From NCBI GenBank assembly GCA_023055355.1, contig JALJCS010000050.1, positions 2,852,001-2,916,000 of the forward strand: a stretch of 64,000 nt of DNA. Direction: 5' to 3'. The translations under genes and the position numbers were made by a program. The notes beneath the pieces are model-generated. The model had not been told where the DNA came from. It saw nothing but the letters and a program-made list of their open reading frames with translations, and did no database searches. This DNA is from Agelaius tricolor (lineage: Eukaryota; Chordata; Aves; Passeriformes; Icteridae). Position 1 is the stretch's first letter. Every line of letters begins with the position of its first letter. Of the stretch, positions 1 to 64,000 are shown piece by piece.

Positions 1-554
1 ATAATTATACAATATAAAAGCAATAACTAAATAGCTAAAACCACTTGACTCTTAAATGTGCAGCCACACATGGTTGCTTGGCTTGCAGGAATCGTATAGT
101 GCTTTGGGAATTCCATGGTAAAGATATACCTTATAAGGGAAAGTTCACCCAGTGGTCACAGAGGAAGGCTGTAACAACAATCCTTAAAATCGCAAGAATT
201 GCTTAGGCTTGCAGGAATCATATAGTGTTCTGAAAATTCCACTGTATAGATATGCCTTATATGGGAAAGTTCACTCAGTGGTTAAAGAGGAAGACTTGGA
301 GCCTTCATCCCACGACCACCAGAAGGCAGAAAAAGACCCCCTAGCAAGTGAACGAGCAAGCGCAAAAGACAGACCACGTCATCCCTGAACCCGGGAGAAG
401 AAGGCAATAAAAGGCGAACCTTGGGGATAGGAACGGAACGAGCCTAGAGGAGCGGAGACTCCCGGCCGCCCAGCGCTGAACCTTGCTTATTCTTGCTTGC
501 ATAATAATAAAAATAATTATATGATCCTTAAATCCAGTGGACTCATTTATCACA
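1..554 (+). mobile_element. Partial 5' LTR of an endogenous retrovirus
   Basis: The window opens inside a long terminal repeat, so its start is not visible. An imperfect direct repeat of about 92 bp (81-172 and 207-298) looks like a duplicated U3 enhancer block. A TATA-like GGCAATAAAAGG lies near 404, and an A/T-rich polyadenylation region with AATAATAAAAATAA lies near 500. The LTR ends in CA at about 554, three bases before a primer binding site. The primer site and the gag that follows point to a gammaretrovirus-related (class I) element. The upstream boundary is unknown. Confidence 0.7.
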
Positions 555-557
555 ATT

Positions 558-575
558 TGGTGCCATGACTCGGAT
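558..575 (+). other. Retroviral primer binding site, tRNA-His type
   Basis: The 18 bases TGGTGCCATGACTCGGAT lie three bases after the LTR's terminal CA. They match the usual His-tRNA primer site except for one A in place of G at the eighth base. The position and the TGG start are what a retroviral minus-strand primer site requires. Confidence 0.75.
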
Positions 576-901
576 CCAGAAAATGGGGTTGGTTCGAGAA
601 TCCTGGGGGTGTGCCCCACCACCTGGTGGCCCTGGCCTTCTCACCCGACCCCTCATCTGGACTGACGAACCTAACTTCGGGAATAAGCAAGGAAAACACC
701 GGTAACCCTGTAAACTTTGTGCACGAAGATCCAAGCGACGACGCAGGACACGTGAGTATACGAGGTGAACCGCTCGGTTGGGGTTGGGATCCCAGGGCAC
801 GGTGAATGAGACGTCCAACTGCGGACGACGTGAGAGGGACCCTCTAGTAGTGCGGTTCTCGTAGCCCGCGAGGGAGCGAGCCACAACCGAGGGGTTTTGT
901 A

Positions 902-926
902 TGTGTGTGTGTGTGTGTGTGTGTGG
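902..926 (+). repeat. (TG)n microsatellite in the ERV leader
   Basis: About a dozen TG dinucleotides lie directly upstream of the gag start codon at 941. It is a simple repeat in the retroviral leader. Confidence 0.85.
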
Positions 927-940
927 AGGTGCCTTGGAAG

Positions 941-2045
941 ATGGGGCAGAAGAAGAGCAAGCCTTCTGATCCCATGGGGGAGGGTCCCCAGTTACCCCCA
1001 ATACCTAAGGACAGTCCGTTAGGATTAATGATCAAGTATTGGGATGACTTTCCTTCCAGAAAGGGGAAGGATAAGGCAAAAATGATAAATTAGTGCATGG
1101 TAGTGTGGGGAGGTAAGAATCTGGATTCAGGAAGTATATACTGGCCCGTTTTCGGATCCTTCAAGGATTGGGTCTGTCAAGCCCTGAACATTTATGTGAA
1201 TTCTAAAGAGCCAGTGAACCCGGAGGAGAGTGCATATGCCTAATTATGGTTGGTAGGAAGTAATGAGCAAACAGCTAGGTTGTTCCCCCTTAAGGGAAGT
1301 CAAGGGGAGGAAGACAAAAAGAAAAAGTCTCGACCGGAGGAATATGTTCCTATTTATCCTCCCCTGTATAAAGCACCAGATCCCCCTGAACCCCTCCCAA
1401 ACGCACCCCCGGTATCGGCCCCTAATAGACAGCAGGTCACGGACTCCCCGGATTGCAGAAGGTGTACTCGGAGTCAGATGAGGACAGTAATTGAGGAAGG
1501 AGAGAGCAGTGGGTTGTTCCCTCTCAGGGAAATAGCATTAGGAGGACCTCAAGCTGGGATGGGGTTTGTCACTGTTCCCTTGAACTCGGGAGATGTCCGC
1601 GAGTTTAAGAAAGAGATGGGAAAATTATTAGAAGACCCCGTAGGAGTAGCAGAAAGAGTGGATCAGTTCCTAGGGCCAAACAGATATACTTGGGTAGAGA
1701 TGCAATCCATTCTAGGCACCCTATTTACAACAGAGGAGACAGGGATGATTAGAAGGGCAGGAATGAGGATTTGGGACACCCAACATGTTCAAGATCCTGC
1801 GGCTGATGTGAAATGGCCCTTGCAAAATCCCAGCTGGAACAATCAGGACCCCAACCATCGTGGTCATATGCAGGACTTAAGAACCATCATAATCCAGGGC
1901 ATACGAGAGGCTGTGCCCCGGGGACAAAACATAAGCAAGGCATTCAGAGTGCCAAGGAAAAGATGAGACCCCCACTGAATGGTTGGAAAGATTAAGAGGA
2001 AGAGTTTTCAGTTATACTCAGGGGTGGACCCAGAGACGCGAATGG
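941..2045 (+). pseudogene. gag: Decayed gammaretrovirus-like gag
   Basis: The start at 941 reads MGQKKSKP, an N-terminal glycine context expected for myristoylation of matrix. The same frame runs to about 1966 but is broken by an in-frame TAG at 1091 and TAA at 1241. Downstream there is a proline-rich stretch with a PPLY (PPxY-type) late-domain motif near 1365. Capsid-like sequence follows from about 1500, beginning near PLREI and including residues similar to the gammaretroviral helical capsid region. The major homology region (ETPTEWLERLR) is visible only in another frame near 1953-1985, so there is a frameshift of about one base. Homology stops near 2045, where a pol fragment in the opposite orientation begins. 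The copy cannot make a full Gag. Confidence 0.7.
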
Positions 2046-2760
2046 CAGCCTTTAATAATAAGTTTGGCTACAAGTTCTGGTGGGGTGGTAACTGTTTGAT
2101 GTGGTTGGTGTGGCAGAAAAAGCCACTCGATGATGATGAGTGGGGTTTTTGAAGTATCATCCCACTGAAAGAGCAGCGCATGGAAGTTTGGGCACTTACC
2201 AAAAATACCGAGGCTGAGGGGAAGGGACCGGTCTGCCCGATGTGCCTGGCGGTGTTTGATGGCGCTGGCGACTCTCTCCAAAGCCTCCCAGGCTTCTGGC
2301 GTTAACGAGCGTGAGGAAGCCAGGTCGCCATCTCCTCGTAGAAGGTCGAAGAGCGGTGCCAGTTCTTCTGTGGTGAGGCCCAGGAGAGGTCGGATCCACG
2401 TGATGACGCTGCACAGCTGTTGCGTGTCTCTTAATGTCTGGGGGTTCTCGTTGATGGACAGAGTTTGAGGCACGATGGTCCTTCCTGTGATTAAAACCCC
2501 AAAGTACTTCCATGGGCTCCATAGCTGGATTTTTTCCTGAGCTATCTGAAACCCCGCGCTTTCGACAGCCGCGACAGTCTTGGAAAGTGCTGCGTCTGAG
2601 TAAGACTTGGTGGAAGCACAGATTAGTACGTCGTCCATGTAATGTAGGTGTGAGACTCTGTCTGAAGTTTCTCTCATCTGCCCCACGATCATCAATGGGG
2701 ACCACTGAAGAAAAGCCCCTTGTCTGAAGTTTCTGGCCCTGTTGGAGAAAGTTACATGCC
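2046..2760 (-). pseudogene. pol: Inverted class II-like retroviral pol fragment (RT)
   Basis: On the minus strand a reading frame that stays open from about 3130 down to 2018 carries a reverse-transcriptase core. It shows HYMDDVLIC at the catalytic site and, further on, the connection-type segment ending near PPELVAKLII at about 2055. YMDD, rather than the YVDD of gammaretroviruses, together with the connection wording, suggests an alpha/beta-type (class II) source. The neighbouring gag is class I-like and on the other strand, so the two pieces come from different elements joined near 2045. Upstream of about 2760 (minus-strand sense) I do not recognise the sequence, although the frame remains open. 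Protease, RNase H and integrase are not seen. Confidence 0.6.
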
Positions 2761-3696
2761 AAGGGCCCTGAGACCTGAGCACAGCTCCTGGCATTGCTAA
2801 GCTATTGTTCACAGGTGTTGTTTGCTGTATGCTACACTGAACCCAATGAAAGGAAGAAAGGGGCCCCTTGCCTTTTTGCAACAATAGCCTTGGAAGTTGT
2901 CCCACCTCTCGGCCTGGCTGGACTTCTCCTGAGTTTTGGGTGGTCCCCCACAGAAGACCCCTCACTTGTCTTACAACCGCCGTGACAGACAGACTGAGAT
3001 GTACAAGGCCTCTCCATCCATGACTGAGACATGAAATCCCTATGTGAAAAGGCCCCCCCACACTCTTTCCAAGGACTGGGACTGAGACCCCTAACCTGGG
3101 GGAGGTGTGTGGGGGAGGCAAGCTAACCAAAGCAAGATGGATGTTTCAGGTGCGAGCAGTGGACCAAGAAGACGATGGCTCTCACCGACTGCAGAGAACA
3201 TGGACTGTGTATACCCTTCTCTAAATACCATTTTTTCCCCCAAAAATACAATAGACTACATTTGATTCGGTTTCAAGTTTTACCCCTTCCCCCATCAACA
3301 AAAAGAGTATAATAAGAGTTCAGATGAACTGCAACCCTGAGATCTCCCCAGACGTGACCTGGTGAACGCCATTGGCTGGACATCAAAGGACTTCGCCCTT
3401 TCTACGTTTGGTAGCTCTATACCTTCCTTTCTCTTCCTCCCTCTTTTTCCCTTTTCCCCAATTCCTCCCCAATGCATTTTCTTGTGGTTATTCCATACAG
3501 GTACATTTGTTTTGATTATCACTGCAGCCCCCTGTACCGTGTCGGTGTTTTTTGCACTCTGAGATCAACCCACAAACCACCACGAAACCCGTTCATAAGG
3601 ACGGATTGTGACACTTGCATACATACTATATAAACCTTCTATCAAACCTTAAAAATTCTCTACAAATTCATTTCCAACATTACTGGGTCTGGCACT
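2761..3696. other. Unassigned, probably retroviral flank
   Basis: I find no convincing gene here. Pyrimidine-rich blocks (3420-3480) and an AT-rich stretch near 3220-3260 resemble untranslated or LTR-derived sequence, but no LTR ends or target duplications could be paired. Confidence 0.3.
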
Positions 3697-4360
3697 GTCC
3701 AGATCTGGTGGTTGCTGCCACCTCCAGTGCCCAGATCTGGAAATTCCCTTGTTCCGGCAGAGCCAAGTCCAGCAATTTTCTGGTAAAGAAAGCCAAAATC
3801 TGGCAATTTCCCACTGCTGACACTGGCAATGCCAAGACATGGTGTTTGCTGCCACCGCCCGTACCCCAATCTGGACATACTTGGTTCCAACACAGCCCAA
3901 GTGCAGCAGTTTTTTGGAAAAAGGAGACAAAACACAGCAATTTCCTGGTGCCAAGACTGTCACCACCCAGACCTGGTGTTTGATGGCACCACCCATGCCC
4001 AGATCTGAACATTTCCCTGTGCCAGCCCAAGTCCAGCAATTTGCTGGCAAAGAAAGCCAAAACCAGGCAAATACCTGGTGCCTATACTACTCCGATCTCG
4101 TGTGTGCTGACACTGCCAGTGCCCAGATCTGGAATTTTTCAGATGCCTGCACAGCACAATTCCAGCAGTTTGCTGGCACAGAAAGGTCACATTTGGCAAT
4201 TTTCCAGTGCCAGCACATTCCCCGCCAAGATCTGGTGTGCGCTGGCACTGCCAGTACCCTCATCTGGTAATTTCCCAGTGCTGGCACAACCCAAATGCAG
4301 CAATTTTCTGGCAAAGAAAGCCAAAATCCGGCAGCTTCCCGGTGCTGCCACCAGCACCAC

Positions 4361-5016
4361 TGTCTCTGTCTCTCTGGGAGCCTCTCAGGAACCCTGGGCC
4401 AGTCCCGAGTCGGCAGACACCGGGGGCAGCCCCGACACGGCCGACAGCGGGGAGACACTCTCTGTGCCCCGAGGGTACTGAGGGCACCTGGGCTGGCCGC
4501 CTTTGCAGCACAAGAGACACCAGAGACAGCGGTAGAAGAGAAAGGGCCGACTCTTAGCAGGGGTTAATCCAAGGTTTCATTCCAGGTGTCCCAAAGGAGC
4601 CCCTACACCTCAGGGGCCTCCTGCCGAGAGCCCGGGAGATGTGCCAAGGTTACATTTAAAGGCAGGTGGAAACCCAAAGTAGATAACATTTGACTAACCA
4701 AGAAGTGACCCTAAGGGATGGGTACTGGGGGATGGACATTTAGGACAGCGTATGGGGCAAGGCTTGGGGGGCTGACCCCTGGCCTCTGGCTCATCACTCG
4801 ACATCCTGGACCGAAGCTTCTAGAGGGAGGGGATGGGATGCTGAGTGATTGACAGAGAGCCAGGGTGGGGATTTGGGGATGATCTCAGCAAGGGCAAAGG
4901 ATTACACAGGGAAAGGGAGGGGGGTACCATCTGGGATGAACAATTTGGGAAAAATACGGGGATACAAAACCAAAACTATTACAAAGTATTACAATGTATG
5001 AAAACACACTACAACA
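4361..5016 (-). mobile_element. Solo LTR in the satellite, 6-bp TSD
   Basis: This 656-bp insert begins TGTCTC, ends CAACA and is bracketed by the 6-bp duplication CACCAC (4355-4360 and 5017-5022). The satellite resumes in register on both sides. A 6-bp duplication is usual for class II (ERVK/alpha/beta-like) elements. Minus orientation is favoured because a TTTAAAT box lies upstream of the GC-rich U5-like end in that sense, but no clear AATAAA was found, so the strand is uncertain. Confidence 0.8.
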
Positions 5017-5670
5017 CACCACCCAGATCTGGTGCCTGCTGCACAAGTGCCCAGATCCGGAAATTTCCCAGTGCTGGCACAGCCCAAGTCCAGCAATTTG
5101 CTGGCACAGAAAACCAAAATCCGGCAATTTTCTGATGCCAATACAGGCGCCCAGACCTGGTGTTTGCTTCCACTGCCAGTGCTCACATCTGGATATTTCC
5201 CCGTTCTGGCAGAGCCAAGTCCAGCAGTTTTCTGGCAAAGAAAGCCAAAATCTGGCAATTCCCTGCTACCGTCATTGGCAATGCCAAGATCCGGTGTTTG
5301 CTGGCACCACCAGTGCCCAGATGTGGGAATTTCCCAGTGCCGGCACAGCCCGAGTTGAGTAATTTTCTGGTAAAGAAAGCAAAAACCTTGCAAATACCTG
5401 GTGCAGGCCCCACCCAGATCTGGTGTTTGCTGGCACTGCCAGTGCTCAGATCCAGCAGTTTCCCAGTGGTAGCACAGCCCAAGTCCAGCAGTTTGCTGGC
5501 ACAGAAAGACAAAACCCGGCAATGTTCTGGTGACAGCACCGGCACCACCCAGATCTACGGTGAGCTGGCACCGCCAGTGCCCAGATCTGGCAATTTCCCT
5601 GTGCCAGCACAACCCAAATGCAGCAATTGTCTGGGAAAGAAAGCCCAAACCCGGCAGCTCCCAGATCTGG

Positions 5671-6130
5671 TGTGTTGGGCTTGGTTTATAAGAAGAAGGA
5701 GACCTTGGCTTAAGGCCGTGGGAAAACCCTCTTTAGTTGGGGTCAGCAGGAGCTCCTGCCCATAATCCTCTTGTTCAGTTATGCAGATTGTTACTAGAAA
5801 GTTCTGAGTTCTCTTTGCTACCATTGGTTACATTTTACTGCAAAAATTGTAATATTCATAATCCTTCCTTCCTCTTGGATCCTTCCCTCAGATCCCACCT
5901 TAACCCCTACCCATATATAAATGGATAAATATCCCTGCTAGACCCTGGACCCAGACTTTTTTCTGCTTTGCTCTGTGTACTGTGCACGCCGTCCTGTTTG
6001 TTGTGTTTGCCTTCATTAAAGTTCTGTTTCCAGACAAGCAGATGAAAGCAGTCTCTCTCTGTAAAGTGGCCAGAGCTGGTTCTCAGGGAAACCACTGGCC
6101 AATGGTCCGGACGAGGACCAGAAGGTTTCA
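5671..6130 (+). mobile_element. Solo LTR in the satellite, 4-bp TSD
   Basis: This 460-bp LTR runs from TGTGTTGGGC to GGTTTCA, flanked by CTGG (5667-5670 and 6131-6134). Removing it restores the satellite phrase CAGATCTGG-TGTTTGC. It has a TATA box (CATATATAAATGG near 5911) and a polyadenylation-like ATTAAAG near 6015, giving plus orientation. The 4-bp duplication suggests a class I family, different from the 4361-5016 LTR. Confidence 0.85.
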
Positions 6131-6478
6131 CTGGTGTTTGCTGGCACCGCCAGTGCCCAGATCTGGAAATTTCCCTATTCTGACACAGCCCGAGTGCAGC
6201 AATTTGCTGGCACAGAAATCCAAAACCTGGACACTTTCTGCTACTGGGTCTGGCACCGCCCACATCTTGTGTTTGCTGTGCCCGTACCCAGATTTGGAAA
6301 ATCCCTGGAGCCAGCACAGCTCAAGTTGAGTGATTTGCTGGCACAGAAAGCCAAAAGTTGGAAATTTCCAGGTTCTGGCTCCAGCACCATCCAGATCTGG
6401 TGTTTGCTGGGACTGACAGTGCCCAGATTTGGAAATATCCTGGTGCCTTCACAGCCCTGGTCTAGCAATTTGGTTTTA

Positions 6479-7420
6479 TCTAGCTTAGGCAGAGAAGTTC
6501 CTGGGACTGTGACTTTCCTTTTTCTTGCTCTGGACTGAAAACCCAGAAAAACACTGGCAGCTCACACCTGTGGCCCACCGAGGTCTGGGACGCTGCATTC
6601 CAGCACCAGAGGGACTTAGAAGAGACCAAGTGAGCCAACTACAACCCACAAAAAGGACTTTCTGAATTTGCCATCTCTTCAGCACTGTCAGAGGTTTTAT
6701 TTAATATTATTCATTTTTCATGCTTGGGAATACTTTACTTGATAAATAAACTGGGGTTTTTTTCACTTTTCCCAAGGGAAGTTTTTTCTGGAACTAGTAG
6801 GAGGAGAGGCCACTTGAACTTGTTTTCTAGACTGACCCCTTTTGGAGGTTTCCTCCCAAAATTTGCCATAAACTAGCACAAACAGTCACAATGGAAACTT
6901 CACCACTGGCATAATTTCCTGGTGGCAAATCTTGTGACAGAAGCTTGACCTTGTTCTCCAGGAGAGATTCTTGAGAAGAGCAGACAGGAGAAGATTCCCG
7001 GAAAACTGAAACAGCTTTCCAGAAGTGAAATGAAAATGAAAGAAACAATCCAAGATGTTTTCCTCTATTTATTTCTATGCTCCCCTTTTCCATGTTGCAC
7101 TACTTCTCCATTCCAATAATTCCAGATGCACTGCACCTCTAAGATCGGTGACTTAGGGATTTTTAGACACTCTAAAATACCATGAGCCACACTGAGTTTT
7201 CCTTCCCCTGTTTTTACTGGAAGGCAACACTGGAGATGTAAGTGCAGTGCTGGGCTCAGGTAGGAATCCTAGCCCAAGGGAAGGTGTCCCGAGAGTGTTT
7301 GCCCCTCAGCAAGGCCAATGCAGAGCAGCAAGCGAGGGGATTGCTGTGCCAGTGTGCAGGAGTCAGGGCTCTGCACCTGGGCTCAAGGCTGCAAAGTTCC
7401 CGTGTTTGGACAGACTCAGG
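6479..7420. other. No gene recognised
   Basis: This is mixed-composition sequence with AT-rich stretches (6690-6770), including AATAAA near 6745 that may be an old 3' end. Nothing coding or structured was supported. Confidence 0.3.
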
Positions 7421-7429
7421 GGCTGTGCC

Positions 7430-8200
7430 CGGGGCGCGCGGGGCTCGAACGTGGGGCTCGTGGGGCGAGCGGGGAACGGACACGGGGACGAACGGCCCCG
7501 GTGCTTCAGTTGCAGCGGCGGCAGCGGCGGCAGCAGCAGCGGCGGCAGCGGCAGAAGCAGCAAGAGCAGATAATCTAGAACGATCTTTCTCTTTCTCTCT
7601 TTCTTGGTCTTTCTCTCTTTCCGTCTCTGTGTCTCCCTTTCCCGCTGTCGGGCACCCTTCTCCCGGGGTCCCTTGCCCGGCGTCCCTCTCCTCTCCCCGC
7701 CTCCCTCTCGTGTCCCCGCCTCCCTCTCCCCCTGCCGGGCCGGGCCATGCCCCGGGCCCGCCCCCGGCCCCGGGCGGGGCTGCCCCGTGCCCGGCCCCGC
7801 CCGTCCTGCCGCGGTCTCGCCTCCGCCCGGCTCTGGCCGTACTGGCGGTGGCGCTGCTGGGCGGGCATCAGTGCCGGGTGCGGGGGCGGCATCGCCGCCC
7901 TTTGCCTCCGCCTGGCCCGAGCCCGGCCCCGGCCCCGAGGCAGGCTCCAGTCCCGGCCCGGCCCCGGCCCCAGCTCCTGCCGGGGCCCGCGGAGGACACA
8001 GGCGGCGCGGCCGCTGCCGCCGCCTCCGCTGCGGCTTCCCCGGCCCGAGCTCCGCCGCTCGGCAGCGCGGCCGCCGGCCCCGAGCCTCCCGTGCCGCGTT
8101 GCGAGGAGCGAAGGCCTGGGCATGGCCGGCCCGGGGCGGCTGAGGGGCGCTCGGGGGCCGTTGCTGGCCCCGGGCCGAGCGCTGACAGCCGCGTCCCGCC
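7430..8200 (+). promoter_or_regulatory. CpG-rich promoter region of the PIM1-like gene
   Basis: GC content and CpG density rise sharply at about 7430 and stay high through the first exon. GCGGCAGCG trinucleotide runs (7510-7560) and a pyrimidine-rich stretch (7580-7730) precede the ATG at 7747. This fits a CpG-island promoter. No TATA box was seen, and the transcription start is inferred only from position. Confidence 0.55.
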
Positions 8201-10225
8201 CGCAGGGACGGCGCACGAGGCCCTGCAGGAGCGCTACCGCCTGGGTTCGCTGCTGGGGCGCGGAGGATTCGGCAGCGTCTTCGCGGCCACGCGGCTCTCG
8301 GACGGCGCCCCGGTGAGCGGCGGGGCCGGCGGCGGGCGCAGGAGGAGGGGGCGGAGGAGGAGGAGGAGGAGGATGGGGCTGGGCAGGGCGGGCGGCGAGC
8401 TGAGCCCGCTGCTGTCCTTGGCTTGCAGGTGGCCATCAAGAGGGTGCCACGGAACCGCGTCCGGCACTGGGGCGAGCTGGTGAGTGAGCGGGGCCAGCGG
8501 CAGCAGCCGGGGCTGCCGGGCGGGGATGAGCCGAGGCCCGGCACGGTGGAAGCCGCCAGGACGCCTCGAGGGGGAGCGGGCGTGGGCCCAGCCAGGGCGC
8601 AGAGCATCCCGGGCTGGCTCAGGGCTTCCCCAGGCCTGGCACGGCATCGGCCCCACTGAGGGCATCGTGCTCCTCCCGCAGCCCGACGGCAGCAGGGCCC
8701 CGCTGGAGATCGTGCTGCAGGCCAAGGTGTCCACTGGCTTCCCTGGTGTGGTGCAGCTCCTGGAGTGGCTTGAGCTGCCCAACCACATCGTGATGGTTCT
8801 GGAGCGGCCAGAGCAGTGTCAGGACCTGCATCGTGTCATTCGGTCACGGCGGTTCGTTCCCGAGGAGGTGGCGCGGGAGCTGTTCCGCCAGGTGCTGGAG
8901 GCCGTGCGGCACTGCACCAGCTGCGGGGTCCTGCACCGCGACATCAAACCCGAGAACATCGTGCTTGACCTGGCCACTGGGCAGGCCAAACTGATTGACT
9001 TTGGCTGTGGCACCTACCTGCAAGTCACAGCCTACACTCAATTTGCAGGTGAGCCTACACAGGGCTGTGCTCCCACTGCTGGCATCTCATGGCCCAACAA
9101 CTCCCAGCCCAAGCTGGCTGTGGCAGCGGGGATTCTCCCTTTTGCTGCCAGTCAGGGGACTGAGTCTTCAGCTGAGTTGCTTTAGAGCAGGGCTGGGTGG
9201 GGAGCCATCTTCCAGCCCTGTTGGCAGCCTTTGCCAGCCACTCTGCCCAGGACTGGGGCTGGGCTGGGGCAGCCAGCCCGACCAAAACCCCCGTGAGTGG
9301 GGGTAGCAGAGAGGGGGGTGGAACCTGTGCCCCAGCCAGTTTGGTGTGCAGGCGAGAGGAAGGGCTTGGACTGCTCCACTCGCCCTGTTTGCCTTTGCTT
9401 CCTAATATATTTGGGGCAATGCAGGCAGGGAGCATAAGGGCATGTTTTCCCTAGCACAGAGAGGGTTTTTCCTTTGCATGTCATGGTCAGCCTTAGCCAG
9501 GGCTTCCTCTGCCCTCTTCTGACACCAGTGGCTTCTTTTCCAAGCCTTAGTTTGTGCACAAGTCCCAGGTGCTGGCGAGAGGGCAGTGGTCACCCTGTGT
9601 GCCACTGGGGCAGCCCCCGCACACCCAGGGATGCTGGGGCCAGGCTCTGGGAGCAGCAGCATCCCCCTGCTGAACTCCATCTGTATTCCATAGGAACACT
9701 GTCCTACAGCCCCCCGGAATGGAACGACTTTGGCTGGTATCATGGCGAGGCAGCAACGATCTGGTCCCTGGGCATCCTGCTGCACCAGATGGTCTGTGGG
9801 GAGCACCCTTTCAGGAGGGGCCGGAACCTCAGCTGGGGCCAGCTCCCGCTGCCACAAGGGCTCTCTCAAGGTGGATCCTCTTCTCTGGGCACGGGGGGAA
9901 TCCCAGTGCTGGGAGCCAGCAGCGGGCTCGTGAGCATCCCGCTCTGGCAGCTGCTGAGGAGGTGGCACATGTCCTGCTCTCCTCCAAAACAGGGAATTGA
10001 TGGGAAAGTTTAGGCCCAGCCCTGAGCACATCCAGCAAGGCCTGGGCATGGCAATAGTGGGGCAAAGCAGACAGGAGCCTTCTCTGGCTGACCGGCAGTT
10101 TCTGCTTTCTCTGCCCAGAGTGCCAAGATCTGATCAGGTGGTGTTTATCCGTGAACTCCTTGGACAGACCCACATTAGAAGACCTGTTCTGTGATCCTTG
10201 GGTGCAGGATATTCCTCTGCCCTAG
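7747..10225 (+). CDS. PIM1-like: PIM1-like serine/threonine kinase, five exons
   Basis: Predicted coding segments are (7747?)-8312, 8429-8479, 8682-9048, 9694-9870 and 10119-10225, with stop TAG at 10223. All introns are GT-AG and phases match. The kinase domain shows the glycine loop [14 protein letters not shown] lysine, the PIM hinge signature [22 protein letters not shown] and SPPEW, so catalytic residues are intact. PIM kinases are constitutively active cytosolic/nuclear survival kinases without a regulatory domain. The last exon gives the usual PIM C-terminus (RWCL...DRPT...PWVQDI). The N-terminus is uncertain. The only good ATG (7747) opens an arginine/proline-rich frame that differs from the kinase frame. 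The kinase frame itself is open upstream to about 7242 but contains no ATG there. Songbird genomes carry many paralogues of this type. Confidence 0.85.
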
Positions 10226-10541
10226 AAGAAGGGAGAGAGCCACAGGCACACTTTGATCCAGGGCCCTGGTAAGTTGCAGCTCCACACATGCCGTGGCAAT
10301 CAGAAGCAAAGGAACCCAGACCTTTTTGTGCTGCCTGTGTCACTGCACCGGGGTCATGGGATGGGCACACGCAGCCCCTGTGCTGCAGCTGAGCTGCTCT
10401 GCCCAGCACTGGTGGCCGCCATACAAGCTGGTTTTACTTGTGCTGGTTCCCTGACAGCTGGGGCCCTGGGCAGAGCCCTGAGAGCCTGGTCTCCCCCCAG
10501 GGAAGGAGCAGGCATCCCTGGAGAAGCTGTACTGGGTGGGG

Positions 10542-10567
10542 ATGCTGCTGCTGCTGCTGCTGCTGCT
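10542..10567 (+). repeat. (CTG)n trinucleotide run
   Basis: About nine CTG/GCT triplets lie just upstream of the dead PIM exon. It is a simple repeat. Confidence 0.85.
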
Positions 10568-11660
10568 GGAGACAGCCAGGATGGCACCAAGGATGAGAAG
10601 CTCTTCCTCAGCCTGGCCACTGGAGGCTGAAGGTGATGGACTTTGATTCTGGCACCTTCTTCAAAGCCAGACTCCACAGGGAATTTGCAGATGAGTCCCC
10701 ACCCGGGGAAATGCTGCCAGATTGGGCATGGCCCAGCCTGGCTGGGAACCAAAGGTTCCCCCTTTGCTGGGGCAGATGCAACTCATTCTTCAGTCACTGC
10801 CCAGCTGCTTTTGGCAGGGCTGGAGCATGGGCTGGGCTGGGTACGAAATGGGAGTGGGCTCCTGGCCCTGCCAACAGCCCCCAGCAGCCACCGTGGCCTG
10901 GGCTGGGGCTGGGGCTGGGGCAGCCAGCCCGACACAAACAAAGCCCCATGGTGGGAGCAGAGGTGGGACTCCAGAAGCTGTGCATGGGCTGCTTTGCTCT
11001 GCAGGCAATGAAGGGCTGGGCTGCTGCATTGCCCTTGTTTGCTTTGGCATCACCATGATTTTGGGGGCAGTGCTGGGAGTGAGAAAGTGTGGGCTTCCCT
11101 CAGCCATGGCTGGGTTTTTCCCTACCATGTAGGAGTTGGGCCTTCCTCAAGGCCCTGACAGAGATAAGAGTTTTTCCTGTTTTTCTTGTTTTCCCTTTTT
11201 GTCTCTAATATCTTTTCAAGAATGTGTTGTTTGTTTTTCCAGAGGAAGCGTTCTAGGTGGTCCAGTGTGGATGGGCAAGTGCTTGGGAGCAGCTGTGGCG
11301 TGGATGGGCGGTGGCCTTGGAGAAGGCTGAGGCCATGGTTTGGGAGCAGCTTTTCTTGCATCCGTGGCTGGCGTGAGGTGGGTCCCTGTGTGCTTGGCAG
11401 GGTGGGATCAGAGCTTTTGGGAGATGGCAGCGAGCACAGGAGCATCCTGCTCTGGGCAGCTGCTGAGGGCTGGATGTGCCGTGGCTGGCTGCAGGCTGGG
11501 CACATGTCCTGCTCTCCTGCTCTGCTGCCAAAGGCAGCAGGGATGGGCAGCTCTGGGCACAGCTCTGGGCACAGCCAGCATGGCCTGGGCACCGCAGGCC
11601 TTGGCACAAGGGCACAGGAGCCCTCAGCTGACGGGCACTTTCTGCTTTCTCTCCTTGCAG
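10568..11660 (+). pseudogene. PIM1-like pseudogene remnant
   Basis: At about 10585-10691 a decayed copy of the PIM exon with the HRD-to-DFG segment is visible: KDE, then LATGG, a frameshift with stops, then VMDFDSGT and a degraded end at the same splice position (AATTTGCAG). DFG has become DFD. The following 10720-11100 resembles the intron at 9049-9693 of the intact gene, and 11430-11655 resembles its last intron, ending at CTTTCTCTCCTTGCAG. The exons that should lie between and after are missing. It is a second, non-functional PIM unit in tandem with the intact gene. Its downstream part continues into the inverted duplication. Confidence 0.6.
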
Positions 11661-13523
11661 CCGGGCTCTGCGGCTGCTGAGGCTGCTCTGGGCTCTGCCA
11701 GGGCTCTGCTGGGCTCAGCCCTGGGCCCAGCTGGGCTGGCTCTGCCCTCCCATTGCTCTGACAGCTTTGCATCAGACGAGCCCGTTGCGAGCACAGCGCC
11801 TGAGCTTTCTGCTTTGGCAGCTGAGTGAGACTCTGCTGCAGGCCCAGAGATTGCAGCTGGGGACACACATCCAATTGGCAAGAACCCAAACCCTCCACAG
11901 TCCCAGCTGAACGCCTGGATCTGCACAGGGTGTTTGTCTGTCCCATTCTTCCTTCTTGATTGGCTGGAATTGTGCAATTGCACTTTCTTCCTCCTCTAGA
12001 AGTGCCTGAGTGGGCCAAAGCTGGCGAGTGGGCCGTGTTCCTGAGGCAGTGCAGTCTGGAGCTGATGGATGGAGAATTGCCCTTCTGCACTGCCAAATCA
12101 GAGCAAAAAGCCCTAAGTGGCACTTTGTGTCTCTAAGAAATCCCTGACAGTTTCAAAGGGAATGTGCAGCTCCTTGCCAGGCTGAGAAGGAAGGTCATCT
12201 TCTAAAGGATTTGGGCTTTGACAGAGTTTCCATTCCCAGTCCTGCTTGGAGCGGGAAGGGCACAAAGCAATTTCCTCTTGCTTTGAGCACAATTTCAAAT
12301 GGCAATGTTGGAAACAAAGCCCAAAATCTTTTAAAAGGCTGCTGGGATAAGTAAGATGGATCCATGCCATCAGCACATTTACAATGTAAATAACTGAGTT
12401 CCCCTTTAAAAAAGATCATTTACCTCTTAATGCAAAGTTTCAGAACTTTTTCACTAACACTTGGGTTTTGTTTTCATCTTTCACATTTTATATAGTTTTT
12501 CTTCTTTTTCCTTTTTTTCCTTTAAATAGAAAACATGTCCTACAGAAGGAGTGTCCTTTGCTCCTGGTTCCTGTGTGGAGGAGCTCCCTTGCTGCTGGCT
12601 GAGCTGCTCAGGCAGAGCCCGGCAGCTCCTGGCCCTGCAGGGCTGAGGCTTTTCCCCATTGCTGGGCACAGACTGATGGAGCAGCACTGCTGAACACGGG
12701 CACACACAGAGGGCCCAGCAGCAGCTGCCTTTGGCCACCTGAGGCTCCAAGGCCCAACCTCTGAGCAGCTAGGGCTGGAAGAGACTTGCAGCATCTGATC
12801 CCTGACTCTGGGCCAGGGCTGCACAAATGACCCCACAGCAGCGGCAGCAGCAGCAGATGGAGCTGACTTTCAGCACAGCTCCTGCCCCTGTTCCCTCCCG
12901 TGTGCAGTGGTGTCACAGCAGCCTGAGGCACCTGGGAGCCCCCAGTGCCAGCAGGGACTTGAGATGGCAGCCCTGGGCTCCTGGAGGCTGTGCAAGGAAC
13001 GGAGCTGGGCACTCCCTGTCCATGGGGAGCTTGCAGATGGAAAAGGCTGCTGTGCCCAGGCAGCTCCAAGGGCACGGAAAGGAGGCTCTGGAGCACTGGA
13101 TCTGTGCCAGTGCCACAGTCCTGGGCAGCAGCCAGCCAGCCCTGGGGGAACAGAGGGCACAGCAAGAGGGACAGAAGCAGGCAAGGGCAGAGACTGGGAA
13201 GAGCCAGGCCCCCGAGCAGGAACAGCTGCTCCATTGCACTCTTGGAGAAAGCTCTTGGCTGCTTCAAAGTGCTGAAAGGCGTGAAGGGCAGAGAGGAGGC
13301 CACAGCAAACAATGCTCCTGTTTACACAGCCTCCCCTCTCCATGTCCCAGAAGGAATTGGATGGGCTGGATTCGTCTCTCCGAGTGGTCTCGTTCAGCAT
13401 GAGCAGCTCAGCACCAGGAGCTGAAGGAGCTGAAGCCTCAGGCCACAGGAGCTGGGCAAGAGGGAACTTTTGGAGCAAAGTAATGCTGCTAAAATAGCCC
13501 CAGCTGAATGCAGCGGATATCAT

Positions 13524-13640
13524 CATGGAATCACAGAATCCTTTCTGTTGGAAAAGCCCTCTGAGCTCACCCAGTGCAGCCGCTCAGCCAGCAGTGCCAA
13601 GCCCAGCACTAAAGCACGTCCCTGAAGTGCCAAGGCCTGG
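13524..13640 (-). mobile_element. CR1 LINE 3' fragment, arm A
   Basis: The GGAATCACAGAATCC... phrase followed by GTTGGAAAAGCCCTCTGAG is the reverse complement of the usual avian CR1 3' tail. It has a counterpart in arm B at 61350-61440, so it was present before the duplication. Confidence 0.65.
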
Positions 13641-14747
13641 ACAGCAGCCCTGAGTGAGGCCTGGACAGCAGGCCCTGAGCCCAAGGTGGCCTCTGGATGA
13701 ACCTTCCAAGCAAAGGTTATCTTTGTATCTGCTCCCTGATGAGATATGCATGGTCATTAGCACTGTGATAGATGTAGCCACTCCTTAGTGAAACCTGTAT
13801 GGACCTTTGTGTATTTAGAAGCCAGAGAAGGCCATGAAATCTGACATCTGGCCTTGTGTGGGGCTGAAGGATCAAAGTCAGCTGCCTTGGCTCCTCCTTG
13901 AGGCCTGGCCAGGCTTTGGGAGGGAGCCAAGAGGAGGATGAAAGCAGGTGTTGCCACACTAGCAGTGCTGTCAGTTTGTTCATGCAGCACTGTCAGAGCT
14001 GGGCCCTCTCCCAGCGGGCTTGGAGCCTCAGCTGGGGCTGGAGGCACCTGCAGGAATTGCCAGTGCCCAGGAGTGGCTCTGCAGCCCTTGGCTGTGACAG
14101 CTTCCCCAGCTGCTGTGTGCATCTGGGGGATGGCAAAGGCTGAGGGGAAATGCTGCTGCATCTTTCTTAATCACTGCAGGCAATCTTTGGTGGGGATGGT
14201 TGGGTGCATTGCTGAGCTGCTCCTTTTGTGATTCTTTGCTGCTCTGAACTGCAGGAAATGACACTGATTCCTCCAGTTGGAGTCTGTGTCTTTGGTGCTG
14301 ACTTTGGCCACTGGTCAAACCAAACTGGCCCAGTCTGGCCAGATCCCAACCAAATGTCACTTGTTCAATGTCAATGTGAGGCATCAGTGCCATCAGAAAT
14401 TCCCAGATGGGAAGCCCTTCCCTGGAGTTCCCTGGCTCTGGAGTAGGCTGAGGTGGGAGCCCCGTGGGAGCAGTGGGGCAGTCGGGTAAAAGAAGCTGCA
14501 GCCCTGGATGTCTTCAAATGCATCCAAAAACTGCACATGGAAAAGGAAAAGGACTTGTGGGTTTGGGCAGACAAAGATGAATTTGTTAAGAGTCCATTGG
14601 AAACAGCAGCTTCAGAAGGAACAATTATTGTTGGAATGCTCCCACATGGAGCAAGAGAAGAAGGTTTTAATCTTGAGCTCAGCTGCATTTGTACCAGTGA
14701 AATATCAATATAATAACTAACTATATGTATTTTTTGTATATTAAGAC

Positions 14748-14850
14748 CTTAATATATATATATATCTGTATATTTATATATATATATTTTATATATATAT
14801 GTCTGTATCTATCTGTCTATATGTATATCAATATGTATATCTACATATGA
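14748..14850. repeat. AT-rich microsatellite, arm A
   Basis: This is (TA)n with TATC/TGTA interruptions. The arm B counterpart (60060-60235) is clearly longer and accounts for most of the length difference between the arms. Confidence 0.85.
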
Positions 14851-15104
14851 AATAATAATAATGTGAAATAGTGCTGACAGTACTAATTTGGTAGCTTTGG
14901 CTGCTCAGGGATGTAACACTAAATACCCTACGGAACAGGATTGGCCCGGACCATAATGTCAGTGGTCAACTATGTGAGATTGTAGACAATGAAAAAAGGA
15001 GGAAGGGATGAAATTGGCTATTTTCCCAGGGTTTGGTGATACTGTGATGCAGAGTGCTTTGTCTATTGCTGTGAAAAATACAGGGATGAAGCCTGCAGGG
15101 TTTT

Positions 15105-15930
15105 TCATGTACCAGACCATGCACAAGCTGCAGGATTGGTTGAACGGGTGAAGGGGTTGTTAAAAGAGCAGTTGAAAAAATGAGGAGATGGGAACCTTTG
15201 CCCATGGAGAACCCATCTCCCAGATGTGCTCCATGCCCTGAACAATGGCCCACGGGGGAAATGGAAACCCCCTGGCTGTGCACGGCTGCCCCCAATTTGC
15301 AAATCCAACCATGGGCAGTGAGACTTGGACTGCCTGGGAAATTGTTCTGGCTGTGATGGCCCCTGGCAGGGCCAGCCCAGAGGCTGCAGGGCTGGGCCTT
15401 CATGCATTGGAATTCATGAGGAGAAATTCAAAACCAATGAGAGCCATCAATACTGAAACAGGAATTCAGATTCCTCCAGGACACTTTGCTTTGGTAACTG
15501 CTCCCTTGGAGCTTGGCCTTGCAAAGTGTTCATGTCATGGCAGGAGGAATTGATGCAGAATATCCAGGAGAAATTACAGTAATTCTGTGAAACAATAGTG
15601 ACCAGGATTGGATTATTCAACCCCATGACAGGGTAGCACAATTATTGATATTGCAATTTTGAGAACGATTGTGAAAAAAGGAGCTCCAGCTCCAATCACC
15701 ACCGTTTGTGGAGATAAAGGGTTTGGATGCAGCAGTCCTAATAATGGAGCCAGAGTGTGGGTCCGGAGGCCAAATGGCCCTCCCGAGGCAGCTGAAGGAG
15801 CAGCTCCTGGGAAAGACAACTCGGAGTCCTGAAAGCTGGGCAGGAACAATGGGAATGTGTCCCTGCAGCCAAGGATTGTGTGTGAGAACAAGTAGATGTG
15901 ACAGGATATTGTTTTACACATGCTGCCAGA
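15105..15930 (+). pseudogene. ERV-L pol 3' end: integrase tail and dUTPase
   Basis: Near 15115-15175 the frame reads AQAAGLVERVKGLLKEQL, the conserved integrase segment around the catalytic glutamate. From about 15380 all dUTPase landmarks appear, split over frames: AAGLGLHA (motif 1), [17 protein letters not shown] (region of motif 2), [11 protein letters not shown] (motif 3, near 15545), HDRVAQLLILQF (motif 4, near 15625) and GDKGFGCSS (motif 5, near 15715). Frameshifts and stops, including a TGA near 15590, disrupt it, and the arm B copy shares the same break after the CHG segment. dUTPase removes dUTP; ERV-L elements encode it downstream of integrase. This copy is dead. Confidence 0.65.
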
Positions 15931-16869
15931 CCAAATCTCCCTGTTTGCCCCAAGGGCCCCTTTGGCAAATGCTCTGATCCACGGGGCTCCATGGGAAGGC
16001 TGCTGTGACACTGAGGGACTTGCACAGGAATTGCATCCAGGAGCCTGGGAGCCCCTCAGGGACTGGGACCCGGCCCCTTCCAGCCAGACGGGAAAGGGCC
16101 CCCCAAGCCTTGTTAGCCCCAGACAACATGGTAAAGCTGAACAGCAAAGGGCCTGGGGGCATTATTCTGGAATTAAAAAGGTGCCAGCTCCATGGACAAC
16201 AGAATTCTTGTTCCTAACTCCAAGGAGATTGAGAAAAAAGAATGAAGAACGGTGTCACTGAAGCACTACTGATGTCTGTAGGTGTACCTTGATAGTCAGC
16301 CAGAATCTTTGTCTGCCACAAACACCTCTAGTGTTTGACCAAGGGGTTAGTCATCAAAATGTAATGATGAGTTCTGATGGATTGCTGAGCTTCTTTTGTA
16401 ATTCTAATGATGATGTGCTTTGCTGAGCTTATCCTTTTGTCATTCTTTGCAGCTGTGCATGATATAAATGCCACAATTCCTTCAGTTGGTGTCTGTGTCT
16501 TTGGTAGTGACCCTGCCCACTGGTGAAACAGGGCCCCCTCTTGCCTAAGTGTTAGCTGGGAAGGCAAAAAGCCTCCCTCCAAAATTGCCCCCTTGCTCCT
16601 TGTTCCCCCCCTTCATACCCTGAGCATGATGTGCTCTGGTCTGGGCTGTGCCCGGGCTCAGCTGGGGTCACCTGTCCTGGCTGCGTCCCCTGCCAAGCTC
16701 CCCCGCAGCCCCAGCCCCTCCCCAGCGTGGCTGGACGAGGGGCAGGACAGGCCTTGGCTGTGCTGCAGCTCAGCAAGAACAAAACCATCTCTGCGTGCTC
16801 AGCGCTGTGCTCAGCACCCGGCCCAGCAGTGTCTCAGTGCCAGGGGCTGTGCCCTCAGTGCCTGCCAGG

Positions 16870-17460
16870 GCTTTCCATGGCAACTGCCAGGCCAGGTGCC
16901 CCAGGTGTCCCCCCCAGTGCCGGTTGCCATGGAAACAGTGCCCAGCCCTGCCCCTTTCTGTCTGGCTGACCTGGCCTTTGGCCCTGGCAGTGCCCTTGGC
17001 TGCTGGTTCCTGGTGCCCGAGCGGCCAGCGCGGCACAGGGCAGGTGGCCATGGCACAGCCCCCAGCAAGGGATCCCCTCTGGCTCTGGGCACTGACACCA
17101 GCCCTGAGCAAGGGGCCCAGGGCAGCTTTCCATGCCCACCAACCATCACAACGGCTCCGGGCATTGCTTGCCATGGCACCAAACCAAGGAACGGGTCCCC
17201 GTGGCCGTTGCCATGGCACCTGCTGGCACCCACCAGTGTCACTGCAATTGTACCTGGAACAGCCCTGGCACCGCTTTGTCCTCAGGGTTGCCATGGCAGC
17301 CCAGGGCAGCAGCAGCTCTGCAGGCAAGGGGCCATGGAACCTGGCTGCAGAAATGGCTCCTGGGGCTGCTTTCCAAGGAAACCTGAACTGATGGCGGTTG
17401 CCATGGCACCCAAACCCAGCCCTGGGGTCCCTGCAGTGTCCATGGCAGCAGCCCCTTGCA
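16870..17460. repeat. Cluster of CCATGG-centred palindromes (RFX/X-box-like)
   Basis: At least eight sites centred on CCATGG occur in 600 bp. Examples are TTTCCATGGCAAC (16872-16884), GTTGCCATGGAAAC (16923-16936), GTTGCCATGGCACC (17207-17220 and 17397-17410) and GTTGCCATGGCAGC (17287-17300), with weaker ones near 17046, 17168, 17332 and 17440. They approach the RFX palindrome GTTGCCATGGCAAC. The spacer sequence is GC-rich and irregular. Arm B holds only the part up to the equivalent of 17142. Binding is not shown by sequence alone. Confidence 0.6.
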
Positions 17461-17469
17461 ATGGCCCAC

Positions 17470-17955
17470 TGCCTGTTGGGATGATGATCCACCCTCACAG
17501 CTGGCCCAGGGCAGGGCTGGAGTGCTCTTGGTGCCACCTTGGGCTTGGCACACACTTGAGGAGGATGTCTGTTTGCAATGGGGAAACTCAGGAGTTTTAG
17601 ATGGCTTCAAAACTCAAAGAAGGAAAATCCCTCTTTGCCTGAGTGCAGCCACTTCTCCAAGCAAAGCAGCTCCCAGGTGAGTGAGGAGAGACACCATGGG
17701 CTTGGGGAATGTGGAGCAAGGTTGTCCACACTGGCTCAGAGCTCAAGGCACAGCTTCTCTGAGCAGGCCAGACCTCCTTAGGACAGTCCCTGCATCAATA
17801 TCAGTCACCGAATGCTGCAGTCACCTCTTGTGTAATAAGAAAAGCAATAAAAGACACCCTTTAAAATAGGAATACATATTTCCTAGAAGCTCTTTGAGCT
17901 ATTTCTCCATAACTTTCAAAGGAAACCCTCCTAATGAACTGCACTGGAGCAGAGG
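17470..17955. other. No gene recognised
   Basis: This is unique-looking flank beyond the paired part of arm A. There is an AATAAAAG near 17846 but no coding structure I can support. Confidence 0.3.
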
Positions 17956-17959
17956 GAAA

Positions 17960-18660
17960 TCAAGGCAGAGCCATGGTTTGTCAGGACTTGCTTGATCCTC
18001 ATGAGCCTCACTGTGCATTTGGAGCTGAGCCCTTGAACCTCAGGGCCTGGGAGGAGATTGCACAAACCTTGCCTGGAGTCAGAGTCAGAGGAAACACCCA
18101 AAGTGTCTCCAGGCATTCATGGCTCCCACTGAGGTCCCTGTCCAACACAGGCTCCTCATGGACTCCTTGGAGGAGAGAATTGGTGGCCAGGACGGCACAA
18201 AAACCTCTCAGACACTCAGTGTGGAAAGGAAAATCCCAAGTCCCTTCAACACCTTGAGTGTCTCAGAGCATGAATGAGCCCCACTGAGTGTCAGTACAAA
18301 GCTCTCCAGGGACTCACTAACGCAGATAATTGGGGCCATGATTGCACAAAGCTCTCCCAGAGTCTGGATCCAAGGGGAAACACCAAGTACCTTAAAAGAA
18401 CTGAAGTACCTTGAAGCATTCATGAGCCCCACTGAGTGGTGTTACTGACAGAGCCTCTGCAGGGACTAATTACAGCAGGTAATTGGAGGCTATGATTGCA
18501 CAAAACTCTCAGAGACTGCAAAGCCAAAGCAAAACCCCAAGTCCTTTGAAAAAGCTGCAGCCCCTGCAGGGAGCATTCAGGAGCCGCCAGGGCCATTGCT
18601 GAGCAAGGCTCCCCAGGGACTCCTTGCAGCAGATCCTTGAGGCCACTGGGATGTGGGCTA
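17960..18660. repeat. Tandem repeat of about 150-bp units, 4-5 copies
   Basis: The phrase GCATTCATGAGCCCCACTGAG recurs in variants near 17997, 18113, 18270, 18415 and 18570. Each copy is followed by a CTCTCCAGGGACTC-like block, then ATTGCACAAA.CTCTCAGAG, then a CCAAGTCCTT-like block. Spacing is about 145-158 bp. The copies are diverged. Confidence 0.75.
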
Positions 18661-20871
18661 GGGGGGGATGCAGAGGGCAGGACAAGGGGCTGGCAGTGCC
18701 CAGCCTGGCTGGGGCTGGGCCAGGAGGCCCCAGGGCCTCAGCACAAGGTGTCTCCTCCCAGCCCTTGCTGGCACAGACCCTGCTGTGCCCCAGGGCACCA
18801 AGCCTTGGCTTCTCTTTGTCCCCAGCTGCCATCAGTGCCTCCAGTTCTCTGCTCTGCCTGGGGTCTGGGGACACTTTCTCTGTCGTGTCCCTCAGTGGGA
18901 GCCACTACAAGTCCCAGAAACTTTGGAGTTGGATTGTGACTTGGAGTTCTGCAGAGGCTTCTTCAGCTCCCTCTCAGGGCCTGATGTTCAGGGCCTGAGC
19001 ACAAAGCCCCAGAGGGTCCTAAAGTCCTTGTGCTGTGTCTGTGCTGCTGAGCTGGGCCGGGCTCCTGGCCCAGAGGCAGCTCCTGGCAAGGGCAGCAGAG
19101 CTGCAGAGAGACAGCTCTGGGCAGGAGCAGCTCCTGTGCACAGCCCAGCAGGGCTGGGGCACTGCCTGCAGCCAGCCCGGGCACAGCACAGAGGCACAGA
19201 GAGCTTCAAGCAGGCAGGGCTGGGAAGGGGCTGGGAAGTGCCTGGGGCACAATCACTGCCAGCCCTTGGCACAGCAACCTCTGGCTGCAGGACAATGCAG
19301 CTGCAGCTCCTGCACTGATCTCCTAAAGCTGCAACATCCCAATGCCTGCAGACTCTGGCAGTGCATCTCTCAGGATTTCTGCTGCAGGGGAGCTGAAATG
19401 CTCATGAAGCTCTCACATGCTGATCAGTCACAGAATATTTCCAAGACAAGGATTTTGATTAAAATGAGGCAATTTCCTAAGACTTTGTCTTCAGATTCCT
19501 ATTACTAGAGAGTGGCAGGGAGGGAGGATAATTATTAAAGGACGATTATGAATTATTAGTTATGAATTTTGGCAAGTGGTGCCTGAGACCACCAAACTGT
19601 TCCTTTTAGTGACCAGCAGGCTCACAGGAGATCCCTAATGTGCCTTCAGCCACTCTGCCCATGGACAGCAGCAGCAGCAGCTTTGCTGGAGCCATCAGGC
19701 TCAGTCTGAGCTGTCCTTTCTCCAAGCTGCACAGAGAAGCTGCCCCCAGGCAGTGCCCTGCAAACAGGCAGGGTTCTGTCAGGCCAAGGAGAGTGCACAG
19801 AGCTTTGGGCTCTGTGAGTGCTGGCACAGAGAGATCAGGCACAGGGAAACCCCTGCAGGAGGAAAATCTCCAGGAAGCAGAGAGAAGATCAGGGAAGGAG
19901 AGAAAACAGAACCCAGCAATGCTGTGGCAGGGAGAGTTGAGAGATGTGCACAGGATCCCCTGCAGTGCAGCTCCTCCCTCTGAACAAGCCCCCTCCCTCC
20001 TGTGCCCCAGCCAAGCCTCTGCCCTCAGGCCCGGGGCTCCAAGGTGTGCAGCCCCTCCTGTGCAGGCAGAGCTGCAGCAGAGCCGTGGGGCAGCTCTGCA
20101 GCCCCGGGCCCAGTTCCCTCTGCAGAGCACAGGGCTGGGAGCAGCTGCCTGGCCCTGGAGGCTCTGGAGGGGCACAGCTGGCTCAGGGTGACGCTGTCCC
20201 CAGGGCCCGGCTCTGGGCAATGCTGTCAGGGCAGCCAGGGAAGGAGCTGCATCTCCCTTCAGCCAATGCCAGCAGAAGGACACTTGCAAGTCCCTCTGAC
20301 ATTTCAGTCCAGGCTGGGAGCTTCACCCCAGCGTGCAAACCTGTCCTGGAGCATCTCTGAGTGATAAGATCCACGGGCAAAGGCAGAGGTGTTGTGACAC
20401 TGAAAATGCTGCTGGGTTGGTGGAATGAGCAACGTGAGTCCTTGGCTACAAAAGCGGAGCTGGGCTCTGCTGGATCCATCTGCTCTCACAGTACCTGGGC
20501 ATTTGTAAGAGGAACGTGGGAGTGTGAACATCCTCCAGCTGAGAAAAGTGAAAGCCCAGAGGAACTGCAAACAGAATGAAGTGACAGATCATCTGCCCCC
20601 AGTCTGCACTCATTATCTTGCCTCAGGGAAATCACTCTGTTCTACCAGAGGGCAGCAGAAATGCTCAGGGTTTCTGATATCCAAGAGTACCAGGAAGTCC
20701 ATGGTAGGAGCTTAAAAAGAAAACATCAGAACTCTGAAACACAAGAGCATGTCCGTGTGTATTACAAAGGAGGGTGTGTGGGAAATGGCTTTGATTTTGG
20801 TTACAGGTATCTCCTCTAACCCTTCACTGTCCTTTTCTCCATGAACAGGTGCCCACGTGCAGCCACAGCAA
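18661..20871. other. GC-rich flank upstream of the OR pseudogene, no gene recognised
   Basis: No supported exons were found. Part of this stretch (about 18815-18930, the GGGGACACTTTCTCTG region) resembles 22285-22385 downstream of the OR pseudogene, so the receptor is flanked by related sequence on both sides. Confidence 0.35.
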
Positions 20872-21652
20872 ATGTCCAACAGCAGCTGCATCAGCCACTT
20901 CCTCCTGCTGGCATTGGCAGAGCCGGGGCAGCTGCAGCTCCTGCACTTCTGCCTCTTGCTGGGCATCTCCCTGGCTGCCCTCCTGGGCAACGGCCTCATC
21001 ATCAGCGCCGTAGCCTGCGGCCACCACCTGCACACGCCCATGTTCTTCTTCCTGCTCAGCCTGGCCCTCCCTGACCTGGGCTCCATCTGCACCACTGTGC
21101 CCAGAGCCATGCACAATGCCCTCTGGGACACCAGCACCATCTCCTACACTGGATGTGCTGCACAGGTCTTTTTCTTTTTGTTCTTTATCACAGCAGAGCT
21201 TTCATTCCTGACCCTCACGTGCTCCGACTGCTACGTGTCCATCTGCAAAGCCCTGCACCACGGGACCCTGCTGGGCAGCAGAGCTTGTGCCCACATGGCA
21301 GCAGCTGCCTGGGCCAGGGGCTTTCTCACTGCTCTGCTGCACATGGCCAATACATTTTCCCTGCCCCTGTACCATGGCAATGCCCTGGGCCAGTTCTTCT
21401 GTGAAATCCCCCAGATCCTCAAACTTCCAACCCCAGGGAACTTGGGCTTCTTGCTGTTGGTGCCTGTTTATCATTTGGCTGTTCTGTGTTCATTGTTGTT
21501 TTCTCCTATGTGCAGACCTTCAGGCCGTGCTGAGGATCCCCTCAGAGCAGGGACAGCACAAAGCCTTTTCCACCTGCCTCCCTCCCCTGGCTCTACCTCT
21601 GTTTATCAGTACTGCAGTGTTTGCCTGTTGTTGCAGGCTCCCAGCCAGGTAA
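20872..21652 (+). pseudogene. OR14-like: Olfactory receptor family 14-like pseudogene
   Basis: The start ATG at 20872 reads MSNSSCISHF, with an N-terminal glycosylation site. TM1 (LLGISLAALLGNGLIIS), the HTPMFFFLLSLAL stretch, TTVPRAMHNALW and a TM4 region with RACAHMAAAAW follow, all typical of the large avian OR14 group. The DRY-equivalent reads DCY, losing the arginine. Between about 21455 and 21490 the frame shifts, so that FSYVQTFR is read in a third frame. A second shift near 21523 (one base short) is needed to read VLRIPSEQG and the TM6 start. The protein then stops at 21651, with TM7 and the PxLNPxIY motif missing. It would have sensed odorants through G-protein coupling; this copy is dead. 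Confidence 0.85.
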
Positions 21653-21689
21653 TAATTAGCATTGTCTCCATGATTGCAGAAGGCTGATC

Positions 21690-22410
21690 CATGGCTTTAT
21701 TCTTCTATATTATATCATATCCTACTCTACTTATTAAGGGACTCCTCCCCTTACAGACAGTGCGATACAGCTTTGCCCTAATTGCTCAATCCCTGCAAAC
21801 ACCGTGCAGTGGCCAGGCAGAGCTGTCAGCAAAGGAAGGGCCCAGCCAGGTGGGGCAGCCGGGGGATGCCGACAGCCTGCAGGGACAGAGGCGCAGGGCA
21901 GGGACACCGTGGGACAGCCTGGGCTGCACAGGGCACAGGGATGGGCAGCAGCTGCAAGACAGCCCTGCCAGAGCCAGCTTGGGCAGCACTTTGGCCATGG
22001 CTGCTGGGCCTGGGGCCAGGAGGGGACAAGTGACCCTTGCAGGCCTGGGGCCTCATTGCCTCCTTGTCCCTGCTCAGCAGCCTGGCAGGGGCCGCCCCAC
22101 GCTCCTGCCCCTGGCATTGCACATCCCCACATGCCAGTGCCCATCCCGGGAAGAGCCCTGAGCAAGGAGGGAGGGACAGGATCTGCCTGGCCAGGCCCTG
22201 GGGCTCAGGCCTTGGCCCCTTGCATTCCTCAAACACATCCAGGTGTGCTCAGCACCAGAGACACCTTTGCCTTGCTTGTGCCAACTGGCATCACTGCCTG
22301 CAGTGTTCTGCTCTAGCTGGAACCTGGGGACGCTTTCTCAGCTGTGTCCCTGACAGGGATCTCTTCAAAGTACAAGAAACTTCAGTGTTTTATTAGAACT
22401 GAGTTCTTGA
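21690..22410. other. GC-rich flank downstream of the OR pseudogene, no gene recognised
   Basis: No supported gene was seen. The 22285-22385 part is similar to sequence upstream of the receptor near 18815-18930. Confidence 0.3.
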
Positions 22411-22414
22411 GGGT

Positions 22415-22740
22415 TTTGTGACATCACTGAGGGGGTGGTGACATCACAGAACTGGCTGTGACATCACAGAGCTGGCTGTAACGTCACAGAGCATATTATG
22501 AGGCCATAGAGCAGAGTCTGCCATCATAGAGGGTGGCTCAATGGCATCAGAGAGTGGGTTGTGACATCACCTGGTGGCTGTGTGACATCATAGAGCAGGC
22601 TGTGACGTCACAAAACAGATTGTGACATGACAGGATGACTTTGGGATATCAGTCTTCTGTGATTTCACAGCACTGCTGTATGACAAGGTGACATAGAGTT
22701 GGCTCTGTGACCTCACAGGGGCAGTGTGACATCACAGGGG
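22415..22740. repeat. CRE-like minisatellite (TGACATCA/TGACGTCA)
   Basis: About ten copies of TGTGACATCACAGAGC-type units occur at roughly 20-23-bp spacing, for example at 22419, 22439, 22461, 22560, 22582, 22602 and 22726. One is a perfect TGACGTCA at 22603-22610; another is AACGTCAC near 22483. The middle of the array is degenerate. It is a cluster of sites close to the CREB/ATF palindrome. No adjacent intact gene is obvious. Confidence 0.75.
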
Positions 22741-22799
22741 CAATAATAGTGACAATAGCAAAAAGAAGAATTAATAATGGTAATAAAAACCCTACCATG

Positions 22800-24010
22800 C
22801 TTATACTTGGTTTGCATGGCCAGGTTTTGGTAAGGGGGGGCTCTAGGAGCACCTTCTGTGAGAGGCTGCTGGAAGCAGCTGCTCCTCTGTGTCCCACAGA
22901 GTCAATTCCAGCCAGCTCCAGGATGCACCGGCCGCTGGCCAAGGCTGGGCCAGTTGGAAATGGTGGTAACACCTTTGGGGTAAGAGATTTAGGAAAATGG
23001 GTGATGGTGTAGGTGTAACTGTGAGCAGGGAAGAGCAGGGTGAGAACATGTGAGAGGAACAACTCTGCACACCCCAGGGCAGGGCAGGAGGAGGGGCAGG
23101 AGCTGCTCCAGGGGCTGGAGCTGATTGCCCTGAGATTCCCTGGGCAGCCCCTGGGGAGGCAGCTGGGCCCCTGCAGCCCATGGAGGGCCCGGAGAGCAGA
23201 GATGCACCTGCAGCGCCTGGAGGAGCCCGTGCTGGAGCAGGGGGTGCCTGAGCAGGGGCTGGGACCCCATGAGAAACCTGTGCTGGAGCAGGGACCCAGC
23301 AGGGACCTGCAAAGCCGTGGAGAGAGGAGCCCACGCTGGAGCAGGGTCCTGGCAGGACTTGTGAGCCCCTGGGAGAGTGAGGCAGCTGCAGCAGTTTGTG
23401 AAGAGCTGCTGTCCGTGAGATGAACTCACCTGTCGCAGACATCTTTCATGAAAAATCCTTTCTTAGGATTTTTCCTTGTGAGAAGCTGCAGTTTCAGCAA
23501 CCAAAAGTAAACAATGGTTATCTGCTGCTGTGGAATGCAACAGGTAGACCCGTGATTGGTCTCCTGTGGGTGTTTGGATTTACTGACCACTCATGGCAGA
23601 GCTGGCTCTTGCTCTCTGTCTGAGACACAGACCTTTGTTATTCATTCTTTTCTATTCTTAGCTTAACTAGCTTCTTTTCCTTTCTATTTCTTTTTAGTAT
23701 AGTCTTAATGTAACATATATCATAAAATAATAAATCAAGCCTTCTAATCATAGAGTCAACACTCTTGTCTCTTCTTCATCCTGAAAACCCTTGTGACCAC
23801 GGTCACACCCACCCTGCAGAAGTTCATGGAGAAGTGTCTCCAGGAGGGACCCCTGGCACAGCAGGGGAACGACTCCTCTCCCTGAGCAGCAGGAGGAACA
23901 ACGGGTGATGAACGGAGCAGAGCCCCCAGTGCCTGTCTGCCTGCACCACTGCGGGAGGAGCAGAGCTGGGAAGGAGGGAGGAACAGGCAGAAGGTGTTTG
24001 TTAAGCTTTA
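22800..24010. repeat. Unnamed repeat interrupted by an LTR
   Basis: GC-rich sequence with recurring GTGCTGGAGCAGGG phrases (23230-23345) runs up to 23430 and continues after the LTR at 23808 with CTGCAGAAGTTCATGGAG. The join AACTCACC-CTGCAGAAG shows the two halves were contiguous. I believe it is a dispersed avian repeat but cannot name it. Confidence 0.45.
23431..23807 (+). mobile_element. Solo LTR, TGTCGCAGAC family, copy 1
   Basis: This 377-bp LTR begins TGTCGCAGAC and ends GGTCACA. The flanks CTCACC (23425-23430) and CCCACC (23808-23813) form a 6-bp duplication with one mismatch. It shares long stretches with copies at 37595-37991 and, inverted, 30345-30708, including ATGGTTATCTGCTGCTGTGG and ATCATAAAATAATAAATCAA. 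The 6-bp duplication suggests a class II ERV. Confidence 0.85.
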
Positions 24011-24244
24011 TTTTACTTCTCACTATCCTGCCCTGATCTGGATAGAATAAATTCAATTAATACCTGTAATTTCAAAAATGTTTTGCCTATGATGGCATTT
24101 GCTGAATGATCTGTCCCAGTCCTTAACTCAAGCCATGAAGCCTTCATTCTGTTTTTTCTCCTGTCCATCTCTGGAGGGGAGTGAGAGAGCAGCTTTGGTG
24201 GGTGCCTGGCATCCAGGCAGGGCCAAATGGCTACATGTTTCTCT

Positions 24245-24402
24245 TTTCTTTTTACTTTTTTTCCTTTCCCCTTTCCTTTTTCCTTTCCTTTCCTTTCTTT
24301 CCTTTCCTTTCCTTTCCTTTCCTTTCCTTTCCTTTCCTTTCCTTTCCTTTCCTTTCCTTTCCTTTCCTTTCTCCTTTCCTTTCCTTTTTCTCTCTCATTC
24401 TT
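24245..24402 (+). repeat. (CCTTT)n pentanucleotide tract
   Basis: This is a nearly pure pyrimidine tract of TTTCC pentamers, with irregular ends. Simple repeat; such mirror-symmetric tracts can form triplex DNA. Confidence 0.9.
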
Positions 24403-24860
24403 TCTTTCTGTTCTTTTGTTCTTTCCAGAGGTCACAGTGCAGAGGTTGAGTGGGGCTTTGATGGAGGGAGTGGAGGTGGCGGGGAGTAGCGGGGACAGGA
24501 GGCACAGGGCTGTGGCACAGGCACCCGAGGGGCCCGGGCAGCTGGCAGGGGGCAAGGCCTGTCCCCCTGGGCCAGCAGCAGCCCCGTGCCCTGCCCAAGG
24601 CGCTGCCAGCAGGGGCTGGGCCCCAGAGGCAGGGGCAGAGCCCAGCCCCGGGGGCGGCGTTTGTGCCCCGAGCCCCGTCCAGCCCAGCCTGCCCCGAGTG
24701 CGCAGTGAGCGCTGGCACGGCTGCCCTGGACAGCGTGGCCTGCTGGGGACACTGAGAGCTGCCCCGCTGTGACCCTGCCCTGGGCACTGCACAGGCACCA
24801 ACCCAACCCCAGCCAGCAGCACCCCTGGGCATGGCCCAGGCACTGGAGAGCATCACAGCC

Positions 24861-24957
24861 AGCCCCGCTGCTGCTGGGGATGTCCCAGGCACCAGAGCCC
24901 ATCCCAGCCCCACTGCTGCTGGGGATGTCCCAGGCACCAGAGCTCATCCCAGCCCTG
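24861..24957 (+). repeat. 48-bp tandem duplication
   Basis: Two adjacent copies of a unit beginning CCCCGCTGCTGCTGGGGATG and ending in CATCCCAGC differ at a few bases. They lie directly upstream of the zinc-finger fragment. Confidence 0.75.
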
Positions 24958-24971
24958 TTCCTGGGATGTCA

Positions 24972-25320
24972 CAGCCCCTACAAGTGTACCGGGTGTGGGA
25001 AGAGCTTCTCCCAGAGGTCAGCCTTGACCCAACACCAACGCAGCCAGCACTGAGGGAAGCCCTGCCAGTGCCCCCAGTGTGCGAAGAGCTCCGTGCGCTG
25101 CTCCAGCTCCATCCCCACGGGAGGATCCGCGCTGGATGATCCCCAGTGACCCCGGTGGGCAGAGCCCCGGTGATCCGTGGTGCCGGTGATCCCTGGTGGG
25201 AAGACACCTGGCTGGGGGCTCCACATCCTCCTGGCTCCTCATGGCCTGGGTCTTCTTTTCACATTTCTTCATTCTTTCCAAACACCCAAAACCTGGGTAA
25301 AAATAAAGATGTTGAACTAA
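24972..25320 (+). pseudogene. C2H2 zinc-finger gene 3' fragment (one finger plus 3' UTR)
   Basis: One finger (YKCTGCGKSFSQRSALTQHQR) ends at SQH and a TGA stop near 25051. The 3' UTR that follows (GAGGGAAGC..., GATGATCCCCAGTGACCCC) matches the sequence after the last finger of the gene at 27073-28056. It ends near a GTAAAAATAAAGATGTTGAAC polyadenylation region at about 25297. No other fingers precede it, so it is a truncated paralogue, useful here because it shows the intact end of the family. Confidence 0.75.
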
Positions 25321-25619
25321 GATGGGGCTTGAGAAGTGGGGGGCTGTTCCAGAGGTGTGGGGGATGCTGGGTCCGAGGGAGCTGAGAATTCCTGGGAAGG
25401 ACTTGGAGGTTGCTCAGGGCTTTGGGGACATGAGGCCGAGCGGCTCCAGGTGCTTTGGAAGATGCTGGTGGAGATTCTGGGGCTGCTGATCAAGGACCTC
25501 CTGGCCTAGAACTGTCCCTGTGTCCCCTTGTCCCGCTTCCCGGTGTCCCCTGTAGCGGATACCCCCCTCCCTGCTGTCACTCCCCTTTCCTCCACCCATT
25601 CCCGCATCACCCCACTCCC

Positions 25620-25950
25620 AGTCCCGTCCTGCTCCATTCCCAGTATGGGCTCCATTCCCTGTCCCCATTCCCCATTCCCTGTCCCCATCCCCCATTCCCT
25701 GTCCCTGTCCCCGTTCCCATTCCTCATTCCCAATCCCGGTCCCCATTCCCATTCCCTGTCCCCATTCCCCGTCCCCATTCCCATTCCTATTCCCCATTCC
25801 CCATTCCCGGTCCCCACTCCCATTTGCCATTCGCCATTCCCCATCTCCCATCCCCATTCCCCATCCCCCATCCCCATTCCCTGTCCCCATTCCGTATTCC
25901 CTGTCCGCATTCCCCATTCCCTGTCCCCATTCCCGGTTCCCTCTCCCCGG
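25620..25950 (+). repeat. CCCATTCCC/CTGTCCCCATT minisatellite
   Basis: This is a tract of C/T-rich 6-12-bp units (CCCATTCC, CTGTCCCCATTCC) over about 330 bp, directly upstream of the zinc-finger gene's CpG island. Long open frames in it on both strands are repeat artefacts. Confidence 0.85.
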
Positions 25951-26630
25951 ACGCCGCCGCCATCGCTCCGGCCCCCCTCGGCCCTCACGTGACCGTGCAA
26001 ATCCCGCCCTGCTCCCGGCCACTCAATCCCAGCGCGCGATCGCTCCATGATTTGCATAACCACGCCCTCAGGTTAGGCCCCGCCCCCGCCGGCTGCAGCC
26101 GCGTCCGGGCGCTGTTTGCTCCCAGTTCCCTCCCAGTGCTCCCAGTAAGAGCGGGACCGGCAGGGAGAGCGCTCCCAGTTCCCGCCCGCTGCTCTCACCA
26201 TCGTTCCCAGTGCTCCCAGTAAGAGCGGGACCGGCAGGGAGAGCGCTCCCAGTTCCTGCCCGCTGCTCTCACCATCGTTCCCAGTGCTCCCGGTATCGCT
26301 CCCAGTGCCGGGCGTGGCGGGGCCGCTTTGGAACCCCCCCAGGGCAGAGCGCGGCTGCTTTTGGGTGCCGGCACTGCCCGGGCCGGGCCGGGAGCGGAGG
26401 AGGAGCGGGAGGGAGAGGAGGGACAGAGGAGGAGGAAAAGGAAAGGGAAAGAGAGAGAGAGGAGCGGGAAGAAGAGGAGGGCCAGAGGAGGAGGAAGAGG
26501 AGCAGCGGGAGGAGGAGCCGCAGCACCAACCCCACGCGGTTCCCCCGCTCGGGCCGCGGCTGCCCCGGTTCCGCCCCCTCCGGAAGCCGCAGGTGAGCGG
26601 GGAGGGGGAGTCGCCCCAAATCCATGGCGG
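25950..26630 (+). promoter_or_regulatory. CpG-rich promoter and non-coding first exon of the ZNF gene
   Basis: The CpG density is high. The first exon probably ends at 26591 (GAAGCCGCAG followed by GTGAGCGG). Inside lies a 74-bp tandem repeat with starts at 26132, 26206 and 26280, containing CCCAGTGCTCCCAGTAAGAG. A purine-rich GAGGAGG stretch (26395-26520) would be 5' UTR. Confidence 0.5.
26132..26300 (+). repeat. 74-bp tandem repeat in the ZNF promoter
   Basis: Two full copies and a third partial copy, with starts at 26132, 26206 and 26280, each begin CCCAGTGCTCCC. The two full copies are almost identical. Confidence 0.85.
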
Positions 26631-26864
26631 AGAGGGGCGATCCCGGTGCAGAGGGACCCCCGGCAGCCTGGAGGGGTGGGGGAGGCTGGGGATGAGCGGG
26701 GTCCGGGCCCCCCGAGGCTGAAAGGGGCGCTGACTTCTCCAGCTGCACTTGGGCACCGGGACCATCAAACCCGACACGCTCAGCCCTTGTTTTGCCCCCC
26801 AAACCAGGATTTCCCATTCCCAAACCTTGGCCAGGTGGAGGAGGAGACTGCGAGGAAGAAGAAG

Positions 26865-28056
26865 ATGCCCCAGGACACCCAGACAGGTGAGGAGGAAGTC
26901 AGTGCCCCTTTCCCCCTCTCTCCTGCTCCATCTCCCAGCCCAGCACGGCCCCCGGCTGCAGGACAGCCCCACTGCTGATGCTGTCCAGCCAGGGATGCAC
27001 TGGGGGGATCTCCTTCCCCTTCCCTGTGGCACGGAGGCAAATCCCATCCTCTCCTTGTCCTTCCTCCCCCAGGGAAGGAGCTGAGGATGGAGAGCAGGGA
27101 GGACAAATCCCCACAGCAGAACCTGGTGGCTGAGGCCATTTGGAGTGGCTCCAGGGCACAGGAATCCAACGGGGAGGAAAAAGTCCTGGAGATCCCACAC
27201 AAGGAGGGGCTGCAAACGCAGATCACGGGGATCTGAGGAAGAAAGACCCACCTTGAGCCAGGAAGGTGACCACAGGTCGGAGTTGGGGGGAGCAGCTTCA
27301 GGATGGGGAGAAGCCCCACAAGTGCTCAGAATGTGGGAAGAGCTTCAGGTGGAGATCGTCCCTGATCAACCATTGGAGAATCCACACAGAGGAACGGCCC
27401 TATGAGTGTGGGCAGTGTGGGAAGAGCTTCAGGTGGAGCTCCCGCCTGAACTCCCACATGGGAATCCACACCAGGGAGAGGCCCTATGAGTGTGGGCAGT
27501 GTGGGAAGAGCTTCAGCCACAACTCCAACCTGATCCACCACCAGCGCGTCCACACCGGGAGAGGCCCTACGGATGTCCTGAGTGTGGGAAGAGCTTCAGA
27601 GCCAGATCCAGCCTGATTTTCCACCAGAGGAGCCACACGGGGAATGGCCCTACAAGTGTGATGAATGCAGCAAGAGGTTTCAGGTCAGCTCCAATCTCCT
27701 CCATCACCAGCGCACTCACACAGAGGAGAGGCCCTTCCGCTGCCCCGACTGCAGGAAGGGCTTCAGGGACAAGTGCAGTCTCCTCAGGCACCAGCTCATC
27801 CACTCCAGGGAGAGGCCCTACGAGTGTCCCAGGTGTGGGAAGAGCTTCAAGACCAGCTATGAAGTGACTGCCCACCAGAGGAGCCACACGGGGGAACGGC
27901 CCTACGAGTGTGGGGAGTGTGGGAAGAGCTTCAGGACGAGCTCCCACCTGAGTGCCCACCAGCACATCCACAGCGGGGAGAGGCCCTATGAGTGTGCCTG
28001 CTGTGGGAAGAGCTTCTCCAAGAGGTCAGCCTTGACCCAACACCAACGCATCCAGC
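26865..28056 (+). pseudogene. C2H2 zinc-finger protein, nine fingers, frame broken by homopolymer indels
   Basis: The coding start MPQDTQT is at 26865-26886 (donor GTGAGG). The next exon begins at 27073 and continues as [14 protein letters not shown], the usual avian ZNF leader. Nine fingers follow from about 27331 (CSECGKSF, CGQCGKSF twice, CPECGKSF, CDECSKRF, CPDCRKGF, CPRCGKSF, CGECGKSF, CACCGKSF), joined by TGERPYE-type linkers. The frame breaks four times by one base: an extra A in the run near 27177, an extra G at 27285-27290, a missing G at 27557-27559 and a missing G at 27639-27642. Every break is in a homopolymer, so assembly error is as plausible as true loss. The protein would be a nuclear DNA-binding regulator. 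An LTR interrupts the last codons at 28056. Confidence 0.8.
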
Positions 28057-28720
28057 TGTTGTGTTGTCTGTATAAGTTGGACTGTTCTGTTCCCCCTATC
28101 ATGCAATAGTTGTGCCCTGGTTCTCCCTTTCCTCCTTTATGCTGCCAGTTATCCCAACTCCTCCCCAGTTGCCTTGGAGATTAATGTACCCTTCCTCAAA
28201 TCCCTCCCCGGTGCCCTGTCTGTCACTCGGCGCTCCCACCCTTCTCTCTAGAACTCTCTAGAAACTTTCAGCTAGAGCATCGAGTGATTGGCTCAGGGGC
28301 CGGGGCCCCACCCTCAAGTTATCCCCATTGGGGTTTTCCCTAAGTCAATCTTTTGTATCCCACTCCCCTCTGAAACCCTATTCGTCCAAGGACTGACTCC
28401 TCCCCTGTGTCCCTCCCTCCTTATAAGCTGTTGCAACTTCCCCCTGGCTCTCTTTGGTTGTCGGTTTCCCCTGGGACCCAATAAACCTGGATTCACCACA
28501 GCTGGAGAGCGCTCTCTTATTTCTGCTGACTGTAGCCATAAGCCAAGCCACGTCCTGCCACAAGGTAACACTGCTGTCACAGCACAGAGCGTTTGCCTTA
28601 GGTGCTGTCCCAAACCACGGAGATCGGGATAGTGCCCCCCTACTGCTAGTGGTGCTGGACAGCCAGCCGGGACGTCCGAGAAGGACAATCAATCAATCTT
28701 TCTCCAGCTGGACCGCTTCA
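28057..28720 (+). mobile_element. Solo LTR inserted at the ZNF stop codon, 6-bp TSD
   Basis: This 664-bp LTR begins TGTTGTGTTG and ends GACCGCTTCA, with TCCAGC on both sides (28051-28056 and 28721-28726). It has a TATA box (CCTTATAAGC near 28422) and AATAAA near 28481, giving plus orientation. ZNF 3' UTR sequence resumes at 28727 with ACTGAGGGAAGC. A class II family is likely from the 6-bp duplication. Confidence 0.9.
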
Positions 28721-28726
28721 TCCAGC

Positions 28727-28958
28727 ACTGAGGGAAGCTGTGGGAGTGCTCCCAGGGCGGGAAGAGCTTTGTGTGCTGCTCTAGCTCCACAGCTCCATCC
28801 CTCATTGGAGGATCAGCACTGGATGATCCCCAGTGACCCCGTTGGGCAGAGCCCTGGTGATCCGTGGTGCTGCTGATTTGTGTTAGGAAGACACCTGGCT
28901 GGCTCCTGGCTCCCCATGAGCACCTGGACACATCCACAGACCAACATCAGAAATCCAT
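28727..28958 (+). other. ZNF 3' UTR, displaced by the LTR
   Basis: It matches the 3' UTR at 25045-25230 (GGATGATCCCCAGTGACCCC, GGTGATCCGTGGTGC, GGAAGACACCTGGCTGG). The original stop codon was TGA at what is now 28728-28730. Confidence 0.7.
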
Positions 28959-29366
28959 TGTGGAGAGCTGTCGCCCTGACTTTTGAAGATTTTTCTAAGC
29001 CTTCTGATGTTTACATTCTTGTAGCAAACTTTCTCACATACTTCCTGTAAATAACTTATTGTTTTGCATTCTTTTATGGAGGAGAAGAAATTTGATGGAC
29101 TGTTAGTTTGTCCAGTGTCATTGGAGAGGTGGCACTGTCACCCTCCAATCCACTGTCACTTTTGGAAAACTATAAATGTTGGAGTCAGGAAATAAACTTC
29201 CCTTTTTTCACCTTGAGAACAGTGGTGTGTGCGCTCGTGTTGTTTCATGTCCTATAGCGACATGGAGCAGATTTGTCGACTTCTGACCCCAGAAAAATCT
29301 CACTTCTTGCGTCTTCCTGGTGGCATCAAGTAACGCTGGGTGGCCTTGGAGGTCTTCTCCAATACA
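28959..29366 (+). mobile_element. Second solo LTR in the ZNF 3' UTR
   Basis: It begins TGTGGAGAGC and ends CCAATACA, flanked by AATCCAT (28952-28958 and 29367-29373). A TATAAATG box near 29171 and GAAATAAAC near 29190 give plus orientation. The exact duplication length (6 or 7 bp) is ambiguous because of A runs at the 3' end. Confidence 0.75.
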
Positions 29367-29373
29367 AATCCAT

Positions 29374-30150
29374 CATTTTAATTCTCTCTGCCCCACAGGC
29401 ATCTTCTACAACCAAATCGGGTCAGACTGGGGCAAAACCCATGATTTTGGAGACAGTGGGGTTGGAAACCCCTCCAAAAAAGGTTCTTCCCACCCACCCA
29501 AGCACGTGGATGCTCTTCTGGCAGGGACACATAAATCCTTTTGGTTTTGCCTTCAAGCACAAAGGTTTCTGTTCATACCTTTGAAAGCCCTGAAATTGGG
29601 GTAAAAATCAAGACATTGAACTAAGGCTTGGATGGGCACACATGGGGACACAGCCCTGGGTGGGGACCTGAGTTGGAAGTGGCCATGGACAGGGACATGG
29701 GGGGACACAGCCATGGATGGTGACATGATCATGGATGGGGACATGATCATGGATGGGGACATGAACTGGGACAGCATCAAGGCCACCACCTGTGCCACCA
29801 CAGTGCCACCAGCACCTTCATCTCAGCCATGGCGCTGCCTGATGCAGTTCCTGCCACCACATCCCCCCTGCCACCATTGTGGTGTCCCAGCCAAATGTCA
29901 CCACCCACCAGGGCAGGATGGGAACTTGTTCAGCTGGTGACAAGTGGCCCAGGAGTGAGTGACAGCCACCAGGGTGTCCCAGGGCCAGCGTGCTCAGGGG
30001 ACTCCAACCGCCCCTGGGGACAGGGCAAGGGTCAGTGTCACCCACAGGGGCCATGTGGGCCCATGCTGGGTGTCACTGGAGGCGTCCTGGTGGCAGCGTC
30101 CCCACAGGTGTGGTGACATTGTCCCCTGGTGTGTGTCCTGGTGGCATCGT
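29374..30150 (+). other. Probable ZNF-type 3' tail, then minisatellite and no recognised gene
   Basis: Near 29600 a GGGGTAAAAATCAAGACATTGAACTAAGG stretch resembles the 3' end of the zinc-finger fragment at 25297-25320. Between 29670 and 29775 there is a short minisatellite of GACATGATCATGGATGGG units. The rest to 30150 is GC-rich without supported features. Confidence 0.4.
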
Positions 30151-30157
30151 GTCCCTT

Positions 30158-30891
30158 ACATGTTGATGACCCAAGTTACATCATCCTTGTTCTCCTCCCC
30201 AGTTCTAGAATGTTCCCCACTCCTGCCTTCCTATTGGTTCCCGTTCCCTGCAGCTCCTCCCCTGAATCCCAGTTGGTTGTTGCCCTTTTGTCCCACCTTT
30301 GCACCACCCTTGTTCCCTCTGCCCATTGGCCCTCAGGCCCAAAGTGCGGTGGTGTTTGCAGGGTTCCCAGGACGAGGGAAGAGACGAGAATCTTGACTCC
30401 ATGTTTCAGAAGGCTGATTTATTATTGATGATATATATTATCTTAAAAGAAAATGATATATTAAAACTATACTAAAAGAATTGAAGAGAGGATTTCATCA
30501 GAAGGCAAGCAGGGAATAGAAAAGAATGATAACAAAAGCTCATGACTATCAGAGTCCAAGCCAGCTGACTGTGATTGGCCATTAATTAGAAACAACCAAC
30601 ATGGACCAATCAAAGATGCACCTGTTGCATTCCACAGCAGCAGATAATTATTGTTTTTCTTTTGCTGTGAGGCTTCTCAGCTTCTCAGTTTCAGAAAATA
30701 TGGCGACACCAAAGCTCCCCCTCCCTTGTCCCATATAAAACCCTGGACCTTGCTGTGTTTTTGGTTCTTGGTGCCTGGACCCCTCGGGTGTGTTGGCCCA
30801 TAAAGCACCCCTGGAATTCCAAGCAGGGATCCCCTCCTGCCTGTTTTCTCCCTGAGCTGCAATCACCATCGGCCTGGTGCTCGCTGAGCCA
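30158..30891 (+). mobile_element. Older LTR split by a nested LTR
   Basis: Sequence before 30344 and after 30714 reads as one LTR. A U3-like part (30158-30344) is followed after the insert by TATA box CATATAAAACC (near 30754) and a CATAAAG polyadenylation-like site near 30809. TCCCTT on both sides (30152-30157 and 30892-30897) is a possible 6-bp target duplication, but the 5' end then starts ACATGTTG rather than TG, so the outer boundary is tentative. Confidence 0.5.
30345..30708 (-). mobile_element. Solo LTR, TGTCGCAGAC family, copy 3 (nested)
   Basis: In minus orientation this is the same family as 23431-23807 and 37595-37991 (shared CAGCAGCAGATAA, TGATTTATTATTGATGATA). It is flanked by a perfect 6-bp duplication, CCAAAG (30339-30344 and 30709-30714). 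Its 5' end near 30690 is diverged but still ends GCGACA. Confidence 0.85.
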
Positions 30892-30897
30892 TCCCTT

Positions 30898-31800
30898 TCC
30901 TAGAGGAGATGCCCTGGGGAAGGCAGTGCCTGGTGCTGGGGATGGGCACTGGGGACTGCTTTGGGCTGGGGAGACTGAACTTCCTTCCAGGGGCTTCTCT
31001 GGGGCAGGGCTTGGATTTGGCCTGGAAACAGAGGGAAGGTTCCAGGAGGTTTTTGTTCCTGCCCAGAGCCGAGGCCTTTCCTGTTCCTCATCCTGCCCTG
31101 GCAGCGAGGGCTTGGGGAGCACCAGAAAGGGGCAGAGACACAGCTGGGACAGTGACCTGACTTGACCCCAGGGCATTCCCAGACCATGTGGAAGAAGAAT
31201 CAGTCTGGAAAGAGGGGGAAGAAGCAGAAAGGGGGGGATGCTGGCAGTGATGGCATTTGTGTCCCCAGGTCACCATTGCCTGGGGTGGAGCCCTGCTCAC
31301 CTGGGCACGGATGAACACCCACCTGCCCGTGGGAAGCAGGGAATGAATTCCTGGTTTTGCTTCCTTGCACAGCTTTTCCTTCCCCCATGGACCTGTCTGA
31401 GTCTGAGCCCAGGAGTTTGGGCTCTTTGTCTCTTTCACTGCCTGGATTCTCCCCCATGGGGTGCTCCAAGGAACTGAGCCTGAGGCCAGAGAAGGAGACA
31501 GGAGAGATGGAGCTGTGCACTGTGGCCATGGCAACAAGCAGGGCACCCTCAGCCCATAAATAAAATCAGGCACAGAAACGGGCAGATGGGATTTTACACC
31601 CTTCCCTGCTGTTTGCATTTCCTGCAAGCTTTCTGCAGTGTTGCTGGCAATATTTTTGTACTTTTTCAAGTGATTTACACAACACCTCACAGGACACACT
31701 CACAGGATCAGGAGAATTATGTGATATCCCATGGATTCATGTCCCTAGGAAATACCAAGGCTCTAGTTGATTAGTTACTGTTTGAGTCCAGAAGTGGGCA
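30898..31800. other. GC-rich, no gene recognised
   Basis: No exon, LTR or repeat could be supported. It forms the edge of the AT-rich SYCP1 block; composition changes at about 31.7 kb. Confidence 0.3.
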
Positions 31801-32617
31801 GTACAAACTTCCATTTTTCACTTTCAAGTGCTCATGGGGAAAGCACAGCATATTCTTCCAGATCTCTGCACAATATTTGTTAGCTACATACAATAACAAA
31901 TCACATTTACATCGCTGCTCAACAGCTCAACGTAAGGAACCCAAACTACTGGCCTATCCCTAAGACTACACAAAAAGAAGAAAACAAATCTATTTTGCTT
32001 CCCACTTCACCTGCATTTGGGATTTTTGATTTTGCATTATATTTTAACATGTACTTGTAGTTTTCTTGTTATGTCTAGGCTATGTGAAGTAGGGTTTGTC
32101 GCTGTTGTGAAACCAAGATTAATCAAGGATTAATACAGAAATAGATGTTCTAATCTATCCTTACACTTCTGCTGGTCCCTAGGAAGGCTGGTGGGTGATT
32201 TCTGTCTGTGTTCAAATATTTAAAGCAATAACAAATAGTCCCATACTTGATATTTCAGATAAACAATTTAATGGCATCTGAACATTGTTTTCACGATCTT
32301 ATAACGTGCATATTTTACTCCTTATGAAGCTGAAATCTTTTTAAATACAAGCAATTCTACTGAAATTCTAGAAGTTTCAAAACCATTTTAACATACTGAA
32401 AACAAAACAGTCTAAAAAGACAGGTCTAACAGCCATTAAAATGCAGGAAAAAGCAAGAGGACTTCAGGTAAAAGAACATACATTGAACAGCAACATTTCT
32501 TCCACTATGTATTTATGTGTTAAGAAAAATGGAGTAAATTTAAAAGAACAGAAGTTCTTTAAAACCAGAATTTCTAATGCCAGAAACAGCTTTGAAACAA
32601 CTTTCTATGCAGTTCTA

Positions 32618-32623
32618 TTTATT
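32618..32623 (-). terminator. Probable SYCP1 polyadenylation signal
   Basis: AATAAA on the minus strand, about 230 bases after the SYCP1 stop at 32853. This is the nearest good signal; usage is inferred. Confidence 0.45.
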
Positions 32624-32852
32624 TCAAAATTTAAAATTGGCCAATTTTTGTCCCAACATTTTGAAGCACAAGGGAGGAAAGGTGGAAAAGGCTCTGCAGG
32701 GGTTGCAGTTATAGATCTATAAAGTTCATATGTGTAAAGGAATGAACACAGTATTGAACACACTGAGTATGACAGAAAAATGCAACAAAGCACTAACTCT
32801 GAGAGAAAAACAACCCTGCAAGCAATGCCAGGGCACTGGGTATTTCTGCATT

Positions 32853-35800
32853 TTAAGCAAAGAACTTTACAACATCTTTAATTTTCCTTTTCCTGTCCAT
32901 TTTGGAGAGCGCAGCCCAGCCCGCCTCGCGCATTCTCCTCATGGTTTTGAGTTTCAGAGCAGAGCCTGGAGATTTCACACTGGATGGAGCTGGGGTCTAG
33001 GAAGGAAAATAAAGCCATCCTTTAGTTTCTGTAAACAATCTGATTAACTGCTTGCTTTAATCTTAGGAAAGGCTAACATACCTTTTTTGGTGCTGTGGAA
33101 TGTAATTGTGAAGCTTGTGGATAATCTTTGTACAAATTTTTAAACATTTCTTCTTCCGAGACTATGCTCTAATAAATGAAAAAGTTACTTACTCACACTA
33201 TATTAAAAACTACTTTTTCTTTCCCCCTAAGGATATTAAACTATGAAAAATAAAAAAATTAAGATGTCATTATGAGGCAAAACAGTTCAATAAAAAGAAT
33301 GTCAATTATAATACAATTCCAGAAAGAACCAATCAATTAAAAATATACACATAAATATTGGCTTGAATGTGGAAGCCCAAACTGTTTATTTTCATTCTCA
33401 GACCCAGCAGTGAGCACAAAGAAGTGCTCAGCACATGATTTGTTCTCTGACTCTTACCAGGAGGTCAGTGTGCTCAGAGCTGTCTGACTGAGTGTCCAGC
33501 TGCACAAGCACTTTCTGCTTTTTCCTGCTGCTCTGCTCTGAAGGCAGGCTTGTGCTTCTTCCACTGTGCATTTTATCCATTGGAGGAGTCTTTATAACAT
33601 ATGTCTGGGAAAGAAAATGTTTCTATTTTTAGATTTTATTTTATGGGGTAAGAATGGAATCTAAAGCCAAACTCAGGAGCCAGTTTACAGTCTGAGTGTC
33701 CAAGAATTCACCTGAGAGAAATGGTGGAACTCTTCTCTTTCCATCCAAACACGAAGCAATGACCCAAACAAAGTGGGGTGGGGTGGAAATATCATTTTTT
33801 ATATTATTTTTGTTGCCAAATGAGGAGAATGAAGGGGAAGCTATGGAAGAGCTGAGTTTCGTGGCACATTGTATTTCAGTTCTTCATGCTTATCAGGAGA
33901 AATTCAGGTTATTCTGAACTGTAGCCACTACATGTGGACCATATCAAACATCAAAGAAAATGGGAACAAACAAAACTGCAGGAAAAGGCTTTCAGAGAAA
34001 GATTGATAGCTATATCAAGATTGGTGTTACTTAAAATAGTCTTTTCACTAGAAGTTAAACTGAGAAGCATTGAATGGTCCAGTGCAGTCCTTTTTAGACA
34101 GATAACATCAAAGTGGTGCTGGATTCCATTGCTCCAATATGAAAACCACAAGTGAACTCCTGACAGGGAAGAAGGGTAAGTTCTGCAGTCAGGACTACTT
34201 TGATACTTTGACCATTTTTACAGCTAGATCAGCTTTGTTCTCTTCCATAGAGGAAAAGTGCCTTTACAAATGGACACGTTTAAGACTAAGTAAAACAATT
34301 CCAGAGACATAAAAAAATCAACAACTGAGCAAGAAAAATTACACAGTGGGAGCCCTTCCAGAAAACTGCTGTCTAATATCTCCATGGAATGGTAGGACCC
34401 TTTAAAATCCCTTCCTATCCCAGGGGAAAAAAAAATCATCTACAGAGAAGTAAGAAATACAGGCAGAAAAATGCAACAAGAAAAATTCACTGTTAGGAGT
34501 TACAAAACTTCAATGTTGGACTGCCCAAGGGGCTTCCTGCACTGAAGGAGATATTTTTTATTTTTATCTTTTTTATTTTAGGAATATAATTTGGAGACTT
34601 TCTATTTTTACATGAGTAGATTCACTGTATAGATCTAAACAAGGTTTAGGAGTCCCAGGAACATAAATTTTTATTTTCTTTAAAAAGTTTGAAGTCAAAA
34701 GCATTCCAGTGTCTTTTGTTGAATGCAAATAAATTATCATGCACTTCAATTGATTCTACACATATAAACACTACCAAATTCTAAAAGCAATTAAAAAGTT
34801 GAAGTTACCTTGTGTTTCTTTTCACTTTCAGGAATCATACTGCGAGAGTGCTCTTTTACAAGATTCTCCTACAAAAGAGTTATGTGACAGCAAGGAAATA
34901 TTTCTTTGAATTCAGTTGTTAAAAATCTTCTTGGTGTAATTATACAGCACAGTCTATAATCACAGACTGTTACAAAGCTCACACAAAAATATGACCAGGT
35001 TTAGCACAGCCCCAGCATTCAAAAGTCACTGAAAAAAACCCTACAGTTTAGGGAACTTTTTTGCTTTAGCTAGTTAAAATTAACTAAAATAAAGGAGAGT
35101 TTTGTTTTGTTGTTAATTTATATATAATCTATAATCACAGACTGTTACAAAGTTCACACAAATATATGACCAGATTTAGCACAACCCCAGCATTCAAAAG
35201 TCCCTGTTTTTCTGTTCAGTTTCATTTCTTATCCAACTCCTCCCACAGCACAAGCCCAGGCCACACCTCTCACCCCCACTGCTCAGTGAATAAAAAAACT
35301 CCACCTTCTCTTCAATTTCTGCTTTCAGTTGTTCCTTAAGGGAGGCCAGTTCACTTTTCAAACATGACAGCTCATTTTCCTACAAACCATTAAATAAAGG
35401 ACAGGGTTAACTATGCACAGCCCAGAAAAAAGAAAACAGTCCCAAGTGAGACAGTAATTAACAGGGACACTCATTAGGTACACAAGAGAATTCTATTTGC
35501 TTTTCAGCCCTATACTTGAAGCTTTGCTTTAGCTTGTTTAAAAAAGACTGAAGCACTATAAGAAACAGGTACTTGATCAGAAATGTTCAAGGTAAGACCT
35601 TAAAACACTTGGGAGAACAGGGCTGAGAGGGCACAATCGAAATATTTACAACAAAAGTTTCCTATTCCAAGTGGGAAGTCAGAACATGACACACTGTCTG
35701 CAAGAGCAGACACAAACACACTGCTACTCCAATTCATTTCTAGAAACATTTGGAGCTTTTAGTGCCCAGAATAAGATCTGCTGCAGCAGCTTGGGTGGGA

Positions 35801-38800
35801 CTGCTACTGGCAAAAATTAAAACCACACTGGAAAAGTTCCCAGAGAACTGTCTCTGGTGGGAAAGACCCAGAGCACAGCAGGAAAAAGAAACTCTCTAAG
35901 CAACCTGAAAAAAGATTTTTAGAAGTCACAAACTGACTGAAGATCACATCTTTTGTCTCTCTGTGCTGTCGGGGGGCAAGAGGGAGGGATTGGGAAAAAA
36001 GGTGTTTTAAAGGTTTATTTTAATTCTCATTACCCATTTTTAATTCTGTTAATAATAAATTTTTGATGCTATTTAAGTTTGAATCTGCTTTACCCTCAAA
36101 GTGTTTTTCTCCTAATCCTTATCTCAACTTGAATTTTTCTTTCCCCTCCTCTGCTCAACTACAGCAGAGAAAAATGAGTGAATGTTTTTTTTTTGTGTGT
36201 GCCTGACCCTTAGCCAGTATAAAACCACTACACAAGGACATCAGCCCCTTCACTGAATTATTGAACATTGGAAAGTACTCCTTACCAGTGCTCTTTCTGA
36301 TGAGAACTGCTTTTGCTGTTTCATTTTATATACTTTTAACTCTGCATCTTTTTCTTCAACCATTTTATCATATTCATTCTGGGTTAAAAAAACCAAACCA
36401 ACAACAAACTCAAAACATGTGACTAAATGTTACAATTATAGAGTTATCCAGTCTTAAAACATCATTTCTTTCAAACCAGGCTCTTAAGATTCAGAAAGAA
36501 AAGATTCATTGATGCTTCTGCAGAAACTGTAAACCAGAAAATGCTCAATTCAAGTATTATTTTGTGGGCTGGCAGAGAGTGCTTGATTTCTGTGCAGCAA
36601 TATGTGCTCAGCACTAAGAGCCAGCTGTGCCATCTTTATTAATGTATCTGCTAAAGATATTGCAAAATAGAGGAATAGAAAGGAAAACTAAAATGTGTCA
36701 GGCTAAACTGCTGGCAGTCACTAAGTCATCTCAGAGAAAGAGGCCAAACTGATACTGAAAAATATTGCACTCAGATGGTATCAAAGGAAGCCTGAACTGA
36801 AAAAAATCTAAAAATCCCAGAAGTTTAGATGAATGGAATTTATCTGCCCATAGGAATCTTTTGAAAATCTTCAAATGAATTTGATTTTAGATGATGCAAA
36901 GTCCAGCATGTGTTCAGCTTCCTTTTCCCAGATTCAGGCCTGTTTCTGCTTTTGAAAGGTCATTAATGTGGTATCACAAGTTATAAACATGCTGTTAACA
37001 TGGTATCACACACTGCAAACCACAGCAAGCAGGAAAATCTCTTACCTTGTGCTTTTCCATCAGTGCCATCATCTCAGTTATCTTGTGCCGACATCTGGCA
37101 TCAGTTTCTCTCTGTATCATTGCTGTTTCATCACAAAGCAACCTCATCTTTTCTACCTGTCAGTAATAAATTGCATTTCATTCATCAACATAACCATATA
37201 TTTCTTTTTAATCTTAATTTCTTCTTTCCCCTGTGGGTGCAAAGTTTGCAGTCCCACTTGGGCTTTATTTGCTTTTCAGATCCCTTTCAAATCCCTCATC
37301 TTTTCTGCAGATTGTTAAAATGGGCAAGATCAAAGGTACAGCCATGGCAGGCAAGTTCACTTCAAACCAAAAGGCCATTTCAAGCACTCTGCCCTAACAT
37401 TTCTTAGCATTGCCATCAAAAAAAAAAGTGTGGGCAGAAAAAATACTAATATGGGAGAAGTTATAATCTAATTTAACTATGCTGACTTTATACCAAGGGT
37501 GGAATTTCTTTGAACTATATCTTGAAAGCAAGAAGTTTTAATGGAGTTCTTATTTTCAAAGACATACTCAAATACGTCAGCCTAAGCACCTAATTGTCGC
37601 AGACGTCTTTTTCACTAAAAATCCTTTCTTTAGGATTTTCCCTTCTGAGAAGCTGAGGCCTCAGAGACAGAATGTAAACAATGGTTATCTGCTGCTGTGG
37701 AATGCAACAGGTGGATTTTTGATTGGGCCATCTTGAATGTTTATAATTAATGGCCAATCAAGACGGAGCTATCTTGGACAGAGTCTGAGAGAGCTGCCTT
37801 CTGTTATCGTTCTTTTCTATTCTATTCTATTCTTAGCCAGCTTCTGAGGAAATCTTTTCTTTTATTTCTTTTTAGTATAGTTATAATGTAATATATATAT
37901 GTATCATAAAATAATAAATCAAGCCTTCTGAACATGGAGTCAACATTCTCATCTCTTGCCTCATCCAAGAACCCCTGTGAACACTGTCACACCTCATGTA
38001 CTAAAGCTTTGCTCACAGGCATACACAAATTCCATGCATGTCTGAAATGGAAGAGCAAGGACTCTGGCCAATAAAGCTTCATAAAAACATTTTAAATTAA
38101 AAAAATTAAATTGCAGTAAAAATAACACCTCTCACCTCTTCACGAAGTTTATTTTCATTTCCTTTTCTTGTTTCTATGTCTTTTTGATAGATGTCAACTG
38201 CTTCCTTATGTTGCTTGTTCATATTTTCCATCTCTAACTGCAATTTATTCACCTTTTGAGAATGCAGAATTGCTGCTGTTATTTGTTTAGGAATTACTGT
38301 GTTAATGATTTTTTCTTACCTCTTGTTTTTGAGCACAAACACACTGTTACTGTTCAGGTATATGATTAAAGTGTTTCCTATTTAAAAGTTCAGCTTTTTT
38401 TTAATAAAGAGTTGAACTTTGGCCTGAAGTGAGTTAGAAAATACTCAAAGAAAGAATGGCAACAGCCCAGTGGGGAAGACTGCCCTAAGCAGTCACCCTA
38501 AATGCTGTGAATGCCTCAGAAAAAAACAAATACAGATGGAGATTTGATTCCCTCTCTTGTAAATCTGTATCAGATTTTCACAGCTTTTATGGTACATTTT
38601 TCTTCCAGCTGTGCATTTTGATTACAGTTTTTCCTTTTATCATATGAATATCCTCAAAAAAGTCCACTTTTCTTCAAGTGCAGTACCCAAAGCTGGACAC
38701 AATATTCCCATCAGAGGGATTGCCACTGCAGAACACATTTAAAGAACAGCCTTAAAAAAGTAATATATATATATACATATATGTATATGTCTTTTAAATG

Positions 38801-41800
38801 CTTTTCTGTTACAATGAGGTTGCTGAACCCTGTTCAGTCCACTATCAACAAAAGAAAAAAAAAAAGGAACAGATTAGAAACATCATTAATTGCAATGTGA
38901 ATCCATCTCTTAAATGTCCAACAGTCAGTGCCCAATGATTAAAAATGGAAGCATCTTCTAAAAACTATGAGCTCATTCCTGCAAAGTCTGTATCCCAGAT
39001 CCAAAAACCAGCTCAGAACGTATTTAACAAGTATTATCATTACTTACAGTGGCACTTAAAAACACTCATCTCATCTTCTACATGATGTTATTTAAACCTA
39101 CCTTCCCTTCATAAGTATTGCTTTTCTTGCTTTCTGCAGTAAGTTTCCTTTTCAGCACCTTATTCTATTGAAATAAAACAAAACAAGCAGTGTACCTTAA
39201 TAAGGAAATAGAATTATGTAATGGTTTAACTGCATCAAGAAATTCCAGCTCTCATCAGGCAAATAACTCTCTGTTGTGCAGCTCAGGTTCCAGAACAATT
39301 CTTCAAACAAATGAATGTTCAACTAATTTCTGTGATAATTACTGTTTCTTCATGACCTTAAGAAAGGCTCCTCCTGAGCAAGAGCAGGGAATAACAAATG
39401 AGGTGCAGAATGGGAATTAAAACTAAGATGCTGCTGACAGAAGGTGTGAAGATGTCATGACAAAAAATACAAGTTCTTTATTTTTACAGTGAAGTTACTA
39501 CAGTTTGTGCCAGTGCAGAATTATTTTCTACAAGTGGTAACTGAGATACTTATTACAAGTACAAAAATAACACCATGCACTAAATGAAAAAGAGTAGAAG
39601 TTTATTAAAGATATTATTTTTGTAATTGCTCTTTTCAAATTAAAGCTCATTTAACAAATCAAGTGATTCCTGAGATAACTTCCTAATTTGCTCAGGGTTA
39701 GGATAAGAAAGGAGAATTTTTAAATTACATAGGGGTATCTAAAGATATCACAGCAGACACAAACCTGCTGAAAAGGCAACCCAAAATATAATGTGTTTAT
39801 GTATTTGTGAAATGAAAATCTCTACCCACCTCCTGCTGCAACTCTTCAATGCATTTGGTTTTATTTTCCACCTGCTGCTTTAAATTGTTCATCTGAAAGA
39901 GAGATTTCAGACATTCATTAGTAAGTTCTACAAATGACTCCCTATGTGAGCAATTCCTGTAAATGTTCTCAAACCTGCACTTGCACCAGTCTGGTTTGTT
40001 CCAATGGGACTGAAACACCAGCTGACTGAAACACCAGAGTTTTAGCCATAAAGTACCATAAGATGTTAAATAATAGCAGTGAACCAGTTCCTTAGTTGTT
40101 AGAGACTTAAGAAAGAAGAAAAAAATCCCCAATATCTTCACAATTTAAAAATACACTTGTAGGAAGTTCCCTACATCCATGAAAAAATGAATTGTCCCAA
40201 TTATTTTCTAGAATCTTCAGTGGTTTTCCTTTCTTGAAATTTCATTTTCAGTACTCTTAACCTGAAATGACAATTGTAAATCTTTGACTGTTACAATGAA
40301 ATTCTGAAATTTGCTAAAAACCCCAGGTTGCTTTGAACCAACAGAAAGAAAAGTAGAAATGTTTGAATCTATTTAAGCTAAAACTCACACTACATATAAA
40401 AAGCTAATCCAGAGCCCATCCATCACTGTGTGGGTATATGAAAAATCAGAAAAGCAGGTTCTCTGTTTGCCTGAAAAGAACCAAATCTTTAATATGAAAC
40501 TTGCAGCAAAGAGTGAACATCCCCGTGACTGTGCTTGTCTTTTGAAATACCAGGGCTCAGCATGGGCACACACAATGGCACAGCTGGCAGCAGCTGAGAG
40601 AGAAGAAACCTCTGGCAGAGATCACATCCCCCAGGCAGAGCTTTGCAGAAAAATCCCAACACAGATTTTACATTTAATGCTGTCCTACAGGTTCTGTAAG
40701 ATACTTTCATGACACATGACATACATTTTCTTCTCTTTCATCCAGTGTACTTCTCATCTCTTCACCTGTCTTTGCCATTTTCTCCTTCCAAGACTCCAGT
40801 TCATTTCTAAGTGCCAAATTAACAAGCATTAGTAAATATTTCCTTCTTGCCTTTAACTTATTTTCAGTACTTCTAAGAAACCCTTCTTTTATTTTCTAAA
40901 AAGAGCTGCTAATGTTGATGGGAACTTCATAAGCTGCTCAATGAAAATGTTCTTAAAATGCAGCAACATGCCCAGTAAGTCAATGTGTGAACTGTCCATA
41001 CTTTTTTTAAGTAGGAAAAGATGTTCCAGCTAAGCCAAGGAAAATACATCCTCACCTGGACTATTGCAATGCAGCTGTGAAACATGGGAGCTGCCTGTCT
41101 ATTGAACTGGTGATACAGAGAGTAACTCTCATCCAGTTTTGCCTTGTCACATTTAATCCATAACCTTCACCTTCCACTTTCATTGCCTTCTCACCTGAGG
41201 TGTCTAATGCACAACAAGACAGCTCCTACTATGTAATACAAAATGATGGCAAACACTGTTCCTGCAGCAATTGGTATTTCTCATCTGAGAAAATTTCTAC
41301 TTGGCCAACAGCAATTCTGAATAGTTTCTGTTTAGCTATATAATCTAGAAAAACATTAATCAAAAAATCCCAGAAAGCAGCATTTGAACACAACTAACTA
41401 TTTGAGTCTACTTCCTTTAACAATATCAGTTATTATAATTGTTTTTACTTGCCTTAGTTGGCTATTTGCCTCTTCTAGATTTTCAACTAACTGCTTTGTA
41501 TTTTCTTCTTTTCTCTTACTATCCTAAATAAAGACCCATGTGTCAGCAAAGAAATAAAATTCAAAGTGACTTCTTAAAAAATGCAAAGACATCCAAAGCA
41601 CACTGACCTGCCTTGCTCACAAGTGTAAATACACTTCCTCTCCAACTCAAACACAAAAAACAGCTCAGGTACTCTACAGACCCAAGTCATGTTGCAGCTC
41701 ATCATCTAATTTGTAAAACTGAGTAATTTGTCAAATTGAGTATTGTCCTTTCATGAAACCTGGAAGTTTACAACTTGCCTCTTGTTGTTCTTGCAGTTTC

Positions 41801-44800
41801 TTGACTTCTGCAGCCACAGCATTTTTCTCTTGTGCTGTTTGTTCTTTCTCTAGTGAAAGCTTACTGAGATACACTGTTAGTTGTTCATTCCTTAACCTAA
41901 TTTCAAACAAATGGCCAAGAGGAATAAGAAGATGCATTTTGAAATCTCCTTTTAAATTAAACATACCCATTATCAAGTCTTATTCCATGCTGAAAGAAGT
42001 CCAGGCCTTTATCTACAAATATAAGCTTTGCAGCAGAGTCAGAGAGATGTAAAAAGGTGACAGAAGAAGGAAAGAAAATCAGAGTCAACTTTTATATAAA
42101 TCTCATGGTTAGTGAAGATGATGTAGTTCAAAGCAAGATTAACCATGAATTCAGAAACTTTCTCTTCTTGTTAAGTAAGTCAAAGAGATATGGAACAACT
42201 ACATATGTCATAGAATACATACAAATAGAGAAAGTGGAATTTAGAAATGTAAGTCTAGAATCAATGGCATATATGTGGTTCAAAACTTTCATTAGAAAAC
42301 AATCCTAGTTCATTTCACTGTGGATTAAAGCAACTCCACCAAAACTAATTAAATATTGTATTTTCAAGATAGTCATACGCCTCTTGTTCAAGATCTGTTT
42401 TCAGAGTCACAAGCTGCTTTAAATAATCTTGTTCCTTCTCAGCTGTACTTGTCAGCTGTGCTTTCAAATCCTGGAATTCTTTCTGCAAAATGAAAAGGAA
42501 GAGTTTTGAGTATCCATGTGCAAACTCCAACTGCTGGAGGTTATCAGATATGAACTAAGAGCACAAGGCTTTCAGAAGAACCCAACAACATCCATGTCAT
42601 GGATTATCCAGATTGGATCTTTCCAATCTCTGCTGGGATCTGGAAGTGCTGTGAGATAGTGAACTGTGACACCAGTGCTGTTCATGTCTGTCCCCTGCTG
42701 TGAGTTTAATTACCTGGGCTGCAAAATTAGGGTGGGACACTGCTCTGGGTGCTGTTTCTTATGCATAAACTTGTGTAAGAGTCATGATGTGCAACTTCAC
42801 TATTTCTAAAAACATGTTACTATTGCCCTACTTCAGACCTCTCTCATCTGGAGAGCATTTTCATTGCTCTCTCCACATTTTTCTCTCTCTGCATATTTTC
42901 TACAGTAGCCTCAAGACTCTTCTTCAGTCAAAGTCCTCCAATTTGCCCATTATAGAAAATGAGTGAAACTCAGTTCAGAACACTCAATGCACAGATTAGA
43001 ACAACAAGCAAACACAGTGAAATGCACACCTGATTTCCCACTATCTTAACTTGAGTTGATATGGATTCTTGTTAGGCTTGTAAATATAAAATCATAATGA
43101 AAAGAAACCTCTGTTCAGAGTGTATTTCATATAGCTGAGACTTCTGTGACAGAAAATGGGCCTGTGTCACAGTACAGCAGGGTTCACAGAGGCCAGAGCT
43201 AATTACCTGCCTGTAAGGAAGAACAAACGGGAAAACTTTATATCCAGAGGGAGTGGCATTTGAATGGGCATGAACAAAGAAGGAAATAACCAAAAACCTT
43301 GAGAAGGAAAACCAAAACCATGGGAGACAAGAAAAACCAAAAGCACAGGAGGCAAGAAAAACAGAGGCAATAAAGAAGTTCTTCAAAGAAAACACTGAAA
43401 TTGTGTGTGAGAAAGTTTAGTAGAAATGTTAAGGTAGACTAGATGGTGTTTATTTATGACATTTAAGATACTTACAAAGCAAGAGGAATTTCATACGAAG
43501 AGCAAATGCCATGAGATTAATAAAATGAATATTTACCAGAGTTTCTGACAGCTCTTCAAGTTGCACTTCTTTATCACATTTTACTTTAGTCATCTCTTCT
43601 ACAGCACATGGAATGTAAAATTAATGGAACAGAAATGATTTTTCATATTTAGCAGGCAGTATAAAACATTTACCCTTTTGCAATACCCAGTTCTCAAAAC
43701 TTGTTGGATTAAGTTAAGAAGCTGAAAAGCTAATTTATGACTTAATCTAAATGTAGACTTGAAAAAATGATTCAGACATTAGCAAATCTCTATCTGAAGA
43801 GAAACTAAATATTTATCTTAAATAAAATTTAGAGCCTTTCTATGTTTTCCACAATTATAGCTTCAAATAAACCATGGACTGTAAGACTAGAGTATTCTGC
43901 AAGTATTGATGCACCTGCATTGTTCCAGAAAAAAATCTGAACTGCTGAAGGTACCACATGGATATGCTGAGAAAGGAAACCAGTTGTTACTGACTTCCAA
44001 ATGGTTTCTATGTGCACATTGACAGTGCTGGTATTTTTTGCAAGTTCTCAACTGCAAGGCAGAGCTCTTACTCTGGGGACTAAGGAGCACATCCCTAGAA
44101 AGCACAGGATATCAAATTGATGATATTTAAAGACAACCCCAGCCACCTTCATTCCACTTCCAGCATGGGGAGGGTGCCAGAAACCTCAATGGGAGGGTTT
44201 CATCTCTGCTACAGAAGTCAGTCCTGGCACCTGCAGTGCTGCTGCTCTTAGCTGGAAACCAAATTTACCTCCAGAAGAATTCATGCATGAATGGTCTTAC
44301 TATTGGAGCTCTGCACAGCACTGCCCTTTGGCTGCTGCCAGTACCAATGACCCCCAAAGAAAGGGGATCAGCTGAGTCAAAATAAATTCAGGCATTCCTG
44401 ATAGGTACAGGTACTGTAAAATCATTTCTCCACCTACTAGAGACAGTCCATTTCTAGACAACAGCAGAAAACATTTTTATTACTGCCTGGCTCATTTTCT
44501 GCCTTTCTACAAGCCTTACCCAGTTCAGCAGATTTCTTTTGGAGCTCCAAGGTAAGCAGCTTTGAATCATCTTCATATTTCTTTAATCTAAGAAAATGGT
44601 AAATTAAAAACCCCCAAATGTCAGGTACAAAGCACTCACTGCATTTGAAACTTCAAGGACAATAAGACAAAGTCTTAGCACAAGCACTTTAAGAACATTT
44701 ACCTTTCAACAGGCAGATGATCTATCTGCCTGCAACACATATCAAATTACACTTTTACAACCTCAGAACAGAAGACATAAAAGTAAACAAATATATACCT

Positions 44801-46190
44801 ACAGAAATCTCTATTTCTTAAAGACAGAATTATGAAAGTTGGAGGGGGCAAAAATTTACTTTTTATAGACCAGTATCAACTATCACCAACAAAAAAATTT
44901 ACATTCAATTCTCTGCATTTAGACCACTGTGTGAAAAAAACCTCCAAATTTCAGCTTAATTTCCAATTGTTCTTGATTTTGTCATAGACTGCAACCTGTA
45001 AGATCACTCTTGGAATTGAAACTCATTAATTTACCTATTTTGCTCTTCTTGCAGCAAGCTTTTCAAATTGGCAACAGAAGTCTCAAACTCCTCTGTCAGG
45101 GCTGCAAGCAAAGCCTTCATTTTTTTACATTCTTCCTCCTGCTCTTCCTTTTCTCCAGTAACCTGAATTAATGTTTTCACTGTAGTCTGGAACTCAGTTT
45201 CCAAGTTCTTTTGAGTAACCTTCAAGACATGATATCATTTCTAGACATGTTTTGCAACAAACAGCTACAGCTGTTTCATGTCTAAAGTATCGATAATTAT
45301 TTATGCAAATACTCCTCTAGTCTATTTCTACTGTAAAACTATAAGCAAGGGGTACCTCTGCCTTTTGCAATGACATTTTAGCCTCTTCCAGCTCTGCCCT
45401 CAAATGTTCTTTACTGACCTGGGATTCCTTTAACATTTCTTCATGATGTACTAAACAAAAAAAGATGTTTATATTTTTAAAAATAGATTATTTACCAAAA
45501 AGTACTGCTAAAAATGGAAAATTACATACATTTAAAGAATTTAACAAAGACCAATGGTACTGACATCATATACTATAAAATAATGGATAAAATTTGAATA
45601 TAGATGGCTTAAAAATATTGAAAATCAAGTTCTGAAAAGTAAGTTTCCTCAGTGACATCTGCCTGACTGTAAATTTGCAAAACTGAAGCAACATATTTTC
45701 CCCTTGCAATTTTCCAAAGCTCTCACTGCTTGACTCACCCTAAAAACGACCCTGCCAGTCCTGCTCCCACATGAGCAGCTCCTGTTCCAAACAAAAATAA
45801 GGCCTTCAAGGCCCCAAAATTCTGCTGCCAACCAGCAACAGAATAAAACTATCATGACCCTGTTTCCTATGCTTCTATAAACAATTACATATCATAAATA
45901 AACAATCATAAACAATTACTTTTAAATTCTATAAACAATTACATTTAAACACAGCAGGCAGAACTCTTACATTTTGCTTCCATTAAGTCAGCAATCTTAT
46001 TTTGTGACGTCTGCAGCTGAGCCTTGATGTCTTTTATGACAACATCTTTTTCATCTCTCTCTATGGTAAGAGCTGAAATCTAGAAAAATGCAAGAAATAT
46101 TATCATGAAGTCTGGAAAAGGGACAGATGTTAATTTTCATTTGTACCCCAGGTATGATAAGCAGACATTTTGCTGTCATTCAAGTTAGAT

Positions 46191-46238
<48 letters not shown>

Positions 46239-48565
46239 TAGAAAATATTTGGCTAGATATAATCTTAGCCAAATATTGATCAAGTCACATTACTCTAAAG
46301 AAAAAAGTTCTCCAATTCAAAATCAAACCATAAATTCCAGTAGACTAAAGGTACTGAAAGATCACTAAACTTAGCAGAATTTGACTTAAATGCAGCTTCA
46401 GGTGTTATTTTGTCTTTTTTACTAATACCCAGAAACACTTCTTGGCTCTTGCATTGCCCCTTTAGTCACAAACAAAGCTCTACATATGAGATGGTAAAAT
46501 GAGCAAACCTGCTTTTCCTTTTGACTGACTTCCAGTTTGCATTCTTTTTCAAACTTGTCCACTTTTTCTGCTTCTTCTTTTACTTTTGAGATACAGTAAC
46601 ATCCACAGTTAACATTCTAGCTGAAATATACTCCAAGTTCAATACAACTTCCACTTTAAGATTGCTTGGAATTGTACAGCTGTACCTTTTGTTTCCCAAG
46701 AGTAATTGTTGAGGCAATGTTTGATTTTATAATCAAAATACAAACAGAAAAGAGCATGTGAAAATGAAACAGGAACATACCAGGCTATACATACAGAGAG
46801 AGAGCATTTAGCTCAAGTTTCTGTAGAAGTTTCTGTAGCTATACACTAGTGCATTATCATTTAAATAAACCAACTATGTGAAATAAGTATTGATCTCTAG
46901 ACTGTACTTCACAGAAGGATCTCTAGACAAAACTTCAATGTTGAGTGACAGTTTGAAAAATAAAGTTCCAAATTTGGCCCAGTGGAACAGCAACAGAAGG
47001 GTCCAGGCAGTGAACAAAGGCTGCATGAATAAAAGAAGGGTCCCAGTGTCTCAGGGTGACCTGCTCACCATTCCAGCCCTTCACATCTGTCTGCCCTGAC
47101 CCTGCATGTGGAACACAAGCTATGAAGTACAAAATTGAGCCAGCTGCATAAACACAATAAACTGAATTCTCACATTTGAAACTCATTTCTGATCTGTCGT
47201 TCTCTGCTTGCACACGAAGCTCTTCAAATGCCGCTGTCATTCTCTAAAAACAAAATTTAATATCTGAAGTTCAATACTGGAAACCCTGGAACTTCTCCAG
47301 GGGCTGCTGCCCACCTCAGCCATTCTGAGGAACCAGCAGGTGGGTGAAACAGAGCCCAGAAAGAAGCCAGAAGTTGTGGCAGTGACCCAGCACTAAGCAC
47401 CCATCCCACAGATCACAGGGATCCACACCCCACACACTGCTGCACTTTCTCCATTGAATGTGTTTTATGGAACACAAAAATCATTCTTGAAAAGGGATTG
47501 AAAACCCAACTTCCTGCATCACACACGACATGATACCCACACATGATGGATACAAACAGTATCCCAACATAAACATGGAACTCAGCTCAGCTCACATAAC
47601 TCACATTCCTTTCATCAAGCCTGGTCACTTACTTCTATGTTGCTATGAAGTTCCTCATACAATTGTATTGCTTCTGCCTTTTCCTGTTCATCTATCAAAG
47701 CAAGAACATATGAGAAAGTTTTTCTTTTGAACAAGAATGCCAGCTGTCCAAGTCATTATACTTAATCAGTATAATGAATTAAAAAAGGAATTACCAGCTC
47801 CATTCTTATTAAATAAGTCCTTATGAAATACGGTGTCAAAAGTTACAGAATCTAGGGAAAATGTGTATTTCATTGAAACATTAAGCAAGCTCAGCTTTTA
47901 AATTTCCTTCCTAAGATATTTTTTTCTGTGAAAAGTGTAATTCTGGGTCAGTTGATGTGACCATATTAATTATTATAGTATTAATGCTGTTGAATAATAA
48001 TGTATCAAAACTGTTAGTATTTATAAACTGTAATCTTGGGTTTAGCACTGAATTTCTTCCTATCAGCAGATACCTATAACCACAGAGCTGTCATTAGAAA
48101 ATTGCAACACTCCATGTCCATATTTTCCTTCTTTCACTTTTGTAATTGATACTATTTTTTCCTAAGAAAACAATTAAAAAAAAAACAGTAAAAGAAACAG
48201 CTATCAAAAAAGAATGATACATCTATATACAAATGTGTGGTGGTTTGACAGGAAATGTGTTTTTTGGGATGCTGTGTTTTGGGCTAATGGATATTCAGGC
48301 TTTAATATTGGTATTTAACTTGGCCATTTAAGACATAGACACGCTTCTGAGAACACGGAGTTAAAAGCAGAGCTCTTTCTTGGGAGGGTCTTTTTTTAGG
48401 TTTCTGGCAGGAAAGAGTTCGGGTCTCTCTCCTGGCCCAGCTGCTAGCTAGGCACGGGGAGGGGAAAAGCCATGTAGCTGAGAGAAGTAGGCTTGAGCTC
48501 AAGAGTAGAAGAGTAGAAGAGAGAAAGAGAGACATTGAGAGCCATTGGGCAGCCTCCCCTTAGAG

Positions 48566-48623
<58 letters not shown>

Positions 48624-51600
48624 GGTGCTTGAAACTGTAACTTTGAAACTAGATAAACATGAGCTTGTGCCGGCAGCACGGCTGGGACAGAGAAGAAGGG
48701 GGGGTTCAGCCGGCCACTTGTAAGAGCTTTTAACTTCTTTTTAGAGAATGAGAATTTTACAGATCATTGACTTCTCTTAGAAGATAGAGTAGAAGATGAA
48801 GAAAAAAATGTGCAAGTGTGAGAGAGGTCAAGGCGAGTCAGAGATAGTAGAAGAGTAGAGAAGAATCTTAGTAAGAAGAGATGATGGAGTAGCTTTTGCT
48901 GAACTCTTTTTGTATAGCCATAGACAGAACCATGTTCTTTGTGACACAGAAACTGCATTCTAGGGGGAGGCAATGGCTACAGAACTAAGAAAGTTCAGTG
49001 TTAGTGCCTCTCGGCTCCAGGGGGTGAAAAAATATGGGGGGGACAAGTGTCCCAAAAGAGAGATTGTGGGGACAGGTGTCTTAAAAGAGAGACTGTGCCT
49101 TTTTTAAATCGGGACAGAGCATCCTTAAAAAAGACAACCCTAGAAGCAGCTCTGGTCCGTGTTCAGTAGTGAGAGCACTAGACACGAAAAAGAAGTTGCA
49201 ACGGCAGATGTACTCCGGGCGGTGCTACGAGTGACACGGAAACACATGAAGCTTCAGGTGTGTTTCCAGGGGAAGCCCATGGTACAAGAAAGACTCCTCT
49301 CCTCTTGATGAACTGAAGATTGATTGTTTGAAAGGTAGTGCTAGATTGAGAGTTAGTGATTTGAAGAATAGATGTATTGTGTTAGAAATTTGATGGGGGG
49401 AGGAAGAAATGTATTTGTAAAGTTTTCATTTTCCCTGTGTGTGTGTTCCTTTTTATTTGTAGTTGTAGTGTAGTTAATAAAGTTCTGTTTTCTTTCTTCT
49501 CTAAGTAAGAGCCTGCTTTGCTTATTCCTAGTCACATCTCACAGCAGCTACCAGAAAGAAAGTCTCTTCATGGAGGCACTGGCATTGTGCCAGTGTCAAA
49601 CCATGACAAAATGTTTCTAGAATTAAGGCTAAAAAGAAATCGACACTTCTTAAGTATCCAGGATCAAGTTAGTAAAATTCTAATGATTAGAATAACAATT
49701 TTAAATTGCATATAAAGTAGAATTTCCAATCAAGAACATATTTTAAAACCTTAAGAATTTAAACTTCATTAAGTTATCCAGCTGTCTTGGCTTGTTCAGT
49801 TTCATGAGAAGAATTCCAGTTACTGATTATACCTTGGGGTTAAGACCTTTTCTCCCCATAAATGTGTGATGGCTGAAAACAGGAAATGTCAGCTCTGGAA
49901 ATTTGTTAGAGAGTGCTGGGAATTTATAGTAGATTCCACTGCCTAAAAACAGGCATGAAGGGTCACTTCTTATGTCTTAATATATTCCCAGTGTGTGGAT
50001 GGCCCTGCAAACCTTCAATGGGCTGAGCAGCCTTGAGGAGCCCTGCCCTGCTCTGGAGCGGCTGCCAGGGCCAGTCAGGGCTGTGGGCACGGCCTCAACC
50101 CTGGGTCACTGTTTGGGCACCCAAAGAGCTCCCAGGCTGGCACCTTTCAGCAAACAATTTCACTGGCTTCAAAAGCCCTCTGCATTCAGCATTACACACC
50201 AAAAGTCTGTTAGACCTGGGGCTTCACTTCCAATTTTGTGAGCCGCTTAAAATTCACTTTTCACTCTGAGAGCCACATCCAGTCGATCTCAACTAGAGAA
50301 CTTCTCTGAACAGCATGAGAAATTTCTTCTTCTTTCTTCTGTTTGTGAATTTAGAGCAAGCTAGAAGTACATTTACTCTGATCAATAAAAGCTAAAAAAG
50401 CATTTACATTTGCTGGTCTTCTCTGTGAAGCGAGTGCAGGTTTCCTTGAGCAGATTACTCAGATGCCTCAAAGCAGCAGCTCTAAAGGAGGGAAAAAATA
50501 TCCTGTTTGCACAGGAGTGCACAGTACTTTGTGTACCTAAGGAGTAACAATGGAAATGACCTTCAAAATTTAACAGCTACATAAAACTCCCCACATGGAA
50601 ACTGATTATTTCCACCACAAAAATATATACTTGGTTCTATTACTTACTCTTTCAAGAGATCTTTATTTTCACATATCTCATCTTCCAGTTTCAAATGGAG
50701 TTTTTCATTTTCAAACTAATTTCATAGGGAACAAATGCAAAAAGACACTGTTATTGAAAAACAGATTAGAAATGCACTTTGACTTCTCAAATCCCTCATG
50801 AAAAAGTAATTTGGGGCATCAGTAGACAGAAGTCTGTTTTATCTGGTATTACATGCTGAGTCATCTTTTGCATGAAAGATGCAATAATTAATGAACAATA
50901 ATTTACCAGCAAATGAGACACTTACAGGTATATTCTTCAGACAAACACTCACACAGGACAGGTGCCTGCAACTCAAAATGATCATTTTCTCAAGGCACAA
51001 CCAAACTGCAACAGTCTTTAAGATTTAATTGTATCAATAATAGTGTCATACTGAATCAGGAAGCACTTAACTTTGTTTATTTAATGTATACTATACAATA
51101 CTGGCCTGCAGTTCTTGAATGGCTTTATTCTGTGCTTCAATAATCTTTCTATTTTCTTGGAGCTTTCTTTCTTTCTGGTTTAATTCAGTTTCCACAGTCA
51201 GTTTCCACTGCTTGATCTTCTCAGCCTCTTTGTAGAGTTTTGAGAACAATTCATTCATTGCTTCTGTATTCTATTGAAACAGGTTCCACAATTTAATCTC
51301 AAATACTATCTAATTAATAGTACATAATATCTAATTCATACTGTTGTAGATAATGTATTTATCTCTTAGAAACATCACAAGAGTAATATTTTTCTACAGA
51401 TGGTGATATAAGTTGATATATGATCAGGAGCCCAAGTTTATGCACAGGATGCACAAATCTTTGTGCATCCTCTATGTATGTATCAAAAGGCTTTACAGAG
51501 CACACAGGAGAAACAAATACAATGAAATATCCCAAACCCCCTTCAGACATCACCAAATAGATGGGCTTAAAGACATGGATAACTGCAGTCCACCAAAATC

Positions 51601-54600
51601 AATAAAAGTTTTGACAGAATTATCAGTGAAGCCAAAATTCCTTCTAGCAGGTTCTTCACACCATTTCTGTCCTCTCCTTCTGACAGACACTGCTGAGTTA
51701 AGTAAAAGCAGCTTCAGAGACTTTGCCCAAGAGTACCTGTGATCTTGCCATGAACACACACAGAATGACAGAGTCACAGAATAATGAGGTTGGAAGAGAC
51801 CTCTCAGATCATCGAGTCCAACCTCTGCCCCAACACCTGGGCTATGGCACCAAGTGCCATGTCCAGTCTTTTTATAAACACATCCAGAGATGGTGATTCT
51901 ACCACCTCCCTGGGAAGAGCATTCCAGTGCTTCATTATTCTTTTGGTGAAAAATTTCCTCCAAATATCCAACCTATCCCTCCCCTGCTGTAGCCTGAGAC
52001 TGTGTCCTCTGGTTCTGTCAGTGCTGCCCGGTGGAAGAGACCGACCCCACCTGGCTACAACCTCCCTTCAGGCAGTTGGAGAGAGCAATAAGGTCACCCC
52101 TAAGCCTCCTCTTCTCCAGGCTAAACAAGCCCAGCTCCTTCCAACGTTCCTCACAGGGCTTGTGCTCCAAACCCCTCAGCAGCCTTGTTGCCCTCCTCTG
52201 GATGTGCTCAAGCACCTCAACATCCTTCCTAAACTGAGGGCCCAGAACTGGACACAGCACTCAAGGTGCAGCCTCCCCAGTGCCCAGCACAGGGGCAGAA
52301 TGACCTCCCTGCTCCTGCTGCCCACACCATTCCTGATGCAGGCCAGGAGCCACTGGCCTTCTTGGACACCAGGGCACATTGCTGGCTCATATTCAACTGG
52401 CTGTCAGCAGCACCCCCAGGGCCCTTTCTGCCTCAACACTGTCCAGCCACACTGTCCCCAGCTTGGAACGTTGTAGGAGATTTTTGTGGCCAAAATGTGG
52501 AACTCAGCACTTGGACTTATTGAACTTCATGCTGCTGCACTCTGCCCATCCATCCAACTGATCTAAGTCTCTCTGCAGAGCCTTCCTTCCTTCCTTCCTT
52601 CCAATAGATCATCACAAGCTCCCAGCTTAGTGTCCTCTGCAAATTTACTAATGAAGGACTCGATGCCCTCATCCCCGTCGTCTATAAAAACATTGAACAG
52701 AACTGGTCCCAGTACAGAGCCCTGAGGGACAGCACTGGTGCCTGGCTGCCAGCTGCATGCAGCACCATTCACCATCACTCTCTGGCCCGGCCATGCAGCC
52801 AGTTCTGAGCCCAGCACAGAGTGCTCCTGTCCAAGCCATGGGCTGCAGCTTCTCCAGGAGTGTGCTGGGGGAGACAGTGCCAAAGGCCCTGCTGGAGTCC
52901 AGATACACAACATCCACAGCCTTTCCTGCATGCACCAGGCGGGTCACCTGGTCACAGAAGGAGACCAGGTTGGTCAGACATGCCCTACCCTTCGTAGAGC
53001 CACGCTGGCTGGGTCTGATAGCCTGGCCATCCTGTGAGTGCTGTGGGATAGCACTCAGTATGAACTGCTCCATTATCTCACCTGGCACTGGGGCCAGGCT
53101 AACTGGCCTGTGATTACCAGCATCCTCCTTCCTACCTTTTTTGTAAATGGGTGTCACACTGGCCAGTGTCCAATCATCTGCAACCTCAGCAGTGAGCCAC
53201 AACTCTTGATAAATGATGGAGAGAGGCTTGGCAAGCTCATCTGCCAGCTCCCTCCTCACCCTGGCATGGATCCCATCTGCACCCAGGGATTTACAAATAC
53301 CCAAGTGTCCCAGCAGTTCTCTGCTCACACACAGAGCAGGAAGGAAAACCACCACCCTTGTGCCCTTAGAACACCTTGAAAGTGTCCTACAAGCAGTGCT
53401 GGGCCAGTGGTCGAGGCAGGGAGAGCAACACACGAGCCCAAAGGGCCCTTTGGTTCACTTACAACACCCCCAAACACCATCCTTGTTTTGGCTGCATCAC
53501 AGTTTTCTTCCAGTCCTGATGGTGCTTTAATAGCTTAGGATTAAAAAAGTCTAAAACATTGTCAGGGATATGAAAATCAGCAGGGAGAGTGCAAGAAATG
53601 TGTTTTATTTTGTGGTAGCAAAGAGTGTTTTGTAGCTGCAAAGTACAGAAGCTATTGCAAAAAAATGAGCTGTACTGAGTTGTGCTAAAGCAGAGATCTG
53701 CTGGTAAAGACACTGTCAAAAGAATCCAGTGCTTGAGGAAACCACTGAATTCATTGTTTTACAGATAAAACAAAGCCAGACAAGGCAATGGGGATAATCT
53801 ACTTCAGTTTTCCAAAGAATACTCTGACTTCAACTCTTCTGCCCCTCAACAGAATATTCAGATGCAGTTCCACAAGGATACTTAAGTGTTTAAATCTTAC
53901 TCTAATTAAAGCTCATGGACTTCACAGGCACTTCAAACAAAGAAAGAACAACAGCAATATTGCAATCACCTTAATTTTTAAAGATTTGTTTCCAGGCATG
54001 TTCACTAAATCACAAATATCTCCTCTAAGTGATTCAGCTTTAAACAGGAGACAGAAAACATTATTCCCTTTTAACTACTTCCTTTAGCCCTGAAATATCT
54101 ATTGAATAATGTTTTAGGCACTGTTTGGGAACAAATTCAAAAGACCCCAAGGAATTAGATGTGCAGAGTTGATACTTAGCTGACCTCTTCATCTACTTCA
54201 GAGCAAAGTTTCACTTGCTGTGAAATTGTATCTGAAACATGAAGAGATTTTGATCAATGTCTTTCTAAAAACTGTAACAGTGAAACTGTATTTAACAGTT
54301 ACAGATATGAAACTGTGAGACTACTCATGAAAATTAAACCTTGACAACATATAAAAATCTAAAGAAGGTGCATGGCAAATATTCCAATCGTACCTGAATC
54401 AGTGATTTCGCCATGGTTCGACACGTCAAATGGCAGCTTAAAGTCATCATCTGAGCATCTGTTCAAACCCTGCACAAATTTAAAAATTAGTCCCTTATGG
54501 GTAGATTTGTAAAGAAGAATGATAAAATCCATAAAAAATCCCTACAGATGATGTGAAAATAGAATTTGTCATTAATAAAACAGCTGCCTACAAATTTCAA

Positions 54601-56302
54601 AGCCCAAGGTATTGGTAATGGCTTTGGAACTCACTTCTTCCTGCCCAGTGGTTTATCAAACTGTTGGTGTCCTGCAGTTTGATTTATAGACTGTGGCCAA
54701 AGGGGAGCTTTCAATGCAGGGAACTCAGCAGCTCCTGCCTGTCTGGGCCCTGGTGCATGGCAAAGGACTCAAGGAGAAAAATTACTTTTTTGAAGACCAG
54801 TAGTTGATATTTCTTTTTTGCTTTGCTTCCAAGGGCACTTCTAGACCATATCTGATTATGTTTTAGCATGAAAATACCCTTTCACAAGGTTTTTAAGTCA
54901 CAGAAGTTCATCCTGTAAACAGCTAACTCATCTGCTGTCAGAATATCCTGTTGAATCTCACCATATTTCATAAGGAGCTTCAGCATGAAAAAATAACTTG
55001 TTGAATTCCCATAACTCAGTGTGGGGACAGAACACTTTCACTGCACACCTGATCTGGTGAGACCAAGACACCAACACCAGTGTGAGCATCTGAATGGGGC
55101 CTGTGGGAATCCATCAAATCAGAGGGGTTTGGGAAAGCTGCAAAAGGCAGCCTCAGAGACAGCAGAACTGTGATTAGAGCCAAGCAGGAGCCATGAGATA
55201 GGTCAGCAGAAAAATTATTTAAAAAGTAGAAAAGTAAGGGCAAATAGAACAATGGTCTGTGTATTAACGCTTGTCTGGAATAACTCCCTAAGTTACAGAA
55301 AAGTTTATCTAGCGAGATATTAGGAAGTTCTAAGCTTAATAATGGAGCTCTGTGCATTGTGTTTTAAGGCTTACAAGAAGCAGGTATTGTATTCAAAAAA
55401 AAAAAGGCAAGCATTGTTTTAACCAAAGGTACGTGTGCTTACAGTGGTTGATAGAACTACTGTCAATATGCTTTTGCTTTGTGTGATTGGTCAAAAAACT
55501 TTGAAAGTAAGTTGTAACATTAAGTTCTTTGTCTGCTGCCTGGGATGTGAGCTGCTGGCATCTTCCCATTGTCATCACCGTGTAATGAGACTGATGCTGG
55601 AAAAGAAAACAGCTCAAGGCAGTTCCTCAGCAGTCCCGTCCCGTTTGTGATTTGTACACAGAGCCCGGCCGGCGATAGAGCCCTGCTCGCTCTCTGGGCT
55701 CAATTACCCACATCAAACGCGGACTTACAGCACAGAGCGGATGCTCGAGAAGATGATTCCCTTCAGTTTTGATAAAAACAACAACAAAAGTCTTTGAAAT
55801 TCAAACCGAAGATGTCTGTGCATATGCCACTCCAGGCATACGCACAGAAATGAGTCCAGCGCAGGAGCCGTCCCGGCCCATGCAGGGGCAGGTGTGTGTG
55901 TGCTCCAGGCCGGGGCTGTGCCGGGGCAAGGGGCAGGTGTGTGTGTGCTCCAGGCCGGGGCTGTGCCGGGACAAGGGGCAGGTGTGTGTGTGCTCCAGGC
56001 CGGGGCTCTGCCGGGGCAAGGGGCAGGTGTGTGTGTGCTCCAGCTCGGGGCTCTGCCGGGCACTCCCCGGGCCCAGCACTGTCCCCGTGTCCCCGGGGAA
56101 GGGCCCCAGCGCTTTCCCCGTGTCCCCTCCTCAGCCGCGGCCTCCAGAGCAGCAGAGCCCGAGGGGGCGGCCGGGGAGGGGGGGTTTGGGGCCGCCCTCA
56201 GCGGCCCCGCGGCCGAGCGCTCACCTGGGATCTGCCCGCAGACACCTGCCCAGCGCTCAGGCGCGGCGGCATGAACAATTTAAAGCGGTTTTCCTTCTCC
56301 AT
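32853..56302 (-). CDS. SYCP1: Synaptonemal complex protein 1, 28 coding exons
   Basis: Exons (high-low): 56302-56225, 54469-54394, 54231-54185, 51270-51106, 50715-50648, 50481-50408, 47691-47633, 47243-47174, 46582-46509, 46079-45971, 45450-45356, 45219-45035, 44587-44520, 43598-43537, 42482-42379, 41896-41779, 41523-41453, 40806-40725, 39892-39830, 39164-39102, 38252-38136, 37156-37046, 36378-36286, 35379-35305, 34868-34809, 33604-33458, 33168-33082, 32996-32853. They sum to 2565 nt, 854 codons plus stop, with all phases agreeing. SYCP1 is the transverse filament of the synaptonemal complex, linking homologues in meiosis. Recognisable segments are [14 protein letters not shown] at the start, [47 protein letters not shown] and the basic C-terminal tail ending KFFA. 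Between them is an almost continuous coiled coil. Human SYCP1 is about 976 residues. The equivalents of four human segments were not found (after residue 26, around residue 67, about 35 residues after the exon at 43537, about 55 residues before the exon at 33604), so small exons may be missed or lost. Three introns use GC donors. Confidence 0.95.
34953..35203. repeat. Direct repeat of about 75 bp in a SYCP1 intron
   Basis: CTATAATCACAGACTGTTACAAAG...CATTCAAAAGTC is found at about 34953-35028 and 35128-35203, with a few differences, separated by 100 bp. Local duplication in the intron next to the exon at 34868-34809. Confidence 0.8.
37595..37991 (+). mobile_element. Solo LTR, TGTCGCAGAC family, copy 2
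   Basis: This 397-bp LTR runs from TGTCGCAGAC to TGTCACA in the SYCP1 intron between exons 38252-38136 and 37156-37046, antisense to the gene. Flanks CCTAAT (37589-37594) and CCTCAT (37992-37997) are a 6-bp duplication with one mismatch. Confidence 0.85.
41451..41452 (-). other. SYCP1 GC splice donor, exon 41523-41453
   Basis: The exon ends CAACTAAG followed by GCAAGT, the ideal GC-type donor. The next exon begins A-AATGAACTG, giving AGA (R) and the expected RNELE. Using the nearby GT instead gives CAA AAA TGA, a stop. Confidence 0.85.
41777..41778 (-). other. SYCP1 GC splice donor, exon 41896-41779
   Basis: The exon ends CAACAAGAG followed by GCAAGT. The next exon starts GATAGTAAG in phase 0. 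The alternative GT four bases on would give AGA TAG, a stop. Confidence 0.85.
46190..46242. repeat. GATA/GACA (Bkm-type) microsatellite
   Basis: About eight GATA units are followed by four GACA units in a SYCP1 intron, after the exon at 46582-46509. Simple repeat. Confidence 0.9.
48236..49608 (+). mobile_element. Long solo LTR, ERV-L-like, 5-bp TSD
   Basis: This 1373-bp element begins TGTGGTGGTTTGACA and ends TGTCAAACCATGACA; these ends are near-perfect inverted copies of each other. Both sides carry AAATG (48231-48235 and 49609-49613). A 5-bp duplication fits ERV-L-type elements. The polyadenylation signal AATAAAG is near 49478, giving plus orientation, antisense to SYCP1. A (GA)n run lies at 48570-48622. 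No coding region is present. It sits between SYCP1 exons 50481-50408 and 47691-47633. Confidence 0.85.
51104..51105 (-). other. SYCP1 GC splice donor, exon 51270-51106
   Basis: The exon ends ATTCAAGAACTGCAG followed by GCCAGT. The next exon starts TTTGAAAATG in phase 0 (FENEK), matching the family. The GT four bases on would give A-TT TGA, a stop. The donor is less ideal than the other two because +3 is C. Confidence 0.75.
51758..53455 (-). mobile_element. CR1 LINE, 3' half with RT remains
   Basis: On the minus strand the reverse-transcriptase domain is readable across frames: [58 protein letters not shown] and then FAEDTKLG, where the catalytic FADD has become FAED. Further on, [10 protein letters not shown] and the tail [13 protein letters not shown] are standard CR1 sequence. 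The 3' end carries the TGTGACTC/ATTCTGTG-like tail at 51765. There are several frameshifts and stops. It lies in the SYCP1 intron upstream of exon 51270-51106, in the same orientation as the gene. Confidence 0.9.
55886..56070. repeat. 45-bp minisatellite, four copies, SYCP1 intron 1
   Basis: Units begin at 55891, 55936, 55981 and 56026 with GGTGTGTGTGTGCTCCAGGC. The period is exactly 45 bp, so plus-strand frames show a 15-residue repeat; I treat this as coincidence. It lies about 150-340 bp downstream of SYCP1 coding exon 1. Confidence 0.95.
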
Positions 56303-56840
56303 GGCTCCGACAAAAGGCCGGGCGGGGCGGCCCCAGCTCCCGGCGGCCGCTGAGGGCGGGCGCGAAGGGCGGGAAGCGGCAGCGGCCCCTCAGCGCGGGG
56401 GCGGGGGCGCCGCCTAGCGGAGCTCGCGGGGCACGGCCCGGGCACAGCCCGGCCGGAGAGAGCGGCGGCCGCGGGGCCGTCGGCGGGGCCATCGGCGGGG
56501 CCATCGGCGGGGCCATCGGCGGGGCCATCGGCGGGGCCATCGGCGGGGCCATCGGCGGGGCCATCGGCGGGGCCATCGGGGCCATCAGCGCTATCGGCGG
56601 GGCCATCGGGGCCATCGGCGGGGCCATCGGCGGGGCCATCGGCGGGGCTTGCTCGTAGCCCGTGGACGCCAGAGAGGTCTCGGGGCAGCCCGGGGGCCCG
56701 GGCGGGTTGGCGATGTCGCCGTGGTCGCCGGCCGGGGGCAGCACAGCGGGACTTCGGCCGTCGCGGGGAAGGCAGGAGAGGTCTGAGGGGAAGGGGAGGT
56801 CCCGCCTGTACAGGGAATAACTGGGGGAGCCCAGTCCTCC
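56303..56840 (-). promoter_or_regulatory. SYCP1 CpG-rich promoter region
   Basis: The sequence immediately upstream of the SYCP1 start codon at 56302 (minus strand) is strongly CpG-rich. The CpG island extends from about 55640 to 56800 and includes exon 1 and two minisatellites. No TATA box was seen. It ends at the LTR starting at 56841. Confidence 0.5.
56469..56650. repeat. 12-bp GGCGGGGCCATC minisatellite
   Basis: About fourteen units of 12 bp with a few interruptions lie 170-350 bp upstream of the SYCP1 start codon. The CGGGGCCATCGG context resembles GC boxes. Long open frames across it are due to the period being a multiple of three. Confidence 0.95.
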
Positions 56841-57506
56841 TGTGGGAAAAATGCGTATTTTATGATTGGCTTTTCGCAAATATTCAAATGATTATTATAT
56901 GTGTTATGTCAGAAAGTTATGCTGTATTAATTTTCTTAAGTAATGTGTTAAATCTAGTTTTAGGTTATAACGTAATGTTAAAATAGAAGCTATGCTATGT
57001 GAGATACTTTTTTTTTTTAAAAGAAAGGACTTGCAGCGAGATAGCAGCCACAGGCCACCTAAATCTTTCAGAGAAAGAGAATTTTTTGCTTTCCTATCAG
57101 AGGAAACGAACTTCTTCCTGCCTGCTCAGCCCTGAAGATGCCGTCAGGATTCAGAGGAAGAAGTTGACACTGAACAGACTCCTTGGTTTGAATGGAATTT
57201 ATGCATCGACACTGAACAGACTCCTTGGTTTGAATGGAATTTATGCATCACGTATGAGGTGTATGAATATGCAATAGGTTATTGTTTTTAAGGGTTAATC
57301 CTCTGGTAAAGTGTGTCTTTTTTCAGGCTTATTTTGCCAGAAAAAGGTACCCAGATGTCCGTAACTCTTTATTTGTATTGTCTCATATTGTCCTAATCCA
57401 AATTATCCAAGTTATTATTACTCTACTTATACTGCTCTTTTTCTAACCATTTTATTACTATGAAACTTTTAAAAATTCAAAAAACAAGTGATTGGCGTTT
57501 TTCACA
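56841..57506 (+). mobile_element. LTR, left half of a tail-to-tail pair
   Basis: The sequence from TGTGGGAAAA to TTTTTCACA (666 bp) reads as an LTR. It contains an exact 42-bp tandem duplication at 57166-57207 and 57208-57249, and its terminal 170 bp recurs inverted at 57581-57752. Target duplication could not be defined. Confidence 0.65.
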
Positions 57507-57580
57507 TCCTGTGACCCCCCAGTGTTGTAAATGCCTCCCCCAGAAACATCAGTACATGGGATGTTGTGTCTTGGGCACTG

Positions 57581-57752
57581 TGTGAAAAACACCAATAACT
57601 TGTTTTTAAAATTTTCAACTTTTCATAGTAATTAAATTGTTATAAAAACAGTAATATAATTAAAGTAATAAAAATTTGGACAATAAGGATTTAGGAGAAT
57701 ACGAGACAATAAGAACAAAGAGTTACGGATGTCCAAGTACCTTTTTCTGGGC
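57581..57752 (-). mobile_element. LTR 3' fragment, right half of a tail-to-tail pair
   Basis: The reverse complement matches 57336-57506 over about 170 bp with scattered differences (CCAGAAAAAGGTAC, CCGTAACTCTTT, ATTACTATGAAA). Separated by a 74-bp spacer, the two form a long imperfect palindrome. The fragment stops about five bases before arm B begins. Confidence 0.75.
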
Positions 57753-58399
57753 AAAAGCATTGTGATGGTTGGTGGCCATGGAAAGCTGCCCTGGGCCCCT
57801 TGCTCAGGGCTGGTGTCAGTGCCCAGAGCCAGAGGGGATCCCTTGCTGGGGGCTGTGCCATGCCCACCTGCCCTGTGCCGCGCTGGCCGCTCAGGCACCA
57901 GGAACCAGCAGCCAAGGGCACTGCCAGGGCCAAAGGCCAGGTCAGCCAGACAGAAAGGGGCAGGGCTGGGCACTGTTTCCATGGCAACCGGCACTGGGGG
58001 GGACACCTGGGGCACCTGGCCTGGCAGTTGCCATGGAAAGCCCTGGCAGGCACTGAGGGCACAGCCCCTGGCACTGAGACACTGCTGGGCCGGGTGCTGA
58101 GCACAGCGCTGAGCACGCAGAGATGGTTTTGTTCTTGCTGAGCTGCAGCACAGCCAAGGCCTGTCCTGCCCCTCGTCCAGCCACGCTGGGGAGGGGCTGG
58201 GGCTGCGGGGGAGCTTGGCAGGGGACACAGCCAGGACAGGTGACCCCAGCTGAGCCCGGGCACAGCCCAGACCAGAGCACATCATGCTCAGGGTATGAAG
58301 GGGGGGAACAAGGAGGAAGGGAGGATTTTGGAGGGAGGCTTTTTGCCTTCCCAGCTAACACTTAGGCAAGAGGGGGCCCTGTTTCACCAGTGGGCAGGG

Positions 58400-60780
58400 T
58401 CACTACCAAAGACACAGACACCAACTGAAGGAATTGTGGCATTTATATCATGCACAGCTGCAAAGAATTACAAAAGGATAAGCTCAGCAAAGCACATCAT
58501 CATTAGCAAAGAATTACAAAAGAAGCTCAGCAATCCTTCAGAACTCATCATTACATTTTGATGACTAACCCCTTGGTCAAACACTAGAGGTGTTTGTGGC
58601 AGACAAAGATTCTGGCTGACTATCAAGGTACACCTAACAGACATCAGTAGTACCTCAGTGACACCATTCTTCATTTTTTTTTCTCAATCTCATTGGAGTT
58701 AGAAACAAGAATTCTGTTGTCCATGGAGCTGGCACCTTTTTAATTCCAGAATAATGCCCCTAGGCCCTTTGCTGTTCAGCTTTACCATGTTGTCTGGGGC
58801 TAACAAGGCCTGGGGGCCCTTTCCCCTCTGGCTGGAAGGGGCTGGGTCCCAGTCCCTGAGGGGCACCCAGGCTCCTGGATGCAATTCCTGTGCAAGTCCC
58901 TCAGTGTCACAGCAGCCTTCCCATGGAGCCCCGTGGATCAGAGCATTTGCCAAAGGGGCCCTTGGGGCAAACAGGGAGATTTGGTCTGGCAACATGTATA
59001 AAGCAATATCCTGTCAGATCTACTTGTTTCTCACACACAATCCTTGGCTGCAGGGACACATTCCCATTGTTCCTGCCCAGGTTTCAGGACTCCGAGTTGT
59101 CTTTCCCAGGAGCTGCTCCTTCAGCTGCCTCGGGAGGGCCATTTGGCCTCCGGACCCACACTCTGGCTCCATTATTAGGACTGCTGCATCCAAACCCTTT
59201 ATCTCCACAAACGGTGGTGATTGCAGCTGGAGCTCCTTTTTTCACAATCGTTCTCAATATTGCAATATCAATAATTGTGCTACCCTGTCATCGGGTTGAA
59301 TAATCCAATCCTGGTCACTATTGTTTCACAGAATTACTGTAATTTCTGCTTGATATTCTGCATCAATTCCTCTTGCCATGACATGAACACTTTGCAAGGC
59401 CAAGCTCCAAGGGAGCAGTTACCAAAGCAAAGTGTCCTGGAGGAATCTGAATTCCTGTTTCAGTACTGATGGCTCTCATTTGCTTTGAATTCATCCTCAT
59501 TAATTCCAATGCATGAAGGCCCAGCCCTGCAGCCTCTGGGCTGGCCCTGCCAGGGGCCATCACAGCCAGAACAATTTCCCAGGCAGTCCAAGTCTCACTG
59601 CCCATGGTTGGATTTGCAAACTGGGGGCAGCCGTGCACAGCCAGGGGGTTTCCATTTCCCCCGTGGGCCATTGTTCAGGGCATGGAGCACATCTGGGAGA
59701 TGGGTTCTCCATGGGCAAAGGTTCCCATCTCCTCATTTTTTCAACTGCTCTTTTAACAACCCCTTCACCCGTTCAACCAATCCTGCAGCTTGTGCATAGT
59801 CTGGGACATGAAAAACCCTGCAGGCTTCATCCCTGTATTTTTCACAGCAACAGACAAAGCACTCTGCATCGCAGTATCACCAAACCCTGGGAAAATAGCC
59901 AATTTCCTCCCTTCCTCCTTTTTTCATTGTCTACAATCTCACAAAGTTGACCACTGACAGTAGGGTCCTGGCCAATCCTGTTCTGTAGGGTATTTAGTGT
60001 TACATCCCTGAGCAGCCAAAGCTACCAAATTAGTATTGTCAGCACTATTTCACATTATTATTATCTTATATGTAGACAGTGATATAGAAATATAGATAGA
60101 TACATATAGATATATGTCTATATATATCTATATTTCTATCTATATATAGACATAGATAGAAATATAGATATATATATAGACATATATATATATATATAAA
60201 TCTATAAATATATATTAAGGTCGTATTATCCTATAAATATGTATATAGTTATTTATCACATTGATATTTCCCTGGGACAAATACATCAGAGCTCAAGATT
60301 AAAACCTTCTTCTCTTGCTCCATGTGGGACCATTCCAACAATAATTGTTCCTTCTGAAGCTGCTGTTTCCATTGGACTCTTAACAAATTCATCTTTGTCT
60401 GCCCAAACCCACAAGTCCTTTTCCTTTTCCATGTGCAGTTTTTGGATGCATTTGAAGACATCCAGGGCTGCAGCTTCTTTTACCCGACTGCCCCACTGCT
60501 CCCACGGGGCTCCCACCTCAGCCCACTCCAGAGCCAGGGAACTCCAGGGAAGGGCTTCCCATCTGGGAATTTCTGATGGCACTGATGCCTCACATTGACA
60601 TTGAACAAGTGACATTTGGTTGGGATCTGGCCAGACTGGGCCAGTTTGGTTTGACCAGTGGCCAAAGTCAGCACCAAAGACACAGACTCCAACTGAAGGA
60701 ATCAGTGTCATTTCCTGCAGTTCAGAGCAGCAAAGAATCACAAAAGGAGCAGCTCAGCAATGCACCCAATCATCCCCACC
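58400..60780 (-). mobile_element. ERV-L-like remnant, arm B
   Basis: Duplicate of the element at 14190-16560. The dUTPase-like segment is at about 59100-59560 and the integrase tail at about 59745-59810, minus strand. It shares the disrupted frame of arm A, so the decay predates the duplication. Confidence 0.6.
60060..60235. repeat. AT-rich microsatellite, arm B
   Basis: TATA/TAGATA repeats, expanded by several tens of bases relative to 14748-14850 in arm A. Confidence 0.85.
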
Positions 60781-61349
60781 AAAGATTGCCTGCAGTGATT
60801 AAGAAAGATGCAGCAGCATTTCCCCTCAGCCTTTCCCATCCCCCAGATGCACACAGCAGCTGGGGAAGCTGTCACAGCCAAGGGCTGCAGAGCCACTCCT
60901 GGGCACTGGCAATTCCTGCAGGTGCCTCCAGCCCCAGCTGAGGCTCCAAGCCCGCTGGGAGAGGGCCCAGCTCTGGCAGTGCTGCATGAACAAACTGACA
61001 GCACTGCTAGTGTGGCAACATCTGCTTTCATCCTCCTCTTGGCTCCCTCCCAAAGCCTGGCCAGGCCTCAAGGAGGAGCCAAGGCAGCTGACTTTGATCC
61101 TTCAGCCCCACACAAGGCCAGATGTCAGATTTCATGGCCTTGTCTGGCTTCTAAATACACAAAGGTCCATCCATGTTTCACTAAGGAGTGGCTACATCTA
61201 TCAGAGTGCTAATGACCATGCATATCTCATCAGGGAGCAGATACAAAGATAACCCTTGCTTGGAAGGTTCATCCAGAGGCCACCTTTGGCTCAGGGCCTG
61301 CTGTCCAGGCCTCACTCAGGGCTGCTGTGCAGGCCTTGGCACTTCAGGG

Positions 61350-61440
61350 ACGTGCTTTAGTGCTGGGCTTGGCACTGCTGGCTGAGCGGCTGCACTGGGT
61401 GAGCTCAGAGGGCTTTTCCAACAGAAAGGATTCTGTGATT
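61350..61440 (+). mobile_element. CR1 LINE 3' fragment, arm B
   Basis: Duplicate of 13524-13640, ending in CAGAAAGGATTCTGTGATTG, the CR1 3' tail. Confidence 0.6.
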
Positions 61441-64000
61441 GCATGATGATATCCGCTGCATTCAGCTGGGGCTATTTTAGCAGCATTACTTTGCTCCAGA
61501 AGTTCCCTCTTGCCCAGCTCCTGTGGCCTGTGGCTTCAGCTCCTTCAGCTCCTGGTGCTGAGCTGCTCATGCTGAACGAGACCACTCGGAGAGACAAATC
61601 CAGTCCATCCAATTCCTTCTGGGACACGGAGAGGGGAGGCTGTGCAAACAGGAGCATTGTTTGCTGTGGCCTCCTCTCTGCCCTTCACGCCTTTCAGCGC
61701 TTTGAAGCAGCCAAGAGCTTTCTCCAAGAGTGCAATGGAGCAGCTGTTCCTGCTCATGGGCCGGGCTCTTCCCAGTCTCTGCCCTTGCCTGCTTCTGCCC
61801 CTCTTGCTGTGCCCTCTGTTCCCCCAGGGCTGGCTGGCTGCTGCCCAGGACTGTGGCACTGGCACAGATCCAGTGCTCCAGAACCTCCTTTCTGTGCCCT
61901 TGGAGCTGCCTGGGCACAGCGGCTTTTTCCATCTGCAAGCTCCCCATGGACAGGGAGTACCCAGCTCCGTTCCTTGCACAGCCTCCAGGAGCCCAGGGCT
62001 GCCATCTCAAGTCCCTGCTGGCACTGGGGGCTCCCGGGTGCCTCAGGCTGCTGTGACACCGCTGCACACGGGAGGGAACAGGGGCAGGGGCTGTGCTGAA
62101 AGTCAGCTCCATCTGCTGCTGCTGCTGCTGTGGGGTCATTTGTGCAGCCCTGGCCCAGAGTCAGGGATCAGATGCTGTCAGTTGCTTCCAGCCCTGGCTG
62201 CTCAGAGGTTGAGCCTTGGAGCCTCAGGTGGCCAAAGGCAGCTGCTGCTGGGCCCTCTGTGTGTGCCCGTGTTCAGCAGTGCTGCTCCATCAGTCTGTGC
62301 CCAGCAACGGGGAAAAGCCTCAGCCCTGCAGGGCCAGGAGCTGCCGGGCTCTGCCTGAGCAGCTCAGCCAGCAGCAAGGGAGCTGCTCCACACAGGAACC
62401 AGGAGCAAAGGACATTCCTTTTGTAGGACATGTTTTCTATTTAAAGGAAAAAAAGGAAAAAGAAAAAAAACTATATAAAATGTGAAAGATGAAAAGAAAA
62501 CCCAAGTGTTAGTGAAAAACTTGTGAAACTTTGCATTAAGAGGTAAATGTTTTTTTTTCAAAGGGAACTCAGTTATTTACACTGTAAATGTGCTGATGGC
62601 ATGGATCCATCTTACTGACCCCAGCAGCCTTTTAAAAGATTTTGGGCTTTGTTTCCAACATTGCCATTTGAAATTGTGCTCAAAGCAAGAGGAAATTGCT
62701 TTGTGCCCTTCCAGCTCCAAGCAGGACTGGGAATGGAAACTCTGTCAAAGCCCAAATCCTTTAGAAGATGACCTTCCTTCTCAGCCTGGGAATGAGCTGC
62801 ACATTCCCTTTGAAACTGTCAGGGATTTCTTAGAGACACAAAGTGCCACTTAGGGCTTTTTGCTCTGGTTTGGCAGTGCAGAATGGCAATTCTCCATCCA
62901 TCAGCTCCAGACTGCACTGCCTCACGAACACGGCCCAACTCGCCAGCTTTGGTCCACTCGTGGCACTTCTAGAGGAGGAAGAAAGTGCAATTGCACAATT
63001 CCAGGCAATCAAGAAGGAAGAATGGGACAGACAAACACCCTGTGCAGATCCAGGCATTCAGCTGGGACTGTGGAGGGTTTGGGTTCTTGCCAATTGGATG
63101 TGTGTCCCCAGCTGCAATCTCTGGGCCTGCAGCAGAGTCTCACTCAGCTGCCAAAGCAGAAAGCTCAGGCGCTGTGCTCGCAAGGGGCTCGTCTGATGCA
63201 AAGCTGTCAGAGCAATGGGAGGGCAGAGCCAGCCCAGCTGGGCCCAGGGCTGAGCCCAGCAGAGCCCTGGCAGAGCCCAGAGCAGCCTCAGCAGCCGCAG
63301 AGCCCGGCTGCAAGGAGAGAAAGCAGAAAGTGCCCGTCAGCTGAGGGCTCCTGTGCCCTTGTGCCAAGGCCTGCGGTGCCCAGGCCATGCTGGCTGTGCC
63401 CAGAGCTGTGCCCAGAGCTGCCCATCCCTGCTGCCTTTGGCAACAGAGCAGGAGGGCAGGACATGTGCCCAGCCTGCAGCCAGCCACGGCACATCCAGCC
63501 CTCAGCAGCTGCCCAGAGCAGGATGCTCCTGTGCTCGCTGCCATCTCCCAAAAGCTCCGATCCCACCCTGCCAAGCACACAGGGACCCACCTCACGCCAG
63601 CCACGGCTGCAAGAAAAGCTGCTCCCAAACCATGGCCTCAGCCTTCTCCAAGGCCACCGCCCATCCACGCCACAGCTGCTCCCAAGCACTTCCCCATCCC
63701 CACTGGACCACCTGGAAGGTGTCCTCTGGAAAAACAAACAACACATTCTTGAAAAGAGATTAGAGACAAAAAGGGAAAACAAGAAAAACAGGAAAAACTC
63801 TTATCTCTGTCAGGGCCTTGAGGAAGGCCCAACTCCTACATGGTAGGGAAAAACCCAGCCAAGGCTGAGGGAAGCCCACACTTTCTCTCTTCCCCCCTGC
63901 ACTGCCCCCCAAAATCACGGTGATCCAAAGCAAACAAGGGCAGTGCAGCAGCCCAGCCCTTCCTTGCCTTCAAAGCCAAGCAGCCCCTGCACAGCTTCTG

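Follow-up and report, generated by a model that had tools for sequence, protein, structure and literature searches.

SYCP1 spans the synaptonemal complex and pairs chromosomes in meiosis and, to our knowledge, is single-copy in most vertebrates. The palindromic ampliconic testis genes of the mammalian X and Y chromosomes are germline genes that lie in inverted arms of high identity with exchange between the arms, and a PIM1-like kinase expansion in zebra finch was reportedly described by Kong et al. in 2010. The Z-linked PAK3L arrays of zebra finch comprise 200 copies in 10 clusters with reported testis expression and include two resolved tangles with unit medians of 268 and 59 kb, co-amplified YTHDC2-like and HSF5-like genes, and co-located inversions (PMC13060935). 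The blue tit carries SYCP1 on its micro-germline-restricted chromosome (micro-GRC) in addition to two A-chromosome SYCP1 paralogs, PIM1 and olfactory receptors are multicopy, and nightingale GRCs carry SYCP1 as well (PMC10172847). We found no report of a SYCP1 array on ordinary chromosomes among the matches listed from the open-licence PMC literature, a body of text in which subscription papers are mostly not covered.

The locus described here lies in a stretch of 64,000 nucleotides (the window) of an Agelaius tricolor contig of 3.03 Mb (C50). It resembles the mammalian X/Y palindromes in its inverted arms, high identity, and germline gene; however, the window arms are ~98% identical and their homology is array-wide, not pairwise. 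As in the expansion attributed to Kong et al., a kinase family is expanded in a songbird, the PIM name of the window kinase being tentative, whereas no SYCP1 link was seen in passages on that expansion. Like PAK3L, the window represents a songbird kinase amplicon in long arrays with passenger genes, but its kinase is PIM-like, its units are inverted composites, its passenger is SYCP1, and C50 is presumably autosomal (PMC13060935). Like the blue tit micro-GRC, it provides extra SYCP1 copies in a songbird in company with multicopy PIM1-like and olfactory-receptor-like genes; unlike that system, Agelaius has 23 SYCP1 copies in an assembly with no sign of an extra CPEB1 (PMC10172847). We consider it probable (roughly 0.82) that the window captures a single unit of an ampliconic gene array in a songbird genome, a composite that formed once and was then amplified.

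The Inverted Arm Pair and Its Surroundings

Self-BLAST of the window is dominated by one inverted pair (10174 bits, vs. 444 bits for the runner-up), in which 10972-17151 aligns with 64000-57760 at 96.16% identity over 6247 columns including 73 gap columns (E = 0). The sequence-only reading had described two inverted arms, a few percent diverged, that enclose all of SYCP1, and both points hold, the gene model lying wholly between the arms (table 1). Divergence is patchy, at 0–5.5% per 200-bp interval except for two intervals at 10%; these correspond to an AT microsatellite (14572-14971 in arm A), and identity is 97.85% when it is taken out. Homology stops abruptly at the inner boundary (17151/57760). 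On the outer side the limit is simply where the window ends, and the repeat carries on past it: the 20 kb of contig that follows (L027 and L028) is the inverse of window positions 10971-9732, 9738-6254, and 4333-2041, which brings the total inverted homology to ~15 kb, broken by insertions. Given that this 20 kb inverts the window from 10971 downward, the arm does continue, and the inverted PIM exon sequence that had been predicted beyond 64000 is present there.

In the window the amplicon unit starts at ~6.5 kb and ends somewhere from 20.8 to 27 kb, depending on the copy compared. Its kinase is putatively PIM, the name given to it in the sequence-only reading. The hairpin element beside arm B has two sides of ~175 nt each that are 80–87% complementary in three blocks, and inverted matches adjoin other junctions between arm B and SYCP1 too. 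Five open reading frames in the arms have no domain in Pfam, and the window has no match in Rfam at gathering thresholds.

Table 1. Features of the Window.
Feature	Position	Strand	Description
PIM-like protein kinase exons	8484..10010	+	Pkinase pieces 8484-9182 and 9438-10010 (PF00069; second below Pfam cut-off)
Arm A	10972..17151	+	Part of longer amplicon unit (self-BLAST; contig comparison)
1.2-kb segment	17785..19016	.	Missing from 2 of 9 sampled copies (L013/L014, L019/L020)
Olfactory-receptor-like open frame	20845..21684	+	Inside amplicon; PF00001, PF13853
378-bp LTR-like insertion	23430..23807	.	Missing from 3 of 9 sampled copies, the three aligned across the site
C2H2 zinc-finger repeats	27257..28109	+	Three overlapping frames, frameshifted in window copy; C2H2 read by eye
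SYCP1 gene	32847..56302	-	Model of 28 exons; one open frame of 854 codons, no internal stop
Near-palindromic hairpin element	57332..57755	.	Exactly at junction of arm B and SYCP1 flank
Arm B	57760..64000	-	Cut by window end; goes on in L027/L028 as inverse of 10971 down to 2041, with insertions

Copies of the Arms and of SYCP1 in the Assembly

The genome carries many copies of the arm besides the two in the window. The best 40 of 1064 candidates provide at least 40 long matches on C50, C87, C64, and C60, and arm copies occur on at least seven contigs among the matches scored; the array is composed of many long, near-identical, gene-bearing units. Arm A is 97.97–98.40% identical to seven sampled C50/C87 arms and 97.85% identical to arm B, and arm B is nearer to three of these seven arms than to arm A and nearer to arm A than to the other four. 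The nearest copy switches along the arm, and arm B is not set apart from the A arms in a comparison that includes one full-length B arm.

With all 24 candidates in the assembly scored, a SYCP1 probe matched 18 copies on C50 and five on C87 (96–100%, the 100% match being the window itself) and a decayed, rearranged copy on C21 (85%), with nothing outside these contigs, and PF05483 profile matches agree with this count. The space between TSHB (C30:3.73 Mb) and SIKE1 (C30:3.76 Mb) contains no SYCP1 match, and the control family Cor1/SYCP3 has one locus (six of six candidates scored). Because the only SYCP1 sequence in the assembly besides the array copies is the one decayed copy, we infer that the array supplies the transverse filament protein of the synaptonemal complex; its SYCP1 genes are presumably expressed. 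One SYCP1 pair between C50 and C87 is 99.9% identical and one arm pair 99.77%, and C87 may represent the other haplotype of a portion of C50, in which case the count would fall to 18.

Neighboring SYCP1 units on C50 are 75–285 kb apart and occur in both orientations (12 plus, 6 minus), a mixture that recombination between inverted arms would leave. Given that this one contig bears 18 units in both orientations, the haplotig offered earlier as the main alternative is an unlikely source of the arm pair. The junction between arm B and SYCP1 is present end to end at 17 of 40 scored places, and the remaining 23 end at the junction or within ~40 bases of it; the junctions of 6 of the 23 SYCP1 copies are outside the scored places, and in one of these six, near 2.00 Mb, the arm ends at the junction. 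The 3' exons and flank of SYCP1 are present in 23 of 23 copies, at full length in 22, and the complete spacing of arm B, 7 kb, SYCP1, 32 to 35 kb, and arm A is found in five units, window included. The inverted duplication belongs to a large block that is repeated many times in the genome, and in that block SYCP1 itself is present in ~23 copies.

The Window SYCP1 Gene and Variation among Copies

The window encodes a full-length SYCP1 (PF05483 exons, 854-codon model) with conserved coiled-coil regions, equal in length to the SYCP1-like protein of Ammospiza nelsoni (854 aa) and matching it at 92.7% and an Agelaius SYCP1-like protein at 96.5%. No counterpart of human SYCP1 residues ~441-474 and ~790-850 was located in the window; the equal length of the Ammospiza protein suggests that these stretches were lost or are skipped in the clade, and other songbird SYCP1 predictions do hold extra residues there. 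The window gene is the outlier among the copies compared. Public records for Agelaius and Molothrus include array-type SYCP1, and other songbirds have several SYCP1-like records as well.

The copies compared were 20 of the 22 others, leaving out C87 copies 433706 and 656517, the latter with two TAG in its Pfam row. SYCP1 units are on average ~1% apart in the regions read and differ in stops, insertions, and orientation. Three N-terminal exons are intact in 16 of the 20 copies and have a stop or truncation in four. The C-terminal exons of copies 1257k and 2282k, which appeared to be lost, lie ~7 and 11 kb further on, and C-terminal counts omit these two copies. Purifying selection was undetected in six exons of the 20 other copies (pN/pS-like ratio 0.83, P = 0.62; same exons vs. 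noncoding sequence, OR 0.70, P = 0.22).

Origin of the Array and Alternative Explanations

We posit that the starting amplicon was composed of a PIM-like kinase, a GC-rich spacer (the arm), an olfactory-receptor-like gene, and a zinc-finger gene, in many copies on several contigs, and that a single event may have joined the SYCP1 5' flank to an inverted amplicon spacer at the hairpin element, the putative breakpoint. The resulting composite (arm B > SYCP1 > about 32 kb < arm A) would then have been amplified in both orientations, reaching 23 or more copies (18 on C50, five on C87), with exchange among arms probably holding them ~98% alike. A composite that formed once and was then amplified both ways is supported by the recurrence of the junction at 17 places and of the 3' flank in all 23 copies; the inverted pair would therefore be a product of unit architecture and require no fresh local duplication. 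The array is presumably autosomal.

An assembly artefact, in which haplotigs or repeat tangles raise copy number and create the inversion, is very improbable. The array is made of long similar repeats, one pair of C50/C87 arms is 99.77% identical, and neither 1-kb end of C50 is telomeric, the left end being 96.6% identical to sequence near the window (a telomere pattern was not seen on C50 among the matches listed, which is uninformative for this contig); however, the 18 SYCP1 units on a single contig differ by ~1% on average in the regions read and in their stops, insertions, and orientations, the SYCP1-like records are several in other songbirds, and the Cor1/SYCP3 control is single-locus.

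It is very unlikely that C50 and C87 are GRC sequence. CPEB1 is a GRC gene common to most GRCs, and the assembly gives no sign of an extra CPEB1 because the CPEB ZZ domain is found at just four loci (C13, C16, C18, and C24), none on C50 or C87. An intact SYCP1 elsewhere was likewise not located in the assembly, and array-type SYCP1 is held by the Agelaius and Molothrus public records (tissue source not seen), although the blue tit GRC bears SYCP1 and PIM1 paralogs and nightingale GRCs bear SYCP1 (PMC10172847).

We judge W linkage of C50 and C87 to be highly unlikely. The presence of gametolog pairs (spindlin on C4 and C21, CHD1-like on C27, C56, and C16) suggests that the assembly is female, and W pieces need not all be on C21, which is probably W; however, males would be without an intact SYCP1, by the assembly-wide SYCP1 searches, and the SYCP1 on C21 is the decayed copy at 85%.

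That arm B was simply copied from arm A beside SYCP1, as the sequence-only reading proposed in calling arm B derived, is scarcely credible and, barring assembly artefacts, ruled out: the pair is sharp, inverted, and 96–98% identical, and arm B is nearer to arm A than to four of the seven other arms, but arm copies are many, the identical junction recurs at 17 or more places, and arm A is nearer to all seven than to arm B.

Biological Implications

The amplified composite connects kinase amplicons bearing meiosis genes with the recruitment of SYCP1 to GRCs. Should all intact SYCP1 copies lie in an array that readily changes in copy number and inverts, the dosage of a synapsis gene and the type of protein could vary among individuals, and songbirds would become a natural test of whether germline-restricted or driving chromosomes draw meiosis genes into conflict. 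A wider scenario, which we regard as possible but on balance doubtful, is that SYCP1 left its ancestral SIKE1-TSHB site in the blackbird lineage and persists solely as an ampliconic gene of variable copy number that encodes two or more protein types (window-type and array-type), and that comparable multi-copy SYCP1 arose repeatedly in songbirds (Poecile, Acridotheres, and Ammospiza records), perhaps in conflict with the SYCP1 on GRCs or with some other meiotic driver.

Inverted Arms and Their Copies in the Assembly

Comparison of the window with itself identifies arms A and B (see table) as the dominant inverted pair, with 96.16% identity over 6247 columns; divergence is uneven along the arms and is raised by an AT microsatellite, removal of which gives 97.85%. 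These values bear out the sequence-only reading of inverted arms diverged by a few percent, and its forecast that the repeat would continue past position 64000 also holds: the contig there is the inverse of window positions 10971-2041, with insertions, so that the inverted homology totals ~15 kb, interrupted by those insertions. The inverted repeat is genuine. At typical bird mutation rates, the 2.15% difference between the arms would correspond to ~2-5 million years, exchange ignored. The two LTR-like repeats flanking the insertion in the continuation of arm B are identical to each other across 376 bp, which suggests that this insertion is probably young.

Features of the window and of related stretches (coordinates without a prefix are window positions)
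Feature	Location	Strand	Remark
Open frame	1244-1963	plus	gag-like by eye
Open frame	2021-3145	minus	retrovirus-like; RT and RT-thumb domains
Arm A	10972-17151
Segment absent from some copies	17785-19016		1.2 kb
Solitary LTR-like repeat	23430-23807		91% relative of the repeats flanking the L027 insertion
SYCP1	32847-56302	minus
Reverse-transcriptase-like fragment	52672-53454		second such fragment, in SYCP1 intron; presumably CR1-type LINE
Hairpin element	57332-57755		near-palindromic, 424 bp, at SYCP1/arm junction
Arm B	64000-57760		inverse of arm A
Insertion	L027:1275-4657		~3.4 kb, between two LTR-like repeats; C50 just past the window
TSHB	C30:3730338-3731311
SIKE1	C30:3761615-3764398

We searched the assembly (1.158 Gb, 214 contigs; the window is C50:2852001-2916000) with a 1.4-kb arm probe, which matches at 40 or more places (best 40 of 1064 candidates scored): 31 on C50, 4 on C87, 4 on C64, and 1 on C60, in both orientations and mostly at 98%. 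Nine sampled arm copies were aligned against the window. The seven from C50 and C87 have in common with it a unit that begins near 6.5 kb, ends at 20.8-27 kb, and is composed of the kinase, the arm, and the OR-like sequence, together with the region preceding the zinc fingers in three of the seven; the C64 and C60 copies have shorter alignable stretches, at 92-95%. Three of the nine copies span the site of the window's 378-bp element (23430-23807), and all three lack it; the 1.2-kb segment is missing from two of the nine.

Arm A is 97.97-98.40% identical to the seven other C50/C87 arms, in every case above its identity to arm B, and arm B is 97.64-98.17% identical to the same seven, being closer to three of them than to arm A and farther from four. 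The C64 and C60 arms are 95-96.5% identical to arms A and B alike. The position of arm B in the arm tree is weakly supported (0.52) and the identity of the nearest copy switches along the arm, a pattern that would fit array-wide exchange. The arms at 0.43 Mb of C50 (stretches L013/L014) and 0.35 Mb of C87 (L019/L020) are 99.77% identical, and both lack the 1.2-kb segment; they may represent either a recent duplicate or an allelic contig.

SYCP1 Copies and Their Junction with the Arm

Searches with the SYCP1 family model (PF05483; 57 of 259 candidates scored) place one exon at 24 sites (18 on C50, 5 on C87, and 1 on C21) and another at 23 (18 on C50 and 5 on C87). An N-terminal-exon DNA probe hits all 24 of its candidates, at the positions located with PF05483, with 96-100% identity on C50 and C87 (100% being the window itself) and 85% on C21. 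A probe of C-terminal exons and 3' flank finds every one of the 23 array copies (22 of them along its full length) and elsewhere gives short common-repeat matches (40 of 429 candidates scored). The Cor1/SYCP3 family, our control for assembly-wide copy inflation, has one locus, on C3, with four exon matches (6/6 candidates scored). The copies lie on both strands (12 plus and 6 minus on C50; 3 plus and 2 minus on C87). That SYCP1 is multicopy in this assembly, with no intact copy found elsewhere, is well supported.

A probe of arm B and 360 bp of SYCP1 5' flank aligns over its whole length at 17 of the 40 places scored (best 40 of 3330 candidates), 12 of them on C50 (the window included) and 5 on C87; at the remaining 23 the match breaks off at the junction or within ~40 bases of it. 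Six of the 23 SYCP1 copies fall outside the 17: at 2.00 Mb the arm ends at the junction in the arm-probe matches, and near 0.50, 1.26, 1.78, 2.58, and 2.77 Mb the junction was not seen among those best 40. The hairpin element recurs in part upstream of SYCP1 on C21, where similarity to the SYCP1 5' flank stops within the element and no arm occurs in the 1.4 kb examined beyond; this would fit a later joining of the arm to SYCP1 at the element. The full spacing of arm B, SYCP1, and arm A is found in five units including the window, the others being partial, some with different distances (from 35 of 40 arm-probe matches, C64/C60 omitted, and the PF05483 places). The composite arm/SYCP1 unit probably has one origin, and we conclude with high confidence that the window owes its inverted repeat to being a single composite unit in an ampliconic array of kinase and SYCP1 sequences.

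The copy on C21 has undergone rearrangement and carries in-frame stops. Spindlin and CHD1 serve as Z/W markers. Because spindlin occurs only on C4 and C21, the assembly appears to be that of a female, with C21 probably W; CHD1-like sequences lie on C27, C56, and C16, which shows that single contigs do not make up entire chromosomes. Ammospiza nelsoni has a second SYCP1-like gene, a diverged one, on an 18.0-Mb contig (protein record P0027); we would guess that this gene may correspond, on the W, to the SYCP1 of C21.

Sequence State and Lineages of the Copies

The window gene, modeled by hand-refined spliced alignment, has 28 exons and 854 codons with zero internal stops, the length of an Ammospiza nelsoni SYCP1-like protein also being 854 residues. 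It has three GC donors, one of them weak; at this weak donor the 20 further copies examined have GC as well. Its nearest proteins are songbird SYCP1 or SYCP1-like records (best 120 of 636 at E<=0.001; 7989 scored), and in a tree with 34 of those 120 it falls in one clade with the Agelaius phoeniceus and Molothrus ater proteins (support 0.999), which makes the host an icterid or a near relative. Protein identity is 96.5% with the Agelaius record and 92.7% with that of Ammospiza nelsoni.

In two compared regions (the 500k copy omitted from the first, 1257k and 2282k from the second) the window copy is the outlier, with mean identities to the others of 97.9% and 98.4%, versus 98.7% and 99.1% among the others. 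At eight fixed N-terminal differences between the window and 19 others, C21 has the window base at four and the others' base at four; on these few sites, the window lineage may have split off before the remaining array copies. Agelaius and Molothrus records have array-type residues at 6/6 sites, three of which are the common songbird state, and the other changes recur (two of them in Chamaea, one in zebra finch and Lonchura). Over 174 residues (18 of the 20 other copies used), array copies differ from Molothrus at 3-8 and from Agelaius at 4-8, versus 10 and 10 for the window copy; differences to Ammospiza nelsoni number 8 for the window and 8-12 for array copies. The closeness of array copies to the Molothrus and Agelaius proteins suggests that the window/array split is probably older than the Agelaius-Molothrus split, provided that the host is neither.

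Three N-terminal exons are free of stops or truncation in 16 of 20 copies (one stop is common to two copies, another affects one, and one lacks an exon start), and three C-terminal exons are open in 18/18 readable copies, one with its GT donor lost. Variants among copies comprise 18 replacement, 2 stop, and 6 silent changes over 535 and 134 sites; purifying selection among them was not detected (ratio 0.83, p=0.62), nor was constraint seen in coding versus noncoding variants (58 of 1098 sites; odds ratio 0.70, p=0.22).

The SIKE1-TSHB Locus and Other Songbirds

In human, SYCP1 sits between SIKE1 and TSHB. The C30 genes that we name SIKE1 and TSHB, from protein families and synteny, are separated by 30 kb, and the PF05483 exon and N-terminal probe searches of the assembly gave no SYCP1 match on C30.

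A blue tit study describes GRC-borne SYCP1 and two SYCP1 paralogs on A chromosomes, with multiple copies of PIM1 and ORs on both (PMC10172847). On the zebra finch Z chromosome, PAK3L arrays include YTHDC2-like and HSF5-like genes and colocate with inversions (PMC13060935), and SYCP1 has been listed as one of the positively selected genes of zebra finch (PMC2911116). Full-text searches of open-licence PMC papers showed no report of a SYCP1 array on ordinary chromosomes among the papers listed.

Among the best 120 of 636 matches, Poecile atricapillus has at least four SYCP1-like proteins on one 1.85-Mb contig; Acridotheres tristis has such proteins from three contigs and Ammospiza nelsoni on 3.99-Mb and 18.0-Mb contigs, among the matches listed, these counts being leads rather than gene numbers as records may include annotation isoforms. 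In the protein tree the Poecile copies group with one another, as do those of Acridotheres, which indicates that SYCP1 was either repeatedly amplified or homogenized in these lineages.
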